A DNA stretch of 64,000 bases from an uncultured bacterium (lineage in GTDB: Bacteria > Cyanobacteriota > Vampirovibrionia > Gastranaerophilales > Gastranaerophilaceae): positions 301,784 through 365,783 of the forward strand of contig CACWTN010000005.1 of NCBI GenBank assembly GCA_902763805.1. Direction: 5' to 3'. Position numbers and translations under genes: made by a program. Below the pieces are notes generated by a model. The model was given only the letters and a program-made list of their open reading frames with translations, had not been told where the DNA came from and did no database searches. Positions 1 to 64,000 of this stretch are shown one piece after another; the first letter of the stretch is position 1, and each line of letters begins with the position of its first letter.

Positions 1-182
1 TAAGGAGTTGAAGAATTGAAAAATACGAGCATTAATACCGTATACAAAAAATGAAAACCAAATACCCCTTTTGAAAACCGCCTTAACACAACTTCATTTG
101 AAGTAAAAAGCGGCGAAAGCACCAACAGTGATATCACCATTGGAAAGAATACTAAAAACGGTAACGATAATAATATGCTCAT
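1..182 (-). CDS. nuoM: NADH-quinone oxidoreductase chain M (partial, N-terminus only)
   Basis: Only the first 60 codons are in the window; the reading frame is open to the left edge. It starts at ATG 182, after a GAGG ribosome-binding site and 25 bp beyond the nuoL stop. The translated start (MSILLSLPFLVFFPMVISLL) is a hydrophobic helix as expected for an antiporter-like proton-pumping subunit. The identity rests mainly on position: nuoM normally follows nuoL in nuo operons. NuoN could equally be argued from so short a stretch, but LMN is the usual order. Confidence 0.75.
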   Translation of the reverse strand, partial: MSILLSLPFLVFFPMVISLLVLSPLFTSNEVVLRRFSKGVFGFHFLYTVLMLVFFNSSTP

Positions 183-207
183 ATATTTTCCTCTTTTTTA
201 ATCCTTT

Positions 208-2025
208 TTATCCGAATAATAATGTGTACCCGACTATAACGAGTGCTATAACTGCCGCAACCATAATAAAGGCATAAGCATTATAAGTCTGAACATTTCC
301 GCTCTGCATAAGCATGTCACGCTTTGAAATCCATTTGAAAGCGCTGCTTACAAAACTTACGGATCCGTTCATAATATTTGTTTCTATCCAGTTTGTAATT
401 TTTACAAACAGTTTTGAGATAAACAAAACCGGTTTGTAATTTGCCAAAATATCCGTATCCACAAAATTTAGCCCCTGAGATATTTTTGCATATAACGATG
501 AAACTATATTATTGTAAAACTTTTCAAGTAATTTCGGTGTTTTATTAAATTTTTCCAGACAATTATTTCTTCCGAGAAGAAGCGCAAGAGCAGTACCGCC
601 CGTTGCTGCCGCAAAAGGCTCTGCAAGGTGGTAAGTCCCGAGTATCATTAAATACAGTCCTGCATTTGCAAAGAACAAAATCAAATATGAAAACAGCTCA
701 ACATAATCGGTTTTTAAAGTAAGCTCGCTGTTTTGATACACCAGTATCGCAAATCTGGTAATGTAATAGGCAGAAACAAATCCTGTAAACAGAAGAACAT
801 AAGGTATCAGAGCATAAAACTCAAATGTTTTATACAGCATCTCTTTTGTTCCGATACCTGCAAATACAAGTCCGGCAAGACTTAAAACTGATATTACAAG
901 CAGAATAAATGCTGGTTTTGACATACCCTTTTCTTTCGGAAGAAGTATGAATAACGCTGATTTTATGAATGCGTGAGCAATAAAAACAATCAAAGCGATT
1001 TTTATATTAACTGCACCGAGTGCCATAAACATCAAACCGTAATTTGCAGAAGTTGAATATGCAAGAATTTTTTTCGGGTGCGTTTCTATTGATGCCAGAA
1101 CCGAACAAATTACCGCAGTTAACACCCCGATAACCAGAATAAATTTTGTCACAAGAGGATTCAGCGTAAAGAACGGCATCATTTTTATAATCAGGTATAC
1201 ACCTGCCGCAACCATTGTTGCCGAATGCAAGAGCGCACTGACAGGAGTTTTTGCCTCCATTGCATCCTGCAGCCAGGTATAAAACGGAAACTGTGCCGAT
1301 TTAACCGCCGCCGCTATTATGAACAAACCGCATATCAGGCAGAATAACGGAGTTGAAGTATAAGCCATAAGAAGTGTTGAAGATGCATTCATATCTTCAA
1401 AACCAAGCGATACAAACGAATAATTCCCCGCATACGAAAACATATAATACGATGTTAAAATTATGCCTGCAAGTAATGCCGTATCACCTGCTCTGTTCAT
1501 CAAAAATACTCTTTTTGATGCTTTTGATTTTACTTCATCTTTATAATCAAATCCTATAAGAAGATAGGACACTGCTCCGACAAGCTCCCAAAAAACATAA
1601 AACTGGAACAAATTCGGGCTGAATAAAAGAGATGCCATTGCAAAATTAAACAGGTTAAGATAAGCAAAAAACTTATAGCTTTTCTTTTCATCTTTCATAT
1701 AAGAAAGCGAATATAACTGAACCGCAAAGCTTACTACGTAAAGCACCAGCGCCATTATTAATGACAGCTTATCAATGCTTAAGCCAAACGGGATTGTAAA
1801 CTCTTTTATATTTATAAACGGAGTAGTTTTTTCCACTGCTTCATTCAAATTAAGAAGTGAAAAAGAACACGCAGCGACACCAAGAAGAGAAGATAACAGC
1901 GTCAGAATATAAATAATCCCTCTGTTTACGTAAACGGAGAAAAACCTTCCGCACATTATGATTAAGAAAATCCATAACGGGAGAAGAATTATTAATGATA
2001 TGTTATCTAAAATTAAGCTTTCCAT
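208..2025 (-). CDS. nuoL: NADH-quinone oxidoreductase chain L
   Basis: This 605-residue polytopic membrane protein is the largest antiporter-like subunit of the complex I membrane arm, where it takes part in proton pumping. The family pattern is clear: many hydrophobic helices, a conserved stretch near residues 135-155 (FWELVGAVSYLLIGFDY) and another near 255-275 (DAMEAKTPVSALLHSATMV), both hallmarks of the ND5/NuoL family. An AAAGGAAATAA ribosome-binding site precedes ATG 2025, 10 bp after the nuoK stop. Length is typical for NuoL. Confidence 0.97.
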   Translation of the reverse strand: MESLILDNISLIILLPLWIFLIIMCGRFFSVYVNRGIIYILTLLSSLLGVAACSFSLLNLNEAVEKTTPFINIKEFTIPFGLSIDKLSLIMALVLYVVSFAVQLYSLSYMKDEKKSYKFFAYLNLFNFAMASLLFSPNLFQFYVFWELVGAVSYLLIGFDYKDEVKSKASKRVFLMNRAGDTALLAGIILTSYYMFSYAGNYSFVSLGFEDMNASSTLLMAYTSTPLFCLICGLFIIAAAVKSAQFPFYTWLQDAMEAKTPVSALLHSATMVAAGVYLIIKMMPFFTLNPLVTKFILVIGVLTAVICSVLASIETHPKKILAYSTSANYGLMFMALGAVNIKIALIVFIAHAFIKSALFILLPKEKGMSKPAFILLVISVLSLAGLVFAGIGTKEMLYKTFEFYALIPYVLLFTGFVSAYYITRFAILVYQNSELTLKTDYVELFSYLILFFANAGLYLMILGTYHLAEPFAAATGGTALALLLGRNNCLEKFNKTPKLLEKFYNNIVSSLYAKISQGLNFVDTDILANYKPVLFISKLFVKITNWIETNIMNGSVSFVSSAFKWISKRDMLMQSGNVQTYNAYAFIMVAAVIALVIVGYTLLFG

Positions 2026-2035
2026 TTATTTCCTT

Positions 2036-2341
2036 TTATAATTCAGTATAACTTTCAATATTTTCACTCTCTTTTTTCCTGAACATAAGATAGAAAAGAT
2101 AAAGAGCAACCGCAAGTTCTGCTGCCCCAAGCGCCGTATAGAACAGTACAAGAACAAATCCGTCAAACTTATCATTTCCGCAATATGCCGCAAAGGTAAT
2201 AAAATTAATATTTATACCCGTAAGCATAATCTCTATTGCAATAAGCAGTTTAATAACATTTTTCACAAGAACCGAACCGATTACACCGATCAGGAATAAA
2301 ATTAAACCTATAAACAAATAATGATACATCGTTATTTCCAT
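2036..2341 (-). CDS. nuoK: NADH-quinone oxidoreductase chain K
   Basis: A 101-residue, three-helix membrane subunit of complex I (ND4L/NuoK). It carries the family's buried glutamates in transmembrane helices (LIAIEIMLTGININF and ALGAAELAVALYLF). The start ATG overlaps the nuoJ stop by one base (TAATG), with a G-rich ribosome-binding site upstream; an ATG four codons on is an alternative start. Translational coupling within the nuo operon is implied. Confidence 0.96.
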   Translation of the reverse strand: MEITMYHYLFIGLILFLIGVIGSVLVKNVIKLLIAIEIMLTGININFITFAAYCGNDKFDGFVLVLFYTALGAAELAVALYLFYLMFRKKESENIESYTEL

Positions 2342-2844
2342 TAAGATTTACCCCCCTTAATCCTAAATAAAGTAAATCCGGCTATGACTATCGTCAGGAG
2401 AAGCGACAAGAGTTCAAAAGCCCAGACGTAATCAATATATATTCCTCTTGCAAATTCAGAGATTACATCGTACGAATTAAACGGCACAAGCTCCATAACA
2501 TGGAACGAATCAGGAAGCATAACAAGCGATACAAATGCCATAATAAATAAAGCGCAGGCAAAGAATATTATCATAGGCAGAATAGATTCTTTGCGGCTTT
2601 TAGCCTTGCCTGTTGTGAACATTATTGAAAGACCTATTATAACAGGAATTGCCAACCCGTATATTGCAGCCTGTATTATCGCGTTATATTCGCTTCCTAA
2701 TATATAGAAGAATATTGATGCCGAGAAAAATACCATTACCGCGCAAAGAAGTGAATAAATGATATTTTTCAAAAACACTGATAAAAGCGCAAAACCTATT
2801 ATCAGAAAAGAAGCGATATAAAACACAACCGGATTGTTAATCAT
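2341..2844 (-). CDS. nuoJ: NADH-quinone oxidoreductase chain J
   Basis: About 167 residues and five hydrophobic helices; ND6/NuoJ family subunit of the complex I membrane arm. The third helix contains the conserved AAIYGLAIPVIIG-type segment. ATG 2844 is preferred over the in-frame GTG at 2850 because AAGGAGG sits 8 bp before the ATG but only 2 bp before the GTG. The start lies inside the 3' end of nuoI. Confidence 0.95.
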   Translation of the reverse strand: MINNPVVFYIASFLIIGFALLSVFLKNIIYSLLCAVMVFFSASIFFYILGSEYNAIIQAAIYGLAIPVIIGLSIMFTTGKAKSRKESILPMIIFFACALFIMAFVSLVMLPDSFHVMELVPFNSYDVISEFARGIYIDYVWAFELLSLLLTIVIAGFTLFRIKGGKS

Positions 2845-3214
2845 TTTCACTTCCTCCTTTGTACGTCAGCTTCAGCTCGCTCTTATCAGCCGTGCCAAGC
2901 TCAAAATTCTGGCCCAAAGTTATTGCACTATGCGGACAGTAATACATACAGTTTCCGCAGAAAATACATTTATTCAAATCAAACGTATAAGAAATAACTT
3001 TTCCGTTCTCATCTTTTTCGTAGTTAATTGCACCCGAAGGGCATACTTTTTTGCATACACCGCAGCCGACACAACCGTTTTCACCGATTTTTACAGATGG
3101 CTTACCCCTGAATGCATCTGACTGAAAACGCTTTTTCTCAGGGTATTCAAGCGTAACAGGGCGCATAAATAAATGTTTTAATACCGTAAATAATCCTTCT
3201 AAGAGAGCCCGCAC
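2837..3214 (-). CDS. nuoI: NADH-quinone oxidoreductase chain I, 2x[4Fe-4S] subunit
   Basis: Ferredoxin-like subunit carrying the two 4Fe-4S clusters (N6a/N6b) that pass electrons towards NuoB. Both CxxCxxCxxxCP motifs are intact (CVGCGVCKKVCP and CIFCGNCMYYCP). The frame is open up to 3292, inside nuoH, but the likely start is GTG 3214: GGGAGGT lies just upstream, and the protein then begins VRALLEGLFTVLKHLF as in homologs. This gives 125 residues and a 16-bp overlap with nuoH. Without NuoE/F/G next door, this subunit is a plausible entry point for electrons from ferredoxin. Confidence 0.95.
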   Translation of the reverse strand: MRALLEGLFTVLKHLFMRPVTLEYPEKKRFQSDAFRGKPSVKIGENGCVGCGVCKKVCPSGAINYEKDENGKVISYTFDLNKCIFCGNCMYYCPHSAITLGQNFELGTADKSELKLTYKGGSEND

Positions 3215-4308
3215 ATTGCACCTCCCGTCAGATATTTCAAGATAACAACTATAAACAGATTTAATATAGACAGCGGTAAAAGGTACACCCACGAAAACTT
3301 CAGCAAATCAAACGATGCAAGTCTGGGAAGTGTTGCACGTATCCATATTATAACAAATATTATTAAAGATGCTTTTAAAATAAGCCAGAATGCCTGCTCA
3401 AAATAAACCATAACCGAAGCAAGAACAGTATCACCCCAGATAATATGGCTCAGATATGCTCCAAACGGTGATAAATAACCGCCAAGAAACATTATAGAAA
3501 GGAATAAAGCGTTTGCAAAAAGAAGTCCGTATTCACTCAGATAAAACATTGCAAATCTCATGCCGGAATATTCCGTATTATACCCGCAGATAAGTTCGCT
3601 TTCCGCTTCAGGAAGGTCAAAAGGACATCTGTTCAGCTCTGCAAGAACACATATAAACATAATCACAAAACCTATAAAACAAGGAAAACAGAACCAGCCC
3701 AATGCTCCCAGCCTTGAATATTGCGCAAAAATTATCCCTGTCATGTTCATTGAAGACGCAAGAGTTACAACTGACAGAACAACAAATGTTATCGGAACTT
3801 CGTAGCTTAAAACCTGCGCAATTGCTCTTGCTGCACCCATCAGGGAGTATTTGTTATTACTTGCCCAGCCGCCTAAAAATACACTTAAAATCGGGAACGC
3901 TACAAGAATAAGATACAAAATTACGTTCGTTGCCGTGTTTACAAAAGTAAACTCGGAACTGTACGGAATTATTCCGATAACAGTCATTACGGGAATAAAT
4001 ACAAGTATAGGAGCAAGATTAAACAAAAATCTGTCTGCTTTATCGGGAGTGACATTTTCTTTAATCAGCAGTTTAAATGCATCCGCAAGCGTCTGGAGCA
4101 ATCCCCATAACCCGACTCTGTTAGGGCCTTTTCTGTGCGTAAGCCAGCCTAACAATTTTCTTTCCGCAAGCACTAATGCCAAAACAACAACCAAAAAGGC
4201 TGCCGCAGCAATACAAAACGGAATTACATAGTAAGTAATATTCCCGAAAAGTTCAGGGATTCCGTGTTCTGCCAAAAATTCCATATACAAATGATAGAGG
4301 TAGTTCAT
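3199..4308 (-). CDS. nuoH: NADH-quinone oxidoreductase chain H
   Basis: The 369-residue ND1/NuoH family membrane subunit that forms the quinone channel between the peripheral and membrane arms. Hallmarks are AERKLLGWLTHRKGPNRVG near residues 48-66 and ELNRCPFDLPEAESELICGYNTEYSG near 225-250. The start ATG overlaps the nuoD stop (TAATG). It is somewhat longer than many bacterial homologs because of an extended N-terminus. Confidence 0.97.
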   Translation of the reverse strand: MNYLYHLYMEFLAEHGIPELFGNITYYVIPFCIAAAAFLVVVLALVLAERKLLGWLTHRKGPNRVGLWGLLQTLADAFKLLIKENVTPDKADRFLFNLAPILVFIPVMTVIGIIPYSSEFTFVNTATNVILYLILVAFPILSVFLGGWASNNKYSLMGAARAIAQVLSYEVPITFVVLSVVTLASSMNMTGIIFAQYSRLGALGWFCFPCFIGFVIMFICVLAELNRCPFDLPEAESELICGYNTEYSGMRFAMFYLSEYGLLFANALFLSIMFLGGYLSPFGAYLSHIIWGDTVLASVMVYFEQAFWLILKASLIIFVIIWIRATLPRLASFDLLKFSWVYLLPLSILNLFIVVILKYLTGGAMCGLS

Positions 4309-5405
4309 TATTTATCCACCTCCGGTAAAATTATGTCAAGAGAACCTGCAATAGCTATAGCGTCATTCAGGTATTCACCGACAAGAAGTCTTCTCAGCAG
4401 ATTAACGGCATAATAAGAACCTGTACGCCATTTAAGCCTGTATGGTTTATCCATGCCGGTTGATTTTATATAAAGAGATGCCAAACCTCTCGGAGCTTCT
4501 ATTTCACTGTAATATTCGCCTTCAGGAAGTTTTAAAGTCAACGGATTAATGAGTTTTTGCCTGAGAGGCTCACTGTCTTTTAAAATATTTACCCCCTGTT
4601 CAACTATTTTCAAGCTTTCCCTAAGTTCTAATACCCTTGCTTTATACCTTGCCCACGCATCTTTTCCGTCAAGTACAACGGGAGTGAACTCAAAGCCTTC
4701 ATACAACTTATCAGTCTTTCTCAGGTCATATTCAACACCCGAAGCCCTCAGATTAACACCCGTTATAGAGTTATTAAAAGCTGTTTCGGGTTCCAGTATC
4801 CCTTTACCCCTTGTTCTTGTCAAAAATATAGGGTTATCAGTAATTATTTTTTCGTAATCTTCAATTTTCTTCGGTAAAACTTTAATAATTTCTTCGATAT
4901 CCTCAAGATAATCAATATCTTTGCGAACACCGCCAAACACAAAATAATTGTACATCATTCTCTGCCCGGTAAGTTTTTCAAAATATCTCAATATCATCTC
5001 ACGCTCTCTCATAGCATAGAAAAACGGTGACAAAGCACCCAAATCCATAAGAAAAGCACCTATCCAGAGAAGGTGAGAGGAAATACGGTTAAGTTCAAGA
5101 AGAACAACTCTAATTGTACGAACCCTTTGAGATAAAGAAATATCCAGCGCTTTTTCAACCGTTTTGCAAAAAAGCTCGGAATAGAAACAACCTGCAAGAT
5201 AATCAATCCTGTCAACCGTCGGAAGATACTGAACATAAGTCATCCCTTCCGCCATTTTTTCCATTCCCCTGTGGAGATAGCCGATATCAGGCTCACAGGA
5301 TAATATTTTTTCTCCTTCAAGCTCTAATATTAACCTCAAAACCCCGTGAGTTGACGGATGCTGAGGTCCCAGATTTAATTTAAGCGTTGCTGCGGTCGTT
5401 TTCAT
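4308..5405 (-). CDS. nuoD: NADH-quinone oxidoreductase chain D (49 kDa)
   Basis: A 365-residue peripheral-arm subunit that forms the quinone-reduction site together with NuoB; the family descends from the large subunit of NiFe hydrogenases. The signature LNLGPQHPSTHGVLRL lies near residue 10, and the chain ends in a typical DIILPEVDK-like tail. The start lies 26 bp inside the nuoC reading frame. The Ni-binding cysteines of hydrogenases are absent, so it is not a hydrogenase. Confidence 0.97.
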   Translation of the reverse strand: MKTTAATLKLNLGPQHPSTHGVLRLILELEGEKILSCEPDIGYLHRGMEKMAEGMTYVQYLPTVDRIDYLAGCFYSELFCKTVEKALDISLSQRVRTIRVVLLELNRISSHLLWIGAFLMDLGALSPFFYAMREREMILRYFEKLTGQRMMYNYFVFGGVRKDIDYLEDIEEIIKVLPKKIEDYEKIITDNPIFLTRTRGKGILEPETAFNNSITGVNLRASGVEYDLRKTDKLYEGFEFTPVVLDGKDAWARYKARVLELRESLKIVEQGVNILKDSEPLRQKLINPLTLKLPEGEYYSEIEAPRGLASLYIKSTGMDKPYRLKWRTGSYYAVNLLRRLLVGEYLNDAIAIAGSLDIILPEVDK

Positions 5406-5817
5406 TCCAAGCTAACCTCGTATCATCCTGTACATAATCTTTGCGGAGTGGGTATCCTTTCCAGTTTTCAGGCATATAAAGACGTTTCAGATTTTCATTT
5501 CCCGTAAAATTAATACCAAACAGGTCATAAATTTCATTTTCATCAGCTTTTGCCGAATCAAACAAATCCGAAACACTCTCCGCTTCGTTCTGAACTTTTA
5601 TTGATATAACAACATTTTCTCCGTCATCAACAGAAAAAAGATTATACAAAAGTTCAACGTCTTCCCCTAAATCAATTGCCGTAATTGATTTAAGCAGATT
5701 TAAACCATAGTTGTTTTTTAAAAACTCTATTACATAATGCAAATCGTTTTTAATACAAATTTTATTCTCTTGCAGCTCGCACCCGTCAACTATTTTCTTC
5801 AGTTCATCAATATTCAT
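5380..5817 (-). CDS. nuoC: NADH-quinone oxidoreductase chain C (30 kDa)
   Basis: A 145-residue peripheral-arm structural subunit, separate from NuoD (not fused as in E. coli). The C-terminal signature is present: [15 protein letters not shown] followed by [10 protein letters not shown]. The start overlaps the nuoB stop by four bases (ATGA). The protein is short for the family, mainly at the N-terminus. Confidence 0.94.
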
Positions 5818-6344
5818 GACTTCACCTCCGTCAACAGTTCACCGTTTTGCATAAGTTTTGAAGAATGAGAGTTAACAAACTCTTTTCTTTTTGACACCGA
5901 TTCCGTTTTAACTATTTTTTTCTGAAGTTTTCTTACCGCATCAATTAAAGCTTCAGGCTTTGGCGGACACATAGGAAGGTACACGTCAACAGGGATAATT
6001 TTGTCTATTCCCCTGACCACCGAATACGAATGGTCACAAAACATTCCTCCTCCGCAGGTGCAGGCACCCATTGCTATTACATATTTGGGTTCTGCCATCT
6101 GCTCATAAAGTCTTAACAAAACAGGCGCCATTTTGTGCGTTATCGTACCTGCACAAATAAGCAAATCAGCCTGTCTTGGAGAGCCTCTGAACACTTCAGA
6201 ACCGAACCTTGCGATATCATTGTCTGAGGCTACCGTATGCATCATTTCTATACCGCAGCAAGAAGTTGCAAACGTAAGAGGCCAAAGAGAGTTTGCCCTT
6301 GCATTATTCAAAACCCAGTCTATTGAAGTGACAAAAAATCCCAT
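5814..6344 (-). CDS. nuoB: NADH-quinone oxidoreductase chain B, cluster N2 subunit
   Basis: 176-residue subunit that holds the terminal 4Fe-4S cluster N2, the direct electron donor to quinone. The ligand motifs are visible: the vicinal cysteine pair in [17 protein letters not shown], and [12 protein letters not shown] 6344 overlaps the nuoA stop (TAATG), with GAGGTGG 5 bp upstream; an in-frame GTG nine bases earlier is disfavoured because it falls inside that ribosome-binding site. Confidence 0.97.
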
Positions 6345-6697
6345 TATATCCACCTCAACAATTTTTTATTTACAGCAAGAAACAAACCGATTAAAAGCAT
6401 TGATATAAAAACAAATGCCTCTATTATTGCAAACAGACCAAGCGCATTAACAAAAACCGCGAACGGATAAAGAAATATTGTTTCAATATCAAAAATTAAA
6501 AACATAATTGCATAGTTAAAATATTTGATATCAAATCTTACTCTTGCATCATTGGTCGGATTTATTCCGCACTCATAAGTCGAATTTTTTACGGCAGAGT
6601 CCTTTTTATACTGACATATAAACCCTGCAATGACCATTGCTGCTGCAAATAAAGCCGATAGTATTATAAAAATTGCTAAACAAACAAGCTCTTTCAA
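6344..6697 (-). CDS. nuoA: NADH-quinone oxidoreductase chain A
   Basis: 117-residue, three-helix membrane subunit (ND3/NuoA family), first gene of the operon. The conserved loop [20 protein letters not shown] lies near residues 40-60. The start codon is TTG 6697, with GAGG nine bases upstream. The operon order A-B-C-D-H-I-J-K-L-M skips E, F and G, as in complex I-like enzymes fed by donors other than NADH. Confidence 0.96.
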
Positions 6698-6787
6698 CAG
6701 AAAATTCCTCTTAAAAATATTTTACTTTAAAATAATCTGATATAATAGTTATTATTATAGAATGTTAAGACGAATTATATTGTACAA
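6698..6787. promoter_or_regulatory. Divergent promoter region, nuo operon / TPR protein
   Basis: This 90-bp, very AT-rich spacer separates the leftward nuo operon from the rightward gene at 6788. A rightward -10-like TATAAT lies at 6741-6746. On the minus strand a TTAACA followed about 15 bp later by TATTAT could serve nuo. The -35 boxes are poor on both strands, so exact promoters are uncertain. Confidence 0.4.
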
Positions 6788-7405
6788 ATGATTAGAGTTT
6801 TATTAATACCTTTAATACTGTGTTTCACTCTGATTCCGTCATATTCGGCAATAAAAGGAGGAGTGGATTACAGAATACCTATAGACTATACAAATCTTAA
6901 TCAAAACGATCTTCAGGCAGAAGCAGAGTTTTATTACGATAAAGCGGTAAAGTCGGGCAAACTTGATAATGATATGACGCAAGCTATGAATTTATATTCA
7001 ATACTTTCCAATGCATATCCCGATAATATAATTTATGCCCTTAAACTCGGCAGGCTGTATGAAACCATAGGGAAAGACCGCTATGCAAAAGGTCAGTATT
7101 ACCGTGGTATGGGCATAAATCAGACAAGACCTGAGCCTTATTATTATCTCGGAAGTTATTTCTATAAAAAAGAACAACCGAGAAAGGCTCTTAAATACTA
7201 CAACAAGGCGTACGAATACGGTTACTCTAATCACTATCAGATGTTAAAAGATATGGGAAATATTTATCAAAAACTCGGTGATACCGAAAAATCGCTTCAA
7301 TACTTTCAGTGCGCTTATTCTTTAAATCCCGACGAAGATTTGGACAAGACCATAAAAGAGATTAAAAATGCCGATTGCGTAAACAAAGAGTATTACAGAA
7401 AGTAA
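6788..7405 (+). CDS. Secreted tetratricopeptide-repeat protein
   Basis: 205 residues. An N-terminal signal peptide (MIRVLLIPLILCFTLIPSYSA) predicts export. From about residue 45 on the sequence reads as helical TPR units, e.g. AMNLYSILSNAYPDNIIYALKLG, then PEPYYYLGSYFYKKEQPRKALKYY, then MGNIYQKLGDTEKSLQYF. TPRs usually mediate protein-protein contacts in the periplasm. No enzymatic motif is visible. It stands alone between the nuo operon and pgk. Confidence 0.8.
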   Translation: MIRVLLIPLILCFTLIPSYSAIKGGVDYRIPIDYTNLNQNDLQAEAEFYYDKAVKSGKLDNDMTQAMNLYSILSNAYPDNIIYALKLGRLYETIGKDRYAKGQYYRGMGINQTRPEPYYYLGSYFYKKEQPRKALKYYNKAYEYGYSNHYQMLKDMGNIYQKLGDTEKSLQYFQCAYSLNPDEDLDKTIKEIKNADCVNKEYYRK

Positions 7406-7498
7406 TATATTTGAACCTTTTACGCTCCTGTGAGCAGCATAGTTGATTTACACGCCAAAATATATTATTACGCATAAGTTATCTATTGCTATACCATG

Positions 7499-7511
7499 TT
7501 TGTGTTACGAT
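7499..7511 (+). promoter_or_regulatory. Shared promoter-proximal motif upstream of pgk
   Basis: TTTGTGTTACGAT occurs 58-70 bp before the pgk ATG and, identically, upstream of the ROK kinase gene at 10842. A relative (TTTGTGTTATTAT) lies on the minus strand before the small gene at 32036. A -10-like TATAAA follows at 7530-7535. Function is unknown; an activator/repressor site or part of a -35 region is possible. Confidence 0.35.
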
Positions 7512-7568
7512 ATTCTTAAGAAAAACTGATATAAAAAGAGAGAATTTTTATAAAGAAAGGAAATTACC

Positions 7569-8765
7569 ATGAAAAAATCAATCAAAGATTTAGGTGACAT
7601 CAGAGGTAAAAGAGCTCTCGTAAGAGTTGATATCAACGTACCTTTGGATGAAAACAAAAATGTTACTGACGATACCCGTATTCAGGCTATCGTTCCTACG
7701 GTTACTTACTTAAAAGAAAGAGGAGCTAAAATTATTCTTATGGCTCACCTTGGCAGACCAAAAGGAGAAAAAAATCCTGAGTTCACTTTAGCACCTGTTG
7801 CAAAATACATGGCTAAAGTTTTCGGCGAAGAAATCGTATTTATTCCTTCTGTTGAAGAAGCAGCACCTTTTGTTGAAAAACTTGCTGACGGTCAAATCGC
7901 TTTACTTGAAAATATTCGTTACTACAAAGCTGAAGAAGCTAAAGATGACGACATGACATTTGCAGAAGAACTTGCAAAACTCGGTGACTTCTATGTAAAC
8001 GACGCATTCGGCGCAGCTCACAGAAACCACACTTCAACTGCTAAATTGGCTAAAATCGTTAAACCTGCTGTTTCAGGTTTACTGATGGAAAAAGAAATCA
8101 GATGCTTATCACAGGCTCTTGATAATCCTACAAGACCTTTCACTGCAATCGTCGGCGGAGCTAAGGTTTCTTCTAAAATCGGCGTTCTGGAAAACCTTTT
8201 AGACAAGGTTGATAACATGATTATCGGCGGCGGCATGGCTTATACTTTCGTTAAAGCTAATGGCGGTAAAATCGGTAACTCTATTTGCGAAGACGACCAA
8301 ATAGAAACAGCTAAAGCTATCGAAGCTAAAGCTGCAGCTAAAGGTGTTAAACTCGTTATGGCAACCGACGTTCTTGTTACTGACGATTTCTCAGGAAACG
8401 GCACTAACAAGTTTGTTAAAATTAACGAAATTCCTGACGGTTTTGAAGGCGTTGACGCAGGCGAAGAATCAAGAAAAGCTTTCGCTGAAGTTATTAAATC
8501 TTCAAAAACAATTCTTATGAACGGCCCTGTTGGCGCATTTGAAAACCCGAAATTCGCAGAAGGTACAAAAGCAGTTCTTGCAGCTGTTGTTGAAGCAACC
8601 AAAAACGGTGCAACTTCTGTTATCGGCGGCGGCGACTCTGTAAGCGCAGCTAAGAAATTCTTCAAAGCTGAAGACTTCACTCACGTATCAACAGGCGGCG
8701 GTGCTTCACTTGAATTTATTGAAGGTAAAGTACTTCCTGGCGTAGCTGCTTTAGACGATAAGTAG
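7569..8765 (+). CDS. pgk: Phosphoglycerate kinase
   Basis: 398 residues, full length. Catalyses 1,3-bisphosphoglycerate + ADP to 3-phosphoglycerate + ATP in glycolysis. Visible signatures: RVDINVPLD near residue 20, the substrate loop MAHLGRPKG near 60, the ATP-domain GGAKVSSKIGVLENLL near 196-211, and GGGDSVSAAKKF near the C-terminus. AAAGGAAATTACC precedes the ATG. The gene is monocistronic, closed by a strong terminator at 8788. Confidence 0.98.
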   Translation: MKKSIKDLGDIRGKRALVRVDINVPLDENKNVTDDTRIQAIVPTVTYLKERGAKIILMAHLGRPKGEKNPEFTLAPVAKYMAKVFGEEIVFIPSVEEAAPFVEKLADGQIALLENIRYYKAEEAKDDDMTFAEELAKLGDFYVNDAFGAAHRNHTSTAKLAKIVKPAVSGLLMEKEIRCLSQALDNPTRPFTAIVGGAKVSSKIGVLENLLDKVDNMIIGGGMAYTFVKANGGKIGNSICEDDQIETAKAIEAKAAAKGVKLVMATDVLVTDDFSGNGTNKFVKINEIPDGFEGVDAGEESRKAFAEVIKSSKTILMNGPVGAFENPKFAEGTKAVLAAVVEATKNGATSVIGGGDSVSAAKKFFKAEDFTHVSTGGGASLEFIEGKVLPGVAALDDK

Positions 8766-8787
8766 AAAGAAGCATAAATTCTGAAAT

Positions 8788-8825
8788 AATGGCGGTTTTG
8801 CAATATGCAAAACCGCCATTTTATA
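8788..8825. terminator. Rho-independent terminator after pgk
   Basis: A perfect 15-bp stem (AATGGCGGTTTTGCA and its complement) around a three-base loop, followed by TTTATAT. It separates the converging genes pgk and the uridine kinase-like gene and may act on both. Confidence 0.85.
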
Positions 8826-8897
8826 TACTAAACCACACATAAAACGCCCGTCTTAACCGTACGAAAGAAGTTTATATTTAGCAGTTTCGGCTTTCTG

Positions 8898-9740
8898 CTA
8901 GCAGCAAACTTCACTAAGTCTTGCCATTATTTTATCGGTAATTACTTTGATATATTCCTTATCAACCATACCGTTAATAATACAATCTGCAATTCCGTAA
9001 GTTGGTCTTATGTATTTTTGCGCTGTGGCATTAACGTCCTTAAATTGTAAATCAGCGGCTTCACCTGTTTTGCCTCTGGAAACAGCACGTTTGTACCAGC
9101 GTTCTTTTATAACATCAATCGGAGTAAACACATATACTTTCACGTCCATAATATCACGGACTTCTTCATTCAGGACATACAAACCTTCTGTCAGAATTAC
9201 TTTAGCCGGTTTTTTAATATCTCCGTCCGGATGCGATTCACAAGTTACAAAATCATATCTCGGAGATTGAACCGTTTCACCGTTTTTAAGTCCTTCAAGG
9301 TGTTTTCTCATAAGAGCAAGGTCGATAACATCAGGAGTGTCAAAGCTAAAACCTGTCTTAAACAAAGCGTCATAGCTTCCTGCTTCACGGAGTTCTTTTG
9401 AAGTATCTTTGTAATAATCATCCTGACGAATTACCGTATAAATACCTTCTTTTTTCTCACGTACAACAGCTTCAATTGTATTATCAACAAAAACTGTCTT
9501 GCCTGATGCGCTTTCGCCCGTAATCCCGATTAAGAAAGTTTTTTTCTTTTCCTGCACAACCTTGCGTGCAATATTCATAATAAAATCATCAGCAACTCTC
9601 AAAAACAGAGGTTGTTCTTCTTTTTTGTCTTCTTCCAGGATAGCTTTCAGGGTGTCAACTATGTTGGATATCAGTTCCATATCCAGTCTGCTAGAATAAA
9701 AATTGTAATTAGTCAGTTCCAAGTCCATTATTGCTTCCAT
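8898..9740 (-). CDS. udk: Uridine kinase / phosphoribulokinase-family kinase
   Basis: 280-residue P-loop kinase. The Walker A motif GITGESASGKT sits at residues 72-82, and RQDDYYKD, TPDVIDL, and SPRYDF motifs match the uridine kinase/PRK superfamily. The likely reaction is phosphorylation of uridine (or cytidine) in pyrimidine salvage. It has an extra N-terminal segment of about 65 residues compared with E. coli Udk. AGGG precedes ATG 9740. Uridine kinase is preferred over phosphoribulokinase because of overall similarity of motifs, not proof. Confidence 0.75.
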   Translation of the reverse strand: MEAIMDLELTNYNFYSSRLDMELISNIVDTLKAILEEDKKEEQPLFLRVADDFIMNIARKVVQEKKKTFLIGITGESASGKTVFVDNTIEAVVREKKEGIYTVIRQDDYYKDTSKELREAGSYDALFKTGFSFDTPDVIDLALMRKHLEGLKNGETVQSPRYDFVTCESHPDGDIKKPAKVILTEGLYVLNEEVRDIMDVKVYVFTPIDVIKERWYKRAVSRGKTGEAADLQFKDVNATAQKYIRPTYGIADCIINGMVDKEYIKVITDKIMARLSEVCC

Positions 9741-9873
9741 AGTTTTCCCTGCTATTTTTTATTTCGCTGATGCAAATTCGTAGGGGTTATGTTCTCGACA
9801 CACTCCATTGAACATTGTATCGTGAAAAGTCAGGTTTGTGTATATTTTGTAACGAAATGTTTAGTTGAATAAA

Positions 9874-10656
9874 TTATTTATATTCCTGACCAATCCAATA
9901 ATTAATATATTCGTCAATACTATCTTCGTCTTTCATGTCTGACATTCTGAAAAACCTTGTTTTGTCACCATATATATTAAAGTTATTTTCTTCTTTTTCT
10001 CTGTCGCTCATATTGTCATACAATTTTTTTACTACTTCAATTGCCCTCTTTTCACAGGCAATTTCCTGTTTATTGTTGTATTCTGTTTTGTGCAAAACTC
10101 CGTGAGTAACTTCATGCATAATTATTTTAATAAAACCGTAAACATTATCTGCAGTATTATAATCATTTGTATTAAACCAAATTTTATCCTTTGATGAATC
10201 ATATCTGGCAGCACCTTCCTTTATTGATTCATAATCTATTGATTCAATGTATCTTACCTCCTCTGCGCTCAATCCCAGATATACAGCCTTTTCTAATAAA
10301 ATACTTTTAGCTTCTTCTACTTTTGCCTTATATATCTCAATTTCAGCATCCGTCCTGTGACTTTTGACATGCTGTATTTGAGATAAATTTTCATCTTTTT
10401 TAACACCGGCAAGATTATTTATAAAAGAAGTTAAAGCTCCTGAAAAATTTGAAAGCTCTTTTTGTATAAGCATTTGAAACGCAGGAACTTCATCGTCGGT
10501 TAGCAGACCGTCAGCAGTTTTTTCTCCTTTTTCATTACAGGTATCGCATCTGGTAAAAATGGAGTTTATCTGAGCAATATCTTCTTTTGACAGCTCGGTA
10601 TTATTGGTCTGCAGATACGATGTAAGCATTTTTAAATCAAATTTTATACTTGGCAT
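9874..10656 (-). CDS. Putative zinc metallopeptidase (HExxH), lineage-specific
   Basis: 260 residues, no signal peptide. The zincin motif HEVTH lies at residues 181-185 within FIKIIMHEVTHGVLHK; a downstream QEIACEKRA segment (about 197-205) could supply the third zinc ligand. Before it stands an IWFNTND strand. The same order (I-x-F-N-x-N, HExxH, then an E-x-x-AC segment) occurs in the protein at 36040, so the two look like distant relatives. The N-terminal third contains a CDTC pair and an acidic stretch. No named family recognised and activity is inferred only. Confidence 0.6.
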   Translation of the reverse strand: MPSIKFDLKMLTSYLQTNNTELSKEDIAQINSIFTRCDTCNEKGEKTADGLLTDDEVPAFQMLIQKELSNFSGALTSFINNLAGVKKDENLSQIQHVKSHRTDAEIEIYKAKVEEAKSILLEKAVYLGLSAEEVRYIESIDYESIKEGAARYDSSKDKIWFNTNDYNTADNVYGFIKIIMHEVTHGVLHKTEYNNKQEIACEKRAIEVVKKLYDNMSDREKEENNFNIYGDKTRFFRMSDMKDEDSIDEYINYWIGQEYK

Positions 10657-10785
10657 ATTTTTACTATCGGTACAATTTATAAAAACTTTAACAAAAAATA
10701 AAAATTTTTAAGAATTTGTAACAATGCACAGATTTTATATTCTTCCTTATTTTTTAAAGAATCTGCCTCTTTAATATTTATCCCT

Positions 10786-10798
10786 TTTGTGTTACGAT
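10786..10798 (+). promoter_or_regulatory. Shared promoter-proximal motif upstream of the ROK kinase
   Basis: TTTGTGTTACGAT, 13 of 13 identical to the copy upstream of pgk. A -10-like TATTAT follows at 10808-10813, and an AGGAAGGAG ribosome-binding site before the ATG. Confidence 0.35.
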
Positions 10799-10841
10799 TT
10801 TTTAGCTATTATATTTTGGTTGAGAGGAAGGAGATTTATAA

Positions 10842-11786
10842 ATGGCACAACGTATAGGTGTTGATGTTGGCGGAACTAACATTAAAATTGCTCTTGTGAG
10901 CGACAAAGGTAAAATTATTTACTCAAATTCAATCCCGACAAGGGCTGAAATGGGTTATGAATATACGATTAACAGCATGAAAGATGCGATAAGAGATTTA
11001 CTTAAAGAAACAAAAATGAAAGCATCTGACATAGAAGCAGTAGGTTTCGGTTTCCCCGGACAAATCGATTGCAAAAAAGGTATCGTAAGACTTGCACCGA
11101 ACATCCCGGGTTGGGTTAATGTACCTATAGCAAGCATTATTGAAAAAGAATTTGGAATTCAGACCCGTGTTGATAACGATGTAAGAACAGCAACACTAGG
11201 TGAACTCAATTACGGTGCGGGTGTAGGTTGTGAAAACCTTGTCTGTATAACAGTCGGAACAGGAATAGGTTCAGGTCTTGTTATTAATGGCAAATTGGTA
11301 AGAGGCGCAAATAACGCTGCAGGCGAACTCGGACATATTAAACTTAATATGCAGGGCGGACCGCTTTGCGGCTGCGGAGACAGAGGTTGTCTTGAAGCAT
11401 ACGCATCAGGTCCTTCAATTGTGGCTTTGGCAGAAGAATACATCAGAGGCGGAAAGTCAACAAAATACAGAGAGCTTGCTAACCCTGATATCACACCGTA
11501 TATTGTTGCAGTTGCGGCAAAAGAAGGCGACCCTGTTGCACGTCAAATATTCAGAATAATGGGTGAATATATTGGAATGGGTTTAGTCAGTGTTGTTAAC
11601 CTTCTTAACCCGGAAAAAATCATAATCGGCGGCGGTGTGGCAGATGCAGGCGACATTCTTTTTGACCCGATTAAAGAAACTATTGCAAAACGAGCAATGA
11701 CTATTCAGAAGGAAGTTGAAATTGTTCCTGCACAGCTCGGTAATACCGCAGGCGTAATCGGCGCAAGCCTGCTGATTAAGTCATAA
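10842..11786 (+). CDS. glk: ROK-family glucokinase
   Basis: 314 residues. The N-terminal phosphate loop IGVDVGGTNIKIAL and the ROK zinc motif CGCGDRGCLEAYASG (about residues 180-194) are intact, as is the ELGH catalytic region. Most members of this architecture phosphorylate glucose to glucose-6-phosphate. It shares an upstream 13-bp motif with pgk, which supports a role in sugar catabolism. Specificity (glucose, mannose or another hexose) cannot be settled from sequence. Confidence 0.85.
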   Translation: MAQRIGVDVGGTNIKIALVSDKGKIIYSNSIPTRAEMGYEYTINSMKDAIRDLLKETKMKASDIEAVGFGFPGQIDCKKGIVRLAPNIPGWVNVPIASIIEKEFGIQTRVDNDVRTATLGELNYGAGVGCENLVCITVGTGIGSGLVINGKLVRGANNAAGELGHIKLNMQGGPLCGCGDRGCLEAYASGPSIVALAEEYIRGGKSTKYRELANPDITPYIVAVAAKEGDPVARQIFRIMGEYIGMGLVSVVNLLNPEKIIIGGGVADAGDILFDPIKETIAKRAMTIQKEVEIVPAQLGNTAGVIGASLLIKS

Positions 11787-11804
11787 AATATATGAACATT
11801 TATA

Positions 11805-11843
11805 AAAAACGGCGCAAATGGTAAAACCATTTGCGCCGTTTTT
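11805..11843. terminator. Bidirectional terminator between glk and the lytic transglycosylase
   Basis: An 18-bp perfect stem (AAAAACGGCGCAAATGGT and complement) with an AAA loop. It ends in T's on the plus strand and its A-run gives T's on the minus strand, so it can end both converging transcripts. Confidence 0.9.
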
Positions 11844-11862
11844 AAAGATTTTATATTTCCCC

Positions 11863-12480
11863 CTACAAAATTTCCATTACAGGGTCAGAGTTTTTAAGTT
11901 CAGGTATCTCGTTCAGACAAGGAAATTCAAACTCTTTCGGAGCTTTAAGCACATTTGTTTCATTTTCGGGAAGTTTCAGTGCCTTCTGTTTTTTAACTTT
12001 TGCTATAGCCGGGTCAGGATTTTTCTTCTGGTTATTATAGTCCTGCATAATCACATTAACAAATCTTTTCGTTTCCGCATACGGAGGAACCGTACAGCCA
12101 TGACGCTTAACATTACCGGGGCCTGCGTTATATGCAGCAAGAGCAAGCTCTGTTGAACCGAACATTTTGTACATCATCTTGTAATACGTAAGACCTGCTT
12201 TAATATTATCACTCAGATAATAAGGATTATACCCCAGCCTTTTTGCTGTTGAAGGCAAAAGCTGGAACACACCGACAGCACCATGCGGACTGCGAAGTTC
12301 GTGTCTGAAGCCCGACTCTTTCTTTGCAATACTTAGAGCGAGTGCCGGATCAATATTCATTTCTAATGATTGCTTAACAATAGTTTCCTTAACAATATCT
12401 TCGGAAACATTGGCAGCTTGCACACTTGCGCACAGCATGACTGACAATGCAATAGTAGCTAAGACTGTCTTTCTTATCAT
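11863..12480 (-). CDS. Secreted lytic transglycosylase (SLT domain)
   Basis: 205 residues with a signal peptide (about residues 1-22, ending SVQA). The goose-lysozyme/SLT fold motifs are all present: the catalytic glutamate E55 in AKKESGFRH, GVFQLLPSTAKRLG, and AAYNAGPGNVKRHG. It should cleave peptidoglycan glycan strands in the periplasm, forming anhydro-muropeptides. The C-terminal 60 residues are charged and of unknown function. A leader of about 180 nt precedes the gene and may be regulatory. Confidence 0.9.
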   Translation of the reverse strand: MIRKTVLATIALSVMLCASVQAANVSEDIVKETIVKQSLEMNIDPALALSIAKKESGFRHELRSPHGAVGVFQLLPSTAKRLGYNPYYLSDNIKAGLTYYKMMYKMFGSTELALAAYNAGPGNVKRHGCTVPPYAETKRFVNVIMQDYNNQKKNPDPAIAKVKKQKALKLPENETNVLKAPKEFEFPCLNEIPELKNSDPVMEIL

Positions 12481-12662
12481 TGAAATCCTCTTTATATCTC
12501 GTAAATTGAATTCTGTGTAACTACTGAGAAAATCCTCCTTACGGTTTCACTATGTTCTCGATTGGTTCCCATAAAAGCGTCTTTCCTAAATTCTTTTCAC
12601 CCAATTGACTTAAGAACTTGTTAGGCGACTATCTTGAATATTCCCCGCTCTCCGATTTGGAT
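12481..12662 (-). promoter_or_regulatory. Long 5' leader of the lytic transglycosylase, candidate cis-regulatory RNA
   Basis: A minus-strand -10-like TATAAT at 12673-12668 would start an RNA of about 180 nt before the ATG. The leader holds AGAGCGGGGAATATTC (12651-12636), TTGGGTGAA and an internal GTAAGGAGG. Some of these resemble pieces of the c-di-AMP (ydaO) riboswitch known upstream of cell-wall hydrolases, but the conserved 3' CAGCUAACCUCG element is missing, so that name is not assigned. The remaining intergenic stretch to 12795 is plain AT-rich DNA. Confidence 0.35.
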
Positions 12663-12795
12663 AAATAATTATACAGAAAATATGTCATGGGTATACTACA
12701 ACAAAAGAAATAAAATTTCAAGCTTTTTGTTGTAATTGTTACACTTGTTAAAAGAAAATAAGACTTTTGTACAGTATACTTTAGGGTAAAATTTT

Positions 12796-13122
12796 CTATA
12801 CTATACTGAATTTTCTGTTTATAAGCTGATGCTTATCATTCATAAAATCCATTTCCGATACAAAAAGTTTTACCGTTTTATCCAAATCCATACAGGTTAA
12901 AATTGCAAAAATATCGGAACTGATATTAAAAAGACTTATCCCTTTATGCTGCCTGATTTCTTCAATAAAATCAATTGTGCAGTCTTGCACCAAAGACATA
13001 TCAAGTGCTGTTTTGATATCAGAAGCATTTAATTCTTCGCTGAGCCTCTGAGTTTCCCAATCTGTCAGCTTTGGGCTGAGCGGAGTAATTATTCGGCAGT
13101 TATCTTTCAAATGTATTTCCAT
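12796..13122 (-). CDS. STAS-domain protein (anti-sigma-factor-antagonist-like)
   Basis: 108 residues. The second half reads like a STAS domain: a strand, ISLFNISSDIFAILTCMDLDKTVKLF, resembling the conserved helix and strand that follow the phosphorylatable serine in SpoIIAA-type proteins. An alternation of hydrophobic strands and helices supports this. The start of the domain is divergent. It stands alone with no anti-sigma factor beside it, so the partner is unknown. Confidence 0.6.
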   Translation of the reverse strand: MEIHLKDNCRIITPLSPKLTDWETQRLSEELNASDIKTALDMSLVQDCTIDFIEEIRQHKGISLFNISSDIFAILTCMDLDKTVKLFVSEMDFMNDKHQLINRKFSIV

Positions 13123-13295
13123 ACTTTTATTCTATGTTATATTTACTTCCGAAATAATTATCCGAAGTTATAAAAAAACTCTAACTAAAGTTGGAAAGAG
13201 AAATTTTATACACCAAAATATATAATTTAATGCAATAATCTTTTTGTTATATAATATTTATAACTGAATAAACACTAGTGAAAAGGATTTTTATT

Positions 13296-15896
13296 ATGCT
13301 AAAAGGAAATGAGATAAGAAAGTTATTTTTGGATTATTTTGAGAAAAAACGTCAGCATACGGTTGTAGAGAGTTCAAGTCTTGTACCTGACAACCCGACG
13401 GTACTTTTGACAACAGCGGGCATGTTACAGTTTTTACCTATATTTTTGAACATTCAGCCTTGCCCGTATGAACCCGCAAGAGCAACTTCCTGTCAGAAAT
13501 GCGCCCGTGCAGGCGGAAAAGATTCCGATATCGAAAACGTCGGAAGAACTCCAAGACACCATACTTTCTTTGAAATGTTAGGCAATTTCTCTTTTGGCGA
13601 TTATTATAAAAAAGAAGTTATTCCGTGGGCATGGGAGTTTGTAACAGAAGTTCTAAAGCTTGATAAAGACAGACTCTGGATAACTATTTTTGAAACAGAT
13701 GATGAAGCATACGAAATCTGGAGAAGTATTGGTGTTCCTGCGGAACGTATCATAAGAAAAGGCAAAAAAGATAATTTCTGGGGTCCTCCGGGGGCATCAG
13801 GCTCATGCGGACCTTGTTCTGAAATTCACTACGATTTGGGCGAAGAATACTCATGCGGACACCCGAACTGCGGTATCGATACCTGCGAATGTGACAGATG
13901 GGTTGAAATCTGGAATTTGGTATTCACAGAGCTGTTCCAGGATGAAGAAGGAAACCAGTCACCTTTAGAAAAGAAAAACGTTGATACAGGAATGGGCTTA
14001 GAACGTATAACAATGGTTTGTCAGGGAGTTGCCTCAACGTTTGAAACAGACCTTCTCAGACCGATTCTGGACAAAGTTTCCGAAATGAGCGGAGTTCCTT
14101 ACAAAAAATCAGAAAAAACAGATATTTCACTCAGAATAATTACAGACCACGCAAGATGCGTTTCTTTCTTAATCTCTGACGGAGTTATCCCCGGAAATGA
14201 AGGAAGAAGTTACGTTTTAAGAATGATTTTAAGACGTGCTTTAAGACATGGCAAGATTCTGGGAATGGAACTTCCGTTCCTGCACAAGCTTGTTGACGTG
14301 GTTATTGAAAACTACGGCGAAGCTTATCCTGAGCTCATTAAGAATAAAGAAAAAATCAAAGACACTATCCGCAAGGAAGAAGAAAGATTTAACAAAACTC
14401 TGGACAGAGGATACAAACTTCTTGAAGAGTTTATAACGGAAAAGAAAGATATCGACGGCGAAAGCGCATTCAAGCTCTATGACACATACGGTTTCCCGCT
14501 TGAACTTACAAAAGAAATTGCGGAAGAAAACGGTTTGAAGGTTGATGAAGACGGTTATAAAGTTGCAATGCAGGAGCAAAAAGACAGAGCAAAAGCTGCA
14601 ACGGCTAAAATTTCAGTAACAGGCGATATGAAATATGCTTCACTGGAAAGAGAAGTCGGCTCAACAGAGTTTGTAGGATACACGGATAATACATCAAAAT
14701 CAAAAATTCTCGGACAAATTGAAGGCGAAGGATACGTTGATGTTGTATTAGACAAAACTCCGTTCTACGCTGAATGCGGCGGTCAGGTCGGTGACAGCGG
14801 TATTATTGAAAACAATGAGCTTAAACTTGAAGTCCTGACAACATTCAAGGTTAATGACCTGTACGTTCACAGGTGCAAAGTTCTCACAGGCGACATTGAA
14901 ATCGGTGCGGAGGTAAATGCCATTATAGACCTTGGCAGACGTGAAGAAATCAGGGTTCACCACACATCAGCTCACTTACTGCAGTCAGCCTTAATTCACG
15001 TTGTAGGTGATGAAGTTAAACAGGCAGGTTCTTATGTTGATGACGAAAGAATGAGATTTGACTTTACTTTCTCAAGAGCAATGACTCCTGACGAAATTGC
15101 TAAAACCGAAAACCTTATGAACAAATGGATTGGTGAAGGTTATAAAGTTGAAACAAAAGTTATGGGCATTGAAGAAGCTAAGCTCACAGGTGCAACCGCA
15201 CTGTTCGGTGAAAAATACGGTGACGAAGTAAGAGTTGTTTCTATAGTTAAAGATAATGAGTGCATTTCTAAAGAGTTCTGCGCAGGTACTCACGCAAGAG
15301 AACTGAAAGACTTAAGACTCGTTAAAATAGTTTCCGAAGGCGCTATTGCAGCAGGAACAAGACGTATAGAAGTATTTGTCGGTAATGCCGCAATAAAATA
15401 CCTGAATGCAAAATCTGCTGAGATAGATAAGCTCGCTTCAAAATTCAAACTTCACTTTGACGAAGTAAACGAAAGAGTTGATAAAATTCAGGAAGAAAAC
15501 AGAGAGCTTCAGAAAGAGCTTACACAGGTTAAAGCAGAAGCTGCACGTTCAAAATTCGGCTCATTCATCTCTAAAGCTGAAGATATAAAAGGCGGAAAAC
15601 TATTTATTTCCAAAATAGAAGATATCGATGCAGATGCAGTTAAAGCCGGAATGGAAATGATGGCATCAAAACTCGGCGAAAGTATTATTGTTCTGGCAAG
15701 TCCCCGTATGGTAATTGTTAAAGTTTCTGACGGATTTGTTAAGGCGGGAGTTAATGCAGGCAAAATCGTCGGCGAAATTGCAAGAGCTACAGGTGCTAAC
15801 GGAGGCGGCAGACCAAACTTTGCACAGGGCGGTGTTAAAGACGCTTCTAAGCTTGATGAAGTTTTATCAAAAATTGAAACAGAGCTAAAAGGTTAA
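13296..15896 (+). CDS. alaS: Alanyl-tRNA synthetase
   Basis: 866 residues, full length. Class II synthetase charging tRNA-Ala. Motifs: HHTFFEMLGNFSFGDYYKKE in the catalytic core, SCGPCSEIHYD, the editing-domain zinc ligands HHTSAHLL and CAGTHA, and a C-terminal GGGRPNFAQGG tail. ATG 13296 is chosen over the in-frame GTG at 13278 because AAAAGGA stands correctly before the ATG. It lies 4 bp upstream of the thioesterase gene and is probably co-transcribed with it. Confidence 0.98.
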   Translation: MLKGNEIRKLFLDYFEKKRQHTVVESSSLVPDNPTVLLTTAGMLQFLPIFLNIQPCPYEPARATSCQKCARAGGKDSDIENVGRTPRHHTFFEMLGNFSFGDYYKKEVIPWAWEFVTEVLKLDKDRLWITIFETDDEAYEIWRSIGVPAERIIRKGKKDNFWGPPGASGSCGPCSEIHYDLGEEYSCGHPNCGIDTCECDRWVEIWNLVFTELFQDEEGNQSPLEKKNVDTGMGLERITMVCQGVASTFETDLLRPILDKVSEMSGVPYKKSEKTDISLRIITDHARCVSFLISDGVIPGNEGRSYVLRMILRRALRHGKILGMELPFLHKLVDVVIENYGEAYPELIKNKEKIKDTIRKEEERFNKTLDRGYKLLEEFITEKKDIDGESAFKLYDTYGFPLELTKEIAEENGLKVDEDGYKVAMQEQKDRAKAATAKISVTGDMKYASLEREVGSTEFVGYTDNTSKSKILGQIEGEGYVDVVLDKTPFYAECGGQVGDSGIIENNELKLEVLTTFKVNDLYVHRCKVLTGDIEIGAEVNAIIDLGRREEIRVHHTSAHLLQSALIHVVGDEVKQAGSYVDDERMRFDFTFSRAMTPDEIAKTENLMNKWIGEGYKVETKVMGIEEAKLTGATALFGEKYGDEVRVVSIVKDNECISKEFCAGTHARELKDLRLVKIVSEGAIAAGTRRIEVFVGNAAIKYLNAKSAEIDKLASKFKLHFDEVNERVDKIQEENRELQKELTQVKAEAARSKFGSFISKAEDIKGGKLFISKIEDIDADAVKAGMEMMASKLGESIIVLASPRMVIVKVSDGFVKAGVNAGKIVGEIARATGANGGGRPNFAQGGVKDASKLDEVLSKIETELKG

Positions 15897-15900
15897 ATTT

Positions 15901-16638
15901 ATGGAGCTCTTTGAAGAAACAGTCAAAATAAGATACTCTGAAATGGACTGCGATTTGGTGCTGAAACCCGGTGCTATGCTCCAGTTTTTGCAGGATTTGG
16001 CAAGTGATAACGCAGAACAGTTGGGTTTTGGTTATTCATATATAGTCAAGCATAATCTTGCGTGGTTTTTGCTTAAATACCGTTTGGAATTCGATGATTA
16101 CCCCGAAGGGATTTATGATTTAACCATAAAAACCGAGCCCAGAGGATACAATAAAATGTTTGCATACCGTGATTTCTATATCTCGCACAACGGCAGACAA
16201 ATCGGCAGAGCAGCCAGCACATGGACTCTTGTAGATTTAACAACAAAATCAATGGCAAGCGCAGCTGATGTTTTATCCGGCAACAAGTTTATGGTTCAGC
16301 ATGAAAAACGTGAAAATGATTTGAATTACGGCAAAATCAGATTACCCGAAAAATTTGATGTAGAAAAAACTTTTGAAGTCAGATTTGACGACCTTGATGT
16401 TAACAAGCACGTCAACAACGCAAACTATATTGTTTGGGCAATTGAGCCTCTTGACTTTGAGTTCCGCCGTTCTCACAAACTAAAAATCGTTGATATGATG
16501 TTCAAAAAAGAGATTGCATACGGACATAAAGTCCTTTCAGAAGTCGCAATAAACGAAAACAATACCGTTCACGCAGTTAAGAATGCCGAAACAGGCGAAG
16601 AACTCTTTATTATGAACGCAGAATGGATTAATAAATAA
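15901..16638 (+). CDS. Acyl-ACP thioesterase
   Basis: 245 residues with the double hot-dog layout of FatA/bacterial acyl-ACP thioesterases. The first hot-dog starts IRYSEMDCDLVLKPGAMLQFLQDLASDNAE. The second carries the catalytic-type motif DDLDVNKHVNNANYIVWAIE (about residues 160-180), where the N-x-H pair sits. The expected reaction is hydrolysis of acyl-ACP to free fatty acid. It follows alaS by 4 bp and faces the acyl-CoA/acyl-ACP ligase gene at 16697, which could reactivate such acids. Confidence 0.88.
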   Translation: MELFEETVKIRYSEMDCDLVLKPGAMLQFLQDLASDNAEQLGFGYSYIVKHNLAWFLLKYRLEFDDYPEGIYDLTIKTEPRGYNKMFAYRDFYISHNGRQIGRAASTWTLVDLTTKSMASAADVLSGNKFMVQHEKRENDLNYGKIRLPEKFDVEKTFEVRFDDLDVNKHVNNANYIVWAIEPLDFEFRRSHKLKIVDMMFKKEIAYGHKVLSEVAINENNTVHAVKNAETGEELFIMNAEWINK

Positions 16639-16650
16639 ATATATTTATAA

Positions 16651-16684
16651 AAAAAACGGCGGTCTTTATGACCGCCGTTTTTCA
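16651..16684. terminator. Bidirectional terminator after the thioesterase
   Basis: A 12-bp stem AAAACGGCGGTC with a TTTAT loop, flanked by an A-run and a T-run. It lies between converging genes, 13 bp from each. Confidence 0.88.
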
Positions 16685-16696
16685 TAACCCCATAAT

Positions 16697-18388
16697 CTAT
16701 AGTTTAATTAATTCTCTGACTTCTTTCCTCTTAACCTTTCTTGTAGTAGTCTTAGGAAGTTCGTCTTTAGAGATAACAATATTTGTCGGACGTTTGTACT
16801 GAGCAAGTCTTTCAGACAATGTCTTAACTTCAACTCTAATCATACGTTCGATATCTTCTTCCGAGTAGCTGCTATACATTTCAGACTTCGGAACTATTAC
16901 GGCAGTAACTTCTTCAGTACCGTCTTTAGCACCGAATGTTCTTGATGTACCCAGTACACAAACTTCTGCAACGTAATTGCTCTTTTCCAATACAGCCTCG
17001 ACTTCTTCAGGAAATACCTTTTTACCGCCGTTAAGAACAATCATATTCTTAATTCTGCCTGTTATATACAGATGGTTTGTATTGTCTAATCTTGCGATAT
17101 CACCTGTATGCAGCCAACCTTCTTCATCAATAACTTCTGCAGTCATTTCAGGCTGATTGTGATATCCCTTCATTACGGAAGGACCTCTTAACAGAAGTTC
17201 GCCTGTAGCTTTATCAATTTTTGCTTCATAATTTTTAAGCGGTCTGCCTACGCAAGCCATATCGTAGCGTTTGTCTGTATTAACACAAACAACAGGGCTG
17301 GTTTCAGAAAGTCCGTAACCCTGATAAACTTTTATACCGATTCTTTCAAAGAAGTTTCCGACATCCAAATCCAGAGGAGCCCCTCCTGCTATACAGCCAA
17401 AGAACTTACCGCCAAAGTTGTCGTGTATTCTTTTGAATAATATTCTTTTAATCTTATAAGAAGGAATAAATTTTGCAGCATGATACATTCCTTTGAATAT
17501 CAATTGAGCAATTTTTGGTGCACTCTTGAGTTCTTTTTCGATACCTGCTTTTAAGAGTTTTAAGAACGCAGGAACAACAATCATAAACTCAACGCCTTTT
17601 TCCTTCATAATATCGGTAATATCTTTCGGTTTTAAGCTTGTAGTGTAGTAAACCGTATGACCGTAGTTAAGGAACATTGAGAACCCTACTGTCATTTCAA
17701 ACAGGTGGTTCATCGGAAGAATAGAGAGCATTGTAATCTTTCTTCCGTCAGGCAAAATCTCGTTAATCGGATCTGTTAAACATTCAAGCTGAGCGTTTAC
17801 GTTCTTGTAAGAGATTTCAACACCTTTTGGTGCGCCTGTTGTACCTGATGTATAAATGATTAAAGCTGTAGATTTGGAACTTCTTTGTCTCCATTTTGCA
17901 TTGTATTCTTCAGGAAGAGCATAAATACTTGTAACATCAGAGTTATAAAATACTTCATCAACAAGTAAAATATGTTTAATTGAAGGAATAGCTTTCTGCA
18001 ATTTCAGAGCCGTATCCAGATAATGCTGAGAAACAAACATAACCGTCGGAAGACAGTCTGAAAGAATGTTTGTAAGTTCATATTCTGACAGCTTAATATC
18101 CAAAGGAATAGTTACACAGCCCGTAAGAGTTGATGCAAAAACGCATGCTCCGTATTCAGGCTTTGATTCTGAAAGAATAGCAATTCCTTCACCTTTTTTG
18201 ATATCAAGCGTTTCAATTAAATATTTTGCTATTTTTCTTGAAAATAAACCAAGACCTTTATATGTAAACTCTTTCCAGCCATAACGACCTCTTATACCAA
18301 GAGCTATACGGTTTTCATAGTCTGCGGTTTTGTTTTCAATGTGAGATAAAATTCCGCTGCTTCTGAGTTCTTTCTTTTCCCCACGCAT
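16697..18388 (-). CDS. AMP-binding long-chain acyl-CoA/acyl-ACP ligase
   Basis: 563 residues of the ANL adenylating superfamily. Signature motifs: YTSGTTGAPKGVEISYKN (phosphate loop), VYQGYGLSETSPVV, GWLHTGDIARLD, and the C-terminal lysine region PKTTTRKVKRKEV. The reaction is ATP-dependent activation of a fatty acid. No signal peptide. The neighbouring acyl-ACP thioesterase suggests fatty-acid recycling. Whether the acceptor is CoA or ACP is not decidable here. Confidence 0.88.
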   Translation of the reverse strand: MRGEKKELRSSGILSHIENKTADYENRIALGIRGRYGWKEFTYKGLGLFSRKIAKYLIETLDIKKGEGIAILSESKPEYGACVFASTLTGCVTIPLDIKLSEYELTNILSDCLPTVMFVSQHYLDTALKLQKAIPSIKHILLVDEVFYNSDVTSIYALPEEYNAKWRQRSSKSTALIIYTSGTTGAPKGVEISYKNVNAQLECLTDPINEILPDGRKITMLSILPMNHLFEMTVGFSMFLNYGHTVYYTTSLKPKDITDIMKEKGVEFMIVVPAFLKLLKAGIEKELKSAPKIAQLIFKGMYHAAKFIPSYKIKRILFKRIHDNFGGKFFGCIAGGAPLDLDVGNFFERIGIKVYQGYGLSETSPVVCVNTDKRYDMACVGRPLKNYEAKIDKATGELLLRGPSVMKGYHNQPEMTAEVIDEEGWLHTGDIARLDNTNHLYITGRIKNMIVLNGGKKVFPEEVEAVLEKSNYVAEVCVLGTSRTFGAKDGTEEVTAVIVPKSEMYSSYSEEDIERMIRVEVKTLSERLAQYKRPTNIVISKDELPKTTTRKVKRKEVRELIKL

Positions 18389-18547
18389 AAATTTTCTACT
18401 CCTTAATTCTCCAAAGTCTTAACACACTAAAATATAGCACTATTTTACAACCAAAATGCTTAAAAAGCAAGCGAGGGTAAGAGTTTAGGGTAAAATTTTA
18501 TATTTTTTATAAAATTTTGTTATAATAATACCAAAAAGGGAGTGTGT

Positions 18548-19327
18548 ATGATTAATAAAATCAACAGAATAATCAATGAATACAAAGCTTTTAGTCAGGT
18601 TAAAGCATTAGCTGTCGGCGGTTCGTTTGCCGCCAAAACATCGGATAAAATGTCTGATATAGATTTGTATGTCTTTGTTGATAAAGCAATCCCTTTAAAT
18701 GACAGAGAAAATCTTATTAAAAAATATTCAACCAAATATGAAGCCGGCGGAGAGTATTTCGGCTCTGGCGATGAGTTTCTTGCGGACAGTATCGGGCGGC
18801 AGTTTGACGTAATGTTCTGGGACACAGACTGGTTTGAAAACACTGTTAAGAATGTATGGGAAAAACATTATCCGTCAAACGGATATACAACATGCTTTTT
18901 GTACACGCTCAAAAATTTTGAAATTAAGCATGACCCGTCAGGATGGCTAAAAAATTTGCAGGATAAATTAAAAACACCGTACCCGAATGAACTTCAGAAC
19001 AATATTATTAAAAGAAATATGATGCTTATGAAAGACAAACCTTTTGCATCATATTTTGAACAAATAGAAAAGGCTGTTAAGCGCAATGACGAAAACAGCG
19101 TTCACCACAGGATTTCTGCTTTTATGGCAAGTTATTTTGATGTAATTTTTGCAAAAAACAAACTTCTTCACCCCGGAGAAAAACGTCTGGTTTCGTTTGC
19201 TCTGGATAACTGTAAAATTTTACCGCAGGATTTTGAAAAGAATATTTCCAAACTATACAATGGGTTAAACATCAATAAACTTGAAGTTTTAAGCGTAATG
19301 GTTGAAAATTTGAGAAAAATTCTATAA
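18548..19327 (+). CDS. Nucleotidyltransferase-fold protein (DUF4037-like)
   Basis: About 259 residues. The polymerase-beta-like nucleotidyltransferase signature appears at the N-terminus: AVGGSFAAKTSDKMSDIDLYVFV, giving the GS...DxD pattern. A helical C-terminal domain follows, as in aminoglycoside nucleotidyltransferases and DUF4037 proteins. ATG 18548 follows AGGGAG by 5 bp; the GTG six bases earlier is within the ribosome-binding site. Substrate unknown; antibiotic modification is possible but not supported specifically. Confidence 0.65.
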   Translation: MINKINRIINEYKAFSQVKALAVGGSFAAKTSDKMSDIDLYVFVDKAIPLNDRENLIKKYSTKYEAGGEYFGSGDEFLADSIGRQFDVMFWDTDWFENTVKNVWEKHYPSNGYTTCFLYTLKNFEIKHDPSGWLKNLQDKLKTPYPNELQNNIIKRNMMLMKDKPFASYFEQIEKAVKRNDENSVHHRISAFMASYFDVIFAKNKLLHPGEKRLVSFALDNCKILPQDFEKNISKLYNGLNINKLEVLSVMVENLRKIL

Positions 19328-19346
19328 GAGGCATCCCTTAAAATAA

Positions 19347-19375
19347 TTGACATGGTCATGTTTTAATCATAGAAT
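19347..19375 (+). promoter_or_regulatory. Consensus-like promoter with overlapping inverted repeat
   Basis: TTGACA at 19347-19352 and TAGAAT at 19370-19375 are 17 bp apart, a strong housekeeping-type promoter for the gene pair at 19437. The inverted repeat ACATG-GT-CATGT (19350-19361) overlaps the -35 box and could be an operator. Confidence 0.6.
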
Positions 19376-19436
19376 CTTATTAAGGGGCAGGTGAGGGGTA
19401 GTTTTTTAATATCAACCTCAGATTTAGGATAGTTGT

Positions 19437-19709
19437 ATGACCGGCAGTTTGGAAGAAAGATTAAACGATATAACCAAACAGATTGATGAGTTAGAATTCA
19501 ATCTCAGAGTATGCTCTCGCCATACCCAGTTTATGCACGAAATGAAAAAAGTTACCGCATCCGATAAAAATCTTTTTATGGACTACGACAGACAAATGGG
19601 GCAGGACGCCTACAAGCGAATGTACATGCAGCAAAAACTCAAAAAGCTTATGGAAATGAGTTTTGAACTTCAGGAAAAGATTTTGAACGGAGAGGATGAG
19701 GATGACTAA
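19437..19709 (+). CDS. Small coiled-coil protein, unknown function
   Basis: 90 residues, highly charged and helical. The beginning (LEERLNDITKQIDELEFNL) shows heptad-like spacing and the end is acidic (GEDEDD). No signal peptide or catalytic motif. It overlaps the start of the NhaC-type antiporter gene by 8 bp, so they are very likely co-translated, and it may be an accessory of that transporter. Not recognised as a named family. Confidence 0.65.
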   Translation: MTGSLEERLNDITKQIDELEFNLRVCSRHTQFMHEMKKVTASDKNLFMDYDRQMGQDAYKRMYMQQKLKKLMEMSFELQEKILNGEDEDD

Positions 19710-21021
19710 TCAGGAACATACACAACAATGGAGAGAATCCAGCTTTAAAGCAATAATACCTTTTATCGTATTCGTTTTATTCTATTTCGGATTTTCGCTA
19801 TGGACAAAAGATTTTTCAAAAGTACCTATGACTGTTGCTTTTATTATATCATCGGCAACTGCGCTAATACTTAACCACAAAGAAAAACTGAGCAAAAAAA
19901 TCGAACTATTTGCACTCGGCATGGGAAACAAAGACATAATGATTATGTGCCTTATTTTCATTCTTGCAGGCGCTTTTACCGCAACCGCAAAGGCTGTCGG
20001 CGGAGTTGATGCGGCGGTTATGATAGCTCAACATTTTATTCCGTCACAGTTTATGGTTCTCGGTCTGTTCGTAATCTCAGCCCTGATATCACTTGCGATA
20101 GGTACTTCCTGCGGTACAATTGCAGCCATCGTTCCTATTGCGGTAACCATATCACAGGCATTGGGCTTTAACCCTGCAATTCTATTGGGCGCAACGGTAG
20201 GCGGTGCAATGTTTGGTGACAACATGTCGCTGATATCAGACACAAAAATTGCCGCAAGCCGCACACAAAACGTCGAAATGCGCGATGAAATGTTTTATAA
20301 CCTTAAAATTATTACCATCCCCGCAATATTATGTCTGATTCTGTATTCTCTGCCTCTATTCACCGCATCAGGCGGAGCGGTGAATGTTGAATCCGAAGTT
20401 TTGAATCTTGACAGCTTTATCAAAGTTGCACCGTATATTCTGCTTCTTATTCTCGGTATCTCAGGTGTGAACGTTATGTTTCTTCTGCTTTTCGGAACAA
20501 TTTTAAACACAATTATTGGGATAAGTTACGGGATTTTTGACATATTTACCGCTTTTGCCTTCATAGGTGACGGCACAACAAGTATGGCAAACACAATTAT
20601 AGTTGCAATGCTTGCCGGCGGTCTGCTTCTGCTTGTACGTTATAACGGCGGTATTACCTACATAATCCGTTCAACGGAAAAATGGATTAAGAGCAAAAAA
20701 ACCTGCGAAGTCGGAATTTGTTTTCTTGTAGGAATCATAAACCTGTTTACCGCAAACAATACGGTTGCAATTATAACCTCAGGTTCTATTGTTAAAGAAC
20801 TTGCACAAAAATACGAACTCAAACCCGAAAGAGCCGCAAGTTTAATGGACACAACCTCATGCTGCGTTCAGGGTATGATACCATACGGCGCACAAATCCT
20901 TATCGCAACTGCACTTTCCGCATCAATAGGCATGACCTCTTTTGCAATACTTAAAGGTCTGTTTTACCCTGCGCTTATGCTTGTCGGGCTTGTTTTCTCT
21001 ATTTCAAGAACTAAGAAATAA
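19702..21021 (+). CDS. nhaC: Na+/H+ antiporter, NhaC family
   Basis: About 439 residues with around a dozen hydrophobic helices. The diagnostic region GTSCGTIAAIVPIAV followed by GATVGGAMFGDNMSLISDT matches the NhaC family of sodium/proton (or malate-lactate) antiporters. A second matching block near the C-terminus is TSCCVQGMIPYGAQ. ATG 19702 is preferred over the in-frame ATG at 19696, as GGAGAGG is 6 bp before it. Role: sodium and pH homeostasis at the inner membrane. Confidence 0.85.
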   Translation: MTNQEHTQQWRESSFKAIIPFIVFVLFYFGFSLWTKDFSKVPMTVAFIISSATALILNHKEKLSKKIELFALGMGNKDIMIMCLIFILAGAFTATAKAVGGVDAAVMIAQHFIPSQFMVLGLFVISALISLAIGTSCGTIAAIVPIAVTISQALGFNPAILLGATVGGAMFGDNMSLISDTKIAASRTQNVEMRDEMFYNLKIITIPAILCLILYSLPLFTASGGAVNVESEVLNLDSFIKVAPYILLLILGISGVNVMFLLLFGTILNTIIGISYGIFDIFTAFAFIGDGTTSMANTIIVAMLAGGLLLLVRYNGGITYIIRSTEKWIKSKKTCEVGICFLVGIINLFTANNTVAIITSGSIVKELAQKYELKPERAASLMDTTSCCVQGMIPYGAQILIATALSASIGMTSFAILKGLFYPALMLVGLVFSISRTKK

Positions 21022-21042
21022 GGTAAAGTTTAGAATAACAAA

Positions 21043-21083
21043 AAAAGAATGGAAAGGGCCTCTTCGGCCCTTTCCATTCTTTT
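21043..21083 (+). terminator. Terminator after the NhaC-type gene
   Basis: An 18-bp stem (AAAAGAATGGAAAGGGCC and complement) closed by TCTTC and ending in TTTT. Confidence 0.9.
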
Positions 21084-21337
21084 GATGAACTAAATGCAGC
21101 ATAGTTAACTGCTACTATAATTATTACCGATTTTTTACCTTTTTCAAGTGGGAATAGGGGATAAATATTATATTTTTGGTAAATTTTTGTAACAAAAATC
21201 GGATGGGGTAAATGTAATCAAAAAAGGGGGGGGAAAATATAAATAAGGTTAATTCTAAAGGCTTGATAACCAAATATACAGTCAGGGAATAATATTTTTT
21301 TTAAACTCGTTCAAACTGTATCAGGGAGGAAAATATC
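21084..21337. other. Intergenic region with G-tract
   Basis: AT-rich spacer before the thioredoxin gene. It contains one copy of GGGGTAAATG (21205-21214) and an uninterrupted run of eight G at 21226-21233. No convincing reading frame was seen. A GGGAGG ribosome-binding site stands before the thioredoxin ATG. Confidence 0.5.
21205..21214 (+). repeat. Intergenic GGGGTAAATG element, copy 1
   Basis: One of five exact copies of this 10-mer in the window, all outside annotated genes. It continues TAATC and lies about 125 bp before the thioredoxin start. Confidence 0.5.
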
Positions 21338-21634
21338 ATGCTTACAGAATTAAACAGTGAAAACTTTGACGAAAAAACTGAAAAAGGAGTTAAGCTCATT
21401 GAGTTTCGTACAGAATGGTGCGGATATTGCAAAAAACAACAGCCTGAGCTTGAAGAAATGGATAAAATCTGGATAGGTCAGGTTGATGCTGATAAAGAAC
21501 CTGAGATTGCGGCAAGATATAATATCAACGCTTTTCCGTCTTTTTTAATATTTAAAGACGGCAAGGTTGCTAATCGTTTCAGCGGAATGAGAAAAAAAGA
21601 AGATCTTATGGCTGAAATAATGAAACACGTATAA
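21338..21634 (+). CDS. Thioredoxin-like protein
   Basis: 98 residues, one thioredoxin fold. The redox motif is WCGYC (EFRTEWCGYCKK, about residues 27-38), and the cis-proline region NINAFPSFLIFKDG is present. The active-site dipeptide GY differs from the GP of classical thioredoxin. Likely a cytoplasmic disulfide reductase; it has no signal peptide. Transcribed alone. Confidence 0.88.
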   Translation: MLTELNSENFDEKTEKGVKLIEFRTEWCGYCKKQQPELEEMDKIWIGQVDADKEPEIAARYNINAFPSFLIFKDGKVANRFSGMRKKEDLMAEIMKHV

Positions 21635-21652
21635 GGTTATAGAAACTTATCC

Positions 21653-22666
21653 CTATACAATCTCTTTTCCGACAATAGGCGCAATTTGTTTAATCTGCTT
21701 ATAAAGCAAATCGTACTGCCAAGGATAAAGAGATTGAGCGCCGTCGCAGACCGCTCTTTCAGGGTCATAATGCACTTCTATAATCAAACCGTCGCATCCT
21801 GCCGCAATAGCAGCTCTTGACATAGGTTCAACTTTATCTCTCAGACCTGTCGCATGCGACGGGTCAATAATTATCGGCAAATGACTTAACTTTTTGATTA
21901 CAGGTATAGCAGTCAAATCAAGCGTATTTCTTGTATATTTCTCAAAAGTTCTTATACCTCGTTCACAAAGAATAACCTGATTGTTTCCGCCTGCCATGAT
22001 ATATTCCGCAGACATAAGCCATTCTTCATAAGTTGATGACAGGCCTCTTTTAAGAATAACGGGTTTATGAGCATGACCAAGTTCTTTTAAGAGGTTAAAA
22101 TTCTGCATATTTCTTGCGCCGACCTGAAGAATATCAACATATTTTTCAAACATCGGAAGCTGAGAGCTTTCCATAATTTCGGAAGTAACAGCCATGTGGT
22201 GGTTATCAGCGACACTTCTTATAATTTTTAAACCTTCTTCACCCAAACCCTGAAAAGCGTATGGACTTGTTCTCGGTTTAAAAGCACCGCCTCTTAAAAT
22301 TTTAACATTGGATTCCGCAAGCTCCTGAGCTGTTTCATCCATCTGGTCATAGGATTCTATAGTGCAAGGACCTGCAATAAGTCCTGCATATTTGTCGCCG
22401 AACTTAACTCCGTTAACCTCAATTACTGTATCTTTTCCCTGGCTCGGACGTGCAGCAAGCTTGTAGTTTGTCGTAAGTTTAATAACTTCATCAACGCCTG
22501 GCAGAAGTTCAAAATCTCTTAAATCAACTTCTTTTATTCCGATTGCATGTACAACGGTTCTTGCTTCACCGTGTGAAACTCTTGCTTCAAAGCCTTTTGA
22601 TTCTATAAATAGTGCAACCCGTTTAATATCTTTTTCGGTTGCATGGCTGTTCATTACTACCAGCAT
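21653..22666 (-). CDS. aroF: 3-deoxy-7-phosphoheptulonate synthase (DAHP synthase)
   Basis: 337 residues. Catalyses the first step of the shikimate pathway, condensing phosphoenolpyruvate with erythrose-4-phosphate. The barrel signatures are AGPCTIESYDQM, LRGGAFKPRTSPYAFQGLG, and DPSHATGLRDKV. The first 70 residues form the small regulatory-type N-terminal domain (MLVVMNSHATEKDIKRV) typical of Thermotoga-like type I-beta enzymes, so feedback regulation by aromatic amino acids is likely. Confidence 0.95.
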   Translation of the reverse strand: MLVVMNSHATEKDIKRVALFIESKGFEARVSHGEARTVVHAIGIKEVDLRDFELLPGVDEVIKLTTNYKLAARPSQGKDTVIEVNGVKFGDKYAGLIAGPCTIESYDQMDETAQELAESNVKILRGGAFKPRTSPYAFQGLGEEGLKIIRSVADNHHMAVTSEIMESSQLPMFEKYVDILQVGARNMQNFNLLKELGHAHKPVILKRGLSSTYEEWLMSAEYIMAGGNNQVILCERGIRTFEKYTRNTLDLTAIPVIKKLSHLPIIIDPSHATGLRDKVEPMSRAAIAAGCDGLIIEVHYDPERAVCDGAQSLYPWQYDLLYKQIKQIAPIVGKEIV

Positions 22667-22756
22667 TTGCTATTCCTCCGATAAAAGGATTATACAATAA
22701 AGGATTTCAGGGGTAAAGCATAGTTTAGAGATTTTTTGTTAACGCTTAGCTGTCAT

Positions 22757-22785
22757 ATAAAAAAGCGGAGCAAAAGCTCCGCTGC
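22757..22785 (-). terminator. Terminator of the PBP-TolC fusion gene
   Basis: On the minus strand AGCGGAGC and GCTCCGCT form a stem followed by a T-run. It lies about 50 bp after the stop of the gene ending at 22833. Confidence 0.8.
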
Positions 22786-22832
22786 GTATGTGTTACTATC
22801 CAAATCTCCAAAAATTATATATTTGTTTGTTT

Positions 22833-25490
22833 TTACAGACTGAAATCAGGTTCGGCAGGAAGAACGTTTGGAATATTGTCTATCCATTTTTTAGCTTCGT
22901 CGCTTGCCTGAGTCCAGTTAACAGATAACAAGCCTCTTTGTACCCAGACTAGTTCTTTAAAGAAATCGTATTGCGAGTTAATAGCATCGGTTTTAGCCTT
23001 AAGATATAAGTGCTGTGCGTCTGCTAACTGGTTAACAGGACATTCACCTCTCAGGTACTTAGCTTTAACCATTTCGTAGTTTTCCTGTTCAGCAAACATT
23101 GCTTTATAAGATTTTTCAATCATAAAGTATTTTGCGATTGCGTTGTTAACAACAGAACGAACCTTCATTTCGATTTCCATATTAACTTCTTCCAGGTATG
23201 CATTGAGTTCATTCAACTCAGCCTTGCATCTTGCGATTTCCGCAATCTTGTGACCGCCTTCAATTGGTTTCCACTGAGCGCCAATGAAGAATCTGAAAGA
23301 CTGCTGGTCAAGACCAAGATAAGGAGAATTATACCAGCCTGTTGTACCCAAAGCAGGAATACCATTTGCAAATGCCGCTGCAGCAGTACCTGCCGGAGCA
23401 CCACCTAATTCTTGAATAGAACCGTATGCGCCTGATACTGCGGCATTTGCTGCCTTCATCTGGTTATGTCCTGCATTTTCATACGGAAGGTTTCTGCCGA
23501 ATTGTGTCTGATATTCTAATGACATTTTTGCGTTCGGCATAAAGAATTTCTGTCCGTAATTAGATATTTCTGCCTTCTTCATAGCTATAGCAGCTTTAAG
23601 TTTTACCGTTTCAGGTGAAAGATACTGAACCTCTTTAACAAGCATATCCGTGAATTGCTCAAGTTTCTTAGGATCACGAACGTGGTCTATTACATGAAGA
23701 TCACTTGTAAAGAATGCGGGATCATTTGCAGTAAGAGGCTTAAAAGTAAATTCCTCTTTTTGGTTTTTATTATTTAACAATTTATTTATTTGTAACTGAA
23801 GATTTTTATAATCTGCCTGCATTGAAAGAAGTTTCTTTTCTGCTTCGCTTACTTCGCCAGCCCAGCGGAAAACTTCTTCATATCCGCACTTGCCTGTTTT
23901 TTCTCTTACACGTGCAATTGCAAGATTTTCTCTTGTTTCCTGTACGTATTCATCCTGAATCTTAATCATATTTGCAAGCATAAGTGTTTCAACATAAAGG
24001 TTTGCAACATGATACTCCATATTTGCCTTGGTTAAATCCGATTCAGCCTTATCAAATTTAAGTTTTTTATGTTTAACAATAATATTTGTAACCAAATCAG
24101 GAGAATAAATTACCTGATCCATTGCAACCGTGAATGCACCAACACTTGTCGGTACATCAGAATAAGATGTAGCATATCCGCTGTTATAAGTCTGATATCC
24201 CAAATCAAGTCTTAGTGTCGGTAAATATCTTAAATATGCACTTGCAACAGAACGTCTTGCAGCATTGATTAAAAATCTCTTTCTTAACATGTCCAGGTTG
24301 CTGTCATCCAATGTCTTAATTAAAGTATTCAAATCATAAGTTTTTTTAGGACTATTGGAAATAACCGTAGCATTATTTAACAATCTCAAAGCCGGAGTAT
24401 ATCCTAAAGCTTCACCTGTATCAGAGTTATAGAAAATTACTTTATCATCATAGAAAGGAATTTTTTCATTCTTAACAGGCTGGCCGTGAAGAACGCCATG
24501 AATGTTAAATGAAGTAGCTTCTGCCAGTTTTTTATCAACATCTGCTGTTGAAGTACCAAGCATTGCACCGAGTTCAACGTCTTCTCTTCCTACTGATGAG
24601 AAGGTCGGTAACTTTTTAGCATTCAGCTGTTTATAAAGCTCTTTTCTCTGTTCAACCGTTAAGTTGTACAAAGGAGTAACAAATGCCGAGTCGACATCCT
24701 TCGGCATTTTAGCCAGTGATGCCGAAATATTTGAGTTAACAGGAACTACTGTAAAAGCCAAATCACATTTTTTCTCTTTCAACTTCTTGCCAATAAAAGT
24801 ATTCCAGTCACTTCTTGTCTTATAATATGTTTCATTCATTAAAATAGCAGTCTTTTTAATGTTCGGATTTAAAACTTTAAATGTTGTAAAATCGCTTGCC
24901 ATCTGCTGAATTGGGTTAAAGAAATGGTCGCCGAAATCTCTTAAACCGTACTGGTCAATTGTTACTACATATTTATTTTTGTTTTTCTTTTCTGTGTAAT
25001 AGTTACTTGAAAAATAGCCCAAAGAAATTACCATTCTTGCTCTTGAAGCCAAAGCTTTATCAGAAGCGGCAATTGCACCCTTTTCAGTCCAGTCGCCTAC
25101 AAAGATTAAATCTTTAGGGAAGTTTGCTATATAGTCAGGCAATAATTGTACCTTAATTGTTTTCTGGAATTTTTCCAAAACCTGCTGGTTCTTGTCCGAA
25201 GGACCGTCAAAAACAAATGCCAGCTCAATAGGTTTAGCGTTTGCAGCCGGTTTCAGGTGAGATTTTGCCGCAACTGCCATTTGCTGCATCTGCTGCATCT
25301 GCGCCTTCTGAGAAGCAACAGCCTGTTGTTTTGCTTTAATATGAGCTTCATCTTTCTGAACCGTTACAGCCTGCGGAGCCTGTGCCGGTTTAGAGGCTAT
25401 TTTTGCACCTTTTGAACCGACAGCAAAAGCTGCTCCCGAATACATTACAAATATTGTCAAAGACAATATCATACTCAAAATTTTCTTCAT
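22833..25490 (-). CDS. Outer-membrane TolC-like protein fused to a periplasmic-binding-protein-like domain
   Basis: 885 residues from ATG 25490, chosen because it begins a clear signal peptide (MKKILSMILSLTIFVMYSGA), with GGGAG upstream; the frame extends 31 codons further but has no signal. Residues of about 70-380 resemble an ABC-transporter substrate-binding domain (IELAFVFDGPSDKNQ, MVISLGYF, TAILMNETYY, PTFSSVGREDVELGAMLG). From about 400 on it reads as an outer-membrane efflux protein: long amphipathic helices, duplicated LGY/LEYQT strands, and ANLYVETLMLANMIKIQDEY. It should form a trimeric outer-membrane duct. A MarR-type regulator is divergently positioned just upstream in the same direction. 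The fusion is unusual. Confidence 0.75.
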   Translation of the reverse strand: MKKILSMILSLTIFVMYSGAAFAVGSKGAKIASKPAQAPQAVTVQKDEAHIKAKQQAVASQKAQMQQMQQMAVAAKSHLKPAANAKPIELAFVFDGPSDKNQQVLEKFQKTIKVQLLPDYIANFPKDLIFVGDWTEKGAIAASDKALASRARMVISLGYFSSNYYTEKKNKNKYVVTIDQYGLRDFGDHFFNPIQQMASDFTTFKVLNPNIKKTAILMNETYYKTRSDWNTFIGKKLKEKKCDLAFTVVPVNSNISASLAKMPKDVDSAFVTPLYNLTVEQRKELYKQLNAKKLPTFSSVGREDVELGAMLGTSTADVDKKLAEATSFNIHGVLHGQPVKNEKIPFYDDKVIFYNSDTGEALGYTPALRLLNNATVISNSPKKTYDLNTLIKTLDDSNLDMLRKRFLINAARRSVASAYLRYLPTLRLDLGYQTYNSGYATSYSDVPTSVGAFTVAMDQVIYSPDLVTNIIVKHKKLKFDKAESDLTKANMEYHVANLYVETLMLANMIKIQDEYVQETRENLAIARVREKTGKCGYEEVFRWAGEVSEAEKKLLSMQADYKNLQLQINKLLNNKNQKEEFTFKPLTANDPAFFTSDLHVIDHVRDPKKLEQFTDMLVKEVQYLSPETVKLKAAIAMKKAEISNYGQKFFMPNAKMSLEYQTQFGRNLPYENAGHNQMKAANAAVSGAYGSIQELGGAPAGTAAAAFANGIPALGTTGWYNSPYLGLDQQSFRFFIGAQWKPIEGGHKIAEIARCKAELNELNAYLEEVNMEIEMKVRSVVNNAIAKYFMIEKSYKAMFAEQENYEMVKAKYLRGECPVNQLADAQHLYLKAKTDAINSQYDFFKELVWVQRGLLSVNWTQASDEAKKWIDNIPNVLPAEPDFSL

Positions 25491-25644
25491 AAAATTTATA
25501 CTCCCAATTTTATTTTTAATCACTCTCAAAAAAACTTCGTTGTAATTTACAACCATATTACCAAAAACAAATTTTTTTGTCATTCTTAATAAATTCTCAA
25601 CAGATTTTGTAAAAAAACTTAATATAAATTGTCCTAAAAACCTT

Positions 25645-26109
25645 TTAAAACTCTTTTATAACATCAGACAAATCTGCTTCAAATTTATTACTCAGTTTAT
25701 GCAGAACATCAATTTCACTGTTATCAATGTTCTTGAAGATTTCTGTAATAAACTGCTTAATCTTTGGCATGTTATCTTCAACTATTTTTTTCCCTTCAGG
25801 TGTAACCTTCAGAAAATAAACCAGTCTGTTATTAACATTACCGTATTCTTTTTTTATCAAGCCTCTTTGTTCAAGAATTTTCAATATTCTGTTCGTATTT
25901 GATTTATCCTTCATGATAATCTCAGACAACTGCTGCTGATAAATATTTTCTTTCGCACAAATCGTATCAAGCACGATAAACTGTTCACCCGTTATTCCGA
26001 TATTAAGAGTTTCAAGTTTATTTTTCAGTTCAATCTTCAGACCCTTGATAATCTTATCTATTGAATAAATAACAGTATCAATATAATGTTCTTTTTTGAT
26101 GTCTATCAT
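25645..26109 (-). CDS. MarR-family transcriptional regulator
   Basis: 154 residues with winged-helix layout: TGEQFIVLDTICAKENIYQQQLSEIIMKDKSNTNRILKILEQRGLIKKEY, then the wing NNRLVYFLKVTPEGKKIV. It should bind DNA as a dimer and respond to a small ligand. It precedes the TolC-like gene on the same strand, so control of efflux is plausible. A palindromic operator covers its own -35 box, pointing to autorepression. Confidence 0.88.
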   Translation of the reverse strand: MIDIKKEHYIDTVIYSIDKIIKGLKIELKNKLETLNIGITGEQFIVLDTICAKENIYQQQLSEIIMKDKSNTNRILKILEQRGLIKKEYGNVNNRLVYFLKVTPEGKKIVEDNMPKIKQFITEIFKNIDNSEIDVLHKLSNKFEADLSDVIKEF

Positions 26110-26143
26110 ATCCCCTCTCCTTAATGCGTTTCATTTAACTTTA

Positions 26144-26176
26144 ATTTTAAAACAGATTAGTTGATATGTCAACCAA
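26144..26176 (-). promoter_or_regulatory. marR-type promoter with palindromic operator
   Basis: On the minus strand TTGACA (26172-26167) and TAAAAT (26149-26144) are 17 bp apart. The imperfect palindrome TTAGTTGA-TATG-TCAACCAA (26157-26176) covers the -35 box, the usual arrangement for a self-repressing MarR regulator. Confidence 0.7.
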
Positions 26177-26251
26177 GGGAAAACGACAATCGTTCGTTTC
26201 CGTACTTATTATATATATTATTATTTAAGAGTTTATTGTATAATAGAAACT

Positions 26252-26953
26252 ATGGTGGAACTATTTAAAGCAAAATCAGTAAAAACAGTTACAAATATTG
26301 TTTACACAATATTTCACATGCAGGAAATGTTTACTCATATTCAGAGAGTTGATTTTCCTGATATTAAACCGTGTATTTATGCAATGTGGCACAGAAATCA
26401 GATGTGTACGTACGGACAGCCTGACCTGTCAAGATTAAATGTTTTGGTAAGCCGTTCAAAAGACGGCGAAATGATTGCCAAAGTAATTGAACATATGGGG
26501 TACAAAACCATTCGGGGTTCAAAAGGCAAAAAAGGCGCTGTTGAAGCTTCTATGCAGATGTTAACTGCGCTGAAAGCAGGAGAAGATTGCGCCATGATGG
26601 TTGACGGACCGGTCGGACCTCCTGAGGTTGCAAAAGACGGAGTTATAAAACTTGCAAAAATGGCAGGCGTACCAATTGTGCCTGTTTCCTGGTATTCAAC
26701 AAACATTACATGGCTTAAATTCCCTTCTTGGGACGGTTTGAGAATGCCTTTGTTCAGAACAAATTTGGTTAATTTATACGGTAAGCCTATATACGTCAAC
26801 GAAGAAGATGACGTTGAAGAAAAAAGAAAAGAGCTTCAGGAAAGCCTTGAAGATTTGGAAAGAAGAATACCTTTGGCTTACAAAGAGGTGTATCTATGGG
26901 GACAGTTCAAAAGGAAAAGGTCAGACTCCTCGCAATTCAAATGGAATCCGTAA
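26252..26953 (+). CDS. Lysophospholipid acyltransferase-like protein (DUF374)
   Basis: 233 residues. Motifs of the DUF374 acyltransferase family are visible: IYAMWHRNQM (H-x4-type catalytic histidine), VSRSKDGEMIAKVIEHMGYKTIRGSKGKKG, and MVDGPVGPP. The likely role is acyl transfer to a lipid (lysophospholipid or lipid A-like) at the inner membrane. There is no ribosome-binding site; TATAAT lies 7 bp before the ATG, so the mRNA may be leaderless. First gene of an operon with the nitrilase and DacB genes. Confidence 0.82.
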   Translation: MVELFKAKSVKTVTNIVYTIFHMQEMFTHIQRVDFPDIKPCIYAMWHRNQMCTYGQPDLSRLNVLVSRSKDGEMIAKVIEHMGYKTIRGSKGKKGAVEASMQMLTALKAGEDCAMMVDGPVGPPEVAKDGVIKLAKMAGVPIVPVSWYSTNITWLKFPSWDGLRMPLFRTNLVNLYGKPIYVNEEDDVEEKRKELQESLEDLERRIPLAYKEVYLWGQFKRKRSDSSQFKWNP

Positions 26954-27726
26954 TTGGAGAACTTGACTTAAACATTGATACAGTCAGGAATTTGCTTATA
27001 GCAAATCTTGAAAAGTATGATGGTGCGGATTTTGTATTTTTACCCGAAGTCTGGACTACAGGCTGGTATACACCCGATTTTATAAAAACTGCTGAAACGC
27101 TTGAAAACTCAAAAGCAGTCAATATGCTCTCTGAAATTGCACAAAAATATAACACCAATATTATTGGCGGAAGTTTTATACGCAAAGACGGAGAAAAATA
27201 CTTTAATACCTGTCCTGTTATAAACAGAGATGGGAAAGTTGTTGCTCTTTATGACAAAAATCACCTGTTCTCATACTACGGAGATAACGAAGGCGGAATT
27301 ATCACAAAAGGTTCTGCCCCTGTTATGGTTGAACTTGACGGAATAAAAATCGGTTTAACAATATGTTTTGATATCCGATTTCCCGAAATTTACCGTGCTT
27401 ACAGAAAAGCAGGTGCAGATATTCTTGTAAATATGGCAGCATGGGGAAAAACAAAAAAAATCCCTTGGGATACCATGACTACCTCACGCGCAGTTGAAAA
27501 CCAGACATATATGGTTGCGCTCACTCAGACGGGCCTGCTCCCCGACGGGAAAGAAAATTTGGGACACTCAATGATTATTGACTATGAAGGAAAAATCATG
27601 GACCAGATAGAGGAAATTGAAGGCGGAGTTTATGCCGAAGTCAATTTACCAAAAATGTACGAATTTAGAGATAAATGCACAATATTAAATGATATTAAAG
27701 ATTCTTACGAGGTGATTATAAAATGA
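26896..27726 (+). CDS. Carbon-nitrogen hydrolase (omega-amidase/nitrilase family)
   Basis: 276 residues. The catalytic triad is visible: E51 in FLPEVW, K121 in YDKNHLF, and C157 in TICFDIRFPE. The family hydrolyses amides such as alpha-ketoglutaramate or deaminated glutathione. It overlaps the 3' end of the DUF374 gene by 58 bp, with GAGGTG before the ATG. The omega-amidase (Nit2) subgroup fits best; the precise substrate is uncertain. Confidence 0.85.
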   Translation: MGTVQKEKVRLLAIQMESVIGELDLNIDTVRNLLIANLEKYDGADFVFLPEVWTTGWYTPDFIKTAETLENSKAVNMLSEIAQKYNTNIIGGSFIRKDGEKYFNTCPVINRDGKVVALYDKNHLFSYYGDNEGGIITKGSAPVMVELDGIKIGLTICFDIRFPEIYRAYRKAGADILVNMAAWGKTKKIPWDTMTTSRAVENQTYMVALTQTGLLPDGKENLGHSMIIDYEGKIMDQIEEIEGGVYAEVNLPKMYEFRDKCTILNDIKDSYEVIIK

Positions 27727-29057
27727 AAAAACTGATAGCGTTATTATTATCTTTATTCATGTTAAACATATCAGCAGAAGCAAAAAGTCTGAACAAAGGT
27801 TTTAATTCTCTGATTAGAGATTCGCACATTTCACATAATTCAATATCAATATCAGTGAAAAATGCGGAAAACGGCAAAACTGTTTTTGCACAAAACGACC
27901 GCATACTTATGCATCCGGCTTCAGTTCAGAAACTGCTTACCATAATGCCGATAACAGACGCTTTGGGTAACGATTACAAGTTCAAAACCGAACTGTTTAA
28001 AAGAAGTAACAGCGAATATTTACTGAAACTCGGAGCTGACCCGTATTTAAAATCAGAAGATTTGGATAATATAGTTTCAAAAATCAATAATGCAACAATA
28101 AAAAAAATATATATTGATAATACAATTATAGAAAACAAAGACTGGGGAGAAGGCTGGCAGTGGGATGATGACTTAAACTCCTCCATGCCTAGATTTAACT
28201 CCTACAACCTTGACGGTAACCTTACAAAGATTACAGTCATACCTACGGACCCAAGCAAACAGGCTTTTATAATTAATCCGCAAAAATCACCTGTTACATT
28301 CTATAATAATGTAATTACAGGCAATAAAAACGATATTAAAATATCAAGAGATAATATTATTTCACCTAATGTATTAAAACTGGAAGGAACGGTATCATCA
28401 CCGCAAATATACTACATTCCGAATAATAATCTGAAAATGTATTTTAACAAAAAACTAACTGACAGCCTGGAAAACAGAAGAATATACCTTAAAGCACCGA
28501 TTACAAATGACAAAAAAACAGACAAAGATATAATGATTGGCTCCGTTGAGCATCCGCTCTCAGAAGCAATTAATGATGTTTTGCTAGACAGCAACAACAT
28601 GGTAATTGAAACAATGGCAAAACTTGCAGGGGGTAAATATTACGGTAAAGAGGGTGCTGACAGTGACGGCATAAAACTGTTTGAAGAATACTGTAAAAAA
28701 CATAATATAGATGCATCAAGGGTACGTATTGTTGATGCAAGCGGCGTTTCAAAAAACAACCTGACGGATACTGATTTCATAACCGAATACCTTTATAAAA
28801 ATAAAGATAACAACATTGTTGAACATATGGCATCTCCTGGTCAGGGAACGCTTACAGGAAGAATGCTTCCGCTCAAAGACAATCTGAAAGCAAAAACGGG
28901 GACTTTGTCAGACATAAGCTCAATTGCAGGATATCTGACAACAAGAAACGGACACAAATACGTGTTCTGCATAATGATTAACGACCCTGTTTCTAACAGC
29001 GCAGCCAAGAAAAATCTTGAAAACTACCTGATTAGAGAAATGTATTTTAAATTGTAA
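27723..29057 (+). CDS. dacB: D-alanyl-D-alanine carboxypeptidase/endopeptidase (PBP4, S13 family)
   Basis: 444 residues with a signal peptide (MKKLIALLLSLFMLNISAEA). Penicillin-binding-protein motifs: SxxK at S67-K70 (PASVQKLLT), SxN at 343-345 in DASGVSKNN, and KTG at 391-393 (KAKTGTLS). The SNNMVIETMAK segment is also typical of S13 peptidases. It trims or cleaves peptidoglycan cross-links in the periplasm. The start overlaps the nitrilase stop (ATGA), so it is the third gene of this operon. Confidence 0.93.
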   Translation: MKKLIALLLSLFMLNISAEAKSLNKGFNSLIRDSHISHNSISISVKNAENGKTVFAQNDRILMHPASVQKLLTIMPITDALGNDYKFKTELFKRSNSEYLLKLGADPYLKSEDLDNIVSKINNATIKKIYIDNTIIENKDWGEGWQWDDDLNSSMPRFNSYNLDGNLTKITVIPTDPSKQAFIINPQKSPVTFYNNVITGNKNDIKISRDNIISPNVLKLEGTVSSPQIYYIPNNNLKMYFNKKLTDSLENRRIYLKAPITNDKKTDKDIMIGSVEHPLSEAINDVLLDSNNMVIETMAKLAGGKYYGKEGADSDGIKLFEEYCKKHNIDASRVRIVDASGVSKNNLTDTDFITEYLYKNKDNNIVEHMASPGQGTLTGRMLPLKDNLKAKTGTLSDISSIAGYLTTRNGHKYVFCIMINDPVSNSAAKKNLENYLIREMYFKL

Positions 29058-29088
29058 TTTATAAATACATCAAAATATATATATTATA

Positions 29089-29116
29089 ATGCATGTCAAA
29101 AGACATGCATTTTTGT
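29089..29116 (+). terminator. Terminator after dacB
   Basis: ATGCATGTC-AAAA-GACATGCAT stem-loop followed by TTTTTGTTTTTT. Confidence 0.88.
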
Positions 29117-29250
29117 TTTTTCTCCAACTAAAGTATAAGAAATTTATTATTTATGTATAAATTTACCTGAAAACTGACTTTTGAAAGCTAATAAAATCAA
29201 CCCTTTCAAGACCTTTATACTCCATATGGAGGATTCTATAACTAAAGTTG

Positions 29251-29277
29251 TAAAGTCTGAAAAAATTTAGCCGATAA
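29251..29277 (+). promoter_or_regulatory. Sigma-28 (FliA) promoter of flagellin
   Basis: TAAA at 29251-29254, a 15-bp spacer, and GCCGATAA at 29270-29277 match the known sigma-28 consensus TAAA-N15-GCCGATAA exactly. It lies about 46 bp before the flagellin ATG, with AAAGGAAA as ribosome-binding site. It implies the organism encodes a FliA sigma factor and late flagellar gene control. Confidence 0.92.
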
Positions 29278-29322
29278 CGAAAATGAAAGGCAAAATATAA
29301 ATTTATTGAAAGGAAATTTATT

Positions 29323-30438
29323 ATGGCAGCGACAGCATCAATTACAATCAACACAAACTTGTCGTCATTGACCTGTCAAAAGTACCTGAAAGCTGCAACC
29401 AAAGGTATGAACACCGCAATGAAGCAGTTATCAACAGGCTTTAGAATTAACAGCGCAAAAGACGACGCCGCCGGTTACGCCGTTTCAGCCGGTATGGAAG
29501 CAAAAATTAACGGCTATGACATCATTGAAATGAACTCTCAAATGGGGTTAGACATGTTAACTACACAAGAAGGTGTTCTTGACATTATCAATGATTACTT
29601 ACAAAGAATTCGTGACTTGACCATGCAGGCAGCGAACGGTACTTACGGTTCAGCTTCTTTAGACGCTTTGAACCTTGAAGTTCAGCAGAGAATGGACGAA
29701 ATTGACCGTCTTTGCGAAATCACAGACTTCAACGACACATACCTCCTTGACGGTTCAAGACAAACTGATATAAACCTGCAAGTTGGTTTATATTCAGACA
29801 AGAGATGCGTTATCAAAATGGATGCATTCTTATTTGACAGCGCAAAATCTACAGTTATTTTCGGCTTTAAAGCTAATAACGACCACGTTACAAAATCACG
29901 TCCCGGTTATGTTGATTTAACTTACTCTTCAGATGAAACAGAATACGAATACAGAGCTCGTCAAATCGACAAAGACGGAAAACCGATTAAAGTTAACGGT
30001 GAAATCCAATACTTACCGGGTTCTTACAAATCAGCAATTGCCGCAGCTATGGCTGAAAACGGCGTTGTAGACCAGGGTCAACTTGTAGAATACAAATATA
30101 TGGGCGATTCTAAGACCATTTCTATTACAAACATGTGTAATGCTATCTACAGAAATGACTCATCTGCCCGTGAATTTATCACTTTTGTTGATGAAGCTAT
30201 CGATAATATCTCACTGAGATGTACAAAAATCGGTGCTTATATGAACAGATTAGATTCAGCAATTGCTTCAACTGACGTACAGAGAGAAAACTTAATCGAA
30301 GCAAACTCAACAATTAAAGATGCTGATGTAGCGGTATCATCTTCAAACTACATTAAGTACCAAATCTTACAACAGTCATCAGCAACATTGTTGTCAACGG
30401 CTAACCAAATGCCATCAATTGCTTTGAACCTGATTTAG
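29323..30438 (+). CDS. fliC: Flagellin
   Basis: 371 residues, main filament subunit. The N-terminal D0/D1 block is canonical (MAATASITINTNLSSL, then QLSTGFRINSAKDDAAGYAVSAGME and DYLQRIRDLTMQAANGTYG), as is the C-terminal block ending QMPSIALNLI. The middle D2 region is short. It is exported by the flagellar type III apparatus without a signal peptide. Expression should depend on sigma-28. Transcribed alone. Confidence 0.96.
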   Translation: MAATASITINTNLSSLTCQKYLKAATKGMNTAMKQLSTGFRINSAKDDAAGYAVSAGMEAKINGYDIIEMNSQMGLDMLTTQEGVLDIINDYLQRIRDLTMQAANGTYGSASLDALNLEVQQRMDEIDRLCEITDFNDTYLLDGSRQTDINLQVGLYSDKRCVIKMDAFLFDSAKSTVIFGFKANNDHVTKSRPGYVDLTYSSDETEYEYRARQIDKDGKPIKVNGEIQYLPGSYKSAIAAAMAENGVVDQGQLVEYKYMGDSKTISITNMCNAIYRNDSSAREFITFVDEAIDNISLRCTKIGAYMNRLDSAIASTDVQRENLIEANSTIKDADVAVSSSNYIKYQILQQSSATLLSTANQMPSIALNLI

Positions 30439-30485
30439 TAAAATCGGAACCAACTATATAAATATATAATAAAGGTCCTTTCAAT

Positions 30486-30514
30486 AGCGCCTGCAACTTT
30501 AAGCTGCAGGCGCT
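30486..30514 (+). terminator. GC-rich hairpin after flagellin
   Basis: AGCGCCTGCA and its complement form a 10-bp stem around a nine-base loop, 48 bp after the stop. The T-run after it is weak, so it may protect the mRNA 3' end rather than end transcription. Confidence 0.5.
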
Positions 30515-30540
30515 TGCCTTTGCGGATAACCTTTCTGCAA

Positions 30541-30582
30541 AAAAAATAAGGGTTTGGAAATTTTCCAAACCCTTATTTTTAA
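30541..30582. terminator. Bidirectional terminator between fliC and ahcY
   Basis: Almost perfect palindrome with arms AAATAAGGGTTTGGAAA and complement, flanked by A- and T-runs on both sides. It serves the converging fliC and ahcY genes. Confidence 0.9.
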
Positions 30583-30594
30583 ATTTATTTACTC

Positions 30595-31863
<1,269 letters not shown>

Positions 31864-31871
31864 TTACCTTC

Positions 31872-32036
31872 TTATTCCTTAAAATTCGCAACACTTACCT
31901 TATATATATTATCACTAACATGAACAATCGCCCATCTTAGCGGATTAATGTTGAGTTTTGTTAACTCTTGTTCTATGTACTCGGTCGTCGGTTGACCGTT
32001 GTTCCTGATTTCGACTAATTCCGATACAACTTGCAT
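31872..32036 (-). CDS. Small protein upstream of ahcY, unknown function
   Basis: 54 residues from ATG 32036 (MQVVSELVEIRNNGQPTTEYI...). The sequence has a mixed alpha/beta look with one NPLRWAIVHVSDNIYKVSV segment, more protein-like than random. There is no ribosome-binding site; TATTAT lies about 7-12 bp before the ATG, suggesting a leaderless transcript. It ends 11 bp before ahcY. No family recognised. Confidence 0.55.
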   Translation of the reverse strand: MQVVSELVEIRNNGQPTTEYIEQELTKLNINPLRWAIVHVSDNIYKVSVANFKE

Positions 32037-32076
32037 AACAAAATAATAACACAAACATTTTTAATTAATCCTTAAT

Positions 32077-32961
32077 TTATTTAATGCTTTCTATTATTCT
32101 TCGTTCCCGTTCAACGGAATTATACACAGCCCGTTGAGAATAATAATGTTTAAAAATAGCATAAATTTCTCTTTTTGGAATTACGTTATTATCCTGTTTT
32201 AATAAATCAAAAACATTAAACCAAAACAATTTTCTTACTCCCTGAGTTATGTTACCTTTAAACTCTTTTATTCTTTCAGGCGAACATCTTTCAAAAACTT
32301 TATTAAGAGCCTCAAAATGCAGCTTTCCTACGTACGAAAAATTTTTAAATCTGCAGCATGCAAACAAATGTTCAAAACCTTTGCCTTCATAATCTTCTCC
32401 CAGAATATCTGAAATCGGTAGTGATACAAGATTTGGAGCATCACCCAATAGCTCGTCTTTTTTCAAAAGCTGTTCGGCCTTTTTCAGAGAAGTTCCGTAA
32501 TGAGTATAATCCGTAAGGACATAAGTTTTATCACTATTCTTTTTTAAATCCGTTTTGCTTAATCCGATTTGAACCAAATAAGTTTTATAAACCTGCAGAC
32601 TGTCAGACGGAATACAATCAACATCCCCTTTTCTCAACCCTGAAAGAGGGATAATCTTTGTTTCAGCTCCTAAATATCTCATAAGTTCGGCAATAGAAGA
32701 TAATGAACGCCCGAGTGCAATCATTACATAATTGTTTTCACCGTATTTTTTATCCAGCTCTCTTTTTATTTTTTCTGCTGCATAACAATTCAGCCGTGCA
32801 AGTTCTTTTAATCTGGAGGGCGATACTTTACGCAGAAAATCACAGGTTTTACTGTCGGTTTTGCCAACATTTTCCAATGTTATTTTACCGATTTTATTCA
32901 GACTTTTCTGACATTCGGAAAACAGATTGACGCTTTGTACTTTAGAAACACTTACACTCAT
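32077..32961 (-). CDS. Phosphoribosyltransferase-like protein, lineage-specific
   Basis: 294 residues from ATG 32961. The middle has a PRTase-fold signature: a strand YVMIALGRSLSSIAELMRYLG, then YVLTDYTHYGTSLKKAEQLL, which aligns with the PRPP loop (hydrophobic strand, D-x-T-x-x-G-T-S). The N-terminus (MSVSVSKVQSVNLFS) resembles the short leaders of neighbouring proteins but is the weakest case. The second acidic residue of the usual DD pair is Y/T here, so catalysis is doubtful. Not assigned to a pathway. Confidence 0.5.
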   Translation of the reverse strand: MSVSVSKVQSVNLFSECQKSLNKIGKITLENVGKTDSKTCDFLRKVSPSRLKELARLNCYAAEKIKRELDKKYGENNYVMIALGRSLSSIAELMRYLGAETKIIPLSGLRKGDVDCIPSDSLQVYKTYLVQIGLSKTDLKKNSDKTYVLTDYTHYGTSLKKAEQLLKKDELLGDAPNLVSLPISDILGEDYEGKGFEHLFACCRFKNFSYVGKLHFEALNKVFERCSPERIKEFKGNITQGVRKLFWFNVFDLLKQDNNVIPKREIYAIFKHYYSQRAVYNSVERERRIIESIK

Positions 32962-32994
32962 ATAATGACAAAAACATAAACACAAAATTTTTTG
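32962..32994 (-). promoter_or_regulatory. Shared leaderless-type promoter, copy 1
   Basis: CAAAAAATTTT begins 33 bp before ATG 32961; TATGTTTTTG and a CATTAT -10-like box follow, directly before the ATG. No ribosome-binding site. Same layout as the copies before 33597, 36852, 40862 and 40961. Confidence 0.5.
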
Positions 32995-33000
32995 CGTTAA

Positions 33001-33597
33001 CTACACTATGATATCAAACTTAATCTTGTCCAGACTATGAATCAAATCATACAACTTTGTTCCGGGGGTTACAGCTTCTTCCTGCATAATTACGTTTTGA
33101 ATATAATCGAACTCGTCAAACGAAAATTTTGTTTCCGGATTTTCTTTTTTTAACCGCTCGGCAGCTTTAACTTTTTCAAGAAAAAATTCCCTGCTTTTTG
33201 GATTTGTTATCTTCTCCGCAAGCTTTTTCAGTTCAGAAAAATCTGCTCCTTTTTCAAGATATTTTCTTGTTATGACTTTAAACAAATCATTTTCACCGTC
33301 CCCGAAGATTCTGGAACACTCATTAATAAGCGTTTTTGCAGCACTCTCTGTTTTACGCATTTTTGAACGATGCTGAAACTTAACACCCTGAAAGTTATCA
33401 TTAGAAAAAATAAACTTGCGGTTTTTATTAATATCAACTACGGTTTCTTTATCAATATTCCGTGCAAAAGTTTCATCAAAGAGCTGAACATATTTGTCCG
33501 TTCTGACTTTATCATGCCCGAATTCTTCATTTATCTTTTTCAGCAAATTCTTTCCGATTTTTGCACGAAAAGAAATGTCATTAACCGTTAGTTCCAT
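33001..33597 (-). CDS. Lineage-specific protein with N-terminal ISFRA leader
   Basis: 198 residues from ATG 33597. It starts MELTVNDISFRAKIGKN: a short leader ending in F10-R11-A12, as in eight other proteins of this window. The rest is charged and mostly helical (ESAAKTLINECSRIFGDGEND, REFFLEKVKAAERLKKENPET), with no membrane helix or known motif. A leaderless-type promoter precedes it. Function unknown. Confidence 0.65.
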   Translation of the reverse strand: MELTVNDISFRAKIGKNLLKKINEEFGHDKVRTDKYVQLFDETFARNIDKETVVDINKNRKFIFSNDNFQGVKFQHRSKMRKTESAAKTLINECSRIFGDGENDLFKVITRKYLEKGADFSELKKLAEKITNPKSREFFLEKVKAAERLKKENPETKFSFDEFDYIQNVIMQEEAVTPGTKLYDLIHSLDKIKFDIIV

Positions 33598-33629
33598 AAC
33601 CAATTAAAAACCTGTAAATATTATTTTTG
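33598..33629 (-). promoter_or_regulatory. Shared leaderless-type promoter, copy 2
   Basis: CAAAAATAATATTTACAGG starts 32 bp before ATG 33597 and is followed by TTTTTAATT and five bases before the ATG. TTTACAGGTTT matches copy 5 (40929) base for base at the same distance. Confidence 0.55.
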
Positions 33630-33651
33630 CCTGAAACAATTACCCCTGTCC

Positions 33652-35496
33652 CTACTCAACGGTTACAGACTTAGCAAGGTTTCTCGGCTGGTCAACATCT
33701 TTACCGAGAAATTCTGCAATGTAGTATGCAAGCAGTTGTAAAGGTACTATCGCAAGTGCAGGTGAAAGAAGTTCCGAAATCTCAGGAACTCTGATTACGT
33801 TCTCAAAAAGTTCCTCAAGTTTGTGGTCATCAGAATCCGTCAGAGCCAGCATTCTTGCATTTCTTGCTTTTGCTTCTTCTGCATTAGATAAAATCTTCTC
33901 GTAAACTTTGCCCTTCATCAAAATCGCAAGAACAGGCATAGAATCATCTAACATTGCAATAGGTCCGTGTTTGAGTTCACCGGCAGAGTATCCTGTCGCA
34001 TTAATATAGCTTATTTCTTTAAGTTTTAATGCACCTTCTAATGCTGTCGGGAAGTTTATTCCTCTTGCAACAAAGATAAAATCTTTAAATGATGAGAATT
34101 TTCTTGCTATAGCCTGAATGTCTTCCTTGTGGGTTAAAACTTTATCTATTTTTTGAGGAAGAAGAATAAGTTCGTGCTTCAAATCAAGAATTTCTTCTTT
34201 TGAAATTGAACCTTTAACTTCAGCCATATAAATAGCAAGAAGATAGAAGGATATTAGCTGCGCCATATAAGATTTTGTTGCCGCAACGGAAACCTCAATA
34301 CCCGCATTAACAGGAACAAGACTGTCTGCTTCTCTTGCCATTGTTGAATCAGGTCTGTTAGTTACAATAAGAATATGAGAGCCTTTTTTCTTAGCCAATC
34401 TTATTGCCGTAATTGTGTCAGCCGTTTCACCTGATTGAGAAACACCAATTACAAGAGTGTTCTCGTCGGTAATAGTTTTTCTGTAAATATATTCGCTTGA
34501 TGCTTCAACTTCAACAGGAATTCCGCAGAAATCTTCAATAATATATTTACCTACCATAGCTGCATGAAGCGACGTTCCGCAAGCAACAATTTGTATTCTG
34601 TTCAAATCTTTTAGCTTTGCCTTGTCTAAAGTAACTTCATCAAGCGCAATCGGTTCATCAATCGTTTTAAGTTTTCCTGATAAAACGTTTCTTACAATAT
34701 CAGGCTGTTCATGGATTTCTTTAAGCATAAAGTGCTTGTAACCCATTTTTGACAACGCAACCGGCTCCCAAGGAAGTGTTTCAATCTTCAGCGGAACTTC
34801 ATTCTTCTCAATATCAATAACTTTTGCACTTGACGGTGTTAAAGTAACAATTTGGTTATCGTCTAAGTACATTGCTTTTTTTGTATACTGGATTAATGCA
34901 GGAATGTCAGAAGCAACATAATTTTCGCCTTCTCCAAAACCGATAACAAGCGGAGCATTTCTTCTTGTTGCAACAATAGTATCCTTAACATCCTGATGAA
35001 TAACAGCAAGAGCGTAAGCACCCTCTATTTCTTTGGTAGCAAGCCTTACAGCTTCTGTTAAATCTTTTGTTTCTGCATATTTTGATGCGACTAAGTGTGC
35101 AACCGTTTCCGTATCGGTTTGTGAACGGAAAGTACACCCCTGAGCTTCAAGTTTTACTCTGAGCTCTTTATAGTTTTCTATAATTCCGTTGTGAACTATT
35201 GCAACCCTTCCGCAATTACATGTGTGAGGATGAGCATTCGCTACTGAAGGCGCACCGTGTGTTGCCCAGCGAATATGACCGATACCTATAGTGGATTTTG
35301 ATATTTCGGAATAATTTTTCTCAACAATATTTCTCAGATTTTGCAGTTTACCCTGAGCTTTAAACACCTGAACTTTGCCGTCAATATTAAGAGCGACACC
35401 TGAAGAATCATATCCTCTGTATTCAAGACTGGTTAAGCCTTCGAGCAAAATATCGACTGCTGTTTTATTTCCTATATATCCAACGATTCCGCACAT
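33652..35496 (-). CDS. glmS: Glutamine-fructose-6-phosphate aminotransferase (isomerizing)
   Basis: 614 residues. Makes glucosamine-6-phosphate from fructose-6-phosphate and glutamine, the entry to peptidoglycan and lipopolysaccharide sugars. The N-terminus is the class II glutaminase with the nucleophile C2 (MCGIVGYIGN) and EYRGYDSSG. Two SIS isomerase domains follow (GVSQSGETADTITAIRLAK, GPIAMLDDSMPVLAI), and the C-terminal DQPRNLAKSVTVE is canonical. No glmS ribozyme was seen upstream; the 146-bp spacer is simply AT-rich. Confidence 0.98.
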   Translation of the reverse strand: MCGIVGYIGNKTAVDILLEGLTSLEYRGYDSSGVALNIDGKVQVFKAQGKLQNLRNIVEKNYSEISKSTIGIGHIRWATHGAPSVANAHPHTCNCGRVAIVHNGIIENYKELRVKLEAQGCTFRSQTDTETVAHLVASKYAETKDLTEAVRLATKEIEGAYALAVIHQDVKDTIVATRRNAPLVIGFGEGENYVASDIPALIQYTKKAMYLDDNQIVTLTPSSAKVIDIEKNEVPLKIETLPWEPVALSKMGYKHFMLKEIHEQPDIVRNVLSGKLKTIDEPIALDEVTLDKAKLKDLNRIQIVACGTSLHAAMVGKYIIEDFCGIPVEVEASSEYIYRKTITDENTLVIGVSQSGETADTITAIRLAKKKGSHILIVTNRPDSTMAREADSLVPVNAGIEVSVAATKSYMAQLISFYLLAIYMAEVKGSISKEEILDLKHELILLPQKIDKVLTHKEDIQAIARKFSSFKDFIFVARGINFPTALEGALKLKEISYINATGYSAGELKHGPIAMLDDSMPVLAILMKGKVYEKILSNAEEAKARNARMLALTDSDDHKLEELFENVIRVPEISELLSPALAIVPLQLLAYYIAEFLGKDVDQPRNLAKSVTVE

Positions 35497-35642
35497 AAAT
35501 CTCTCCTGTTATTACTAAATTATTTTAGCATAAATATGAATATTTCTTATTAAGATTATATAAACATTTGTAAATATTTTAGAAAAAACAGTCAATAATT
35601 TAAAAATAAAAAACTTTATATAAACATAAAAGGTGTGTGTGA

Positions 35643-36050
35643 ATGATTGACCCCATAAACAGTATAACAAACCCGTATATTAATTTTCGCTCAAATCATG
35701 AAAACATGGGAAGTCTTGGCTTTCAGCCAAGAATGCGCCAGCCGCTTTTGATAGATATTTTTGAGAAAACAACTTCCGGCGGAATAAACGGCTCGAAAAA
35801 TTCTGCAGAAAAAATACAGGAATTACTTCCTTTTGCAAAAATAAAATCTCTTGCCCCGTCTACCAGAGAAACTGAACGCAACAAAAAAATAGAAGAAGAA
35901 AAGAAACATATAGCAAAAGTAATTACGAAACGGACGGAAGAAAGCAAACGAAAATTGCGTAATGCCGGAGTAAAAGAAAGAGATTTGTACAAATATTTAA
36001 CTTACGACGGACACATTAACAGCGAAGGGCAACGCATAATCAGGGGCTGA
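35643..36050 (+). CDS. Lineage-specific protein with INFRS leader and C-terminal AGVK/KYL motif
   Basis: 135 residues. The N-terminal leader is MIDPINSITNPYINFRS (F15-R16-S17). The C-terminal 34 residues, KRKLRNAGVKERDLYKYL...GHINSEGQRII, match a segment at residues 68-102 of the protein at 37636, suggesting a shared small helical domain. The middle is charged. AAGGTG precedes the ATG. Its last 11 bp overlap the end of the convergent gene at 36040. Function unknown. Confidence 0.65.
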   Translation: MIDPINSITNPYINFRSNHENMGSLGFQPRMRQPLLIDIFEKTTSGGINGSKNSAEKIQELLPFAKIKSLAPSTRETERNKKIEEEKKHIAKVITKRTEESKRKLRNAGVKERDLYKYLTYDGHINSEGQRIIRG

Positions 36051-36852
36051 ATTTGCCGTTCCATAATTTTCGAAGAAGCATGTCCCTTTGAGAAAGTTCT
36101 CTATGAGATAATACTGTTTTTTCAGAATACGGATATTCACCAAAAATATTCTTTTGAGGTATAAGCCTTTCCTTATCCAGCACTTTCAGGTTTCGTTTTG
36201 ACAGGTCGCAGGCAACAGCTTCCAAAGGGTTTGATCCTGCATAATGGCATATTTTTGAAAGCTTTTTACCATGCTTTGAAATAAATCCGTCAAGAAAACC
36301 CTCTTTGTGCAATGACTGAAGTACTTTTAACAGTTTTTCACAGCCAAGCCGGTTTATCATATTATTCTCGTGCAGAACATGCATAAACTCATGCAAAATA
36401 TTTTCCAAAAAGAAATCTGTTGCAGAAATCCCTTTCTCATAACATTCGTCAGCTATACTATCAAGATTTTCCCATTTTATGTTATTTGAGTTAAACACAA
36501 TCGTTTTTTCAGGTACTATGATATCTTTTGCTTTAAAAAGATATGACGGAACGAAATTTGTTAAACCCATTGCCGACCGATCAACACCGTTTAATTTTTC
36601 ATAATCTTCTACAAGAATACCGTTTGGCATTCCTGTATTATAATGAAATCTGTTGTTTATGTACCTGAGTATCTGAAAACATTTTAAGGAACTCCACGCA
36701 ACAACACGATTGTTTTTAAAATCGGTATTAATATTTGCAGCTGCAAAATAATTTTCTATATCTTTGACATTACAATGCCTTATTTCAGCCTTCATTTGTT
36801 TTGTAAGGCCTGACTGAAATGAGAATTTGTTGTTGTACACCCGAATTTCCAT
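36040..36852 (-). CDS. Putative zinc metallopeptidase (HExxH) with FSFQS leader
   Basis: 270 residues from ATG 36852. N-terminal leader MEIRVYNNKFSFQSG. The zincin motif HEFMH is at residues 154-158 (ENILHEFMHVLHENN), preceded by an IVFNSNN strand and followed by SNPLEAVACDLSKR, whose glutamate could be the third ligand. The same order of blocks occurs in the protein at 9874. No signal peptide. Target and activity unknown. A leaderless-type promoter precedes it. Confidence 0.6.
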   Translation of the reverse strand: MEIRVYNNKFSFQSGLTKQMKAEIRHCNVKDIENYFAAANINTDFKNNRVVAWSSLKCFQILRYINNRFHYNTGMPNGILVEDYEKLNGVDRSAMGLTNFVPSYLFKAKDIIVPEKTIVFNSNNIKWENLDSIADECYEKGISATDFFLENILHEFMHVLHENNMINRLGCEKLLKVLQSLHKEGFLDGFISKHGKKLSKICHYAGSNPLEAVACDLSKRNLKVLDKERLIPQKNIFGEYPYSEKTVLSHRELSQRDMLLRKLWNGKFSP

Positions 36853-36885
36853 TATATAGTACAAAAACCTTAAAAATTTTTTTTG
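36853..36885 (-). promoter_or_regulatory. Shared leaderless-type promoter, copy 3
   Basis: CAAAAAAAATTTTTAAGG starts 33 bp before ATG 36852, followed by TTTTTGTACTATATA directly before the ATG. No ribosome-binding site at normal distance. Confidence 0.5.
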
Positions 36886-36978
36886 CTATAGTTTATGAAC
36901 ATTTGTAAAAAATCCCGTTAAAACATATCAAAATATTCCATGCTTAAGGTTTAATAATAAAAAAAGAGAAGGTGTTAT

Positions 36979-37632
36979 ATGATTAATCCTGTCAATCTGA
37001 TAAACAACCAGGGGTATGTATATTTTAAATCTGCCGACAACAAATCTAAGTTTCCATATTGCACAAATAATCTGCAGCTTTCGGGGTATGAAGCAGGCCG
37101 GGCAATTTTAGCGGAAAAGAATATTTGCTTTAAACAAAAAGAAGCATTAACTCCGATTGATTCTGTATATAACCAAAAAGTCAACAGTGAAATTATCAAA
37201 ACCTGTTATGAATATGACTCAAACAAAAAAAATGACACTTTGGCTTATTATGTCGGATCTTTATTAGAATATTACACGCCATCATTCCATACTGATATAG
37301 ACAAAAAAAGTTTTATGAAAAAATGTTACTTAATATTGGATTTCAACACTAAAAACGATAATTTAAACACGTTCGGAGATTGTTACGAAAAACAGCAAAA
37401 ATTATTGCAAATTGTTTCCGATACTTTAACTCCGAATACGTTGGATTCCATAAAAGAATATGACATCAAGCTTCAAAATGAAAATTTTGAAAACGGTAAA
37501 TTTGATGAAAAAACAAAAGATAACAATATTAAAATAATTAATTCAGTATCATTTGAAGATATAAAAGACTTTATTAACAATAATATGTTAAACAAAAAGC
37601 CGTATATTACGGTGCAAAAAAGGGAAAATTAG
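36979..37632 (+). CDS. Lineage-specific protein with VYFKS leader
   Basis: 217 residues. The leader is MINPVNLINNQGYVYFKS (F16-K17-S18). The rest is lysine- and asparagine-rich, helical, with no membrane helix; a CFKQKE and LGSLLEYYT-like segments are present but no known motif. GAAGGTG precedes the ATG; an AAGGTTTAATAAT box upstream resembles part of the shared promoter. It ends 3 bp before the gene at 37636, so the two form an operon. Confidence 0.6.
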   Translation: MINPVNLINNQGYVYFKSADNKSKFPYCTNNLQLSGYEAGRAILAEKNICFKQKEALTPIDSVYNQKVNSEIIKTCYEYDSNKKNDTLAYYVGSLLEYYTPSFHTDIDKKSFMKKCYLILDFNTKNDNLNTFGDCYEKQQKLLQIVSDTLTPNTLDSIKEYDIKLQNENFENGKFDEKTKDNNIKIINSVSFEDIKDFINNNMLNKKPYITVQKREN

Positions 37633-37635
37633 TCC

Positions 37636-39051
37636 ATGATTCCGGCAATAAAACCAACAGATAAATATACAAAAATCACACCTAAAATAAAACATAAAGC
37701 GATACTGCCTCTTATTGCAATGCCAATAGTAGCATACGCATATTCAGCAAGCAAAAGAGAATCTATATTTGCCACAAAAATCGCCCAGGAAAAAAACTCG
37801 ATGGGCAAACCTTTTACAAAGAATTTAGAAGATCATAAAAAACAATTACAAAAAGCCGGAGTTAAAGATAGTGAGATTAGCAAATATTTAAATTCAAGCG
37901 GAAATTACAATACAGAAGGTGAAGCAATTCTAAAAAAAGGTAAAAAACAAAGTACGTTTAAAGGTTCACCAGACGAAACATCATCAGAAACAACAAGCTT
38001 GAACGACACAACAGATTTACAGGAAACACAGGCTTTAGAAGAAAGCGACGTAAGCATTTCTCCGGAAATGACTGATATTGATGACAGCTTGACGGATTTG
38101 CCTGAAATTAAAGCAATAGACCGTACAATACAAATTGTTGATACAATTCTTGATAATCCTTTGCTGATTGGTTTGGCAGCCGAGATGTTGCCCGTGGTAA
38201 GATTTTTAAAACCTGCCACAGACCTGTTTCATGGCGATTTTGACAAATCTCTGGCCGGCATAATATCCAGAGGAATTGATATTGTCATTACTCCGCTCAA
38301 ACTTACCGCAGGATCTGTTCAGGGACTGGTTGAAGCCTTTAGCAATTCCGAACCGAAGAATAAAATAAAAACTTTCTATGGCGGGTTGAAAGACTTTTAT
38401 ACCTCCTGGGCTCAGGGAAGAGATGATATGGAAGATGAATTCTTAGGCAGAGCAACAAAAGCAGAAAAACTGGAAAATTTACGTAAATACAAAGAAGAAT
38501 TAATTAAACAAAAAAAACAAATGCTCGCTGACAGGTATAAACCAAAACCCGAATTTGCAGATCCAATCAAACCGCAGGCAAGCATTAAAGAAAATCCGCT
38601 GAACAACCTTGATGACCGTATAACAGCGGAAAGAAAATGTTTTAAAGAATTGCTGGAAAAACTTCAGGCATTAAACCCAGATATGAACTTATCTGAATAC
38701 AATACTTATAACACCTGGGGTTCTTCAAAATTAGCCAAAAAAGCAAGAAAAATTGAAGAAAAAATAAAGGCAGAAAATGATAAAAAAGGTATACACGAAG
38801 ATTTTGTACCTTTCAGCATAAAACTGAAACAAATAAAAACAGCGGATTTAAAAAACAAATTCCAAAACCTGCTTACAGAATATCAAAATTGTGACCCTAA
38901 CGCACAAATTTCCGATTATGACGGCTGGGAAAACTGGAATACGGACGAGTTAAAACAAAACATAACAGCTCTTGCCGACATTGTAGATGCCGCTAAAAGA
39001 AATCCTGAAAACACATTTTTCAGATTTCATCATTTACCCTTACGGAAATGA
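37636..39051 (+). CDS. Large lineage-specific protein with duplicated helical module
   Basis: 471 residues. One possible membrane helix lies near residues 20-38 (KAILPLIAMPIVAYAYSAS). Residues 68-102 (HKKQLQKAGVKDSEISKYL, then NTEGEAIL) repeat the C-terminal motif of the protein at 35643. A Thr/Ser/Asp-rich linker, a hydrophobic block (170-235), and two related units follow: ELLEKLQALNPDMNLSEYNTY (about 335-378) and NLLTEYQNCDPNAQISDYDGW (about 407-451), each with a W/N-rich turn. Its 3' end overlaps the opposite gene at 39030 by 22 bp. No function recognised. Confidence 0.6.
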   Translation: MIPAIKPTDKYTKITPKIKHKAILPLIAMPIVAYAYSASKRESIFATKIAQEKNSMGKPFTKNLEDHKKQLQKAGVKDSEISKYLNSSGNYNTEGEAILKKGKKQSTFKGSPDETSSETTSLNDTTDLQETQALEESDVSISPEMTDIDDSLTDLPEIKAIDRTIQIVDTILDNPLLIGLAAEMLPVVRFLKPATDLFHGDFDKSLAGIISRGIDIVITPLKLTAGSVQGLVEAFSNSEPKNKIKTFYGGLKDFYTSWAQGRDDMEDEFLGRATKAEKLENLRKYKEELIKQKKQMLADRYKPKPEFADPIKPQASIKENPLNNLDDRITAERKCFKELLEKLQALNPDMNLSEYNTYNTWGSSKLAKKARKIEEKIKAENDKKGIHEDFVPFSIKLKQIKTADLKNKFQNLLTEYQNCDPNAQISDYDGWENWNTDELKQNITALADIVDAAKRNPENTFFRFHHLPLRK

Positions 39052-39314
39052 CCGATGGCTGCGGCGAGCAGAGCAATGATACCGCAAATTGTAAAATAAC
39101 GTTTAAGATTGAACTCATGTTTTTCCTTCTCCTTTACTGCACCTTCATATATATCTGTATTAATCGCACGCATTTTTTTCGTCGCTTCCTCATCGGAAAA
39201 CGGCTTTTTCTGAGGCAGAACCAAATGTAAATCATTCGGGTCAACCTTTGGGCGTTTAACCTTCATATTTGTTGAGGTATGTGCCTCAAGATTATATGTA
39301 TTCACTTCACTCAT
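39030..39314 (-). CDS. Small tail-anchored membrane protein
   Basis: 94 residues: a polar N-terminal part and a single hydrophobic helix at the C-terminus (YFTICGIIALLAAAIGHF) followed by RKGK, the pattern of a tail anchor. It begins 1 bp after the GNAT gene stop and should be co-transcribed with it. Its 3' end overlaps the convergent gene at 37636. Function unknown. Confidence 0.6.
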   Translation of the reverse strand: MSEVNTYNLEAHTSTNMKVKRPKVDPNDLHLVLPQKKPFSDEEATKKMRAINTDIYEGAVKEKEKHEFNLKRYFTICGIIALLAAAIGHFRKGK

Positions 39315-39315
39315 A

Positions 39316-39984
39316 TCAGAAAAGTTCTCCGTAATGTATTAGTTTATTAAGCCGATTTTTCGGCAGATACATCATGCCTATTTGAGCAGGGATATCCGGC
39401 ATATTATTCCTCAGACACTCCTCCATGACTTCATTACTCTTAGGATCTATAAACCTGAATCCAAGTTTATAGAAGAATAACGCCGGCGACGCCTCCTTCA
39501 TCATCGGAGCCGAAAAAGTCACAATACGCCCCTGCGCTCGGGAATCAAACATCGCCTTCTCGGCAAGTTGTTTTAATGCCTCCGTTCCCTGTCCGCACTT
39601 GGGTTTCGCAGCCTGAATGTAATCTATAATATAACAGTTTTTTAAATACTTCGTTTTCCGTTTATACGTTCGCGGAGTATACAGTACGGGCGATTCTTTA
39701 GATACGAAAAAGTTTCCGCCGCCTCCATTATCCGCATATTGACTGTACTTACCCTTATATTCAAATTCTTCTTCCACTATATCGACATAGTCATCATCAA
39801 TTTCGCCCGGAATAACAATATTATCACCGCGCTTTATTTTTTTAACCCGTAAAATCGCCTTTTCCTTCAGCTGAGGCGTTTTAAACCCCAGTATCGCCGG
39901 CATACTCATGCTTGTCACAGACGGCGTCGCCTTAGCAACACTCATCTGAGGACGCAAGTCCATAGTCGTGATGTTGTTAATCAT
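39316..39984 (-). CDS. GNAT-like acetyltransferase with LGFKT leader
   Basis: 222 residues. The C-terminal half shows GNAT features: KPKCGQGTEALKQLAEKA (the acetyl-CoA loop, Q-x-x-G-x-G/A type), then ASPALFFYKLGFRF, the typical strand-helix end. The first 36 residues are a leader ending in F34-K35-T36. The substrate is unknown. An AGATAGGT ribosome-binding site precedes the ATG, within a short direct repeat of AGGTTAGATA. Confidence 0.6.
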   Translation of the reverse strand: MINNITTMDLRPQMSVAKATPSVTSMSMPAILGFKTPQLKEKAILRVKKIKRGDNIVIPGEIDDDYVDIVEEEFEYKGKYSQYADNGGGGNFFVSKESPVLYTPRTYKRKTKYLKNCYIIDYIQAAKPKCGQGTEALKQLAEKAMFDSRAQGRIVTFSAPMMKEASPALFFYKLGFRFIDPKSNEVMEECLRNNMPDIPAQIGMMYLPKNRLNKLIHYGELF

Positions 39985-40091
39985 ACCTATCTAACCTATA
40001 TTTATCTAACCTTAAATATATAAAGTAATTCTTCTCTGAAAAATTGCTTTTTTATAATGAGTAAAAAACATGTTGTTACAAAAGTTAACAA

Positions 40092-40862
40092 TTATTTTTT
40101 AAAATATTCTTTTAATTTTTCCATCGGACTATCAGGACCGTATTCCGCCTTGAATCTTGCATCAACAAAACGGTAACCTATAAATTTACCGGAATCATCT
40201 CTTTCGATTTCAAATTTTGTATGTAATGTTTGCGTTTTTCCTTGACCATCTTTTATTCTTCTGGGGTAATAATTAACATAATCAAAACCGTCATGATTAT
40301 ATTTATAAAGAGCAGCTCTGTATTCCGGAGTTTCTGCCTCTTCTGATGGAACACCTTTTTCTAAAAGCGTCTTTTTTATTCTCTTCTGCTTTCCGAGTTC
40401 TTTCCCAAATTTTTCATCAAAATCAGCAACATTATGTCCTGTTATTATATATGATGTCGGAGAAAAACAATCTGTCGAACCATAGTATGCATTATAGTAT
40501 GACCTTCTTTTCGGACACAGTCTGTAATCAACATCTACAGAAGCAATATATGTTCTGAATTTTTGAGCTGGAACATCTAATATTTCGTACAAACTTTTTA
40601 ACTTTCTTTTTATACCTCTTAGCTCTTCCTCTCCAATATTCTTTTTATTCATCTTATCTTCTAATTTTTTTACTTCTGTCAAAGTTTCTTTAATTGATTT
40701 GCGTAAAAAATTAAGAATTTTTTGCTGAAAATCTTCAACGACCGCTTTTTCACCAACAGGTGCATAACTTCCCCCTGCTTCGGCTACCCAATGAACAACA
40801 GGGAATGTTGATTTAAAATTTCTTTGTTGGTATTGATAATTGTTAGTTTGCAGAATTTTCAT
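40092..40862 (-). CDS. Lineage-specific protein with RNFKS leader
   Basis: 256 residues from ATG 40862, giving the leader MKILQTNNYQYQQRNFKS (F16-K17-S18). The frame is open to 40931 but the upstream part covers the promoter and the GGGGTAAATG element, so the shorter start is preferred; ATG 40880 is the alternative. The middle is a coiled-coil-like stretch (LTEVKKLEDKMNKKNIGEEEL); Tyr-rich parts follow (KRRSYYNAYYG). No known family. Confidence 0.6.
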   Translation of the reverse strand: MKILQTNNYQYQQRNFKSTFPVVHWVAEAGGSYAPVGEKAVVEDFQQKILNFLRKSIKETLTEVKKLEDKMNKKNIGEEELRGIKRKLKSLYEILDVPAQKFRTYIASVDVDYRLCPKRRSYYNAYYGSTDCFSPTSYIITGHNVADFDEKFGKELGKQKRIKKTLLEKGVPSEEAETPEYRAALYKYNHDGFDYVNYYPRRIKDGQGKTQTLHTKFEIERDDSGKFIGYRFVDARFKAEYGPDSPMEKLKEYFKK

Positions 40863-40894
40863 ATTATCATTAAACCCCATAAAAATATTTTTTG
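40863..40894 (-). promoter_or_regulatory. Shared leaderless-type promoter, copy 4
   Basis: CAAAAAATATTTTTATGGGG starts 32 bp before ATG 40862; TTTAATGATAAT follows up to the ATG, with a TAAT-type -10 at the right distance for an mRNA beginning at the start codon. Confidence 0.5.
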
Positions 40895-40897
40895 CTA

Positions 40898-40907
40898 GGG
40901 GTAAATG
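40898..40907 (+). repeat. Intergenic GGGGTAAATG element, copy 2
   Basis: Exact 10-mer between two divergently directed leaderless-type promoters, followed by TAGGG. Confidence 0.5.
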
Positions 40908-40928
40908 TAGGGAGAGGAGATATATCAG

Positions 40929-40960
40929 CAAAAAAATTTTTTACAGGTTTATAATGTAGT
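40929..40960 (+). promoter_or_regulatory. Shared leaderless-type promoter, copy 5
   Basis: CAAAAAAATTTTTTACAGG starts 32 bp before ATG 40961, then TTTATAAT (-10, TATAAT at 40950-40955) and five bases before the ATG. This is the best example for an mRNA starting at the A of the start codon. Confidence 0.6.
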
Positions 40961-41308
40961 ATGAACATACAAAAAACAAACATATCTTTCGGTGAAAAAT
41001 ATCCGACCGCAAAAGTATTAGAAATCACAACTAAGAAAATTTTTGACCCTGACGGTGTAACAGGTTATATAGAAACCCTGAAAAAAATTCATGGAAATGT
41101 TCCGAGATATACAGGACATCAGGGGTACAGAAAATATGCAGACGAAGTAAGCGAAAAAATACTTGCCAAATATCCTAAACTGGCTCAGGCAACAAAGGAC
41201 ATTCTGGATATCGCAAACCGTTGCAGAAGTCCGTTTGCCAAAGATTTAAATGTCATGGTACAACCCGTTTTGGACAGGTTTGGCAAAGAAATTGATATAG
41301 TTATATAA
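40961..41308 (+). CDS. Lineage-specific small protein with ISFGE leader
   Basis: 115 residues. It opens MNIQKTNISFGEKYPTAKVLE (F10-G11-E12). The remainder is helical and basic (YADEVSEKILAKYPKLAQATKDIL). There is no ribosome-binding site; TATAAT stands five bases before the ATG. The 3' end overlaps convergent truB by 8 bp. Function unknown. Confidence 0.65.
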   Translation: MNIQKTNISFGEKYPTAKVLEITTKKIFDPDGVTGYIETLKKIHGNVPRYTGHQGYRKYADEVSEKILAKYPKLAQATKDILDIANRCRSPFAKDLNVMVQPVLDRFGKEIDIVI

Positions 41309-42158
41309 AAACTTTTTCGCATTTAATTACGCCGTTTGTATTTCGGCTGACGGCAGATAATTGACTGTTTCGGGTCAAAAGAATAATTCCGTCAGGCAAA
41401 GTCTGTGACGGGTTAATCGGGTTACCGTGCGAAACTTTTTCAAACTCATCATCTGTAAGTTCATACTTAGGGTAATCAAGGTAAACTAACGGAGAAATAA
41501 GATTTTTTTCCACCTGTTCTTTTGTTTCCAAATCTTCTAATTTAATCGTTTCGTCTATTCCGAAATTTCCTGCCTGAACTCTTAAAAGTTTAATCAAATG
41601 TCCGTACGTACCAAGCATTTCTCCCAAATCATTCGCTATCGAACGGATATATGTACCCTTAGAGCAGGCAATATAAAGCTCAAGCCGACGGATTTCTTTG
41701 TCGTAATTCAAAATCTTTAATTCATGAATACATACCCTTCGGGGTTCAATTATTACTTCTTCGCCCTTTCGAGCGTATTCATAAAGTTTTTTCCCGTTTA
41801 CTTTTATCGCAGAATAAACAGGAGGAAGCTGTTCAATATCACCCCTGAAGTTTTCAAGAGCCATCTCTATTTCTTCAGAACTCACTGTTTTATCTGAATA
41901 TTTTACTCCTTCGCCTTCTATATCGTAAGTCGTGGTTGACATTCCAAGCTGAACCGTACCAACATAAGCCTTGTCGTCTTTTAAATATTCAATAAGCCTT
42001 GTTGCCTTGCCTATACAAATCGGAAGAACACCTTCCGCAAAAGGATCAAGCGTTCCCGTGTGTCCGATTTGTTTTATCTTTGTAACCCGTCTTAAAATTG
42101 CAACAACATCATGTGATGTTTTGCCTTTAGGTTTGTATACATTCAAAAATCCAAACAT
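41301..42158 (-). CDS. truB: tRNA pseudouridine(55) synthase
   Basis: 285 residues. Converts U55 of the tRNA T-arm to pseudouridine. Signature: FLNVYKPKGKTSHDVV at the N-terminus and the catalytic aspartate loop KIKQIGHTGTLDPFAEGVLPICIG (D about residue 39). YSAIKVNGKKLYEYARKGEE and CSKGTYIRSIANDLG also fit. The start overlaps the rbfA stop (TAATG), a common rbfA-truB arrangement. Confidence 0.97.
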   Translation of the reverse strand: MFGFLNVYKPKGKTSHDVVAILRRVTKIKQIGHTGTLDPFAEGVLPICIGKATRLIEYLKDDKAYVGTVQLGMSTTTYDIEGEGVKYSDKTVSSEEIEMALENFRGDIEQLPPVYSAIKVNGKKLYEYARKGEEVIIEPRRVCIHELKILNYDKEIRRLELYIACSKGTYIRSIANDLGEMLGTYGHLIKLLRVQAGNFGIDETIKLEDLETKEQVEKNLISPLVYLDYPKYELTDDEFEKVSHGNPINPSQTLPDGIILLTRNSQLSAVSRNTNGVIKCEKVFI

Positions 42159-42508
42159 TACTTAATCTCACCGCTTGAGATTTTGTTAATCAAATCAAGA
42201 ACTCTTGAACCTTCCTCAAGTGCGTCTGTGCAAACAAGTTTAATTTCGGGAGTAACACGCAAACGTATACGTTTTCCGACTTCGTAACGGATTTTGCCCG
42301 TATTGCGTTCCATAATCTCTTTATCTTTTTCAACCTGTTCGGGAGAACCAAGAACGCTGTAAATAACTTTTGCATAAGAGTTATCATGAGAAACTTCAAC
42401 GTCAACAACGGATACAACACCTTCAAGCCCTCTGATTTCTTTTCTTATAATGTCAGAAATATCTCTCATAAGTTCTTTTCTGACACGTTCGTTTCTTAAA
42501 GTTGTCAT
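42158..42508 (-). CDS. rbfA: Ribosome-binding factor A
   Basis: 116 residues. A KH-fold assembly factor for the 30S subunit. The N-terminal RNERVRKELMRDISDIIRKEI and the SHDNSYAKVIYSVLG strand are typical. GAAGGAGAAAAAGGT precedes the ATG, and a TATAAT -10 box lies about 35 bp upstream, so it has its own promoter besides possible read-through from the M16 gene. Confidence 0.94.
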   Translation of the reverse strand: MTTLRNERVRKELMRDISDIIRKEIRGLEGVVSVVDVEVSHDNSYAKVIYSVLGSPEQVEKDKEIMERNTGKIRYEVGKRIRLRVTPEIKLVCTDALEEGSRVLDLINKISSGEIK

Positions 42509-42588
42509 ACCTTTTTCTCCTTCTGTATAGCTAGTATTTATATTATAGCATAAACAGCGACAGAAATGCTAATATTATCCCTTTAATC

Positions 42589-45366
42589 CTAACCTTTCAG
42601 ACTGTCTAAAAATTCTTTGTTTGCATCAAGCGTATCCTGTGACGCAACAATGCTGTATATCGGTTTTTTAGAGAATATTTTTTGTGCTGCGTCAATTATA
42701 TCCTGTTTGGTTATCTTATCAACTTCATTATAAATTTTGTCCTTCAGCTCTATACCGTACGGAGAATTCATTCCTGCAGATAAAGCTTCTATTTTTGCAA
42801 GATTGCCCTCATTTTCCAGCAAATCTGCTTTCATAGAGCGTTTTGCATTTTCTAAATCTTCATCCGTAAACTTACCGTCAAGAAGCTCTTTAATCTGGCG
42901 GTTAAATCCGCTTATTGATTTTTGTACATTATCATAGCTGTATTCTCCGATTTTTTTGTTATCGGTAGTTGTCAGAATGTTTAGTGATAACTGCCCCTGA
43001 TTTCCGATACGTGAATAATTTGAGAATACAGAATATGCAAGATTTTCCTTTTCACGCAACACATCAAACAAACCAATGCTTGATGAAGAAAGAATAGAGT
43101 TCAGAACCTGAATTACTGCCATTTCTTTAATGCTGTTATCACGTTCAAATCTGAATACTTCAGAAATATCAGCCTGAGAGTTATAATTTGATGCTGTAAG
43201 TACGACAGGAGTTTTAATCTCCTTGTGTACTTCAAGAAGTCTGTAATTATTGGGTTCGACCTGAGGAAGACTGGATACGTTGCTCAGTATGTTATACTTA
43301 ATTTCTTTTTCGGCTTTTTCGGGAACATTTGCGGTAACAATTCCTCTTGAATTTTTGATTAAGTAATTGTGAAGCTCTTTAACATCATCCACTGTAATCT
43401 TATCAAGTCCCCTCATAATTTCATCACGTCTGAACAGGAACGGATTTAATATCGTATCTGCATCTTTCTGAAGCATATTTGCCGTTTTTGGTGTTCTTAA
43501 CATTCTGTCTTTTATACGGGCTGCTGCTACTTTGATATTTTTTTCGTTTATATTCGGATTAAACAAAAGTTCTTCCATTTTGTTTAACCCGAGTTTGTAA
43601 TTGCTGACATCACCGCTCATGCCGGCACTTATACCTGATTGTCCTGCATTTACAACTATTCTCAGATTATTTTTATCCTTAAACTCATTAAATTTATCAA
43701 CCGGCATATTCGGAGTGCCCATCGTGTAAATTTCACTCAGAATTTCCGCAACTCCGGCTTTTTTGGAATACGGAATATTATTCTTTAGTTCAAGTGATAC
43801 ATTAATATTATTCGTTTTGGTATTGTAAAAAGCTGTATCATAATTGTTATTCAGCCTGTATTCACTCATTGCAGCAGTATCAAGCGGAGTTCTCTTTGCT
43901 CCTTTAAAAGAAACTTTTTCTGATGTTTTTTCAGGATGAATAACAGTAATTGCACACTTTGAAACATCAAAATATTCTTTTACCGCTTTACTGAGTTCTT
44001 CAGGAGTTACGGAATCCAGAATTTCATTGTACTTAGTTATGTATTCAATATCATTATCCAAAACAGAATAGCCTATATTGTCATTAACGGAGGTTGAATG
44101 TTCCAATACAGATTCATTTTCCTGTTTTAACCGCTGTTTAAGACGTTCTGTTGTTTCGGCTGATATTTGCTTCTTATTTCCCAAATTATCAAATACTGTT
44201 TTAAGAACTTTTTCCGCATTATATTCCGCAGGTGCCATTGTCATAAACACAAATCTAGGGCTGTTTGGATTTGTAGAAATTTTTTCACTGCTTATTAATG
44301 GAAGTGAGTTATATTTTTTGAGTTTTGGTATAAGTCCTGCTTCATGAGAATTCAGATAAGTCGCAGCCAGTTCAAAAAGAATCTTGCCCCTTGTATCATT
44401 GTTTTTCGGGCCTGCAAAACCAATAACCGTTTCAGCAGAAGTTGTTTTATCCGATTTAAAATCTTTTCTGACGGTTATTTCTATCGGACTCATTTTTTCT
44501 TCAAATTTCTGACCTTTAGAAACTTTACGGGAGTTAAAATTCTTAGCAACAAGCTTTATTGTTTCTTCTGGATTGACATCACCTGTTATAACAATATTGG
44601 TATTATCGGGAGTATAGTACTTGTTATAATAATTAACCACATCTTCTCTTGTCAGGTTCTGAATATGTGCAACACTTCCGCCCACCAGTTCATCAGCAGG
44701 ATTTTTAACATTGAACAGCGTTCTTACGGTTTGGTCCATCGCAACTGTCTGTGGGTTATCAAGAATCATATTTATCTCAGAAGAAACTGGGCCTTTTTCC
44801 TTTTTAATCATGTCATCCGACAGTTTTAAATCTTCCGCCATAGCAGCAATAACCTTAATCTGAGTTTCAAGGTCTTTATTTTCAAGGAGCGGGGTTGAGT
44901 TAACATAATCGGTAATCGCATAGTTTGTACTTGCATTTGCCCAGCCGCCTAGTTTGTCAATCTTTTTAAAAGAATCGCCCTGTTTAAGTTCAATATGTCC
45001 GTTTTCACCGTTTGTTCCGTTAAATGCCATGTGTTCAAGAAAATGACTAATACCTTTAATGTCAGCCGTTTCATTCATAGAACCGACATTAACATAACTT
45101 TTTACAACAGCAGGTGAATTTTTCATCGGAACAATGGACACTCTGTATCCGTTAGACATTTTATAGCTGTGAAGCTCCAGTCCGTTGTCCAATTTGTCAA
45201 CAGATGTTTTTCTGTATTGTACAGGAACGTTTACCCCAAAATCAGGTGTCACATATCCAAGCTCTTTAATCTCTCTCTGCGTTTTTTGAGGCGTAACATT
45301 ATCAGGGGTCGTTTTATTTGCCCCCAGCGAATTAAATACAATATTATTTACACCTGAAACCTTCAT
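42589..45366 (-). CDS. M16-family (insulinase-like) metalloprotease with IVFNS leader
   Basis: 925 residues from ATG 45366; the frame runs 35 codons further upstream but that part reads as non-coding. The leader is MKVSGVNNIVFNS (F11-N12-S13), and no signal peptide follows, unlike many M16 proteases. The zinc motif HFLEH is at 108-112 (ISHFLEHMAFNGT), with the distal ligand E190 about 77 residues on. Two M16 halves are visible; the second lacks the zinc motif, as usual. It should degrade peptides or small proteins in a closed chamber. The ATG has no ribosome-binding site. Confidence 0.88.
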   Translation of the reverse strand: MKVSGVNNIVFNSLGANKTTPDNVTPQKTQREIKELGYVTPDFGVNVPVQYRKTSVDKLDNGLELHSYKMSNGYRVSIVPMKNSPAVVKSYVNVGSMNETADIKGISHFLEHMAFNGTNGENGHIELKQGDSFKKIDKLGGWANASTNYAITDYVNSTPLLENKDLETQIKVIAAMAEDLKLSDDMIKKEKGPVSSEINMILDNPQTVAMDQTVRTLFNVKNPADELVGGSVAHIQNLTREDVVNYYNKYYTPDNTNIVITGDVNPEETIKLVAKNFNSRKVSKGQKFEEKMSPIEITVRKDFKSDKTTSAETVIGFAGPKNNDTRGKILFELAATYLNSHEAGLIPKLKKYNSLPLISSEKISTNPNSPRFVFMTMAPAEYNAEKVLKTVFDNLGNKKQISAETTERLKQRLKQENESVLEHSTSVNDNIGYSVLDNDIEYITKYNEILDSVTPEELSKAVKEYFDVSKCAITVIHPEKTSEKVSFKGAKRTPLDTAAMSEYRLNNNYDTAFYNTKTNNINVSLELKNNIPYSKKAGVAEILSEIYTMGTPNMPVDKFNEFKDKNNLRIVVNAGQSGISAGMSGDVSNYKLGLNKMEELLFNPNINEKNIKVAAARIKDRMLRTPKTANMLQKDADTILNPFLFRRDEIMRGLDKITVDDVKELHNYLIKNSRGIVTANVPEKAEKEIKYNILSNVSSLPQVEPNNYRLLEVHKEIKTPVVLTASNYNSQADISEVFRFERDNSIKEMAVIQVLNSILSSSSIGLFDVLREKENLAYSVFSNYSRIGNQGQLSLNILTTTDNKKIGEYSYDNVQKSISGFNRQIKELLDGKFTDEDLENAKRSMKADLLENEGNLAKIEALSAGMNSPYGIELKDKIYNEVDKITKQDIIDAAQKIFSKKPIYSIVASQDTLDANKEFLDSLKG

Positions 45367-45527
45367 ACTTATATAAAAACATGTCTCTGTATGAAATTGC
45401 GTGATTAATAAGTTTTTGTAAAGAAAATTTAAAATAAACAAGGCTTTTGTATTACTCCCGAAATTAAACAAACAGGTAATTTATCGGAAGAATTATGCCT
45501 TTACAATTTTTATATGGAGATTTTGTT

Positions 45528-45839
45528 ATGGGAAAAAGTCAGAATAAATATTTAGAAATAAAAAACGTTAACAGAGATATTGTTAATTGGTTAGAAGATA
45601 TAGCCGAAGAAAACAACTGCCGTGTTGAGCGAAAAGAGTGGAAAAGCAAGTACAACAGTTATGTTGTATACGATTATGAACCGTTTTGTTCTGAAGGTTT
45701 TGAGATTAACCTCCTTTTCAGCTCTACGCAAATATCATACCTGAACTTTATTAAATATCTGTATAAAGAAAAACTTGCAACATTAGAATACCTGAACAAC
45801 TGCATAAAAATTCCTACAGTAAAAAACTATTCAATTTAG
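45528..45839 (+). CDS. Conserved-looking small protein, unknown function
   Basis: 103 residues from ATG 45528, chosen because GGAGA is 7 bp upstream; the frame is open from 45495. It reads MGKSQNKYLEIKNVNRDIVNWLEDIAEENNCRVERKEW and so on, an alpha/beta mix with many aromatic and charged residues. No known motif or signal peptide. Divergent from the M16 gene. Confidence 0.6.
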   Translation: MGKSQNKYLEIKNVNRDIVNWLEDIAEENNCRVERKEWKSKYNSYVVYDYEPFCSEGFEINLLFSSTQISYLNFIKYLYKEKLATLEYLNNCIKIPTVKNYSI

Positions 45840-45848
45840 TTTGGTTGT

Positions 45849-45948
45849 TGTATAATTAAGGAACATGCATTACATCAGTACGGAAAATGCATGGGTAAGT
45901 ATGTGGATATAAGAGCGGGGCGGAATATTCCCCTAAGGAAGTATAAAT
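45849..45948 (+). promoter_or_regulatory. Promoter and structured leader of the aminotransferase gene
   Basis: A TATAAT box around 45851 would start a leader of about 90 nt. It contains GCATT/AATGC arms and then AGAGCGGGGCGGAATATTCCCC (45912 onward), where GGGG and CCCC can pair just before the AAGGAAG ribosome-binding site. AGAGCGGGG...GAATATTC also occurs in the leader at 12636-12651. Not recognised as a known riboswitch. Confidence 0.35.
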
Positions 45949-47190
45949 ATGCGAGAATTTTTTAATGATTATGTTCAATCGCTTGAAACATATATTATGT
46001 TCAGGATAAAAGAAACCGTTGCAAAACTTACACCTGAACTTATTGCAAAAGGCAGAGCTCCGATAATGTTATCAATGGGCGCACCGACATCTAATCCGCC
46101 AAAAAGAGCAATAGATGCATTAAAATCCGCATTGGACGAAAAGGGTGAGCATCTGTATTCAACACCGAAAGGTGAAAAGTTTTTGCGCGAAGCTATTGCA
46201 AAACGTATGAAAAACCGCTTTAATGTTGAGCTTAACCCTGATACCGAAATTTTTTCTTTAATCGGTTCCAAAGAAGGTATCGCTAATTTTATCAGATTAC
46301 TCATCAATCCTACAACCGTGGAAAAAGACAAAGAAATTATCTTTATCCCCGACCCGGGATACGCATCATACGGAGAAATGATTAAAGCTTCAGGCGGTTT
46401 TGCTTATCCGCTTCCGCTAACTCCCGATAATAACTTTATGCCGGATTTAGAAGAAGTTTATGCAAAATTTATCAAAGAAGGTTTTGACCCGAAAAAGGTT
46501 AAAGCTCTGATTATAAATTATCCGAACAACCCGCTTGGCGCTACCGCTACAAGAGAATATATGGAAAGCGTTGTTACTTTCTGCAAAAAACACCATATTC
46601 TTTTGATTTCGGATGCTGCATATACTGATATGTACTTCAAACCAGAACTAAAACCGATGAGTATTCTTGAAATAGAAGGCGCAAAAGACATTTCGGTTGA
46701 GTTCTTCAGTTTCTCCAAACCTTACGCAATGACAGGCTGGAGATTAGGCTGGATTTGCGGTAACGAAGAAGCTGTAAAATTCTTCGGCAAACTTAAATCA
46801 ACTATCGATTCAGGTGCTTTTAAGGCAATACAAAAAGCATCGTCTGATATCTTAAACTCCGCAGAAGGCGAAGAATACATTAAACAATCAAACTTAAAAT
46901 TCAAACATAATCAGGAGATTTTAATCAAAGGACTTAAAGAAGAACTGGGCTGGGGCGAATTCCACGTTCCTGACGCAACATTCTATCTGTGGCTTCCTAT
47001 TCCGCCGAGATATAAAACATCCGTAGAATTTTCAGATGATTTAATGAAAAAATCAGGTGTTGTCGTTGTTCCCGGTGATGCTTTCGGAAAGTACGGACAA
47101 GGTTATTTCCGTGTTTCAATAGTCTGTCCTGAAGAACAAATTAAAGAAGTTATCTCCAGAATGAAAAAAGACGGATTTACTTTCAAATAA
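45949..47190 (+). CDS. dapL: Class I/II aminotransferase, LL-diaminopimelate aminotransferase-like
   Basis: 413 residues, PLP-dependent fold type I. Motifs: YPNNPLGATATREYME, ISDAAYTDMYF, and the Schiff-base lysine in FFSFSKPYAMTGWRLGW. The family includes DapL, which makes LL-diaminopimelate for lysine and peptidoglycan synthesis in one step and is the usual route in Cyanobacteria. The overall match is to the DapL/AspC group; other substrates such as aspartate remain possible. A structured leader precedes it. Confidence 0.72.
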   Translation: MREFFNDYVQSLETYIMFRIKETVAKLTPELIAKGRAPIMLSMGAPTSNPPKRAIDALKSALDEKGEHLYSTPKGEKFLREAIAKRMKNRFNVELNPDTEIFSLIGSKEGIANFIRLLINPTTVEKDKEIIFIPDPGYASYGEMIKASGGFAYPLPLTPDNNFMPDLEEVYAKFIKEGFDPKKVKALIINYPNNPLGATATREYMESVVTFCKKHHILLISDAAYTDMYFKPELKPMSILEIEGAKDISVEFFSFSKPYAMTGWRLGWICGNEEAVKFFGKLKSTIDSGAFKAIQKASSDILNSAEGEEYIKQSNLKFKHNQEILIKGLKEELGWGEFHVPDATFYLWLPIPPRYKTSVEFSDDLMKKSGVVVVPGDAFGKYGQGYFRVSIVCPEEQIKEVISRMKKDGFTFK

Positions 47191-47208
47191 GCAGAATATA
47201 TTCACTCT

Positions 47209-47814
47209 CTACATAAAACTGTTATGTAATTTTTCCCACGCAACATCTGTTGCTCTGCCATGCCCCGGGTAAATAACAGTTTCTTCGGGTAAAGTAAAAA
47301 TCTTTTTCTTTATGCTGTCAACAAGCTGAAGAAAATCTCCGCCTTCCAAATCACAACGTCCCACAGATTCACGAAAAACGGTATCGCCGGAAAACAACAT
47401 ATTATCTACAAGATAGCAAACTCCGCCCTGTGTATGTCCCGGAGTATGAAGAACTTTTATTTCGTTTTTGCCTATAGTTAAAACATCATTGTCATTTATA
47501 TAAATGTCTATTTTCGGAATGGTTATTTCAGGAATTCCAAACGCCGGAAGATAGATGTTTGACTGATTTAATATCGGTAAATCATCTTTGTGCATAACTA
47601 TTTTAGCATCTGTCTGCCTGATACCTGCAACATGATCAAAATGTCCGTGAGTAAGCAAAATATATTTTAACCCAGCTCCGTATTCTTCAAGAACTTCTCT
47701 AATCTTCGGTTCAACAGCCGAACAGTCAATCAAAACCGCTTCTTTTGATTCTTCATCTATAAGAAGGTAGTTATTATTGTCTATTGGCGGTTCTCTAAAA
47801 GTTTTCAATATCAT
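47209..47814 (-). CDS. Metallo-beta-lactamase-fold hydrolase (glyoxalase II-like)
   Basis: 201 residues. The di-zinc motif THGHFDHVAG is near residue 55, followed by HTPGHTQGGVCYL, FSGDTVFRESVGRCD, and IYPGHGRATD. This is the GloB-like subgroup, which hydrolyses thioesters such as S-lactoylglutathione analogues or has persulfide dioxygenase activity. Short length fits the bacterial YcbL/GloC type. Transcribed alone. Confidence 0.88.
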   Translation of the reverse strand: MILKTFREPPIDNNNYLLIDEESKEAVLIDCSAVEPKIREVLEEYGAGLKYILLTHGHFDHVAGIRQTDAKIVMHKDDLPILNQSNIYLPAFGIPEITIPKIDIYINDNDVLTIGKNEIKVLHTPGHTQGGVCYLVDNMLFSGDTVFRESVGRCDLEGGDFLQLVDSIKKKIFTLPEETVIYPGHGRATDVAWEKLHNSFM

Positions 47815-47828
47815 AATTTAATTGTAAC

Positions 47829-47863
47829 AAAAAAACGGGCAAATAATCTATCCGCCCGTTTTA
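47829..47863 (-). terminator. Terminator of the glycogen-synthase-like gene
   Basis: On the minus strand AAAACGGGC pairs with GCCCGTTTT, followed by a T-run, right after the stop at 47869. Confidence 0.8.
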
Positions 47864-47868
47864 CTGTT

Positions 47869-50556
47869 TTATACAATTCTTGATAAATATCCCGGTTCTT
47901 TTTCTTTCTCAAAATCAGGATTAAGCCAGCCTATTTTATACGCTGCATAACCAAGACCCGCAATTACTGCAGATAATGCAGTAAGTTTTATTGTGCGTTT
48001 GCCGCCGGGAGAATGAACAAATTCCGAAACAACTTTTTTCAAACCTTTAAGTTTTCTTGCTCTGCGTTTTTGAGTGCCGTTAATTTTTGCACCATTTCCG
48101 ATAATATCCTTTGATGAAATGGATACTGCATCTTTTTGGAAATCACTTCTGTAAAGTTCTCCTGTCGGGAATTTTGAACGGGTAATAAGCTGGTTATCCT
48201 CCCAACCGTATTTTCCGTTTATTTGGTTTCTGAGAATAGTTCTGGCTATATCATCCTTTCGGTGTTTCACAAGACATCTTTCCAATGCTTCCGCTATATC
48301 ATCAGACATAACTTCATCACGAAGTTTTCTTAATGCCTCTTTATATTCAGGATTAACTTCAATAAATCTTTCTATTGTTTCTTCGGGAACTTTATCTTCC
48401 TGGAACGCAACTTTATATTTTGTTTCTATATCATTTTTCAGTTTTAAATAAACTTTATCAAACGCTTTTTTCGCATCAGGATTAGCAACTTCAAGCAGAG
48501 ATGCTCTTGACTCGAAGAACTGATGTTTTGTTTTAAACGCATCAGCAAGTCCTTCTTCTCCTGCAATAGCGGGATCAAAATTCTTCTGACCCAGTCCCTG
48601 TCCGTTTGCGGCAATCGGAGTACACAAATGCTGTTTTGCTTCCAAATCTACCAGCTCGCAGGGAGCAGTTCTTGACGCAACAACAACACAGTCTGAAACC
48701 TGTGCCATAGGACGTCCCGGAACAAAATCATCCATCGACATAACTTTTCCTTTAAGTTTTTCATCTCTCATAAAGGTTTCCGTTTTCTCTTTGATAATTT
48801 TGCCTTCCGCTTTATCAACATTTAGGTCGCCGCCGATTAATAATACAGTATTTTCATCGCCTGTCTTATAAACATATTTCTTGAAGCCATCCATCGCTTC
48901 ATCAAATGCTTTCTGGAAATCTCCGCGTCCCCAGCAGGCAACAAACTTAACGTCTTCGCCTTTTTCAAGCTTTTGTATATATTTTTCTGCATCTATATAG
49001 GACAATACGGGCATGTTTTTGCCTCGTATTTTTGCAGTGCCTGTTCCCACTCCGCCCCATTTTTGTTCTTTTTCATCATACAAACGTGCGTTTTGGTACT
49101 TAGGTAAAAATCTCTTTAAGAAGTTAATTTTATTTTGTCTTTTCTGTTCTCTTAATTGCTCAAGAGTTAAAGTTGCTCTTTCCGACTCTCTGAAAAATTT
49201 GAGCGGCTCAATAATTTCTTCCGTACCGTTTGCAAGTTTAATTCTCTGCGGCTTGTCAAAACCATCCATACCCGTTTTGTTAAATGCATTTTGGTCTTTT
49301 ACATTAAGCGGGTTTGTACGTCCTACCAGAATGCCTTTCTGATGAAGTTCCCGGATATCTTTAAACAGGAACGGTGCAATTTCTTTATTTTTAACAATTT
49401 CATCTACATATCCCTGTGATACAACACCCCAGGTCTGCAAAAATCCGACATTACCGTAGTGAGTTGCCACACTTAATGCTGACAACTTGTTATGAGCCTG
49501 CATATTTTCTAAGAACCTGCCAAAGAAAATTTCTTCATCCGCCCCGCCCTTTACAAGCGCTTCTCTTAACTCGGGCGATTCTATGAACGCCTCCAGTTCA
49601 CGAGGAGAGAACAAACCTAAATTAACAATCATGTTTCTGGCAGAAGTTATGCCTATATATCCATCACCAAGGTTATGACCGATTTGTATCGGTTTTTTAC
49701 CCTGAAAATATTCTACTCCTGCTGCATTTTTCTTAGCCATGTAGTGAGTTACGTAAGCTGCCTGAGAATCCGAACATACAACCGTCGCAGGATCAAAATT
49801 ACCCAAATTCCTGCTTATATCTTCCATATATTCAACAACAGCTTTGTCATATTTTGCATAAGGGTCGCCGCCCCATGAGTTAACTATCTCTTTTACTGCT
49901 GATGAATACTGACCGTCTGCATAAGGATCAGGATAATATGCTGTTGCCTCCGTAAACACCATAAACAAATCATGTTTTACAGGACCTTTACTGGCATTAG
50001 ATACTACTTTCAGAAGTTTTGTCGGCGCTTTTTCCTGCATGCCCCATTCAATATCCTTTGAAGATACTTCTTCAAGTAACCAGCATTCGTCTTTGTTATT
50101 TATTAAAACATCTCTCAGATTATTTTTTGATAAATCCCGTTTTACATAAACAGGCTGACCAACCTTATCCTTAAAAGGATGCCCTTCGGGTAAGCCGTCA
50201 GGAACTCTTGGAAGCTCAACTCCGATTTTTAATAAATCAGTTGCCTCCTCTGAAGGTATGGCATATTTTATAATACCGTTATAGTATGGGGTTACAACTA
50301 CAGCCCTGCCGGGTTCTGTAGAAGACGCATTATTTAGTGTAAGATAATCGTTAATTACTGTTGCCACACCGCCTTTTTGAAAATATGGCTTTGCTTCACC
50401 TGCTACGTGAAGTACGTGGGCTTTATTTCCTCCCTTAAATGAAATCACCACCGGCTTATCTGAAGTATATGCCTTTGGTGATTCCGAATTATTTTTGTTA
50501 TGCATGGAAAGTCCGTATGCCGCCAGATTATTAACGCCTATAGCACTAATTCGCAT
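47869..50556 (-). CDS. Oversized glycogen-synthase-like glycosyltransferase with ISFKG leader and C-terminal membrane helix
   Basis: 895 residues from ATG 50556 (GTAAGGAGAAATCT upstream), about twice the size of GlgA. A 40-residue leader ends in VVISFKGG (F40-K41-G42). The GT5 start follows at once: HVLHVAGEAKPYFQKGGVATVI, whose KGG at 61-63 matches the ADP-glucose-binding K-x-G-G of GlgA. A GT-B-type C-terminal half is suggested by TVLLIGGDLNVD and FVPGRPMAQVSDCVVVASRTAPCEL. A long middle region is lineage-specific. Near the end KLTALSAVIAGLGYAAYKIGWL could span a membrane. Likely a polysaccharide-building enzyme; donor and acceptor unknown. Confidence 0.65.
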   Translation of the reverse strand: MRISAIGVNNLAAYGLSMHNKNNSESPKAYTSDKPVVISFKGGNKAHVLHVAGEAKPYFQKGGVATVINDYLTLNNASSTEPGRAVVVTPYYNGIIKYAIPSEEATDLLKIGVELPRVPDGLPEGHPFKDKVGQPVYVKRDLSKNNLRDVLINNKDECWLLEEVSSKDIEWGMQEKAPTKLLKVVSNASKGPVKHDLFMVFTEATAYYPDPYADGQYSSAVKEIVNSWGGDPYAKYDKAVVEYMEDISRNLGNFDPATVVCSDSQAAYVTHYMAKKNAAGVEYFQGKKPIQIGHNLGDGYIGITSARNMIVNLGLFSPRELEAFIESPELREALVKGGADEEIFFGRFLENMQAHNKLSALSVATHYGNVGFLQTWGVVSQGYVDEIVKNKEIAPFLFKDIRELHQKGILVGRTNPLNVKDQNAFNKTGMDGFDKPQRIKLANGTEEIIEPLKFFRESERATLTLEQLREQKRQNKINFLKRFLPKYQNARLYDEKEQKWGGVGTGTAKIRGKNMPVLSYIDAEKYIQKLEKGEDVKFVACWGRGDFQKAFDEAMDGFKKYVYKTGDENTVLLIGGDLNVDKAEGKIIKEKTETFMRDEKLKGKVMSMDDFVPGRPMAQVSDCVVVASRTAPCELVDLEAKQHLCTPIAANGQGLGQKNFDPAIAGEEGLADAFKTKHQFFESRASLLEVANPDAKKAFDKVYLKLKNDIETKYKVAFQEDKVPEETIERFIEVNPEYKEALRKLRDEVMSDDIAEALERCLVKHRKDDIARTILRNQINGKYGWEDNQLITRSKFPTGELYRSDFQKDAVSISSKDIIGNGAKINGTQKRRARKLKGLKKVVSEFVHSPGGKRTIKLTALSAVIAGLGYAAYKIGWLNPDFEKEKEPGYLSRIV

Positions 50557-50723
50557 AGATTTCTCCTTACACACATAACTTGTTTAATTATTCTAAAACC
50601 CAAAAATTAAAAAATTTACTACTTAATCTCCCAAATATTAAGTTTTGTAACAGCAAATTTTTGTAATACTGATTTCTATTAGATAGTAACAAAAAAATAG
50701 TATAAATACAACAATTTTTTATT

Positions 50724-50749
50724 GATGGTCGGGGTGTCTTAACTTGTTC
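50724..50749 (-). repeat. Degenerate tRNA-Leu 3'-end repeat, copy C
   Basis: GATGGTCGGGGTGTCTTAAC and following bases match copy B at 50831 with two mismatches over 26 bp. It keeps the acceptor/T-stem part of tRNA-Leu but not the tRNA body. Small reading frames across this region (to about 50779 and 50975) are not credible genes. Confidence 0.6.
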
Positions 50750-50793
50750 TCTTTGTGGTCGCCTCTCTCCCGAAATCATGTTTTAAACAAAAT

Positions 50794-50823
50794 AAAAAAG
50801 AGTAACCAAAGTTACTCTTTTTT
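50794..50823 (-). terminator. Terminator behind repeat copy B
   Basis: AAAAAAGAGTAAC-CAAA-GTTACTCTTTTTT, perfect 13-bp stem. It sits after copy B exactly as the terminator at 50978 sits after the true tRNA. Confidence 0.75.
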
Positions 50824-50975
50824 ATTTGCCGATGGTCGGGGTGTCTTGACCTGTTCGCATTAAACGTGTCTGCGGATTTTCTTTTCCGAAACTTCGTTTC
50901 TTCCAAAGAAAACTCCTCCGCACTCTGCTCACAGGTCGCCGAACCAACACAAAGTCGATTCTCCCCATGAATCAT
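50821..50975 (-). repeat. tRNA-Leu 3'-end repeat copy B with long palindrome
   Basis: TATTTGCCGATGGTCGGGGT (50823-50842) is identical to the 3' end of the tRNA gene at 51011-51030. Beyond it the sequence is unrelated to the tRNA and forms a long imperfect palindrome from GACCTG (50848) to CAGGTC (50937), with an inner GAAAC-TTC-GTTTC hairpin. No integrase or transposase is nearby. Confidence 0.6.
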
Positions 50976-50977
50976 CT

Positions 50978-51014
50978 AAATAAAAACAGCCCCCATACGG
51001 GAGCTGTTTTTATT
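50978..51014 (-). terminator. Terminator of tRNA-Leu
   Basis: AAATAAAAACAGC and GCTGTTTTTATTT form the stem around a C/G-rich loop, immediately after the tRNA. Confidence 0.8.
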
Positions 51015-51098
51015 TGCCGATGGTCGGGGTCGAACCGACACGTAGTTGCCTACACCAGATTTTGAGTCTGGCACGTCTACCAATTCCATCACATCGGC
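51015..51098 (-). tRNA. tRNA-Leu (anticodon CAA)
   Basis: 84 nt on the minus strand. The acceptor arms GCCGATG and CATCGGC pair, with discriminator A. The D-arm contains TGGAATTGGTAGACG, the anticodon stem-loop is CCAGA-CTCAAAA-TCTGG, giving CAA, a class II variable arm follows (TGTAGGCAACTACG), and the T-arm is GTCGG-TTCGACC-CCGAC. The 3' CCA is not encoded. CAA reads UUG leucine codons. Confidence 0.95.
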
Positions 51099-51218
51099 AT
51101 GCCTGACTATCTTATTAAAACAAAAACATATTTTTTTTTCAAATGATTATTTATTGCTTTTTATTATATACCCACCCGGAGAATTAAATCTGATTTACAT
51201 ATTTTTCATAATACATTT

Positions 51219-51992
51219 ATGAAAAAACTTTTATCTTTATTTTTAATTTTTAATCTTCTCCTTCCTTCTTTCGCCGATACAATAGAAGGACGGGTGTCAG
51301 AACAGGGAACAACCGCTCAAAACAGAGTAATTGACAAAAAAACGGGCGAAGGAATAAACGGTGCGCAAATCCTGTTACCCAAAGAAAATTACAGAACAAA
51401 AACCGACAAAAACGGCTTTTTTGAACTTGATACAGAAATAAGAGGAACAAGTATTATGTCTGTACAAAAAGATAAATACAAACCCTTTTCCATGACCGTT
51501 ACCCAAAAAAGTTTTTCCAAACCGCTTGAAGTAACAATTGAAAAATCCGACGCTCATAATATTGCAATTGATACTTCTATGCATCACCTCGGGGATAACA
51601 GTTATTCAGAAAATTCCGCAAATGCGGGAGAATTTCAAAGTGATGCCGCAGGACCATTCTTCACAAAAAAATTTAATCTGAAAAATATCAATACCCATTC
51701 ACCCGTATATCTTGTTATCGGTTCAATAATCGGAATTGATACACTGGTTGCACGTTCAATGGGACAAAATAAGCGCCCGAATGCTTATGCATCTCCGCCT
51801 GAAGTTTTTTTCAACGGAAATAAAGTTGCCGAAATTCAGATAAACGGTGACGGACAAAAAATCAGGCTTCCTCAGAATCTTGTAAAAAGAGGGGTAAATG
51901 AAGTTACCGTTAAAACAGGAAAAAATCTTATGCAAAGCTCTTACGTAGATTATGATGACATTGAGTTTATGAATCTCAGTATTGAGAACTGA
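51219..51992 (+). CDS. Secreted protein with carboxypeptidase-regulatory-like domain
   Basis: 257 residues with a signal peptide (MKKLLSLFLIFNLLLPSFAD). Residues of about 35-110 resemble a CarboxypepD_reg/transthyretin-like beta sandwich: VIDKKTGEGINGAQILLP, YRTKTDKNGFFELDTEI. The C-terminal part (about 120-257) is beta-rich, ending VNEVTVKTGKNLMQSSYVDYDDIEFMNLSI, which looks like a carbohydrate-binding or jelly-roll domain, but no family is certain. It acts outside the cytoplasm. Transcribed alone. Confidence 0.6.
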   Translation: MKKLLSLFLIFNLLLPSFADTIEGRVSEQGTTAQNRVIDKKTGEGINGAQILLPKENYRTKTDKNGFFELDTEIRGTSIMSVQKDKYKPFSMTVTQKSFSKPLEVTIEKSDAHNIAIDTSMHHLGDNSYSENSANAGEFQSDAAGPFFTKKFNLKNINTHSPVYLVIGSIIGIDTLVARSMGQNKRPNAYASPPEVFFNGNKVAEIQINGDGQKIRLPQNLVKRGVNEVTVKTGKNLMQSSYVDYDDIEFMNLSIEN

Positions 51993-52156
51993 TTATTACC
52001 TATTGTTACAAATTTTGCTGAGCCTGTTATAAATGTTATAAAATGTGGAATAAATACCATGTCGGATAATACCAACGGATTAGGATTATTCGTATTGTGT
52101 TAAGGATGTAGCAAATTAACTCAGTATTTATTTCTTAAAAATTGAAAGGATAAAAC

Positions 52157-53062
52157 ATGGATTCAATAAATCAAATTCTATCACAAGGCGTGCAAAACGG
52201 ACCTTCCGTCAGCCTTCAGCCTATAATTCGCAGCGGAATGCAAAACCAAAAATTTGTAAACGATATTGCAGCAAATACCATGCCGGACTTTTTAATATCC
52301 GGTGCCGGTTTTGATATGGTTATGAATAAACTTGCTTCGTTTAAAGATATGATATCCGTTACACAGGGCGGTCTTTCTCAAATGAGAGAGCAGGGCGAAA
52401 GCATCAGAGATTTAATAGCTCAGGCAAGAGAAGAAGGTGTAACGCCTGAAATTATGGATAAAATACAGGAGGAAGTAAACTCCAGAGTTGCGCAGATTAA
52501 ACAAATTCGCGACAATACCGAATTTAACGGCATAAATCCGTTCAACGAAAAATTCAGTCTGGATATCCCTAATGTTCTCGAACTGATGGGTGCTCAGAAT
52601 AAGGAAGAAGCTAACACCGAAATTGCAAATATGCTCGCATCAATTGATGTTGATATGACAATAGAAGGTGACGGTTTCAAAATCGGCGGTTCTGCAAAAA
52701 TCGAAATCGGATACACCGAAGACGGTGCTTTACAGATAAATGTTGATGCAAGCATGGATTTTGACCTTTCAGGACTTGTCAGCAACGGTGTAAACTCAGA
52801 TGAAGCCTGGGATTTAATCAACAGCTTCCTTGATATGCTGGGCGTTCAGGAAGGCGATATGGGAAATGCTCAAAACTTTATGGATGTTTTGTTTGAAAAA
52901 ATGTTTAACCTTATGACAAACAAACAAAACGCTTTAACTGACGGAATCGATTTTGAACTTGATTCTTCGGATGTACTGAAAGGACATATGGTACAACAGG
53001 CATCCATAACCTTAGACGGAATGGCTAACCAGGCACCAAGTATTGCTATTAATATTCTGTAA
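52157..53062 (+). CDS. Divergent flagellin-like protein
   Basis: 301 residues. The C-terminus GMANQAPSIAINIL matches that of the flagellin at 29323 (STANQMPSIALNLI) preceded by a QQ-A-S-x-T-L block in both. Residues of about 78-130 (GESIRDLIAQAREEG..., EEVNSRVAQIKQIRDNTEFNGINPF) match the flagellin D1 helix (RDLTMQAANG..., EVQQRMDEIDRLCEITDFND). But the first 40 residues (MDSINQILSQGVQNGPSVSL) lack the flagellin D0 signature. It is preceded by a housekeeping-like promoter (TTGCTG-N16-TATAAA), not a clean sigma-28 site. Possible minor filament or hook-associated subunit. Confidence 0.65.
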   Translation: MDSINQILSQGVQNGPSVSLQPIIRSGMQNQKFVNDIAANTMPDFLISGAGFDMVMNKLASFKDMISVTQGGLSQMREQGESIRDLIAQAREEGVTPEIMDKIQEEVNSRVAQIKQIRDNTEFNGINPFNEKFSLDIPNVLELMGAQNKEEANTEIANMLASIDVDMTIEGDGFKIGGSAKIEIGYTEDGALQINVDASMDFDLSGLVSNGVNSDEAWDLINSFLDMLGVQEGDMGNAQNFMDVLFEKMFNLMTNKQNALTDGIDFELDSSDVLKGHMVQQASITLDGMANQAPSIAINIL

Positions 53063-53082
53063 TTTGCAATACTGACAGGTTT

Positions 53083-53112
53083 AAGAGGCAGTTTTTTAAC
53101 TGCCTCTTTTGT
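53083..53112 (+). terminator. Terminator after the flagellin-like gene
   Basis: AAGAGGCAGTT-TTTT-AACTGCCTCTT stem followed by TTGTTTT. Confidence 0.85.
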
Positions 53113-53157
53113 TTTCCTGTGTTTTTCTGTTTTTCTTTCTCTGATTTGCTCCCTATA

Positions 53158-53167
53158 CATTTACCCC
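53158..53167 (-). repeat. Intergenic GGGGTAAATG element, copy 3
   Basis: Minus-strand copy in a C-rich spacer before tpiA. A near-copy (GGGGTAAATT) lies a few bases on, at about 53172-53181. Confidence 0.5.
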
Positions 53168-53251
53168 TTTTAATTTACCCCTCCCCCTTTACTTTTGCCC
53201 CCTATTTGTTCTACAATTCAGGTGTAGGAATAAATAAAAGGGAGAAAAATT

Positions 53252-54046
53252 ATGTCAAGAAAACCTATTATTGCCGGTAACTGGAAAATGAATTTACTTC
53301 AAAGCGAAGCAAAAGCTTTATTTGACGGTATCAGCTCATATTTAGAAAACTATACAGCAGTTCAATTACCTACAGTTGTAATTGCTCCTGTATTTACTTC
53401 AATTAATCAGGTTCATTCAATTGCCTGCAACTGCGGCTGCGGAGGAAACAAACTTTCTGTTGCAGGTCAAAACTGCCACTGGGAAAAATCAGGTGCATTC
53501 ACAGGTGAAATCTCTGTTGAAATGCTTAAAGATGCAGGTTGTGAATATGTAATCATCGGTCACAGCGAAAGAAGACAATACTTCTCTGAAACAGATGAAA
53601 TGATTAACAAAAAAGCTAAAGCTATCTTAGCAGGCGGTCTTATTCCGATTATCTGCTGCGGGGAAACTTTGGAACAGAGAGAAGCAGGTTCAACTGATGT
53701 TCACATCGCATCTCAAATCAGAGCTGCTTTAGACGGAATCTCTTCTGAAGATGTTGCTAAATCAGTTATCGCTTACGAACCTATCTGGGCTATCGGAACA
53801 GGTAAAACCTGCGACAGCGTTGAAGCTAACAGAGTTATCAAAATGATCAGAAGCGTTGTTGCTGAAGTTGCAGGCACATCTGCTGCTGATTCTATCAGAA
53901 TCCTTTACGGCGGTTCTGTTAAACCTTCTACTATCGAAGAACAGATGTCACAATCTGATATCGACGGTGCTTTGGTTGGCGGTGCAAGCCTTAAAGCAGA
54001 CAGCTTTAACGAAATTATCGCTAACACTATGAAAGTTAGTGTATAA
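53252..54046 (+). CDS. tpiA: Triosephosphate isomerase
   Basis: 264 residues. Interconverts glyceraldehyde-3-phosphate and dihydroxyacetone phosphate. Catalytic residues are K12 (GNWKMN), H104 (IIGHSERRQYF), and E176 (AYEPIWAIGTG), and the phosphate loop LYGGSVKP is intact. An unusual cysteine-rich insert, ACNCGCGGNK with C59, C61 and C63, lies just before the VAGQNCHWEKSGAFTGE region. AAAGGGAGAAAAAT precedes the ATG. Ends in a strong terminator. Confidence 0.97.
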   Translation: MSRKPIIAGNWKMNLLQSEAKALFDGISSYLENYTAVQLPTVVIAPVFTSINQVHSIACNCGCGGNKLSVAGQNCHWEKSGAFTGEISVEMLKDAGCEYVIIGHSERRQYFSETDEMINKKAKAILAGGLIPIICCGETLEQREAGSTDVHIASQIRAALDGISSEDVAKSVIAYEPIWAIGTGKTCDSVEANRVIKMIRSVVAEVAGTSAADSIRILYGGSVKPSTIEEQMSQSDIDGALVGGASLKADSFNEIIANTMKVSV

Positions 54047-54066
54047 GTTATTAAGTATTCAACATT

Positions 54067-54100
54067 AAAAAGCGTTCATTAATATTAATGAACGCTTTTT
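54067..54100 (+). terminator. Terminator after tpiA
   Basis: AAAAAGCGTTCATTAAT and its complement with a three-base loop and T-run. The next promoter (-10 TATAAT around 54105) starts right behind it. Confidence 0.88.
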
Positions 54101-54136
54101 ATAGTATAATATTCTTATTGGCATATATAACGGGGT

Positions 54137-54772
54137 ATGAACATGTACACTTTGGTTTATTCAATTAATAACGAAAAAAATCCTGAAACAGTTTATATAA
54201 ATTTAACAAATGCCTGCACAAACTCTTGTGTTTTTTGTCTGCGCTCTCAAAAAGATGATGTTTGCGGACACGAAATGTGGCATGATGATAATTATACGCT
54301 TGATGATATTATTGAACAATTTAACGGGTTTAAATCATCAGCAAAAGAAGTTGTTTTTTGCGGATACGGCGAACCGTTTCTTAAAAAAGATATGATGAAG
54401 GAGTTCTGCAAATACTTAAGAAAGAATTATCCTGAATTAAAAATAAGAGTAAACACTAACGGACACGCTAATGCTGTTTACAAAACCAATATAGCGGAAG
54501 AGTTCAAAGGTTTAATCGACTCGGTATCAATCAGTTTAAACTCCGATAACGCACAAGAATACGACGAAATTTGCAAGCCAAAAATTGAAAATGCCTATGA
54601 AGCAATGAAAGATTTTGCCCGTTCGTGCAAAGCTGCAGGTATTGACGTTTCAATGAGTATAGTAACAGGGTTTGATAATGTTCACAAAATAAACGTTGAA
54701 AATTGCAGAAAAATTGCTGATGAGATTGGCGCAAAATTCCGTAATCGTGAGTTTATAACCAACGGATATTAG
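54137..54772 (+). CDS. Radical SAM protein, TatD-linked type
   Basis: 211 residues. The radical SAM cluster motif C-x3-C-x2-C is CTNSCVFC (about residues 29-36), followed by a glycine-rich VVFCGYGEPFLKKD and the SVSISLNSDNAQEYDEIC strand. The protein is short and resembles the TatD-associated radical SAM family, whose substrate is unknown. A second in-frame ATG lies six bases on. It ends 8 bp before maf and should share its transcript. Confidence 0.8.
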   Translation: MNMYTLVYSINNEKNPETVYINLTNACTNSCVFCLRSQKDDVCGHEMWHDDNYTLDDIIEQFNGFKSSAKEVVFCGYGEPFLKKDMMKEFCKYLRKNYPELKIRVNTNGHANAVYKTNIAEEFKGLIDSVSISLNSDNAQEYDEICKPKIENAYEAMKDFARSCKAAGIDVSMSIVTGFDNVHKINVENCRKIADEIGAKFRNREFITNGY

Positions 54773-54780
54773 AGGTTTTT

Positions 54781-55359
54781 ATGGTTGAGTTAATACTGGC
54801 ATCAAATTCACCGAGAAGAAAAAAAATACTTACTGATATGGGACTTGAATACAAAATAGTTCCGTCAAATTATGATGAAAAACTTGAAAGTGATGATTTT
54901 ACTTATGATAAAATTGAAGATTTGGCAACTCAAAAATGCTTAGATGTAGTAAGACGCTCAGACAAAAATTCTCTTGTTCTCGCTGCCGATACGGTTGTTG
55001 TACTGCATAACAAAATCCTAGGCAAGCCCCACACAAAAGAAAACGCATACAAAATGCTAAAAGAATTGTCAGGTGAAACACACATGGTTGTAACATCGAT
55101 TTGTGCCATTAATACAAAAACAAACCGTGCTGCGACAATTTCAACAACAAGTTATGTAAGATTTACCGAATGGACTGATGAGATGATACACCACTATGTC
55201 GATACTTTTAATCCCCTTGATAAAGCAGGAAGCTATGGTATACAAGAACTTCCTCCGGACTATATGGATAAGTACGAAGGAAGTTTTGAAAATATTGTAG
55301 GACTTTCACCAGAATCGGTCAGAGCCGTTTTAGAAAAACTGGAATACCCTATTCCTTAG
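54781..55359 (+). CDS. maf: Maf-family nucleotide pyrophosphatase
   Basis: 192 residues. The N-terminal ELILASNSPRRKKILTDMG is the family signature, and LAADTVVVLHNKILGKPHTKE carries the conserved acidic site. GSYGIQE near residue 160 also fits. It hydrolyses non-canonical nucleotides (dTTP/UTP pyrophosphatase type, YhdE-like) and so cleans the pool. The 3' end overlaps rpsA by 11 bp in convergent orientation. Confidence 0.93.
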   Translation: MVELILASNSPRRKKILTDMGLEYKIVPSNYDEKLESDDFTYDKIEDLATQKCLDVVRRSDKNSLVLAADTVVVLHNKILGKPHTKENAYKMLKELSGETHMVVTSICAINTKTNRAATISTTSYVRFTEWTDEMIHHYVDTFNPLDKAGSYGIQELPPDYMDKYEGSFENIVGLSPESVRAVLEKLEYPIP

Positions 55360-56419
55360 GTTCTTCTTCATTAGGCAGTCCCAAAGAAATACGTTTGTCT
55401 TTCGGGTTGAATTTTTCTACTTTGGTATCAATTTTATCACCTGCAGCAAGCATTTTTCCGCTCTTATTCTGATAAGCCGAAACTGCAGACTGCGGAAGCA
55501 GAGCTTCAACGCCAGGAAGAACCTCAACGAAAGCACCAAATGGTTTAACTCTTGTTACTACACCTTCTTTAATATCGCCTTCTTTAAGTTCTTCTTCTGC
55601 CTTAATCCACGGATCAGGTTCGGTATTTTTAAGACTTAAACTGATTCTTTGCTTGTCATGGTCAACATCAATAATCTCAACATTAATCTCCTGACCGACT
55701 TTGAGCAGGTCTGTAGGATGTTCAACCCATTTCCAGGAAATTTGAGAAAGCGGAAGCAGACAATCTACACCGCCTACGTTAACAAATGCGCCGAAATCTG
55801 TTATTCTTACAACTTCACCTTTTACAATCTGACCGACTTCAACCTGAGAGAATACGCTCTTTCTGGTTTCAGCCATATTTGTTTCAAACACCTTTTTATT
55901 AGATAAAATCAAATTATTCTGAGATTTATCCAGCGTCAGAATTTTAACTTCTATTTTATCTCCTGCAGCAGCTGTAGTTTCTTTGGCACATAACTGACCC
56001 TGCGGAATAAAACCCTGTACGCCCGAAATATCAACAATTATGCCGCCCTTAACAATTTGTGTAATTGTTGCGGCAATTGTTTCATCCGCCTCTTTGATTT
56101 TTTCAAGTTCTGCCCATGTGTGAGCAGCTGCAACTTTCTTGTATGATAACGTAAATTTACCGTTTTCATCTGCATCCTGAGTAATCAAAAATTCATACTC
56201 GGTATTCTTCTCTAATACATTTTCCACTTTCGCTTTTCTGTCAGAAGAAACTTCATAAGAAGGAACAAAAGCAGTACATTTTGAGCCAATATCAACGATA
56301 GCCCCGTCTGATTCGTATGCACACACAACACCCTGAACGATATCACCTCTTTTAAATTTGTAATCATACTTTGATAAAAGAGCCTCAAAATCCTCGTCCG
56401 AATACTTCTTCTCAGCCAT
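55349..56419 (-). CDS. rpsA: 30S ribosomal protein S1 homolog
   Basis: 356 residues from ATG 56419 (AAAGGAATATTAAAAG upstream); the frame continues 34 codons further but those read as non-coding. At least four S1 RNA-binding units are seen: FKRGDIVQGVV, QGFIPQGQL, VKGEVVRITDFGAFVNVGG, and IKEGVVTRVKPFGAFVEVLPG. The short, four-repeat form resembles cyanobacterial and Firmicute S1. Role: mRNA recruitment to the 30S subunit. Confidence 0.9.
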   Translation of the reverse strand: MAEKKYSDEDFEALLSKYDYKFKRGDIVQGVVCAYESDGAIVDIGSKCTAFVPSYEVSSDRKAKVENVLEKNTEYEFLITQDADENGKFTLSYKKVAAAHTWAELEKIKEADETIAATITQIVKGGIIVDISGVQGFIPQGQLCAKETTAAAGDKIEVKILTLDKSQNNLILSNKKVFETNMAETRKSVFSQVEVGQIVKGEVVRITDFGAFVNVGGVDCLLPLSQISWKWVEHPTDLLKVGQEINVEIIDVDHDKQRISLSLKNTEPDPWIKAEEELKEGDIKEGVVTRVKPFGAFVEVLPGVEALLPQSAVSAYQNKSGKMLAAGDKIDTKVEKFNPKDKRISLGLPNEEEPKE

Positions 56420-56552
56420 TCTTTTAATATTCCTTTCAAGAACTGCGGTAAGGAAACCCTGATACACAACCCTACCTAATAAACACGGGTCAATTATAGC
56501 ATATTTGTCAAGCATGGTCAAAGGTATGAGCTTTTTTTGTGAAAAATGTTAC

Positions 56553-56592
56553 AAAAAAGTCGATTTTGACAAAATGTCAAAACCGACTTTTA
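56553..56592 (-). terminator. Terminator of gdhA
   Basis: AAAGTCG and TTTTGACA arms pair with their complements with one mismatch around a short loop; T-run on the minus strand. Confidence 0.82.
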
Positions 56593-56613
56593 TATTTAAT
56601 TTTACATTTACCT

Positions 56614-57963
56614 CTATACAATACCCTGGCATTTCATAGCTTCTGCAAGTTTATCAAAAGCGGCAAGGTTGGCACCTGCAACATAATTTCCTGCACAGCC
56701 GTATTTTTCAGCATTACATTTGCAAGCTTCAAAAATATTAACCATAATGTGGTCAAGTTTTTCGATAACTTCATCAAATGTATAGTAATATCTCATGCTG
56801 TTTTGGCTCATCTCAATAGCAGATGTTGCTACACCGCCTGCGTTAGCAGCTTTTGCCGGTCCTACAAGAACACCTTTTTCAAGGAAGTAATCTGTTGCTT
56901 CCTGGGTACAAGGCATGTTTGCACCTTCTGAAACTGCCATAACACCGTTTTCTACAAGCTTTTTAGCAGAATTTAACGTTACTTCGTTTTGGGTTGCACA
57001 AGGTAATGCGATATCTGTTTTGATTGTCCAAATCGGAGAATCTTCGCTTGTTCTTTCCATATACTGAGCATCAGAGTGAACTCTCAGGTAATCTTTTATT
57101 CTTCCTCTTTCAACTTCCTTAATTTGTTTAATCAATGCCAAATCTATTCCGTTTTTGTCATAAATACAACCGTTAGAATCAGACATTGCAACAACTTTTG
57201 CACCGTATTCCTGAGCTTTTTGGCAAGCGTAAATTGCAACGTTACCGGAGCCTGAAATAGTAACCGTTTTACCGTTAAAGCTTTCACCTTTGGTCTTAAG
57301 CATTTCTCTTGTGAAGAATACCAAACCGAAACCTGTTGCTTCCGTTCTTCCCAAAGAACCGCCGTAGCAAATTGATTTTCCTGTCAAAACTCCGCCTTCA
57401 TAAGCATCACGAATTCTCTTGTACTGACCGAATAAATATCCGATTTCACGTCCGCCTACACCAATATCACCGGCAGGAACGTCAACATCGTGACCTATGT
57501 GTCTGTATAATTCTGTCATAAAGCTTTGGCAGAATCTCATAATCTCGTTATCAGATTTACCTTTAGGGTCAAAGTCGCTCCCGCCTTTACCGCCGCCGAT
57601 AGGCAAGCCTGTCAAAGCGTTTTTAAAGATTTGTTCAAAACCCAAAAACTTCATAATACTCTGGTTAACAGTCGGGTGAAATCTCAGACCGCCTTTATAA
57701 GGACCGATAAGAGAACTGAACTGAACTCTGAAACCTCTGTTTACAATAACTTCGCCCTTATCATTAACCCATGGAACTCTGAATGATATTATCCTTTCGG
57801 GTTCAACCATTCTTTCTAAAATAGCTAATTTTTCATACTCTGGGTGTTTTTCAACCAAATGTTCAACAGAACATAAAACTTCTTTTACCGCCTGTAAATA
57901 TTCAGGTTCACAAGCATACTTCTTCTCTAAGTCATTAATAACTCTGGTTATGTATTCGTTCAT
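56614..57963 (-). CDS. gdhA: NADP-specific glutamate dehydrogenase
   Basis: 449 residues, hexameric family. Reversibly aminates 2-oxoglutarate with ammonia. Motifs: the substrate-binding GPYKGGLRFHPTVN and TGLPIGGGKGGSDFDPKGK, the VDVPAGDIGVGGREIGY strand, and the Rossmann loop TISGSGNVAIYACQKA. Length and motifs fit the NADP-preferring class (GdhA). The promoter region 57964-58060 holds TATAAC (-10) with a GGGGTAAATG element just downstream. Confidence 0.97.
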   Translation of the reverse strand: MNEYITRVINDLEKKYACEPEYLQAVKEVLCSVEHLVEKHPEYEKLAILERMVEPERIISFRVPWVNDKGEVIVNRGFRVQFSSLIGPYKGGLRFHPTVNQSIMKFLGFEQIFKNALTGLPIGGGKGGSDFDPKGKSDNEIMRFCQSFMTELYRHIGHDVDVPAGDIGVGGREIGYLFGQYKRIRDAYEGGVLTGKSICYGGSLGRTEATGFGLVFFTREMLKTKGESFNGKTVTISGSGNVAIYACQKAQEYGAKVVAMSDSNGCIYDKNGIDLALIKQIKEVERGRIKDYLRVHSDAQYMERTSEDSPIWTIKTDIALPCATQNEVTLNSAKKLVENGVMAVSEGANMPCTQEATDYFLEKGVLVGPAKAANAGGVATSAIEMSQNSMRYYYTFDEVIEKLDHIMVNIFEACKCNAEKYGCAGNYVAGANLAAFDKLAEAMKCQGIV

Positions 57964-58010
57964 CCTTCTCTAACCCTCTTATCTATTGAATTACGGGGCA
58001 TAAAAATTGT

Positions 58011-58020
58011 CATTTACCCC
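58011..58020 (-). repeat. Intergenic GGGGTAAATG element, copy 4
   Basis: Minus-strand copy about 10 bp after the likely -10 box of gdhA (TATAAC at 58035-58030), so it may lie near the transcript start. Confidence 0.5.
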
Positions 58021-58098
58021 CACTTTTTTGTTATACAATATATATTTTTTAATTGCAATAGAATTTATAAAAACTTTATAAAATTTTTATATGGGGGG

Positions 58099-58108
58099 GG
58101 GGTAAATG
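58099..58108 (+). repeat. Intergenic GGGGTAAATG element, copy 5, with a 10-G run
   Basis: Plus-strand copy preceded by a run that makes ten G in a row (58093-58102); it faces copy 4 on the other side of the gdhA promoter. Confidence 0.5.
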
Positions 58109-58159
58109 TTATCCGACTAAAAGCTAAAGACTTAAAGGTCAAAAGCAGTCGGCAAAACT

Positions 58160-58369
58160 CTAATCAAAATTAATCAAGTCCGATACTTTAACTTCCAAAA
58201 TATCGGCAAGTTTAAACAATTTTCTCAGACTTAAAAATTTCAGACCGTTCTCTATACGACAGACATAATCTTCAGACAAATCCAATGCCACAGCCAAGTC
58301 TAATTGCCTGTACCCTTTAGCTTTTCTATATTTCTTTATATTATTTCCCAATAACTTTAGCCTTGACAT
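58160..58369 (-). CDS. XRE-family DNA-binding protein
   Basis: 69 residues, a single Cro/C1-type helix-turn-helix: LGNNIKKYRKAKGYRQLDLAVALDLSEDYVCRIENGLKFLSLRKLFKLADIL. It should bind DNA as a dimer. A diverging, related frame lies at 58438, so the two may form a pair. No antitoxin partner or phage gene is adjacent. Confidence 0.85.
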   Translation of the reverse strand: MSRLKLLGNNIKKYRKAKGYRQLDLAVALDLSEDYVCRIENGLKFLSLRKLFKLADILEVKVSDLINFD

Positions 58370-58437
58370 ATGGTCTATTATTCCATATTATAAAAACAAG
58401 CATTCGACATATTTGTCCATGTTAATGGGGTATTATT

Positions 58438-58674
58438 ATTAATGATATAAATGTATTAGAAGTTTTAGGTAAGAATTTACACGATATTAGATTTGAAAAA
58501 AATATTTCTCTGCAGGAATTATCCGATATGGTTGACATTGATATTGAAAGGCTTATGAAATTTGAAGCAGGTGTATCAGCAGAATTAGATATCACGCAAT
58601 ATTTAAAGCTTGCAAATGCTTTAGGCGTAAGCTATGAAGTTTTTACAAAGGGAATACGCTTTGAAAACGATTGA
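58438..58674 (+). pseudogene. XRE-like gene without a canonical start codon
   Basis: An open frame of 78 codons reads NDINVLEVLGKNLHDIRFEK and on to IRFEND, and aligns over its length with the XRE protein at 58160 (LGKNLHDIR / LGNNIKKYR; YLKLANALGVSY / LFKLADILEVKV). The frame has no ATG, GTG or TTG upstream of the domain; three ATT codons (58432-58440) follow GGGG, and the nearby ATG at 58442 is out of frame. It is either a start-mutated pseudogene or uses a rare ATT start. Confidence 0.55.
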
Positions 58675-58683
58675 ACTTTATAA

Positions 58684-58719
58684 CAAAAAAAGAACCCCTT
58701 TGAAGGAGTTCTTTTTTTG
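58684..58719. terminator. Bidirectional terminator between the XRE-like frame and rpsI
   Basis: AAAAAAAGAAC-CCCTTTGAAGGA-GTTCTTTTTTT, an imperfect stem with A- and T-runs on either side. Confidence 0.75.
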
Positions 58720-58736
58720 TATATTCTTTGCAAGAA

Positions 58737-59135
58737 TTAACGTTTTGAGAATTGGAATCTCTTACGAGCTCTTTTTCTGCCGTATTTCTTACGTTCTTTA
58801 ACTCTTGCATCACGAGTTAACAAACCTTCTGCCTTAAGAACATTCTTATATTCTTCATTAGATTTAAGTAATGCTCTTGAAATACCATGTCTGATAGCAG
58901 CTGCCTGAGCAACGATACCGCCGCCTACAGCTTTTACTCTTACATCATATTTATCCTGATTTTCAGTAAGAACCAAAGGTCTGTAAATCATCATTTCTAC
59001 TGAAGGCATGTTGCCGATATAATCAGCTAATTTCTTTCCGTTAACGAAAATTCTGCCTTTACCTTTTACAAGTTTAACAACTGCGATTGCGCATTTTCTT
59101 CTGCCTGTAGCCATAATTTCTTTTAAGTCTGCCAT
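58737..59135 (-). CDS. rpsI: 30S ribosomal protein S9
   Basis: 132 residues. GRRKCAIAVVKLVKGKGRIFVN at the start and the basic tail KKYGRKRARKRFQFSKR are characteristic; the final KR contacts tRNA in the P site. Start overlaps the rplM stop (TAATG). Last gene of this ribosomal operon. Confidence 0.98.
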   Translation of the reverse strand: MADLKEIMATGRRKCAIAVVKLVKGKGRIFVNGKKLADYIGNMPSVEMMIYRPLVLTENQDKYDVRVKAVGGGIVAQAAAIRHGISRALLKSNEEYKNVLKAEGLLTRDARVKERKKYGRKRARKRFQFSKR

Positions 59136-59578
59136 TATTTAGCCTCCTTTTCCAAAACTATTGGTTTCTGAGCAGCATGTGGATGCTCTGAACCGCAATA
59201 TACTTTCAACTTAGTGAACTGAGTATCGCCTAAAGTGTTGTGTTGTAACATACCCTTAACAGCTTTTTCAATTAACTTAGTTGCATCTTTTTCACGAACT
59301 TCTTTAACGGAAGCTGATTTTAAACCACCCGGATAACCTGTGTGGTGGTAGTAAATTTTATCTGTTTCTTTATTACCTGAAACTAACACTTTTTCAGCAT
59401 TGATAACAATAACGAAATCGCCTGTATCAACGTTTGGAGTGTATTCAGGTTTATTTTTACCTCTTAAAATGTTAGCAACACGAACTGCAAGACGTCCGAG
59501 TGTTTCGCCTTCAGCATCGATTAAATACCATTTTCTTTCTACTTCAAGAGGCTTTGCTGAATATGTTTTATTCGCCAT
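59135..59578 (-). CDS. rplM: 50S ribosomal protein L13
   Basis: 147 residues. [28 protein letters not shown] and [20 protein letters not shown] are typical of L13. It pairs with rpsI in nearly all bacteria. Follows truA by 23 bp. Confidence 0.98.
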
Positions 59579-59601
59579 TTTAATATTTCTCCATTGTAGT
59601 T

Positions 59602-60378
59602 TTAATAAGTTACTTTCATAAGCGTAAGTCCGTACGGACTTACTGTCTGCCCCGCCTTACGGCGGTCACGCGCTTCAAGGACTTCTTTCATATGCTCAAC
59701 TGGGAGCTTATGACCTTCTATCTCAAGAAGCGTACCGACTATAGTTCTAACCATATTGTACAGAAAACGATTTCCTTCAAGATGGATAAAAACTCTGTCG
59801 CCTTGTTTTTCAACTCTGGCTTCGGTTAGTGTACAAACTTTGCTTGGGTTTAGCGTTCCGGAACTCTTGAAACTTGAAAAATCGTGTTCACCGAGTAAGA
59901 AGTTCAAAGCGGTTTGCATCCGCTCTACATCCAATTCGTACTTAACTCTTAAGATATCACCGTCAAACGCTTGTTTATAACGTCTGTTGATAAGTTCATA
60001 TCTGTAATATCTTGCCTTTGCAGACTTTTGAGCGTGGAACGTATCGGGAACGACTCTCAAATTGTCAACCGAGATGTCATCGGGAAGTATTTCATTTATA
60101 TGATAGATAAAATTTGAAGCAACAATTTCTTTATCCGTATCAAAATGAACTACCTGCCCTAATGAGTTAACACCTTTATCGGTTCTTCCGGAGAAGATTG
60201 TTTTAACCTGTCGGTCATTATTTTCTGCGGTATCTTTACCGCCGATTATCAAAGTTCTGATTGCCCTTTCAAGTTCACCCTGTATGGTAGGCTCATCTAT
60301 TTGTTTACCGCCTTCAAACTGAATTTGGCTTCCAGCATAGTTTTTACCCCTGTACTGAACATCAAGAGCGTATCGCAT
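59602..60378 (-). CDS. truA: tRNA pseudouridine(38-40) synthase
   Basis: 258 residues. Modifies uridines 38-40 of the anticodon arm. The catalytic aspartate lies in [19 protein letters not shown], and [29 protein letters not shown], and [16 protein letters not shown] are conserved. Its place between rplQ and rplM is found in Cyanobacteria and Firmicutes. It starts 3 bp after rplQ. Confidence 0.97.
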
Positions 60379-60381
60379 TAA

Positions 60382-60810
60382 CTATACCAACTGAATTAAT
60401 GCCATTTCAGAAGCATCACCTCTGCGAGGAGGAAGTCTGAAGATTCTTGTATAACCGCCCTGTCTTGAAGAATATTTAACGCCAATAACGCTGAATAATT
60501 TTCTTAAAACAGTTTGAGGTGCTAATTTTTTACCTTCCTGCTTGGTTTCAAAAACTTCGCCTGTTGCAGTGTCAATAAATTGTCCGATTTCTTTATCGAA
60601 AATATAACGACCTGCTAATCTTCTTGAGTTCAAGTCACCTTTCTTAGCCATAGAGATAACGTTTTCAGCATACGGCTGTAAAGCTTTTGCTCTAGCCATA
60701 GTTGTTTTAATTTCTCCGTAAGTAATAAGTTCGGTACATAATGAACGCAACAAAGCTTTTCTCTGGTCCTGTGCTTTACCAAGCGTATTTTTCTTTGTTT
60801 GGTGTCTCAT
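60382..60810 (-). CDS. rplQ: 50S ribosomal protein L17
   Basis: 142 residues. MRHQTKKNTLGKAQDQRKALLRSLCTELI and GGYTRIFRLPPRRGDASEMALIQLV are the family signatures. About 20 residues longer than E. coli L17 in the middle, an insert also common in other bacteria. A hairpin precedes it. Confidence 0.97.
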   Translation of the reverse strand: MRHQTKKNTLGKAQDQRKALLRSLCTELITYGEIKTTMARAKALQPYAENVISMAKKGDLNSRRLAGRYIFDKEIGQFIDTATGEVFETKQEGKKLAPQTVLRKLFSVIGVKYSSRQGGYTRIFRLPPRRGDASEMALIQLV

Positions 60811-60862
60811 TGTTTTGTTTCCTTTTTATGTCTTTTACTATTTATGTTTCGTTTTATATTAT

Positions 60863-60892
60863 GCAGAGGAGGTGATTTACACCCCGCTCTGC
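60863..60892 (-). other. Hairpin between rpoA and rplQ
   Basis: GCAGAGCGGGGTG and CACCTCCTCTGC pair around TAAAT on the minus strand. There is no T-run, so a processing or regulatory structure is more likely than a terminator. Confidence 0.5.
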
Positions 60893-60903
60893 GTTAATTT
60901 TAA

Positions 60904-61911
60904 CTATGCTTCTGATTCGATAACCATACCGTCTTCATCCATTTCAGGGTTTGGAGCTAAGTCTAAACCGAAGTGGTGAAGTCTTTCGATTACTTCATCA
61001 GATGATTTTTTACCGAAGTTTTTAATGTTCAGTAAGTCGTGTTCTGATTTCTTAAGCAGCTCAGCCATAGAGTTTATGCTTGCTCTCTTTAAGCAGTTAT
61101 AAGCTCTTACAGATAAGTCTAAATCATCAATAGAGATAGAAGGTTCATCGCCTGCAGTTTCACTTACGGTTTCTTCTACTTCACTGATAACTTTTTCTTC
61201 AATTTCTTTGTGAGAAGTAGTACCTGCAATTGAAGAAATCTGAACAAAGTGTTCAATCAATAAGTCAGCTGCCTGAGTAAGTGCTGTAGTAACATCGATA
61301 GTACCGTTAGACCAGATTTCCAATGTTAACTTATCAAAGTCAATATTGTCGCCTACACGAGCACTTTCAACATCGTATCTTACTCTCTTAACAGGCATAA
61401 ATGTTGCATCAATAGGTAACATATCGATAGGAACGCCAGCTTTAGCGTTTCTCGGAATGTCGTTAGCTACATAGCCTTTACCTGTTTCTACAACGATTTC
61501 TGCGTGGAAAGAACCGCCGTCAGCAATTGTACAAATCAACCAGTCAGGGTTAACAACCTTAACACCTGCAGGAAGCTGAATGTCGCTTGCCAAAACAGCG
61601 CCCGGTTTATCAACGTCAATTCTTAAAGTTTGTGGTTCTTTAGAATCTGTTTTAATTGCCAAACCTTTAAGGTTTAACATAACATCAATAACGTCTTCCA
61701 AAACGCCTGGAATTGCAGTATATTCGTGAGTGATACCTTCGATTCTGCAAGAAGTAACAGCTGTTCCTTCAAGGCTTGAAAGTAAAACTCTTCTTAAAGC
61801 ATTACCGATAGTTGTTCCAAATCCTCTTTCTAACGGTTCGATAGTAAATTTACCATATTGTGAACCATCTGAGCCAGTCATTGTACTAACGGTTTTAATT
61901 TTTAATTCCAT
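60904..61911 (-). CDS. rpoA: RNA polymerase alpha subunit
   Basis: 335 residues. N-terminal dimerisation domain with EPLERGFGTTIGNALRRVLLSSLEG, then a short acidic linker (EEKVISEVEETVSETAGDE), then the C-terminal DNA-contact domain LDLSVRAYNCLKRASINSM, LLNIKNFGKKSSDEV. Fits the expected operon place between rpsD and rplQ. Complete. Confidence 0.98.
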   Translation of the reverse strand: MELKIKTVSTMTGSDGSQYGKFTIEPLERGFGTTIGNALRRVLLSSLEGTAVTSCRIEGITHEYTAIPGVLEDVIDVMLNLKGLAIKTDSKEPQTLRIDVDKPGAVLASDIQLPAGVKVVNPDWLICTIADGGSFHAEIVVETGKGYVANDIPRNAKAGVPIDMLPIDATFMPVKRVRYDVESARVGDNIDFDKLTLEIWSNGTIDVTTALTQAADLLIEHFVQISSIAGTTSHKEIEEKVISEVEETVSETAGDEPSISIDDLDLSVRAYNCLKRASINSMAELLKKSEHDLLNIKNFGKKSSDEVIERLHHFGLDLAPNPEMDEDGMVIESEA

Positions 61912-61930
61912 ATTATTCTCTCCTATCAGC

Positions 61931-62533
61931 TTATTTTGAATAGTATTCTATAACAAGTTGTTCTTTGAAATCAGGGTCTAATTCTTCTCTTTGAGGTACT
62001 CTTTCAAATGTAATTTTCAAAGCATCTTTGTCTAATGTTATCCAAGCGGGAACACCTGAAAGGTCAATAGCGCTCATAACTGTCTTGATGAAGTCATTGC
62101 TTCTTGCCTTAATTGTGATAACGTCGCCTGCTTTAACAAGGTAAGACGGAATATCAACCTTTTTACCGTTAACTAATGCATGACCGTGGTTAACGATTTG
62201 TCTTGTTTGTTTTCTGGTAACACCAAGTCCTGCTCTGAATAAAACGTTGTCTAATCTTGATTCAAGAATCTGAAGTAAGATAGTACCAGTAACGCCTTTT
62301 CTTCTTGCAGCTTCGTGGTAATATTTAGCGAATTGTTTTTCGCTTACCAGATATGTAAATCTGATTTTTTGTTTTTCATTTAAGTGAATTGCATATTCAG
62401 AAGGTTTTTTTCTGTCAGCACCGTGCTGTCCGGAAGCAGTTTGTCTCATAGAAGATGTTAATTTTCTGTTTGATAAATCTTTAACACCTTTATTTCTGAA
62501 TAACTTATTCGTTGGTCCTGTGTATCTTGCCAT
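61931..62533 (-). CDS. rpsD: 30S ribosomal protein S4
   Basis: 200 residues. ARYTGPTNKLFRNKG begins a short N-terminal region lacking the usual zinc-finger cysteines, and the S4 RNA-binding domain is clear (RLDNVLFRAGLGVTRKQTRQIVNHGHALVNGKKV). Primary 16S-binding protein and assembly initiator. It sits between rpsK and rpoA, as in Proteobacteria; in Cyanobacteria rpsD usually lies elsewhere. A structured spacer precedes it. Confidence 0.97.
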   Translation of the reverse strand: MARYTGPTNKLFRNKGVKDLSNRKLTSSMRQTASGQHGADRKKPSEYAIHLNEKQKIRFTYLVSEKQFAKYYHEAARRKGVTGTILLQILESRLDNVLFRAGLGVTRKQTRQIVNHGHALVNGKKVDIPSYLVKAGDVITIKARSNDFIKTVMSAIDLSGVPAWITLDKDALKITFERVPQREELDPDFKEQLVIEYYSK

Positions 62534-62553
62534 TTTATTTCTCCTTTTCTTCT

Positions 62554-62600
62554 GCCGGGCATCTATGGTTTGTGTCCTTGGCGGGAACTCAAGCCCCGGC
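62554..62600 (-). promoter_or_regulatory. Structured spacer upstream of rpsD, candidate S4-binding leader
   Basis: On the minus strand GCCGGGGC (62600-62593) can pair with GCCCGGC (62560-62554), closing a loop of about 32 nt that ends just before the AAGGAG ribosome-binding site. The 110-bp gap is GC-richer than other spacers in this operon. S4 is known to repress its own mRNA in several bacteria. Confidence 0.4.
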
Positions 62601-62642
62601 TTATATTTTACAAATTAAATATCTCCAAATTACAAAGTTTAA

Positions 62643-63029
62643 CTATACTCTGCGTTTTTTCGGAGGTCTGCAACCGTTGTGAGGAATAGGTGTTACATCC
62701 TTGATTAATGTAATTTCCAAACCTGCCTGCTGAATAGCACGGATTGCTGTTTCACGACCTGAACCAGGTCCTTTGATGTGTACTTCAACTTTCTTCATGC
62801 CTTGGTCGATTGACTTTTTAGCAACTGATTCTGCTGCAGATTGTGCTGCAAACGGAGTACCTTTTCTTGCACCCTTAAATCCTGAAGCACCTGCTGTTGC
62901 CCAAGCAATAGCATTACCCTGCATGTCAGTAGAAGTTACAATTGTATTGTTGAAGGTTGATTGTATGTGTACAACACCTTGTAATACATTCTTCTTTTCT
63001 TTTTTCTTTGTAGTTTTTGGTCTTGCCAT
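62643..63029 (-). CDS. rpsK: 30S ribosomal protein S11
   Basis: 128 residues. [26 protein letters not shown] and the C-terminal [20 protein letters not shown] are canonical. It is separated from rpsM by an unusual 183-bp spacer. Confidence 0.98.
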
Positions 63030-63087
63030 TTTCTTTTTCCTTTATGTTTTTACTATTTAATTTCGTTTATGTTTTTGTGATTAAACC

Positions 63088-63215
63088 TAGGATTATTGCT
63101 TCACGCTTCACTGTCACTCATTTTGTTTTGCTGACGCAAAACTGCCATTCGTTCAGTTCCGCGATACTTCGGCGTTCCGTTCGCTTACGCTCACTTCAGC
63201 CTACGCAAAATCCTA
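63088..63215. repeat. Short inverted-repeat element (MITE-like) between rpsM and rpsK
   Basis: About 128 bp, richer in GC than its surroundings. The ends TAGGATTATTGC (63088) and, inverted, TAGGATTTTGC (63215 leftward) form imperfect terminal inverted repeats that begin with TA on both sides. Inside lies a GTTTTGC-TGAC-GCAAAAC hairpin. The right end overlaps the rpsM stop codon. No credible gene is encoded. Confidence 0.5.
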
Positions 63216-63581
63216 TTTCTTCTTACCTGCGATAGGTCCTGTCTTTTTGCCTCTGCGGGTTCTTGCGTTAGTCTTAGTTCTCTGACCTCTGCAAGGAAGA
63301 CCTCTTTTGTGTCTCATACCTCTGTAAGAGTTGATTTCCTGAAGACGTTTGATGTTCATTGTAACTTCACGTCTCAAGTCACCTTCGATGTTGTACTCAG
63401 ATAATGCGTTTCTGAGTTCTTTAATATCTGATTCTGTTAAATCATCTGTTCTCAAATCAGGAGATATGCCTGTTACTTCGAGAATTTTCTTAGCCCTTGC
63501 CGGTCCGATTCCGTAAATATAAGTAAGAGCGATTTCTAATCTTTTGTTACGAGGTAAGTCTACCCCTACTAATCTTGCCAT
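63213..63581 (-). CDS. rpsM: 30S ribosomal protein S13
   Basis: 122 residues. [25 protein letters not shown] and [24 protein letters not shown] are family signatures. Its TAG stop lies inside the end of the inverted-repeat element downstream. Confidence 0.98.
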
Positions 63582-63642
63582 GTTTTCTTTCCTTTATTTT
63601 TCTACTATTTATACTTTCACTTTTGTTTTGCCTGCGCAAAAA

Positions 63643-63756
63643 TTAACCCTGTCTTTGTTTATGCTTCGGGTTTTCGCAAATTACGGCAACTCTGCCTTTT
63701 CTTTTGATTACCTTGCACTTGTCGCACATAGGTTTTACTGATGTTCTTGTTTTCAT
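63643..63756 (-). CDS. rpmJ: 50S ribosomal protein L36
   Basis: 37 residues, read directly: [20 protein letters not shown], then a stretch with a third cysteine and the final KHKQRQG. The zinc-type ligands C-x2-C, C and H are present. It lies between infA and rpsM, as in nearly all bacteria. Confidence 0.97.
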
Positions 63757-63792
63757 AATTCTTTCCTTTTTGTTATTTATAATCTACTAGTT

Positions 63793-64000
63793 TTATTTCA
63801 ATCTGAAAGTTATTCTGCCCTTTGATAAATCATAAGGTGTCATTTCAACTTTTACTCTGTCACCCGGCAAAATTCTGATAAAGTTTTTTCTGATTTTACC
63901 TGATATATGAGCTAAAATCTCATGTCCGTTTTCAAGTTCAACCCTAAACATTGCGTTCGGCATGGATTCCAAAATTTTTCCTTCAATTTCTATTACGTCT
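63793..64000 (-). CDS. infA: Translation initiation factor IF-1 (partial)
   Basis: Only codons from about the fourth onward are in the window; the start lies past the right edge. The OB-fold sequence is typical: [41 protein letters not shown], and the end [17 protein letters not shown]-1 assists 30S initiation. First gene of the visible ribosomal operon. Confidence 0.95.

Follow-up and report, generated by a model that had tools for sequence, protein, structure and literature searches.

In Actinobacteria and Deinococcus-Thermus, leaderless genes are known whose Pribnow box, TANNNT, lies about 12 bp ahead of the start codon (PMC3160421, PMC3898074). The promoter element described here resembles that type in its fixed, short distance to the ATG, the absence of a Shine-Dalgarno and a transcript expected to begin at the ATG, the first two being found together only in those of its genes that lie 32–35 nt from the element. 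Unlike the TANNNT type, it consists of GCAAAA, an A/T block and GTTTT (the aligned sites have TTTTNA, with no TANNNT about 12 bp before the start), and it marks a small class of genes whose products share an N-terminal tag instead of a large part of the gene complement, and most members of the class have a leader.

Regulons of alternative sigma-70 factors (group 2/3, ECF) provide the other close parallel, as they too have a rigid two-part promoter before many unlinked genes, here 50 sites of a gapless 25 bp element. Lineage-specific sigma factors that match its distribution at family level are candidates for the cognate sigma. We know of no sigma consensus with GCAAAA and, 14 bases later, GTTTT, and the spacing is about 2–3 bases shorter than in typical ECF promoters. 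In the HrpL regulon of plant-pathogenic Pseudomonas, one sigma-specific promoter likewise precedes scattered, unrelated genes with an N-terminal signal in their products. The resemblance is one of working only; the promoter sequence differs (the hrp box, GGAACC-N15/16-CCAC, is absent from the consensus, GCAAAA...GTTTT) and here a short, defined motif makes up the tag. As kinds, leaderless genes and sigma regulons are known. In the open-access papers searched we found neither the promoter sequence, nor its use in two classes, nor its link to a tag, nor any paper joining Gastranaerophilales with a sigma factor.

Gastranaerophilales, non-photosynthetic relatives of cyanobacteria, are frequent in animal guts and have scarcely been studied at the bench. 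The window, a stretch of 64,000 nucleotides from an uncultured bacterium (GCA_902763805.1, CACWTN010000005.1:301784-365783), belongs to a genome of 1.96 Mb in 20 contigs with a GC content of about 36%, and its DNA matches rumen assemblies. The photosystem proteins PsaA/PsaB are encoded in 50 of the 116 genomes drawn from the phylum and were found neither in the window's genome nor in the family members listed in that set. Together, the absence of PsaA/PsaB, the size, the GC content and the rumen matches point to Gastranaerophilales (Vampirovibrionia/Melainabacteria; for the size and GC of the order see PMC9029806) as the likely taxon.

Element copies in the window and their anatomy

An initial annotation had noted that the genes starting at 32961, 33597, 36852, 40862 and 40961 have no ribosome-binding site and share an A/T block at a fixed distance before the ATG. 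Their upstream regions indeed hold no Shine-Dalgarno in any of the five. In every one, GCAAAA lies 33 or 34 nt before the ATG and is followed by the A/T block and by GTTTT or GGTTT near -14. We scored the region 30–36 nt before the ATGs of 382 sampled genes with a weight matrix trained solely on sites of other genomes. Against a median of -36, 12 genes scored 22 to 36, 32961 scored 5.3, one more 1.9 and the others below -4. The fixed-distance block is therefore clear in four of the five genes, 33597, 36852, 40862 and 40961 (25.7 to 34.2), while 32961 has a weak, degenerate variant in which GC and GTTTT are one base further apart. The M16 gene at 45366, which the annotation had included, was rejected as a carrier, its score being -43.3 in spite of GTTTTTATA at the canonical place and a tagged product. 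The elements and genes are as follows (R1, a sequence-only DNA model built from 17 sites; scores are those of the matrix).

40926..40960, + strand: leaderless-class promoter element upstream of the 40961 gene; G1 at 40928, 33 nt ahead of the ATG; R1 E 2e-5; score 32.2
40961..41308, + strand: gene, 115 aa, N-terminus MNIQKTNISFGEKYP, tag ISFGE; homologues in four genomes of the same genus
40863..40897, - strand: leaderless-class promoter element upstream of the 40862 gene; G1 at 40895; R1 E 5.5e-5; score 34.2
40092..40862, - strand: gene, 256 aa, N-terminus MKILQTNNYQYQQRNFKSTFP, tag NFKS
36853..36888, - strand: leaderless-class promoter element upstream of the 36852 gene; G1 at 36886, 34 nt; E 9e-4; score 29.1
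36040..36852, - strand: gene, 270 aa, N-terminus MEIRVYNNKFSFQSG, tag FSFQS; no family match
33598..33632, - strand: leaderless-class promoter element upstream of the 33597 gene; G1 at 33630, 33 nt; E 4e-4; score 25.7
33001..33597, - strand: gene, 198 aa, N-terminus MELTVNDISFRAKIG, tag ISFRA; no family above cut-off
32962..32997, - strand: degenerate element of the 32961 gene; G1 at 32995; R1 E 0.07; score 5.3
32077..32961, - strand: gene, 294 aa, N-terminus MSVSVSKVQSVNLFSE, tag doubtful

The 40862 and 40961 elements are divergent from each other. Among homologues of the window genes the element is kept in place while the surrounding upstream DNA has changed: it is conserved in 7 of 7 sequences of the 40862 family (window included), clear in 5 of 7 and degenerate in one more of the 40961 family, and present in both members of the 36852 family (2/2, including L203). 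Pfam and NCBIfam yielded no usable family for the five products, nor did solved-structure searches for two of them. A BRCT match of the 33597 product fell below the curated cut-off and was discarded. The 36040..36852 product contains HEFMH, read by eye as a possible zinc-peptidase motif.

Alignment of 88 sites, nearly all from relatives, gave the 25 bp consensus tAGCAAAAAwTTTTTTACGnGTTTT, gapless from two bases before C2 to T24. G1, C2, A3-A7, T11-T14 and T22-T24 are conserved at 97–100% and G20 at 88%; upstream of the element there is no conservation and downstream only A/T richness. Its core, G[C/T]AAAAAATTTTTT[A/G]C, is near symmetrical and of the A6T6 type. As search patterns, a strict version including TATAAT had zero matches and GCAAAAA alone far too many.

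The '-10-like box' of the initial annotation is not a sigma-A -10, as an invariant T occupies the place of its essential A. The aligned sites do not have TATAAT across them (TTTTNA instead), the TATAAT of the 40961 site being an exception, whereas ordinary genes of the host genome are enriched in TGnTATAAT (25 versus 6.8 in shuffles). Housekeeping sigma requires an A at -11. Because the block, if transcription begins at the ATG, would lie at -33 to -10, the region that a sigma factor reads, with its two halves at fixed spacing, T replaces the A at -11 and ordinary genes use TGnTATAAT, a dedicated sigma would be the simplest reader.

Could SigA nevertheless read these promoters, with the A/T block as a UP-like element or rigid spacer and a common need for high expression behind the link to the tag? 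A-tracts are known to strengthen promoters and two window sites do hold TATAAT or a similar box, but beyond the general lack of TATAAT and its use by other genes, GC and G20 hardly vary, if at all, which a UP element would not show, and the element is missing from genes outside the tagged class among the 382 sampled; we regard this as quite improbable. Somewhat less so, if still unlikely, is that a repressor or silencer (e.g. a protein binding the narrow groove of A-tracts) uses the block as its operator over weak sigma-A promoters, so that this protein and not RNA polymerase would read the conserved bases. The near-symmetrical core would suit a dimeric DNA-binding protein, and the A/T-rich DNA downstream could conceal degenerate -10 boxes. 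Such an operator would, however, need to sit at one constant distance from the transcription start in every gene, no separate conserved -10 or -35 was seen beside the element in the 88 sites, and G20-TTTT, outside the symmetrical part, is equally conserved.

Distribution and distance to the start codon

The R1 whole-genome search found 50 sites in the host genome (E<=0.05), scattered across contigs, so that the element is not the island feature that the annotation had taken it for. The shared control it proposed is well supported for the named genes, and the observation as a whole is larger than it had seen. A loose pattern occurred at 33 places versus 11 for the reversed control, most of the strong ones ahead of genes. 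The matrix gave 26 sites at >=20 bits in 464 kb and none when reversed, although the whole-genome searches are the fairer test, since that sample was partly picked around known sites.

Sixteen relatives of the same genus have 17–50 sites each (E<=0.05). At E<=0.01, all 49 family genomes, host included, have 5–38 sites each (5–32 in the other 48), against a total of 3 sites across 67 further genomes of the phylum. In the order's remaining families there are 2–14 (E<=0.05), several of these sites preceding tagged genes (L165, L179, L181). A start codon follows in the same orientation at 112 of 133 sites, and in the mirrored orientation at 23. The annotation's own refuting condition, a block of this kind equally common before ordinary genes, was borne out neither by the 382 scored genes nor by the comparison of the 49 family genomes with the 67 others.

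Measured from G1 to the base before the ATG, the spacing is of two classes, both here and in the relatives, whose sites were chosen by the DNA model alone. Of the 41 aligned genes of the host genome, 15 have 33–35 nt (13 of them exactly 33 nt) and 26 have >=45 nt; of 70 genes in the relatives, 17 have 32–33 nt and 53 have >=44 nt. No scored gene lies between the classes; L217 and L218, both without a confirmed ORF in the fetched stretch, may do so. By a loose test, 44 of the 53 led genes of relatives have a Shine-Dalgarno; the five positives among the 17 leaderless genes are not meaningful, because the test also counts the promoter's own GGGT. Two classes with a gap are what would be expected if transcription started 33–34 nt after G1, since a leader must hold a Shine-Dalgarno and a led gene would then need about 11 nt or more. 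Judged by this gap, transcription probably begins at the ATG in the 32–35 nt class. The promoter is not leaderless as such, because an ordinary leader, mostly with a Shine-Dalgarno, precedes about two thirds to three quarters of its genes; the suggestion that mRNAs start at or next to the ATG would therefore hold for the named genes and not for this majority. The class can switch within one protein family, L168 being leaderless and its homologue L206 led. One promoter class alternating between leaderless and Shine-Dalgarno-led genes constitutes a natural experiment on translation initiation.

A tag shared by unrelated products

The products of the promoter genes, mostly unclassified, are unrelated to each other. 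An alignment of 39 of them leaves only MxI........F in common, and the Pfam matches are single cases: a CheR-type methyltransferase twice, and once each a uridine kinase, peptidase M3, dual-specificity phosphatase, amylase and radical SAM protein. They share a short N-terminal tag, on which the initial annotation was silent, of roughly the form M-[K/R/N]-I-N-x(3-20)-[I/T/P]-[S/N]-F-[K/R/G/Q]-[A/G/S]. A motif model trained on the host genome and tested on relatives found it in 33 of 64 promoter genes versus 14 of 185 neighbouring genes (odds ratio 13, p = 5e-13, a value that overstates independence because the test set holds some proteins akin to one another or to those used for training). An M[KRNQDE]I start was present in 29 of the 64 and 11 of the 185. 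Tagged genes without a recognisable element also exist in the window, and the tag thus reaches beyond the regulon:

35643-36050, + strand: tagged gene, tag INFRS, Shine-Dalgarno leader
36979-37632, + strand: tagged gene, tag VYFKS, Shine-Dalgarno leader
42589-45366, - strand: tagged M16 gene, tag IVFNS

The products of 35643-36050 and 37636-39051 (+ strand) have a stretch of about 60 residues in common at 38–40% identity, a small duplicated domain.

Promoter and tag often occur together, and 33597 and 40961 have TTTACAGGTTT in common, as might be expected had both been copied as a 5' cassette by recent duplication, the likeness then reflecting descent and not common control. We consider this very improbable: the sites are alike only over 25 bp, with different DNA before, between and after; leaders come and go; the tag varies in length and sequence; the alignment of the 39 products retains so little; and persistence across a whole order would need selection.

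Our preferred explanation, held with moderate confidence, is a single promoter class, genome- and order-wide, that is read by a dedicated non-housekeeping sigma and co-expresses tagged proteins. This sigma would recognise one rigid block, made up of GCAAAA at about -33 to -28, then a spacer of A-tract and T-tract, and finally G-TTTT at about -14 to -10, and transcription would start about ten bases past TTTT. The ATG would coincide exactly with the transcription start in roughly a quarter to a third of the genes, giving a leaderless mRNA, and would lie about 11 or more bases further in the others, mostly served by a Shine-Dalgarno. Since the products share the tag, the promoter would co-express a tagged class of otherwise unrelated, mostly unclassified proteins.

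That unrelated proteins have one N-terminal motif and one promoter leads us to guess at a role of the tag in export or localisation. A bolder version, which we put forward only tentatively and think rather doubtful, combines an order-specific sigma and a new, partly leaderless promoter class with exported or co-localised proteins carrying a new address tag for a putative machinery that recognises it. The tag suggests a common cellular fate for dozens of unclassified proteins per genome, on which the promoter offers a sequence handle, and the system yields testable candidates for a sigma factor, a transcription start and a new sorting signal.

Candidate sigma factors

Seven sigma-70 family genes exceed the cut-off in the host genome: SigA, C1:149997, P0001, C8:80507, P0002, FliA and C1:67125. 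Among them, P0001 (303 aa, C1:119685-120593 in G000; L190, L265) is present in 49/49 family genomes, the other 48 having it at 56–62% identity, and extends to most of the order's remaining families (46–56%); outside the order, nothing above the level of SigA (about 40% or less) appears. In regions 2.4 and 4.2, each largely conserved within the order, it departs from SigA (ATWWIKQAMFKAISEQ for ATWWIRQAITRAIADQ; GVTKECIRQTE for GVTRERIRQIE), and we take this order-specific sigma with altered DNA-reading residues as a candidate reader. Difficult to reconcile with a T-only -10 is that P0001 retains the aromatic residues by which ordinary sigma factors grip the flipped A. No orthologue was found in G013 (99% complete), which yet has at least one convincing site (L181), or detected in G001 (83% complete), which has 17 sites.

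P0001 is not the only candidate, because the ECF sigma P0002 has the same distribution at family level; the expected distribution of a cognate sigma is thus matched by both within the family, and by P0001 within the order except for G013 and G001. The dedicated sigma that the initial annotation had raised as a possibility is the best remaining explanation, and either of the two may be that factor. Control of the sigma genes by the element was considered and dropped: no sigma gene carries a copy upstream, the best score ahead of P0001 orthologues being 8.0. A tagged gene with a promoter of the new class lies close to P0001 here and in L266 and L267. In G117, which has 18 sites, P0002 is split in two frames (G117:C4:70638-71131), possibly by a sequencing error. 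The P0002 operon (L192:1133-2536) encodes an apparent anti-sigma followed by P0002, and a periplasmic CpxP-like protein; in the relative L174 it adjoins a promoter-bearing gene, which we did not count as evidence.

What the first reader, a model, noticed from the sequence alone, without database searches (positions are those of the whole stretch)
33001..50556. Nine unrelated proteins share a short N-terminal leader ending in F-[KRGNQ]-[SGAET]
Seen directly: proteins at 33001 (ISFRA, F10), 35643 (INFRS, F15), 36040 (FSFQS, F12), 36979 (VYFKS, F16), 39316 (LGFKT, F34), 40092 (RNFKS, F16), 40961 (ISFGE, F10), 42589 (IVFNS, F11) and 47869 (ISFKG, F40) all start with a short, Asn/Thr/Ile-rich stretch that ends in a hydrophobic-x-Phe-polar-small motif. 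The rest of the proteins is unrelated: M16 protease, GNAT, HExxH protease, GT5-like enzyme and unknowns. None has a classical signal peptide. A shared sorting, secretion or anchoring tag is a plausible but unproven inference; it may be a lineage-wide, undescribed system.
Basis: partly seen in the sequence, partly recalled or inferred. Interest (0 to 1): 0.75.

Follow-up and report, generated by a model that had tools for sequence, protein, structure and literature searches.

The report
Gut-bacterial N-terminal tag with its promoter
Dozens of unrelated proteins in Gastranaerophilales, non-photosynthetic gut relatives of cyanobacteria, begin with the same short tag ending in Asn/Ser-Phe-Lys/Arg-Gly/Ala/Ser, and many share one promoter; the tag is probably an undescribed address label, perhaps an export signal for a second flagellum-like secretion machine that members keep even when flagella are lost.

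Summary
In detail: all nine N-termini are there, and they belong to a larger set. In a 1.22-Mb sample of this genome about 75 of 1,155 genes carry a tag M-[KRQN]-[IV]-x-x-[IV]...[NQS]-[PTIV]-[NS]-F-[KR]-[GAS]. The decisive test chooses genes without the motif: those downstream of a newly found promoter-like element (GCAAAAAAWTTTTTTAcgGGTTTTTataat, often exactly 33 nt before ATG) have the tag in 24/50 cases against 62/1,105 others (P 9e-16), with nothing at internal positions. The element occurs across the family and is almost absent from other orders. In 13 aligned M16 sequences M1-K2-V3 and F11 are invariant while residues 12-41 drift. Synonymous codons vary, so selection acts on protein. Host: Candidatus Gastranaerophilales. 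The mechanism is inferred. Members keep a second flagellar-type type III export apparatus, even without flagellin, plus a stand-alone soluble FlhA C-domain found only in this order. Best explanation: a type III-type export signal (0.5). Rival: targeting inside the cell or envelope. The tag fails the known gate-recognition motif (FxxxΦ), so it would be a new variant.

The parts
33001..33597 (-). tagged protein of unknown function, MELTVNDISFRA-
   Evidence: promoter element 33 nt upstream (score 27.8)
33598..33634 (-). promoter-like element GGCAAAAATAATATTTACAGGTTTTTAATTGGTT, G of GCAAA at 33630
35643..36050 (+). tagged protein MIDPINSITNPYINFRS-; no strong element, but 37 nt upstream match another locus at 89%
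36853..36890 (-). promoter-like element, G at 36886, 34 nt before ATG (score 28.0)
36979..37632 (+). tagged protein MINPVNLINNQGYVYFKS-; no strong element
40092..40862 (-). tagged protein MKILQTNNYQYQQRNFKS-; orthologues MKILQ...TNFKA/ANFKA with a linker of varying length
40863..40899 (-). promoter-like element, G at 40895, 33 nt before ATG (score 31.6)
40924..40960 (+). promoter-like element GCAAAAAAATTTTTTACAGGTTTATAATGTAGT, G at 40928, 33 nt before ATG (score 32.9)
40961..41308 (+). tagged protein MNIQKTNISFGE-; orthologues keep NISFGE
42589..45366 (-). tagged M16 metalloprotease MKVSGVNNIVFNS-; the domain match starts at residue 88, after the tag
   Evidence: Pfam PF00675/PF05193; orthologues
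45367..45400 (-). degenerate version of the element GCAATTTCATACAGAGACATGTTTTTATATAAGT directly before ATG (below the PWM threshold; assigned by eye from orthologues with GGCAATTTTT...GTTTTTATATAAT)
47869..50556 (-). tagged GT5-like protein ...VVISFKG- (F40)
   Evidence: Pfam PF08323 partial
50586..50623 (-). weak element, G at 50619, 63 nt before ATG (score 16.7), with a Shine-Dalgarno
32077..32961 (-). borderline member: element 34 nt before ATG (score 13.1), N-terminus ...VNLFSE-

Best explanation
The tag is a protein-level address signal shared by a partly co-regulated set of genes. By extrapolation from the sample there are about 100-130 tagged proteins per genome. The most likely address is export, without Sec, through the second flagellar-type type III apparatus (FlhA-2, FliP-2, FliF-2, FliE-2, FliH-2, plus FlgB/C/F/G-like rod proteins in this genome), with the small hydrophobic start block and the N/S-F-K/R-G/A/S block acting as two recognition elements. 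A stand-alone soluble FlhA C-domain found only in this order is the best candidate receptor. Shown: tag, promoter, spacing, conservation, and presence of the apparatus and of the solo FlhA C-domain. Inferred: that the tag is an export signal, that this apparatus moves the proteins, and the receptor role.
For: Tag, promoter and protein-level selection. The first 29 residues of promoter-chosen genes are rich in N/Q/P and poor in E/L/D, the profile I know for type III signals. No Sec-like cores in tagged proteins (0/75 vs 15%, partly by construction). Bodies resemble Sec-exported proteins more than cytosolic ones (P 0.003; Cys 0.89% against 1.02% exported and 1.43% cytosolic). 5'-nucleotidase-type proteins (PF00149, with PF02872 in L091), normally Sec-exported from my own knowledge, have the domain starting just after a short N-terminal region (residue 34 in L091, which has the promoter element but no evident F block; residue 44 in L117, with IPFKA). 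Type III genes: FHIPEP in every genome of the family (two with a partial hit only), FliP in all 18 genomes tested, including 10 family members without flagellin. FlhA-2 is 84-88% identical across three genera while flagellar FlhA is 72%. The solo FlhA C-domain is in 28/28 family genomes and 5/5 genomes of the other families of the order, and in none of 69 genomes of other orders; the tag recurs in the order (G253, P 0.001) and was not seen in the small samples outside it.
Against: No direct link: no binding, secretion or genetic data. The type III operon lacks the promoter element upstream. The F block is not the canonical gate-recognition motif: no hydrophobic preference at +4, and it mostly lies at residue 10-19, whereas Salmonella FlgD needs about 26 residues between the hydrophobic signal and the motif (PMC8983047). 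Type III signals usually have no strict consensus. Several tagged families (AAA, SAM methyltransferase, GH77, GT5-like) make sense in the cytosol; about a quarter of tagged proteins have a transmembrane-like stretch. In the non-flagellated relative G004 the tag is not significantly enriched (P 0.053, start block P 0.49). In G191 (f2), which has the solo FlhA C-domain, no tag was found in 97 genes.
Confidence: 0.5

Rival explanations
1. The tag directs or anchors proteins inside the cell or at the envelope (a granule, shell, inner-membrane scaffold or cell-surface assembly), with no type III step.
For: Several tagged enzymes act on alpha-glucans (GT5-like, GH13 twice, GH77 twice), and AAA and methyltransferase domains need cytosolic cofactors. 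The motif is short and N-terminal like known encapsulation peptides. The type III operon is not in the promoter regulon.
Against: The protein bodies and low cysteine look export-like; 5'-nucleotidase-type members; the tag is not an amphipathic helix by sequence; no shell gene was sought or seen.
Confidence: 0.28
2. The tag is an export or processing signal for another, unknown Sec-independent route (for example cleavage before G/A/S).
For: The F-[KR]-[GAS] end could be a cleavage site; a member of the M16 family, which includes the mitochondrial processing peptidase, is itself tagged.
Against: No candidate machine found: no contractile sheath in 7 of 8 genomes tested and only one secretin per genome; T4SS and Tat were not tested by search.
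Confidence: 0.15
3. The motif is a by-product of a DNA or RNA feature at leaderless gene starts (promoter or translation initiation), not a protein signal.
For: The tag correlates with the element and with a 33-nt spacing.
Against: F and +2 codons use their synonyms freely; the F block sits at varying distances (residue 5-45); many tagged genes have a Shine-Dalgarno or no element; G253 has tags with hardly any element.
Confidence: 0.04
4. Chance similarity in an AT-rich genome with Asn/Lys/Phe-rich proteins.
Against: P 9e-16 in a test whose genes were chosen without the motif, internal controls flat, orthologue conservation.
Confidence: 0.03

Closest known systems
Export signals of early flagellar type III substrates (N-terminal hydrophobic signal plus gate-recognition motif; FlgD and other rod/hook subunits; PMC8983047)
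   Same: Two separated N-terminal elements, small hydrophobics near residues 2-6 followed downstream by a phenylalanine-centred element, in a Leu/Glu-poor, Asn-rich stretch.
   Different: No hydrophobic residue at F+4; the elements are mostly closer than 26 residues; here carried by many non-flagellar enzymes, with [KR]-[GAS] after F.
Type III effector regulons with a shared promoter box (the Hrp-box kind; own knowledge)
   Same: Many unrelated proteins share an N-terminal signal and a promoter element.
   Different: The element here is an A-tract/T-tract box with a 33-nt leaderless spacing; the secretion operon does not carry it; no host target is known.
Flagellar basal bodies or export genes retained in bacteria without flagella (Buchnera PMC8109811, Lysobacter PMC9927559)
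   Same: Export core kept without a flagellum.
   Different: Here the kept system is a separate paralogue that coexists with a true flagellum in some members, and the order has an extra soluble FlhA C-domain.
Cargo peptides of encapsulins and bacterial microcompartments (own knowledge)
   Same: Short peptide that marks unrelated proteins.
   Different: Those are usually C-terminal (encapsulin) or amphipathic helices; no shell protein was sought here.

Membership tests
Flagellar gate-recognition motif (F-x-x-x-hydrophobic) substrates | hydrophobic residue at F+4 | tested here: not met
   32% hydrophobic at +4 against 35% expected
Flagellar gate-recognition motif (F-x-x-x-hydrophobic) substrates | small hydrophobic residues near the N-terminus, upstream of the F element | tested here: met
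   start block M[KRQN][IV]xx[IVL] associated with the F block (P 1.3e-6)
Flagellar gate-recognition motif (F-x-x-x-hydrophobic) substrates | about 26 or more residues between the two elements | tested here: not met
   most F at residues 10-19; requirement from PMC8983047
Type III secretion substrates in general | N-terminal signal without a Sec core, Leu/Glu-poor and Asn/Ser/Pro-rich | tested here: met
   composition and absence of Sec cores
Type III secretion substrates in general | signal disordered and not cleaved | not testable with these tools
Type III secretion substrates in general | secretion depends on the export gate | not testable with these tools
   needs experiment
Type III secretion substrates in general | a type III export core is present in the carriers | tested here: met
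   FHIPEP in all family genomes sampled (two with a partial hit only), FliP in all 18 genomes tested
Non-flagellar (injectisome) type III system | SctV/HrcV-type gate rather than FlhA, with its own secretin | tested here: not met
   FlhA-2 scores 704 bits with TIGR01398 (cut-off 772) and 592 with TIGR01399 (cut-off 692), so nearer FlhA but below both cut-offs; one secretin per genome, not assigned to a system
Sec or lipoprotein signal peptides | hydrophobic core | tested here: not met
   0/75 (partly by construction)
Contractile injection system cargo | sheath gene in carrier genomes | tested here: not met
   PF04984 in 1 of 8 genomes, none in G000

The most novel reading that the evidence does not exclude
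An order-wide protein-export pathway: about a hundred proteins per cell carry a sequence-defined N-terminal signal, many are switched on from a dedicated leaderless promoter, are received by a soluble solo FlhA C-domain, and leave through a flagellin-free flagellar-type apparatus in common gut bacteria, possibly into other cells.
Probability: 0.3. Interest if true: 0.92.

Novelty: new variant of a known kind. Interest (0 to 1): 0.75.

Why it matters
Gastranaerophilales live in human and animal guts, yet how they act on their surroundings is almost unknown. A readable tag plus a promoter turns some 100 mostly unannotated genes per genome into a predicted co-sorted set, suggests a purpose for the 'subset' of flagella genes seen in non-motile members (PMC4040986), and offers a type III-like signal with an actual consensus, which is unusual. 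It also corrects gene starts, because ATG lies exactly 33 nt after the start of the element in the leaderless subset.

Tried and rejected
My first PWM overfitted position -3 and missed true members; replaced by a simpler motif and a promoter-chosen gene set. Canonical gate-recognition motif: rejected. Contractile injection systems: no sheath in 7 of 8 genomes. DNA-level origin: rejected by codon use. Clustering of tagged genes in the genome: not significant (7 adjacent pairs, 4.7 expected). Phage spread of the element: no exact match in viral contigs. Tag frequency in G004 not significant and in G191 nil with this motif; G002 unusable because the gene caller fails at 51% GC. The FlhA tree is unreliable for G002 because its proteins were miscalled; only the G000, G004, G251 and G006 identities are used.
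Full report
What was checked. The window is C5:301784-365783 of a 1.96-Mb genome. Close relatives of the window's M16 gene belong to Candidatus Gastranaerophilales and to unnamed rumen genomes.

Is it more than chance? Reading the hits showed a better description with two parts: a start block M-[KRQN]-[IV]-x-x-[IVL], an Asn/Ser/Gln-rich linker of varying length, and an end block [NQS]-[PTIV]-[NS]-F-[KR]-[GAS]. The start block predicts the end block (P 1.3e-6) and does not predict it at internal positions. Preferences at -3 and -4 (N, Q, S; few hydrophobics), which the motif used for selection did not ask for, are strong.

A promoter-like element. Printing the upstream DNA of tagged genes revealed a shared element, TAGCAAAAAA[A/T]TTTTTTA[c][g]GGTTTTTatAat. 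Over the sites found, ATG occurs 15 times at exactly 33 nt from the G of GCAAA, and 0-3 times at neighbouring distances; those genes have no Shine-Dalgarno, so they look leaderless. Others start 45-80 nt downstream with a Shine-Dalgarno. In the window, strong elements precede 33001, 36040, 40092 and 40961, a weak one precedes 47869, a degenerate one (by eye) precedes the M16 gene, and none was found for 35643, 36979 and 39316.

The test with genes chosen without the motif. Fifty genes chosen only by the element carry [PTIVSN][NSTVAQP]F[KRGNSTCQ][AGSE] at residues 4-50 in 24 cases against 62 of 1,105 other genes (P 9e-16). At residues 60-107 the counts are 0/49 and 29/987. A caveat: the element was first seen upstream of tagged genes and the motif letters were widened after seeing some promoter-bearing genes, but the plainer F[KRGNSTCQ][AGS] gives P 2.6e-14, and the same association appears in other species (next paragraph).

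Across species. The pattern GCAAAAAAWTTTTTTACGGGTTTTT with up to 3 mismatches has 14 hits in this genome with 0 for the reversed control, occurs in most genomes of the same family, and is at most 1 per genome in the other families of the class. Genes just downstream of it in 29 other genomes often begin with the tag, for example MINSIHQTPSFKG, MNISAISFTGR, MRITPVNTYQYSAKRPVFKG, MQNNSISFTSK. In an alignment of the window's M16 protein with 12 orthologues (53-82% identical), M1-K2-V3 and F11 are invariant, while nothing from residue 12 to 41 is. M16 proteins outside the order align only from residue 43-68, and solved M16 chains mostly from 59-70. Orthologues of 40092 keep NFKA/NFKS although the linker changes length. 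F uses TTT and TTC as the genome does, and the +2 residue uses its synonymous codons. So the tag is a protein-level feature. In G253, another family of the order, a variant tag is present (MNIHPVNNVSFKG, MNISPISL...LSFGE; P 0.001) with hardly any element.

What the tagged proteins are. Pfam recognises M16, M3, AAA (two), CheR and another methyltransferase, alpha-amylase, GT5-like, GH77, 5'-nucleotidase-type phosphoesterase and HNH; most have no family. In the recognised cases the domain starts after the tag. None has a Sec-like core (0/75 against 15%), though most of the set was chosen with a filter against long hydrophobic runs. The first 29 residues of promoter-chosen genes are rich in N, Q and P and poor in E, L and D. 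The bodies of tagged proteins are, in composition, closer to exported than the cytosolic proteins are (P 0.003, cross-validated AUC 0.74) and low in cysteine; with the promoter-chosen set alone the cysteine difference is marginal (P 0.048).

A candidate machine. FHIPEP, the FlhA family, is found in every genome of the family sampled, in two forms (G197 and G088 gave only a partial hit). One is flagellar FlhA, present in some genera. The other, FlhA-2, sits here in an operon with FliE, FliF, a FliG-like protein (by position and size; no Pfam match) and FliH at C10:8485-14493, with FlgF/G-, FlgB- and FlgC-like rod proteins about 16 kb further on. FliP is single in ten family members that have no flagellin at all, and double in flagellated ones. 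FlhA-2 is 84-88% identical between three genera, against 72% for flagellar FlhA between G000 and G251. NCBIfam places it nearer FlhA than HrcV, below both cut-offs. Soo et al. [quoted passage not shown] I found no paper in the library describing it as a secretion system.

A candidate receptor. A stand-alone, soluble FlhA C-domain of about 490 residues (this genome C7:36904-38367) is present in 28 of 28 family genomes tested and in all five genomes of the three other families of the order; in 69 genomes of other orders only full-length or contig-cut FlhA matched, if anything. Its nearest paralogue is FlhA-2. Its spread is that of the order, which is also where the tag was seen. FlhA's C-domain is the known docking platform for type III substrates (own knowledge). 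This is correlation at the level of one clade, not proof.

Verdict on mechanism. The tag being a protein address signal, partly co-regulated, is close to certain (about 0.93). Export through the second flagellar-type apparatus is the best single mechanism, about 0.5. Against it: the F block lacks the hydrophobic residue at +4 that defines the gate-recognition motif, spacing is short compared with Salmonella FlgD (PMC8983047), the apparatus operon does not carry the element, and several tagged enzymes could work in the cytosol. Intracellular or envelope targeting remains a serious rival.

Limits. Gene starts come from a simple caller. Tag counts in relatives rest on small samples; in G004 enrichment was not significant (P 0.053).

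Noticed in passing
G000:C7:36904-38367 (L117:6904-8367), L118:10727-12202: A stand-alone soluble FlhA C-domain protein of about 490 residues, found in all genomes of this order tested and not in other orders of the class; function unknown.
   Followed up: partly
L029:300-950 (G000:C1:140300-140953): A short gene with an FHIPEP-like stretch lies directly upstream of a tagged gene with a strong element (C1:141007).
   Followed up: no
window 35643-36050 and 37636-39051: A 66-residue stretch (K..L..AGV....YL...G..N.EG..I) is shared by two near neighbours, 38% identical, E 5e-12; only one of the two is tagged at its N-terminus.
   Followed up: partly
window 35603-35639 and G000:C8:83111-83147: 37 nt upstream of tagged gene 35643 recur at 89% identity before another gene; several tagged genes instead have a GGAG(T/C)GTGTGTG-like leader.
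   Followed up: no
window 47869-50556; L057:1374-6245; L087; L112:7509-9587; L118:8718-10682: Several tagged enzymes act on alpha-glucans (GT5-like, GH13, GH77).
   Followed up: partly
L062:360-2255: A 631-residue gene with a strong element lies in the FlhA-2 region, about 6 kb upstream of fliE-2.
   Followed up: no
window 29323-30438 and 52157-53062; G251: Many flagellin-like genes: 11 matches in this genome, 23 in G251, some in frames over 1,000 residues.
   Followed up: no
L109:2585-3559; G000:C1:131360-132973: A conserved family starting MGMAASQARYLxLxARKxNxEYEGQQINQ, near the FlhA-2 operon in G004; no Pfam match.
   Followed up: no
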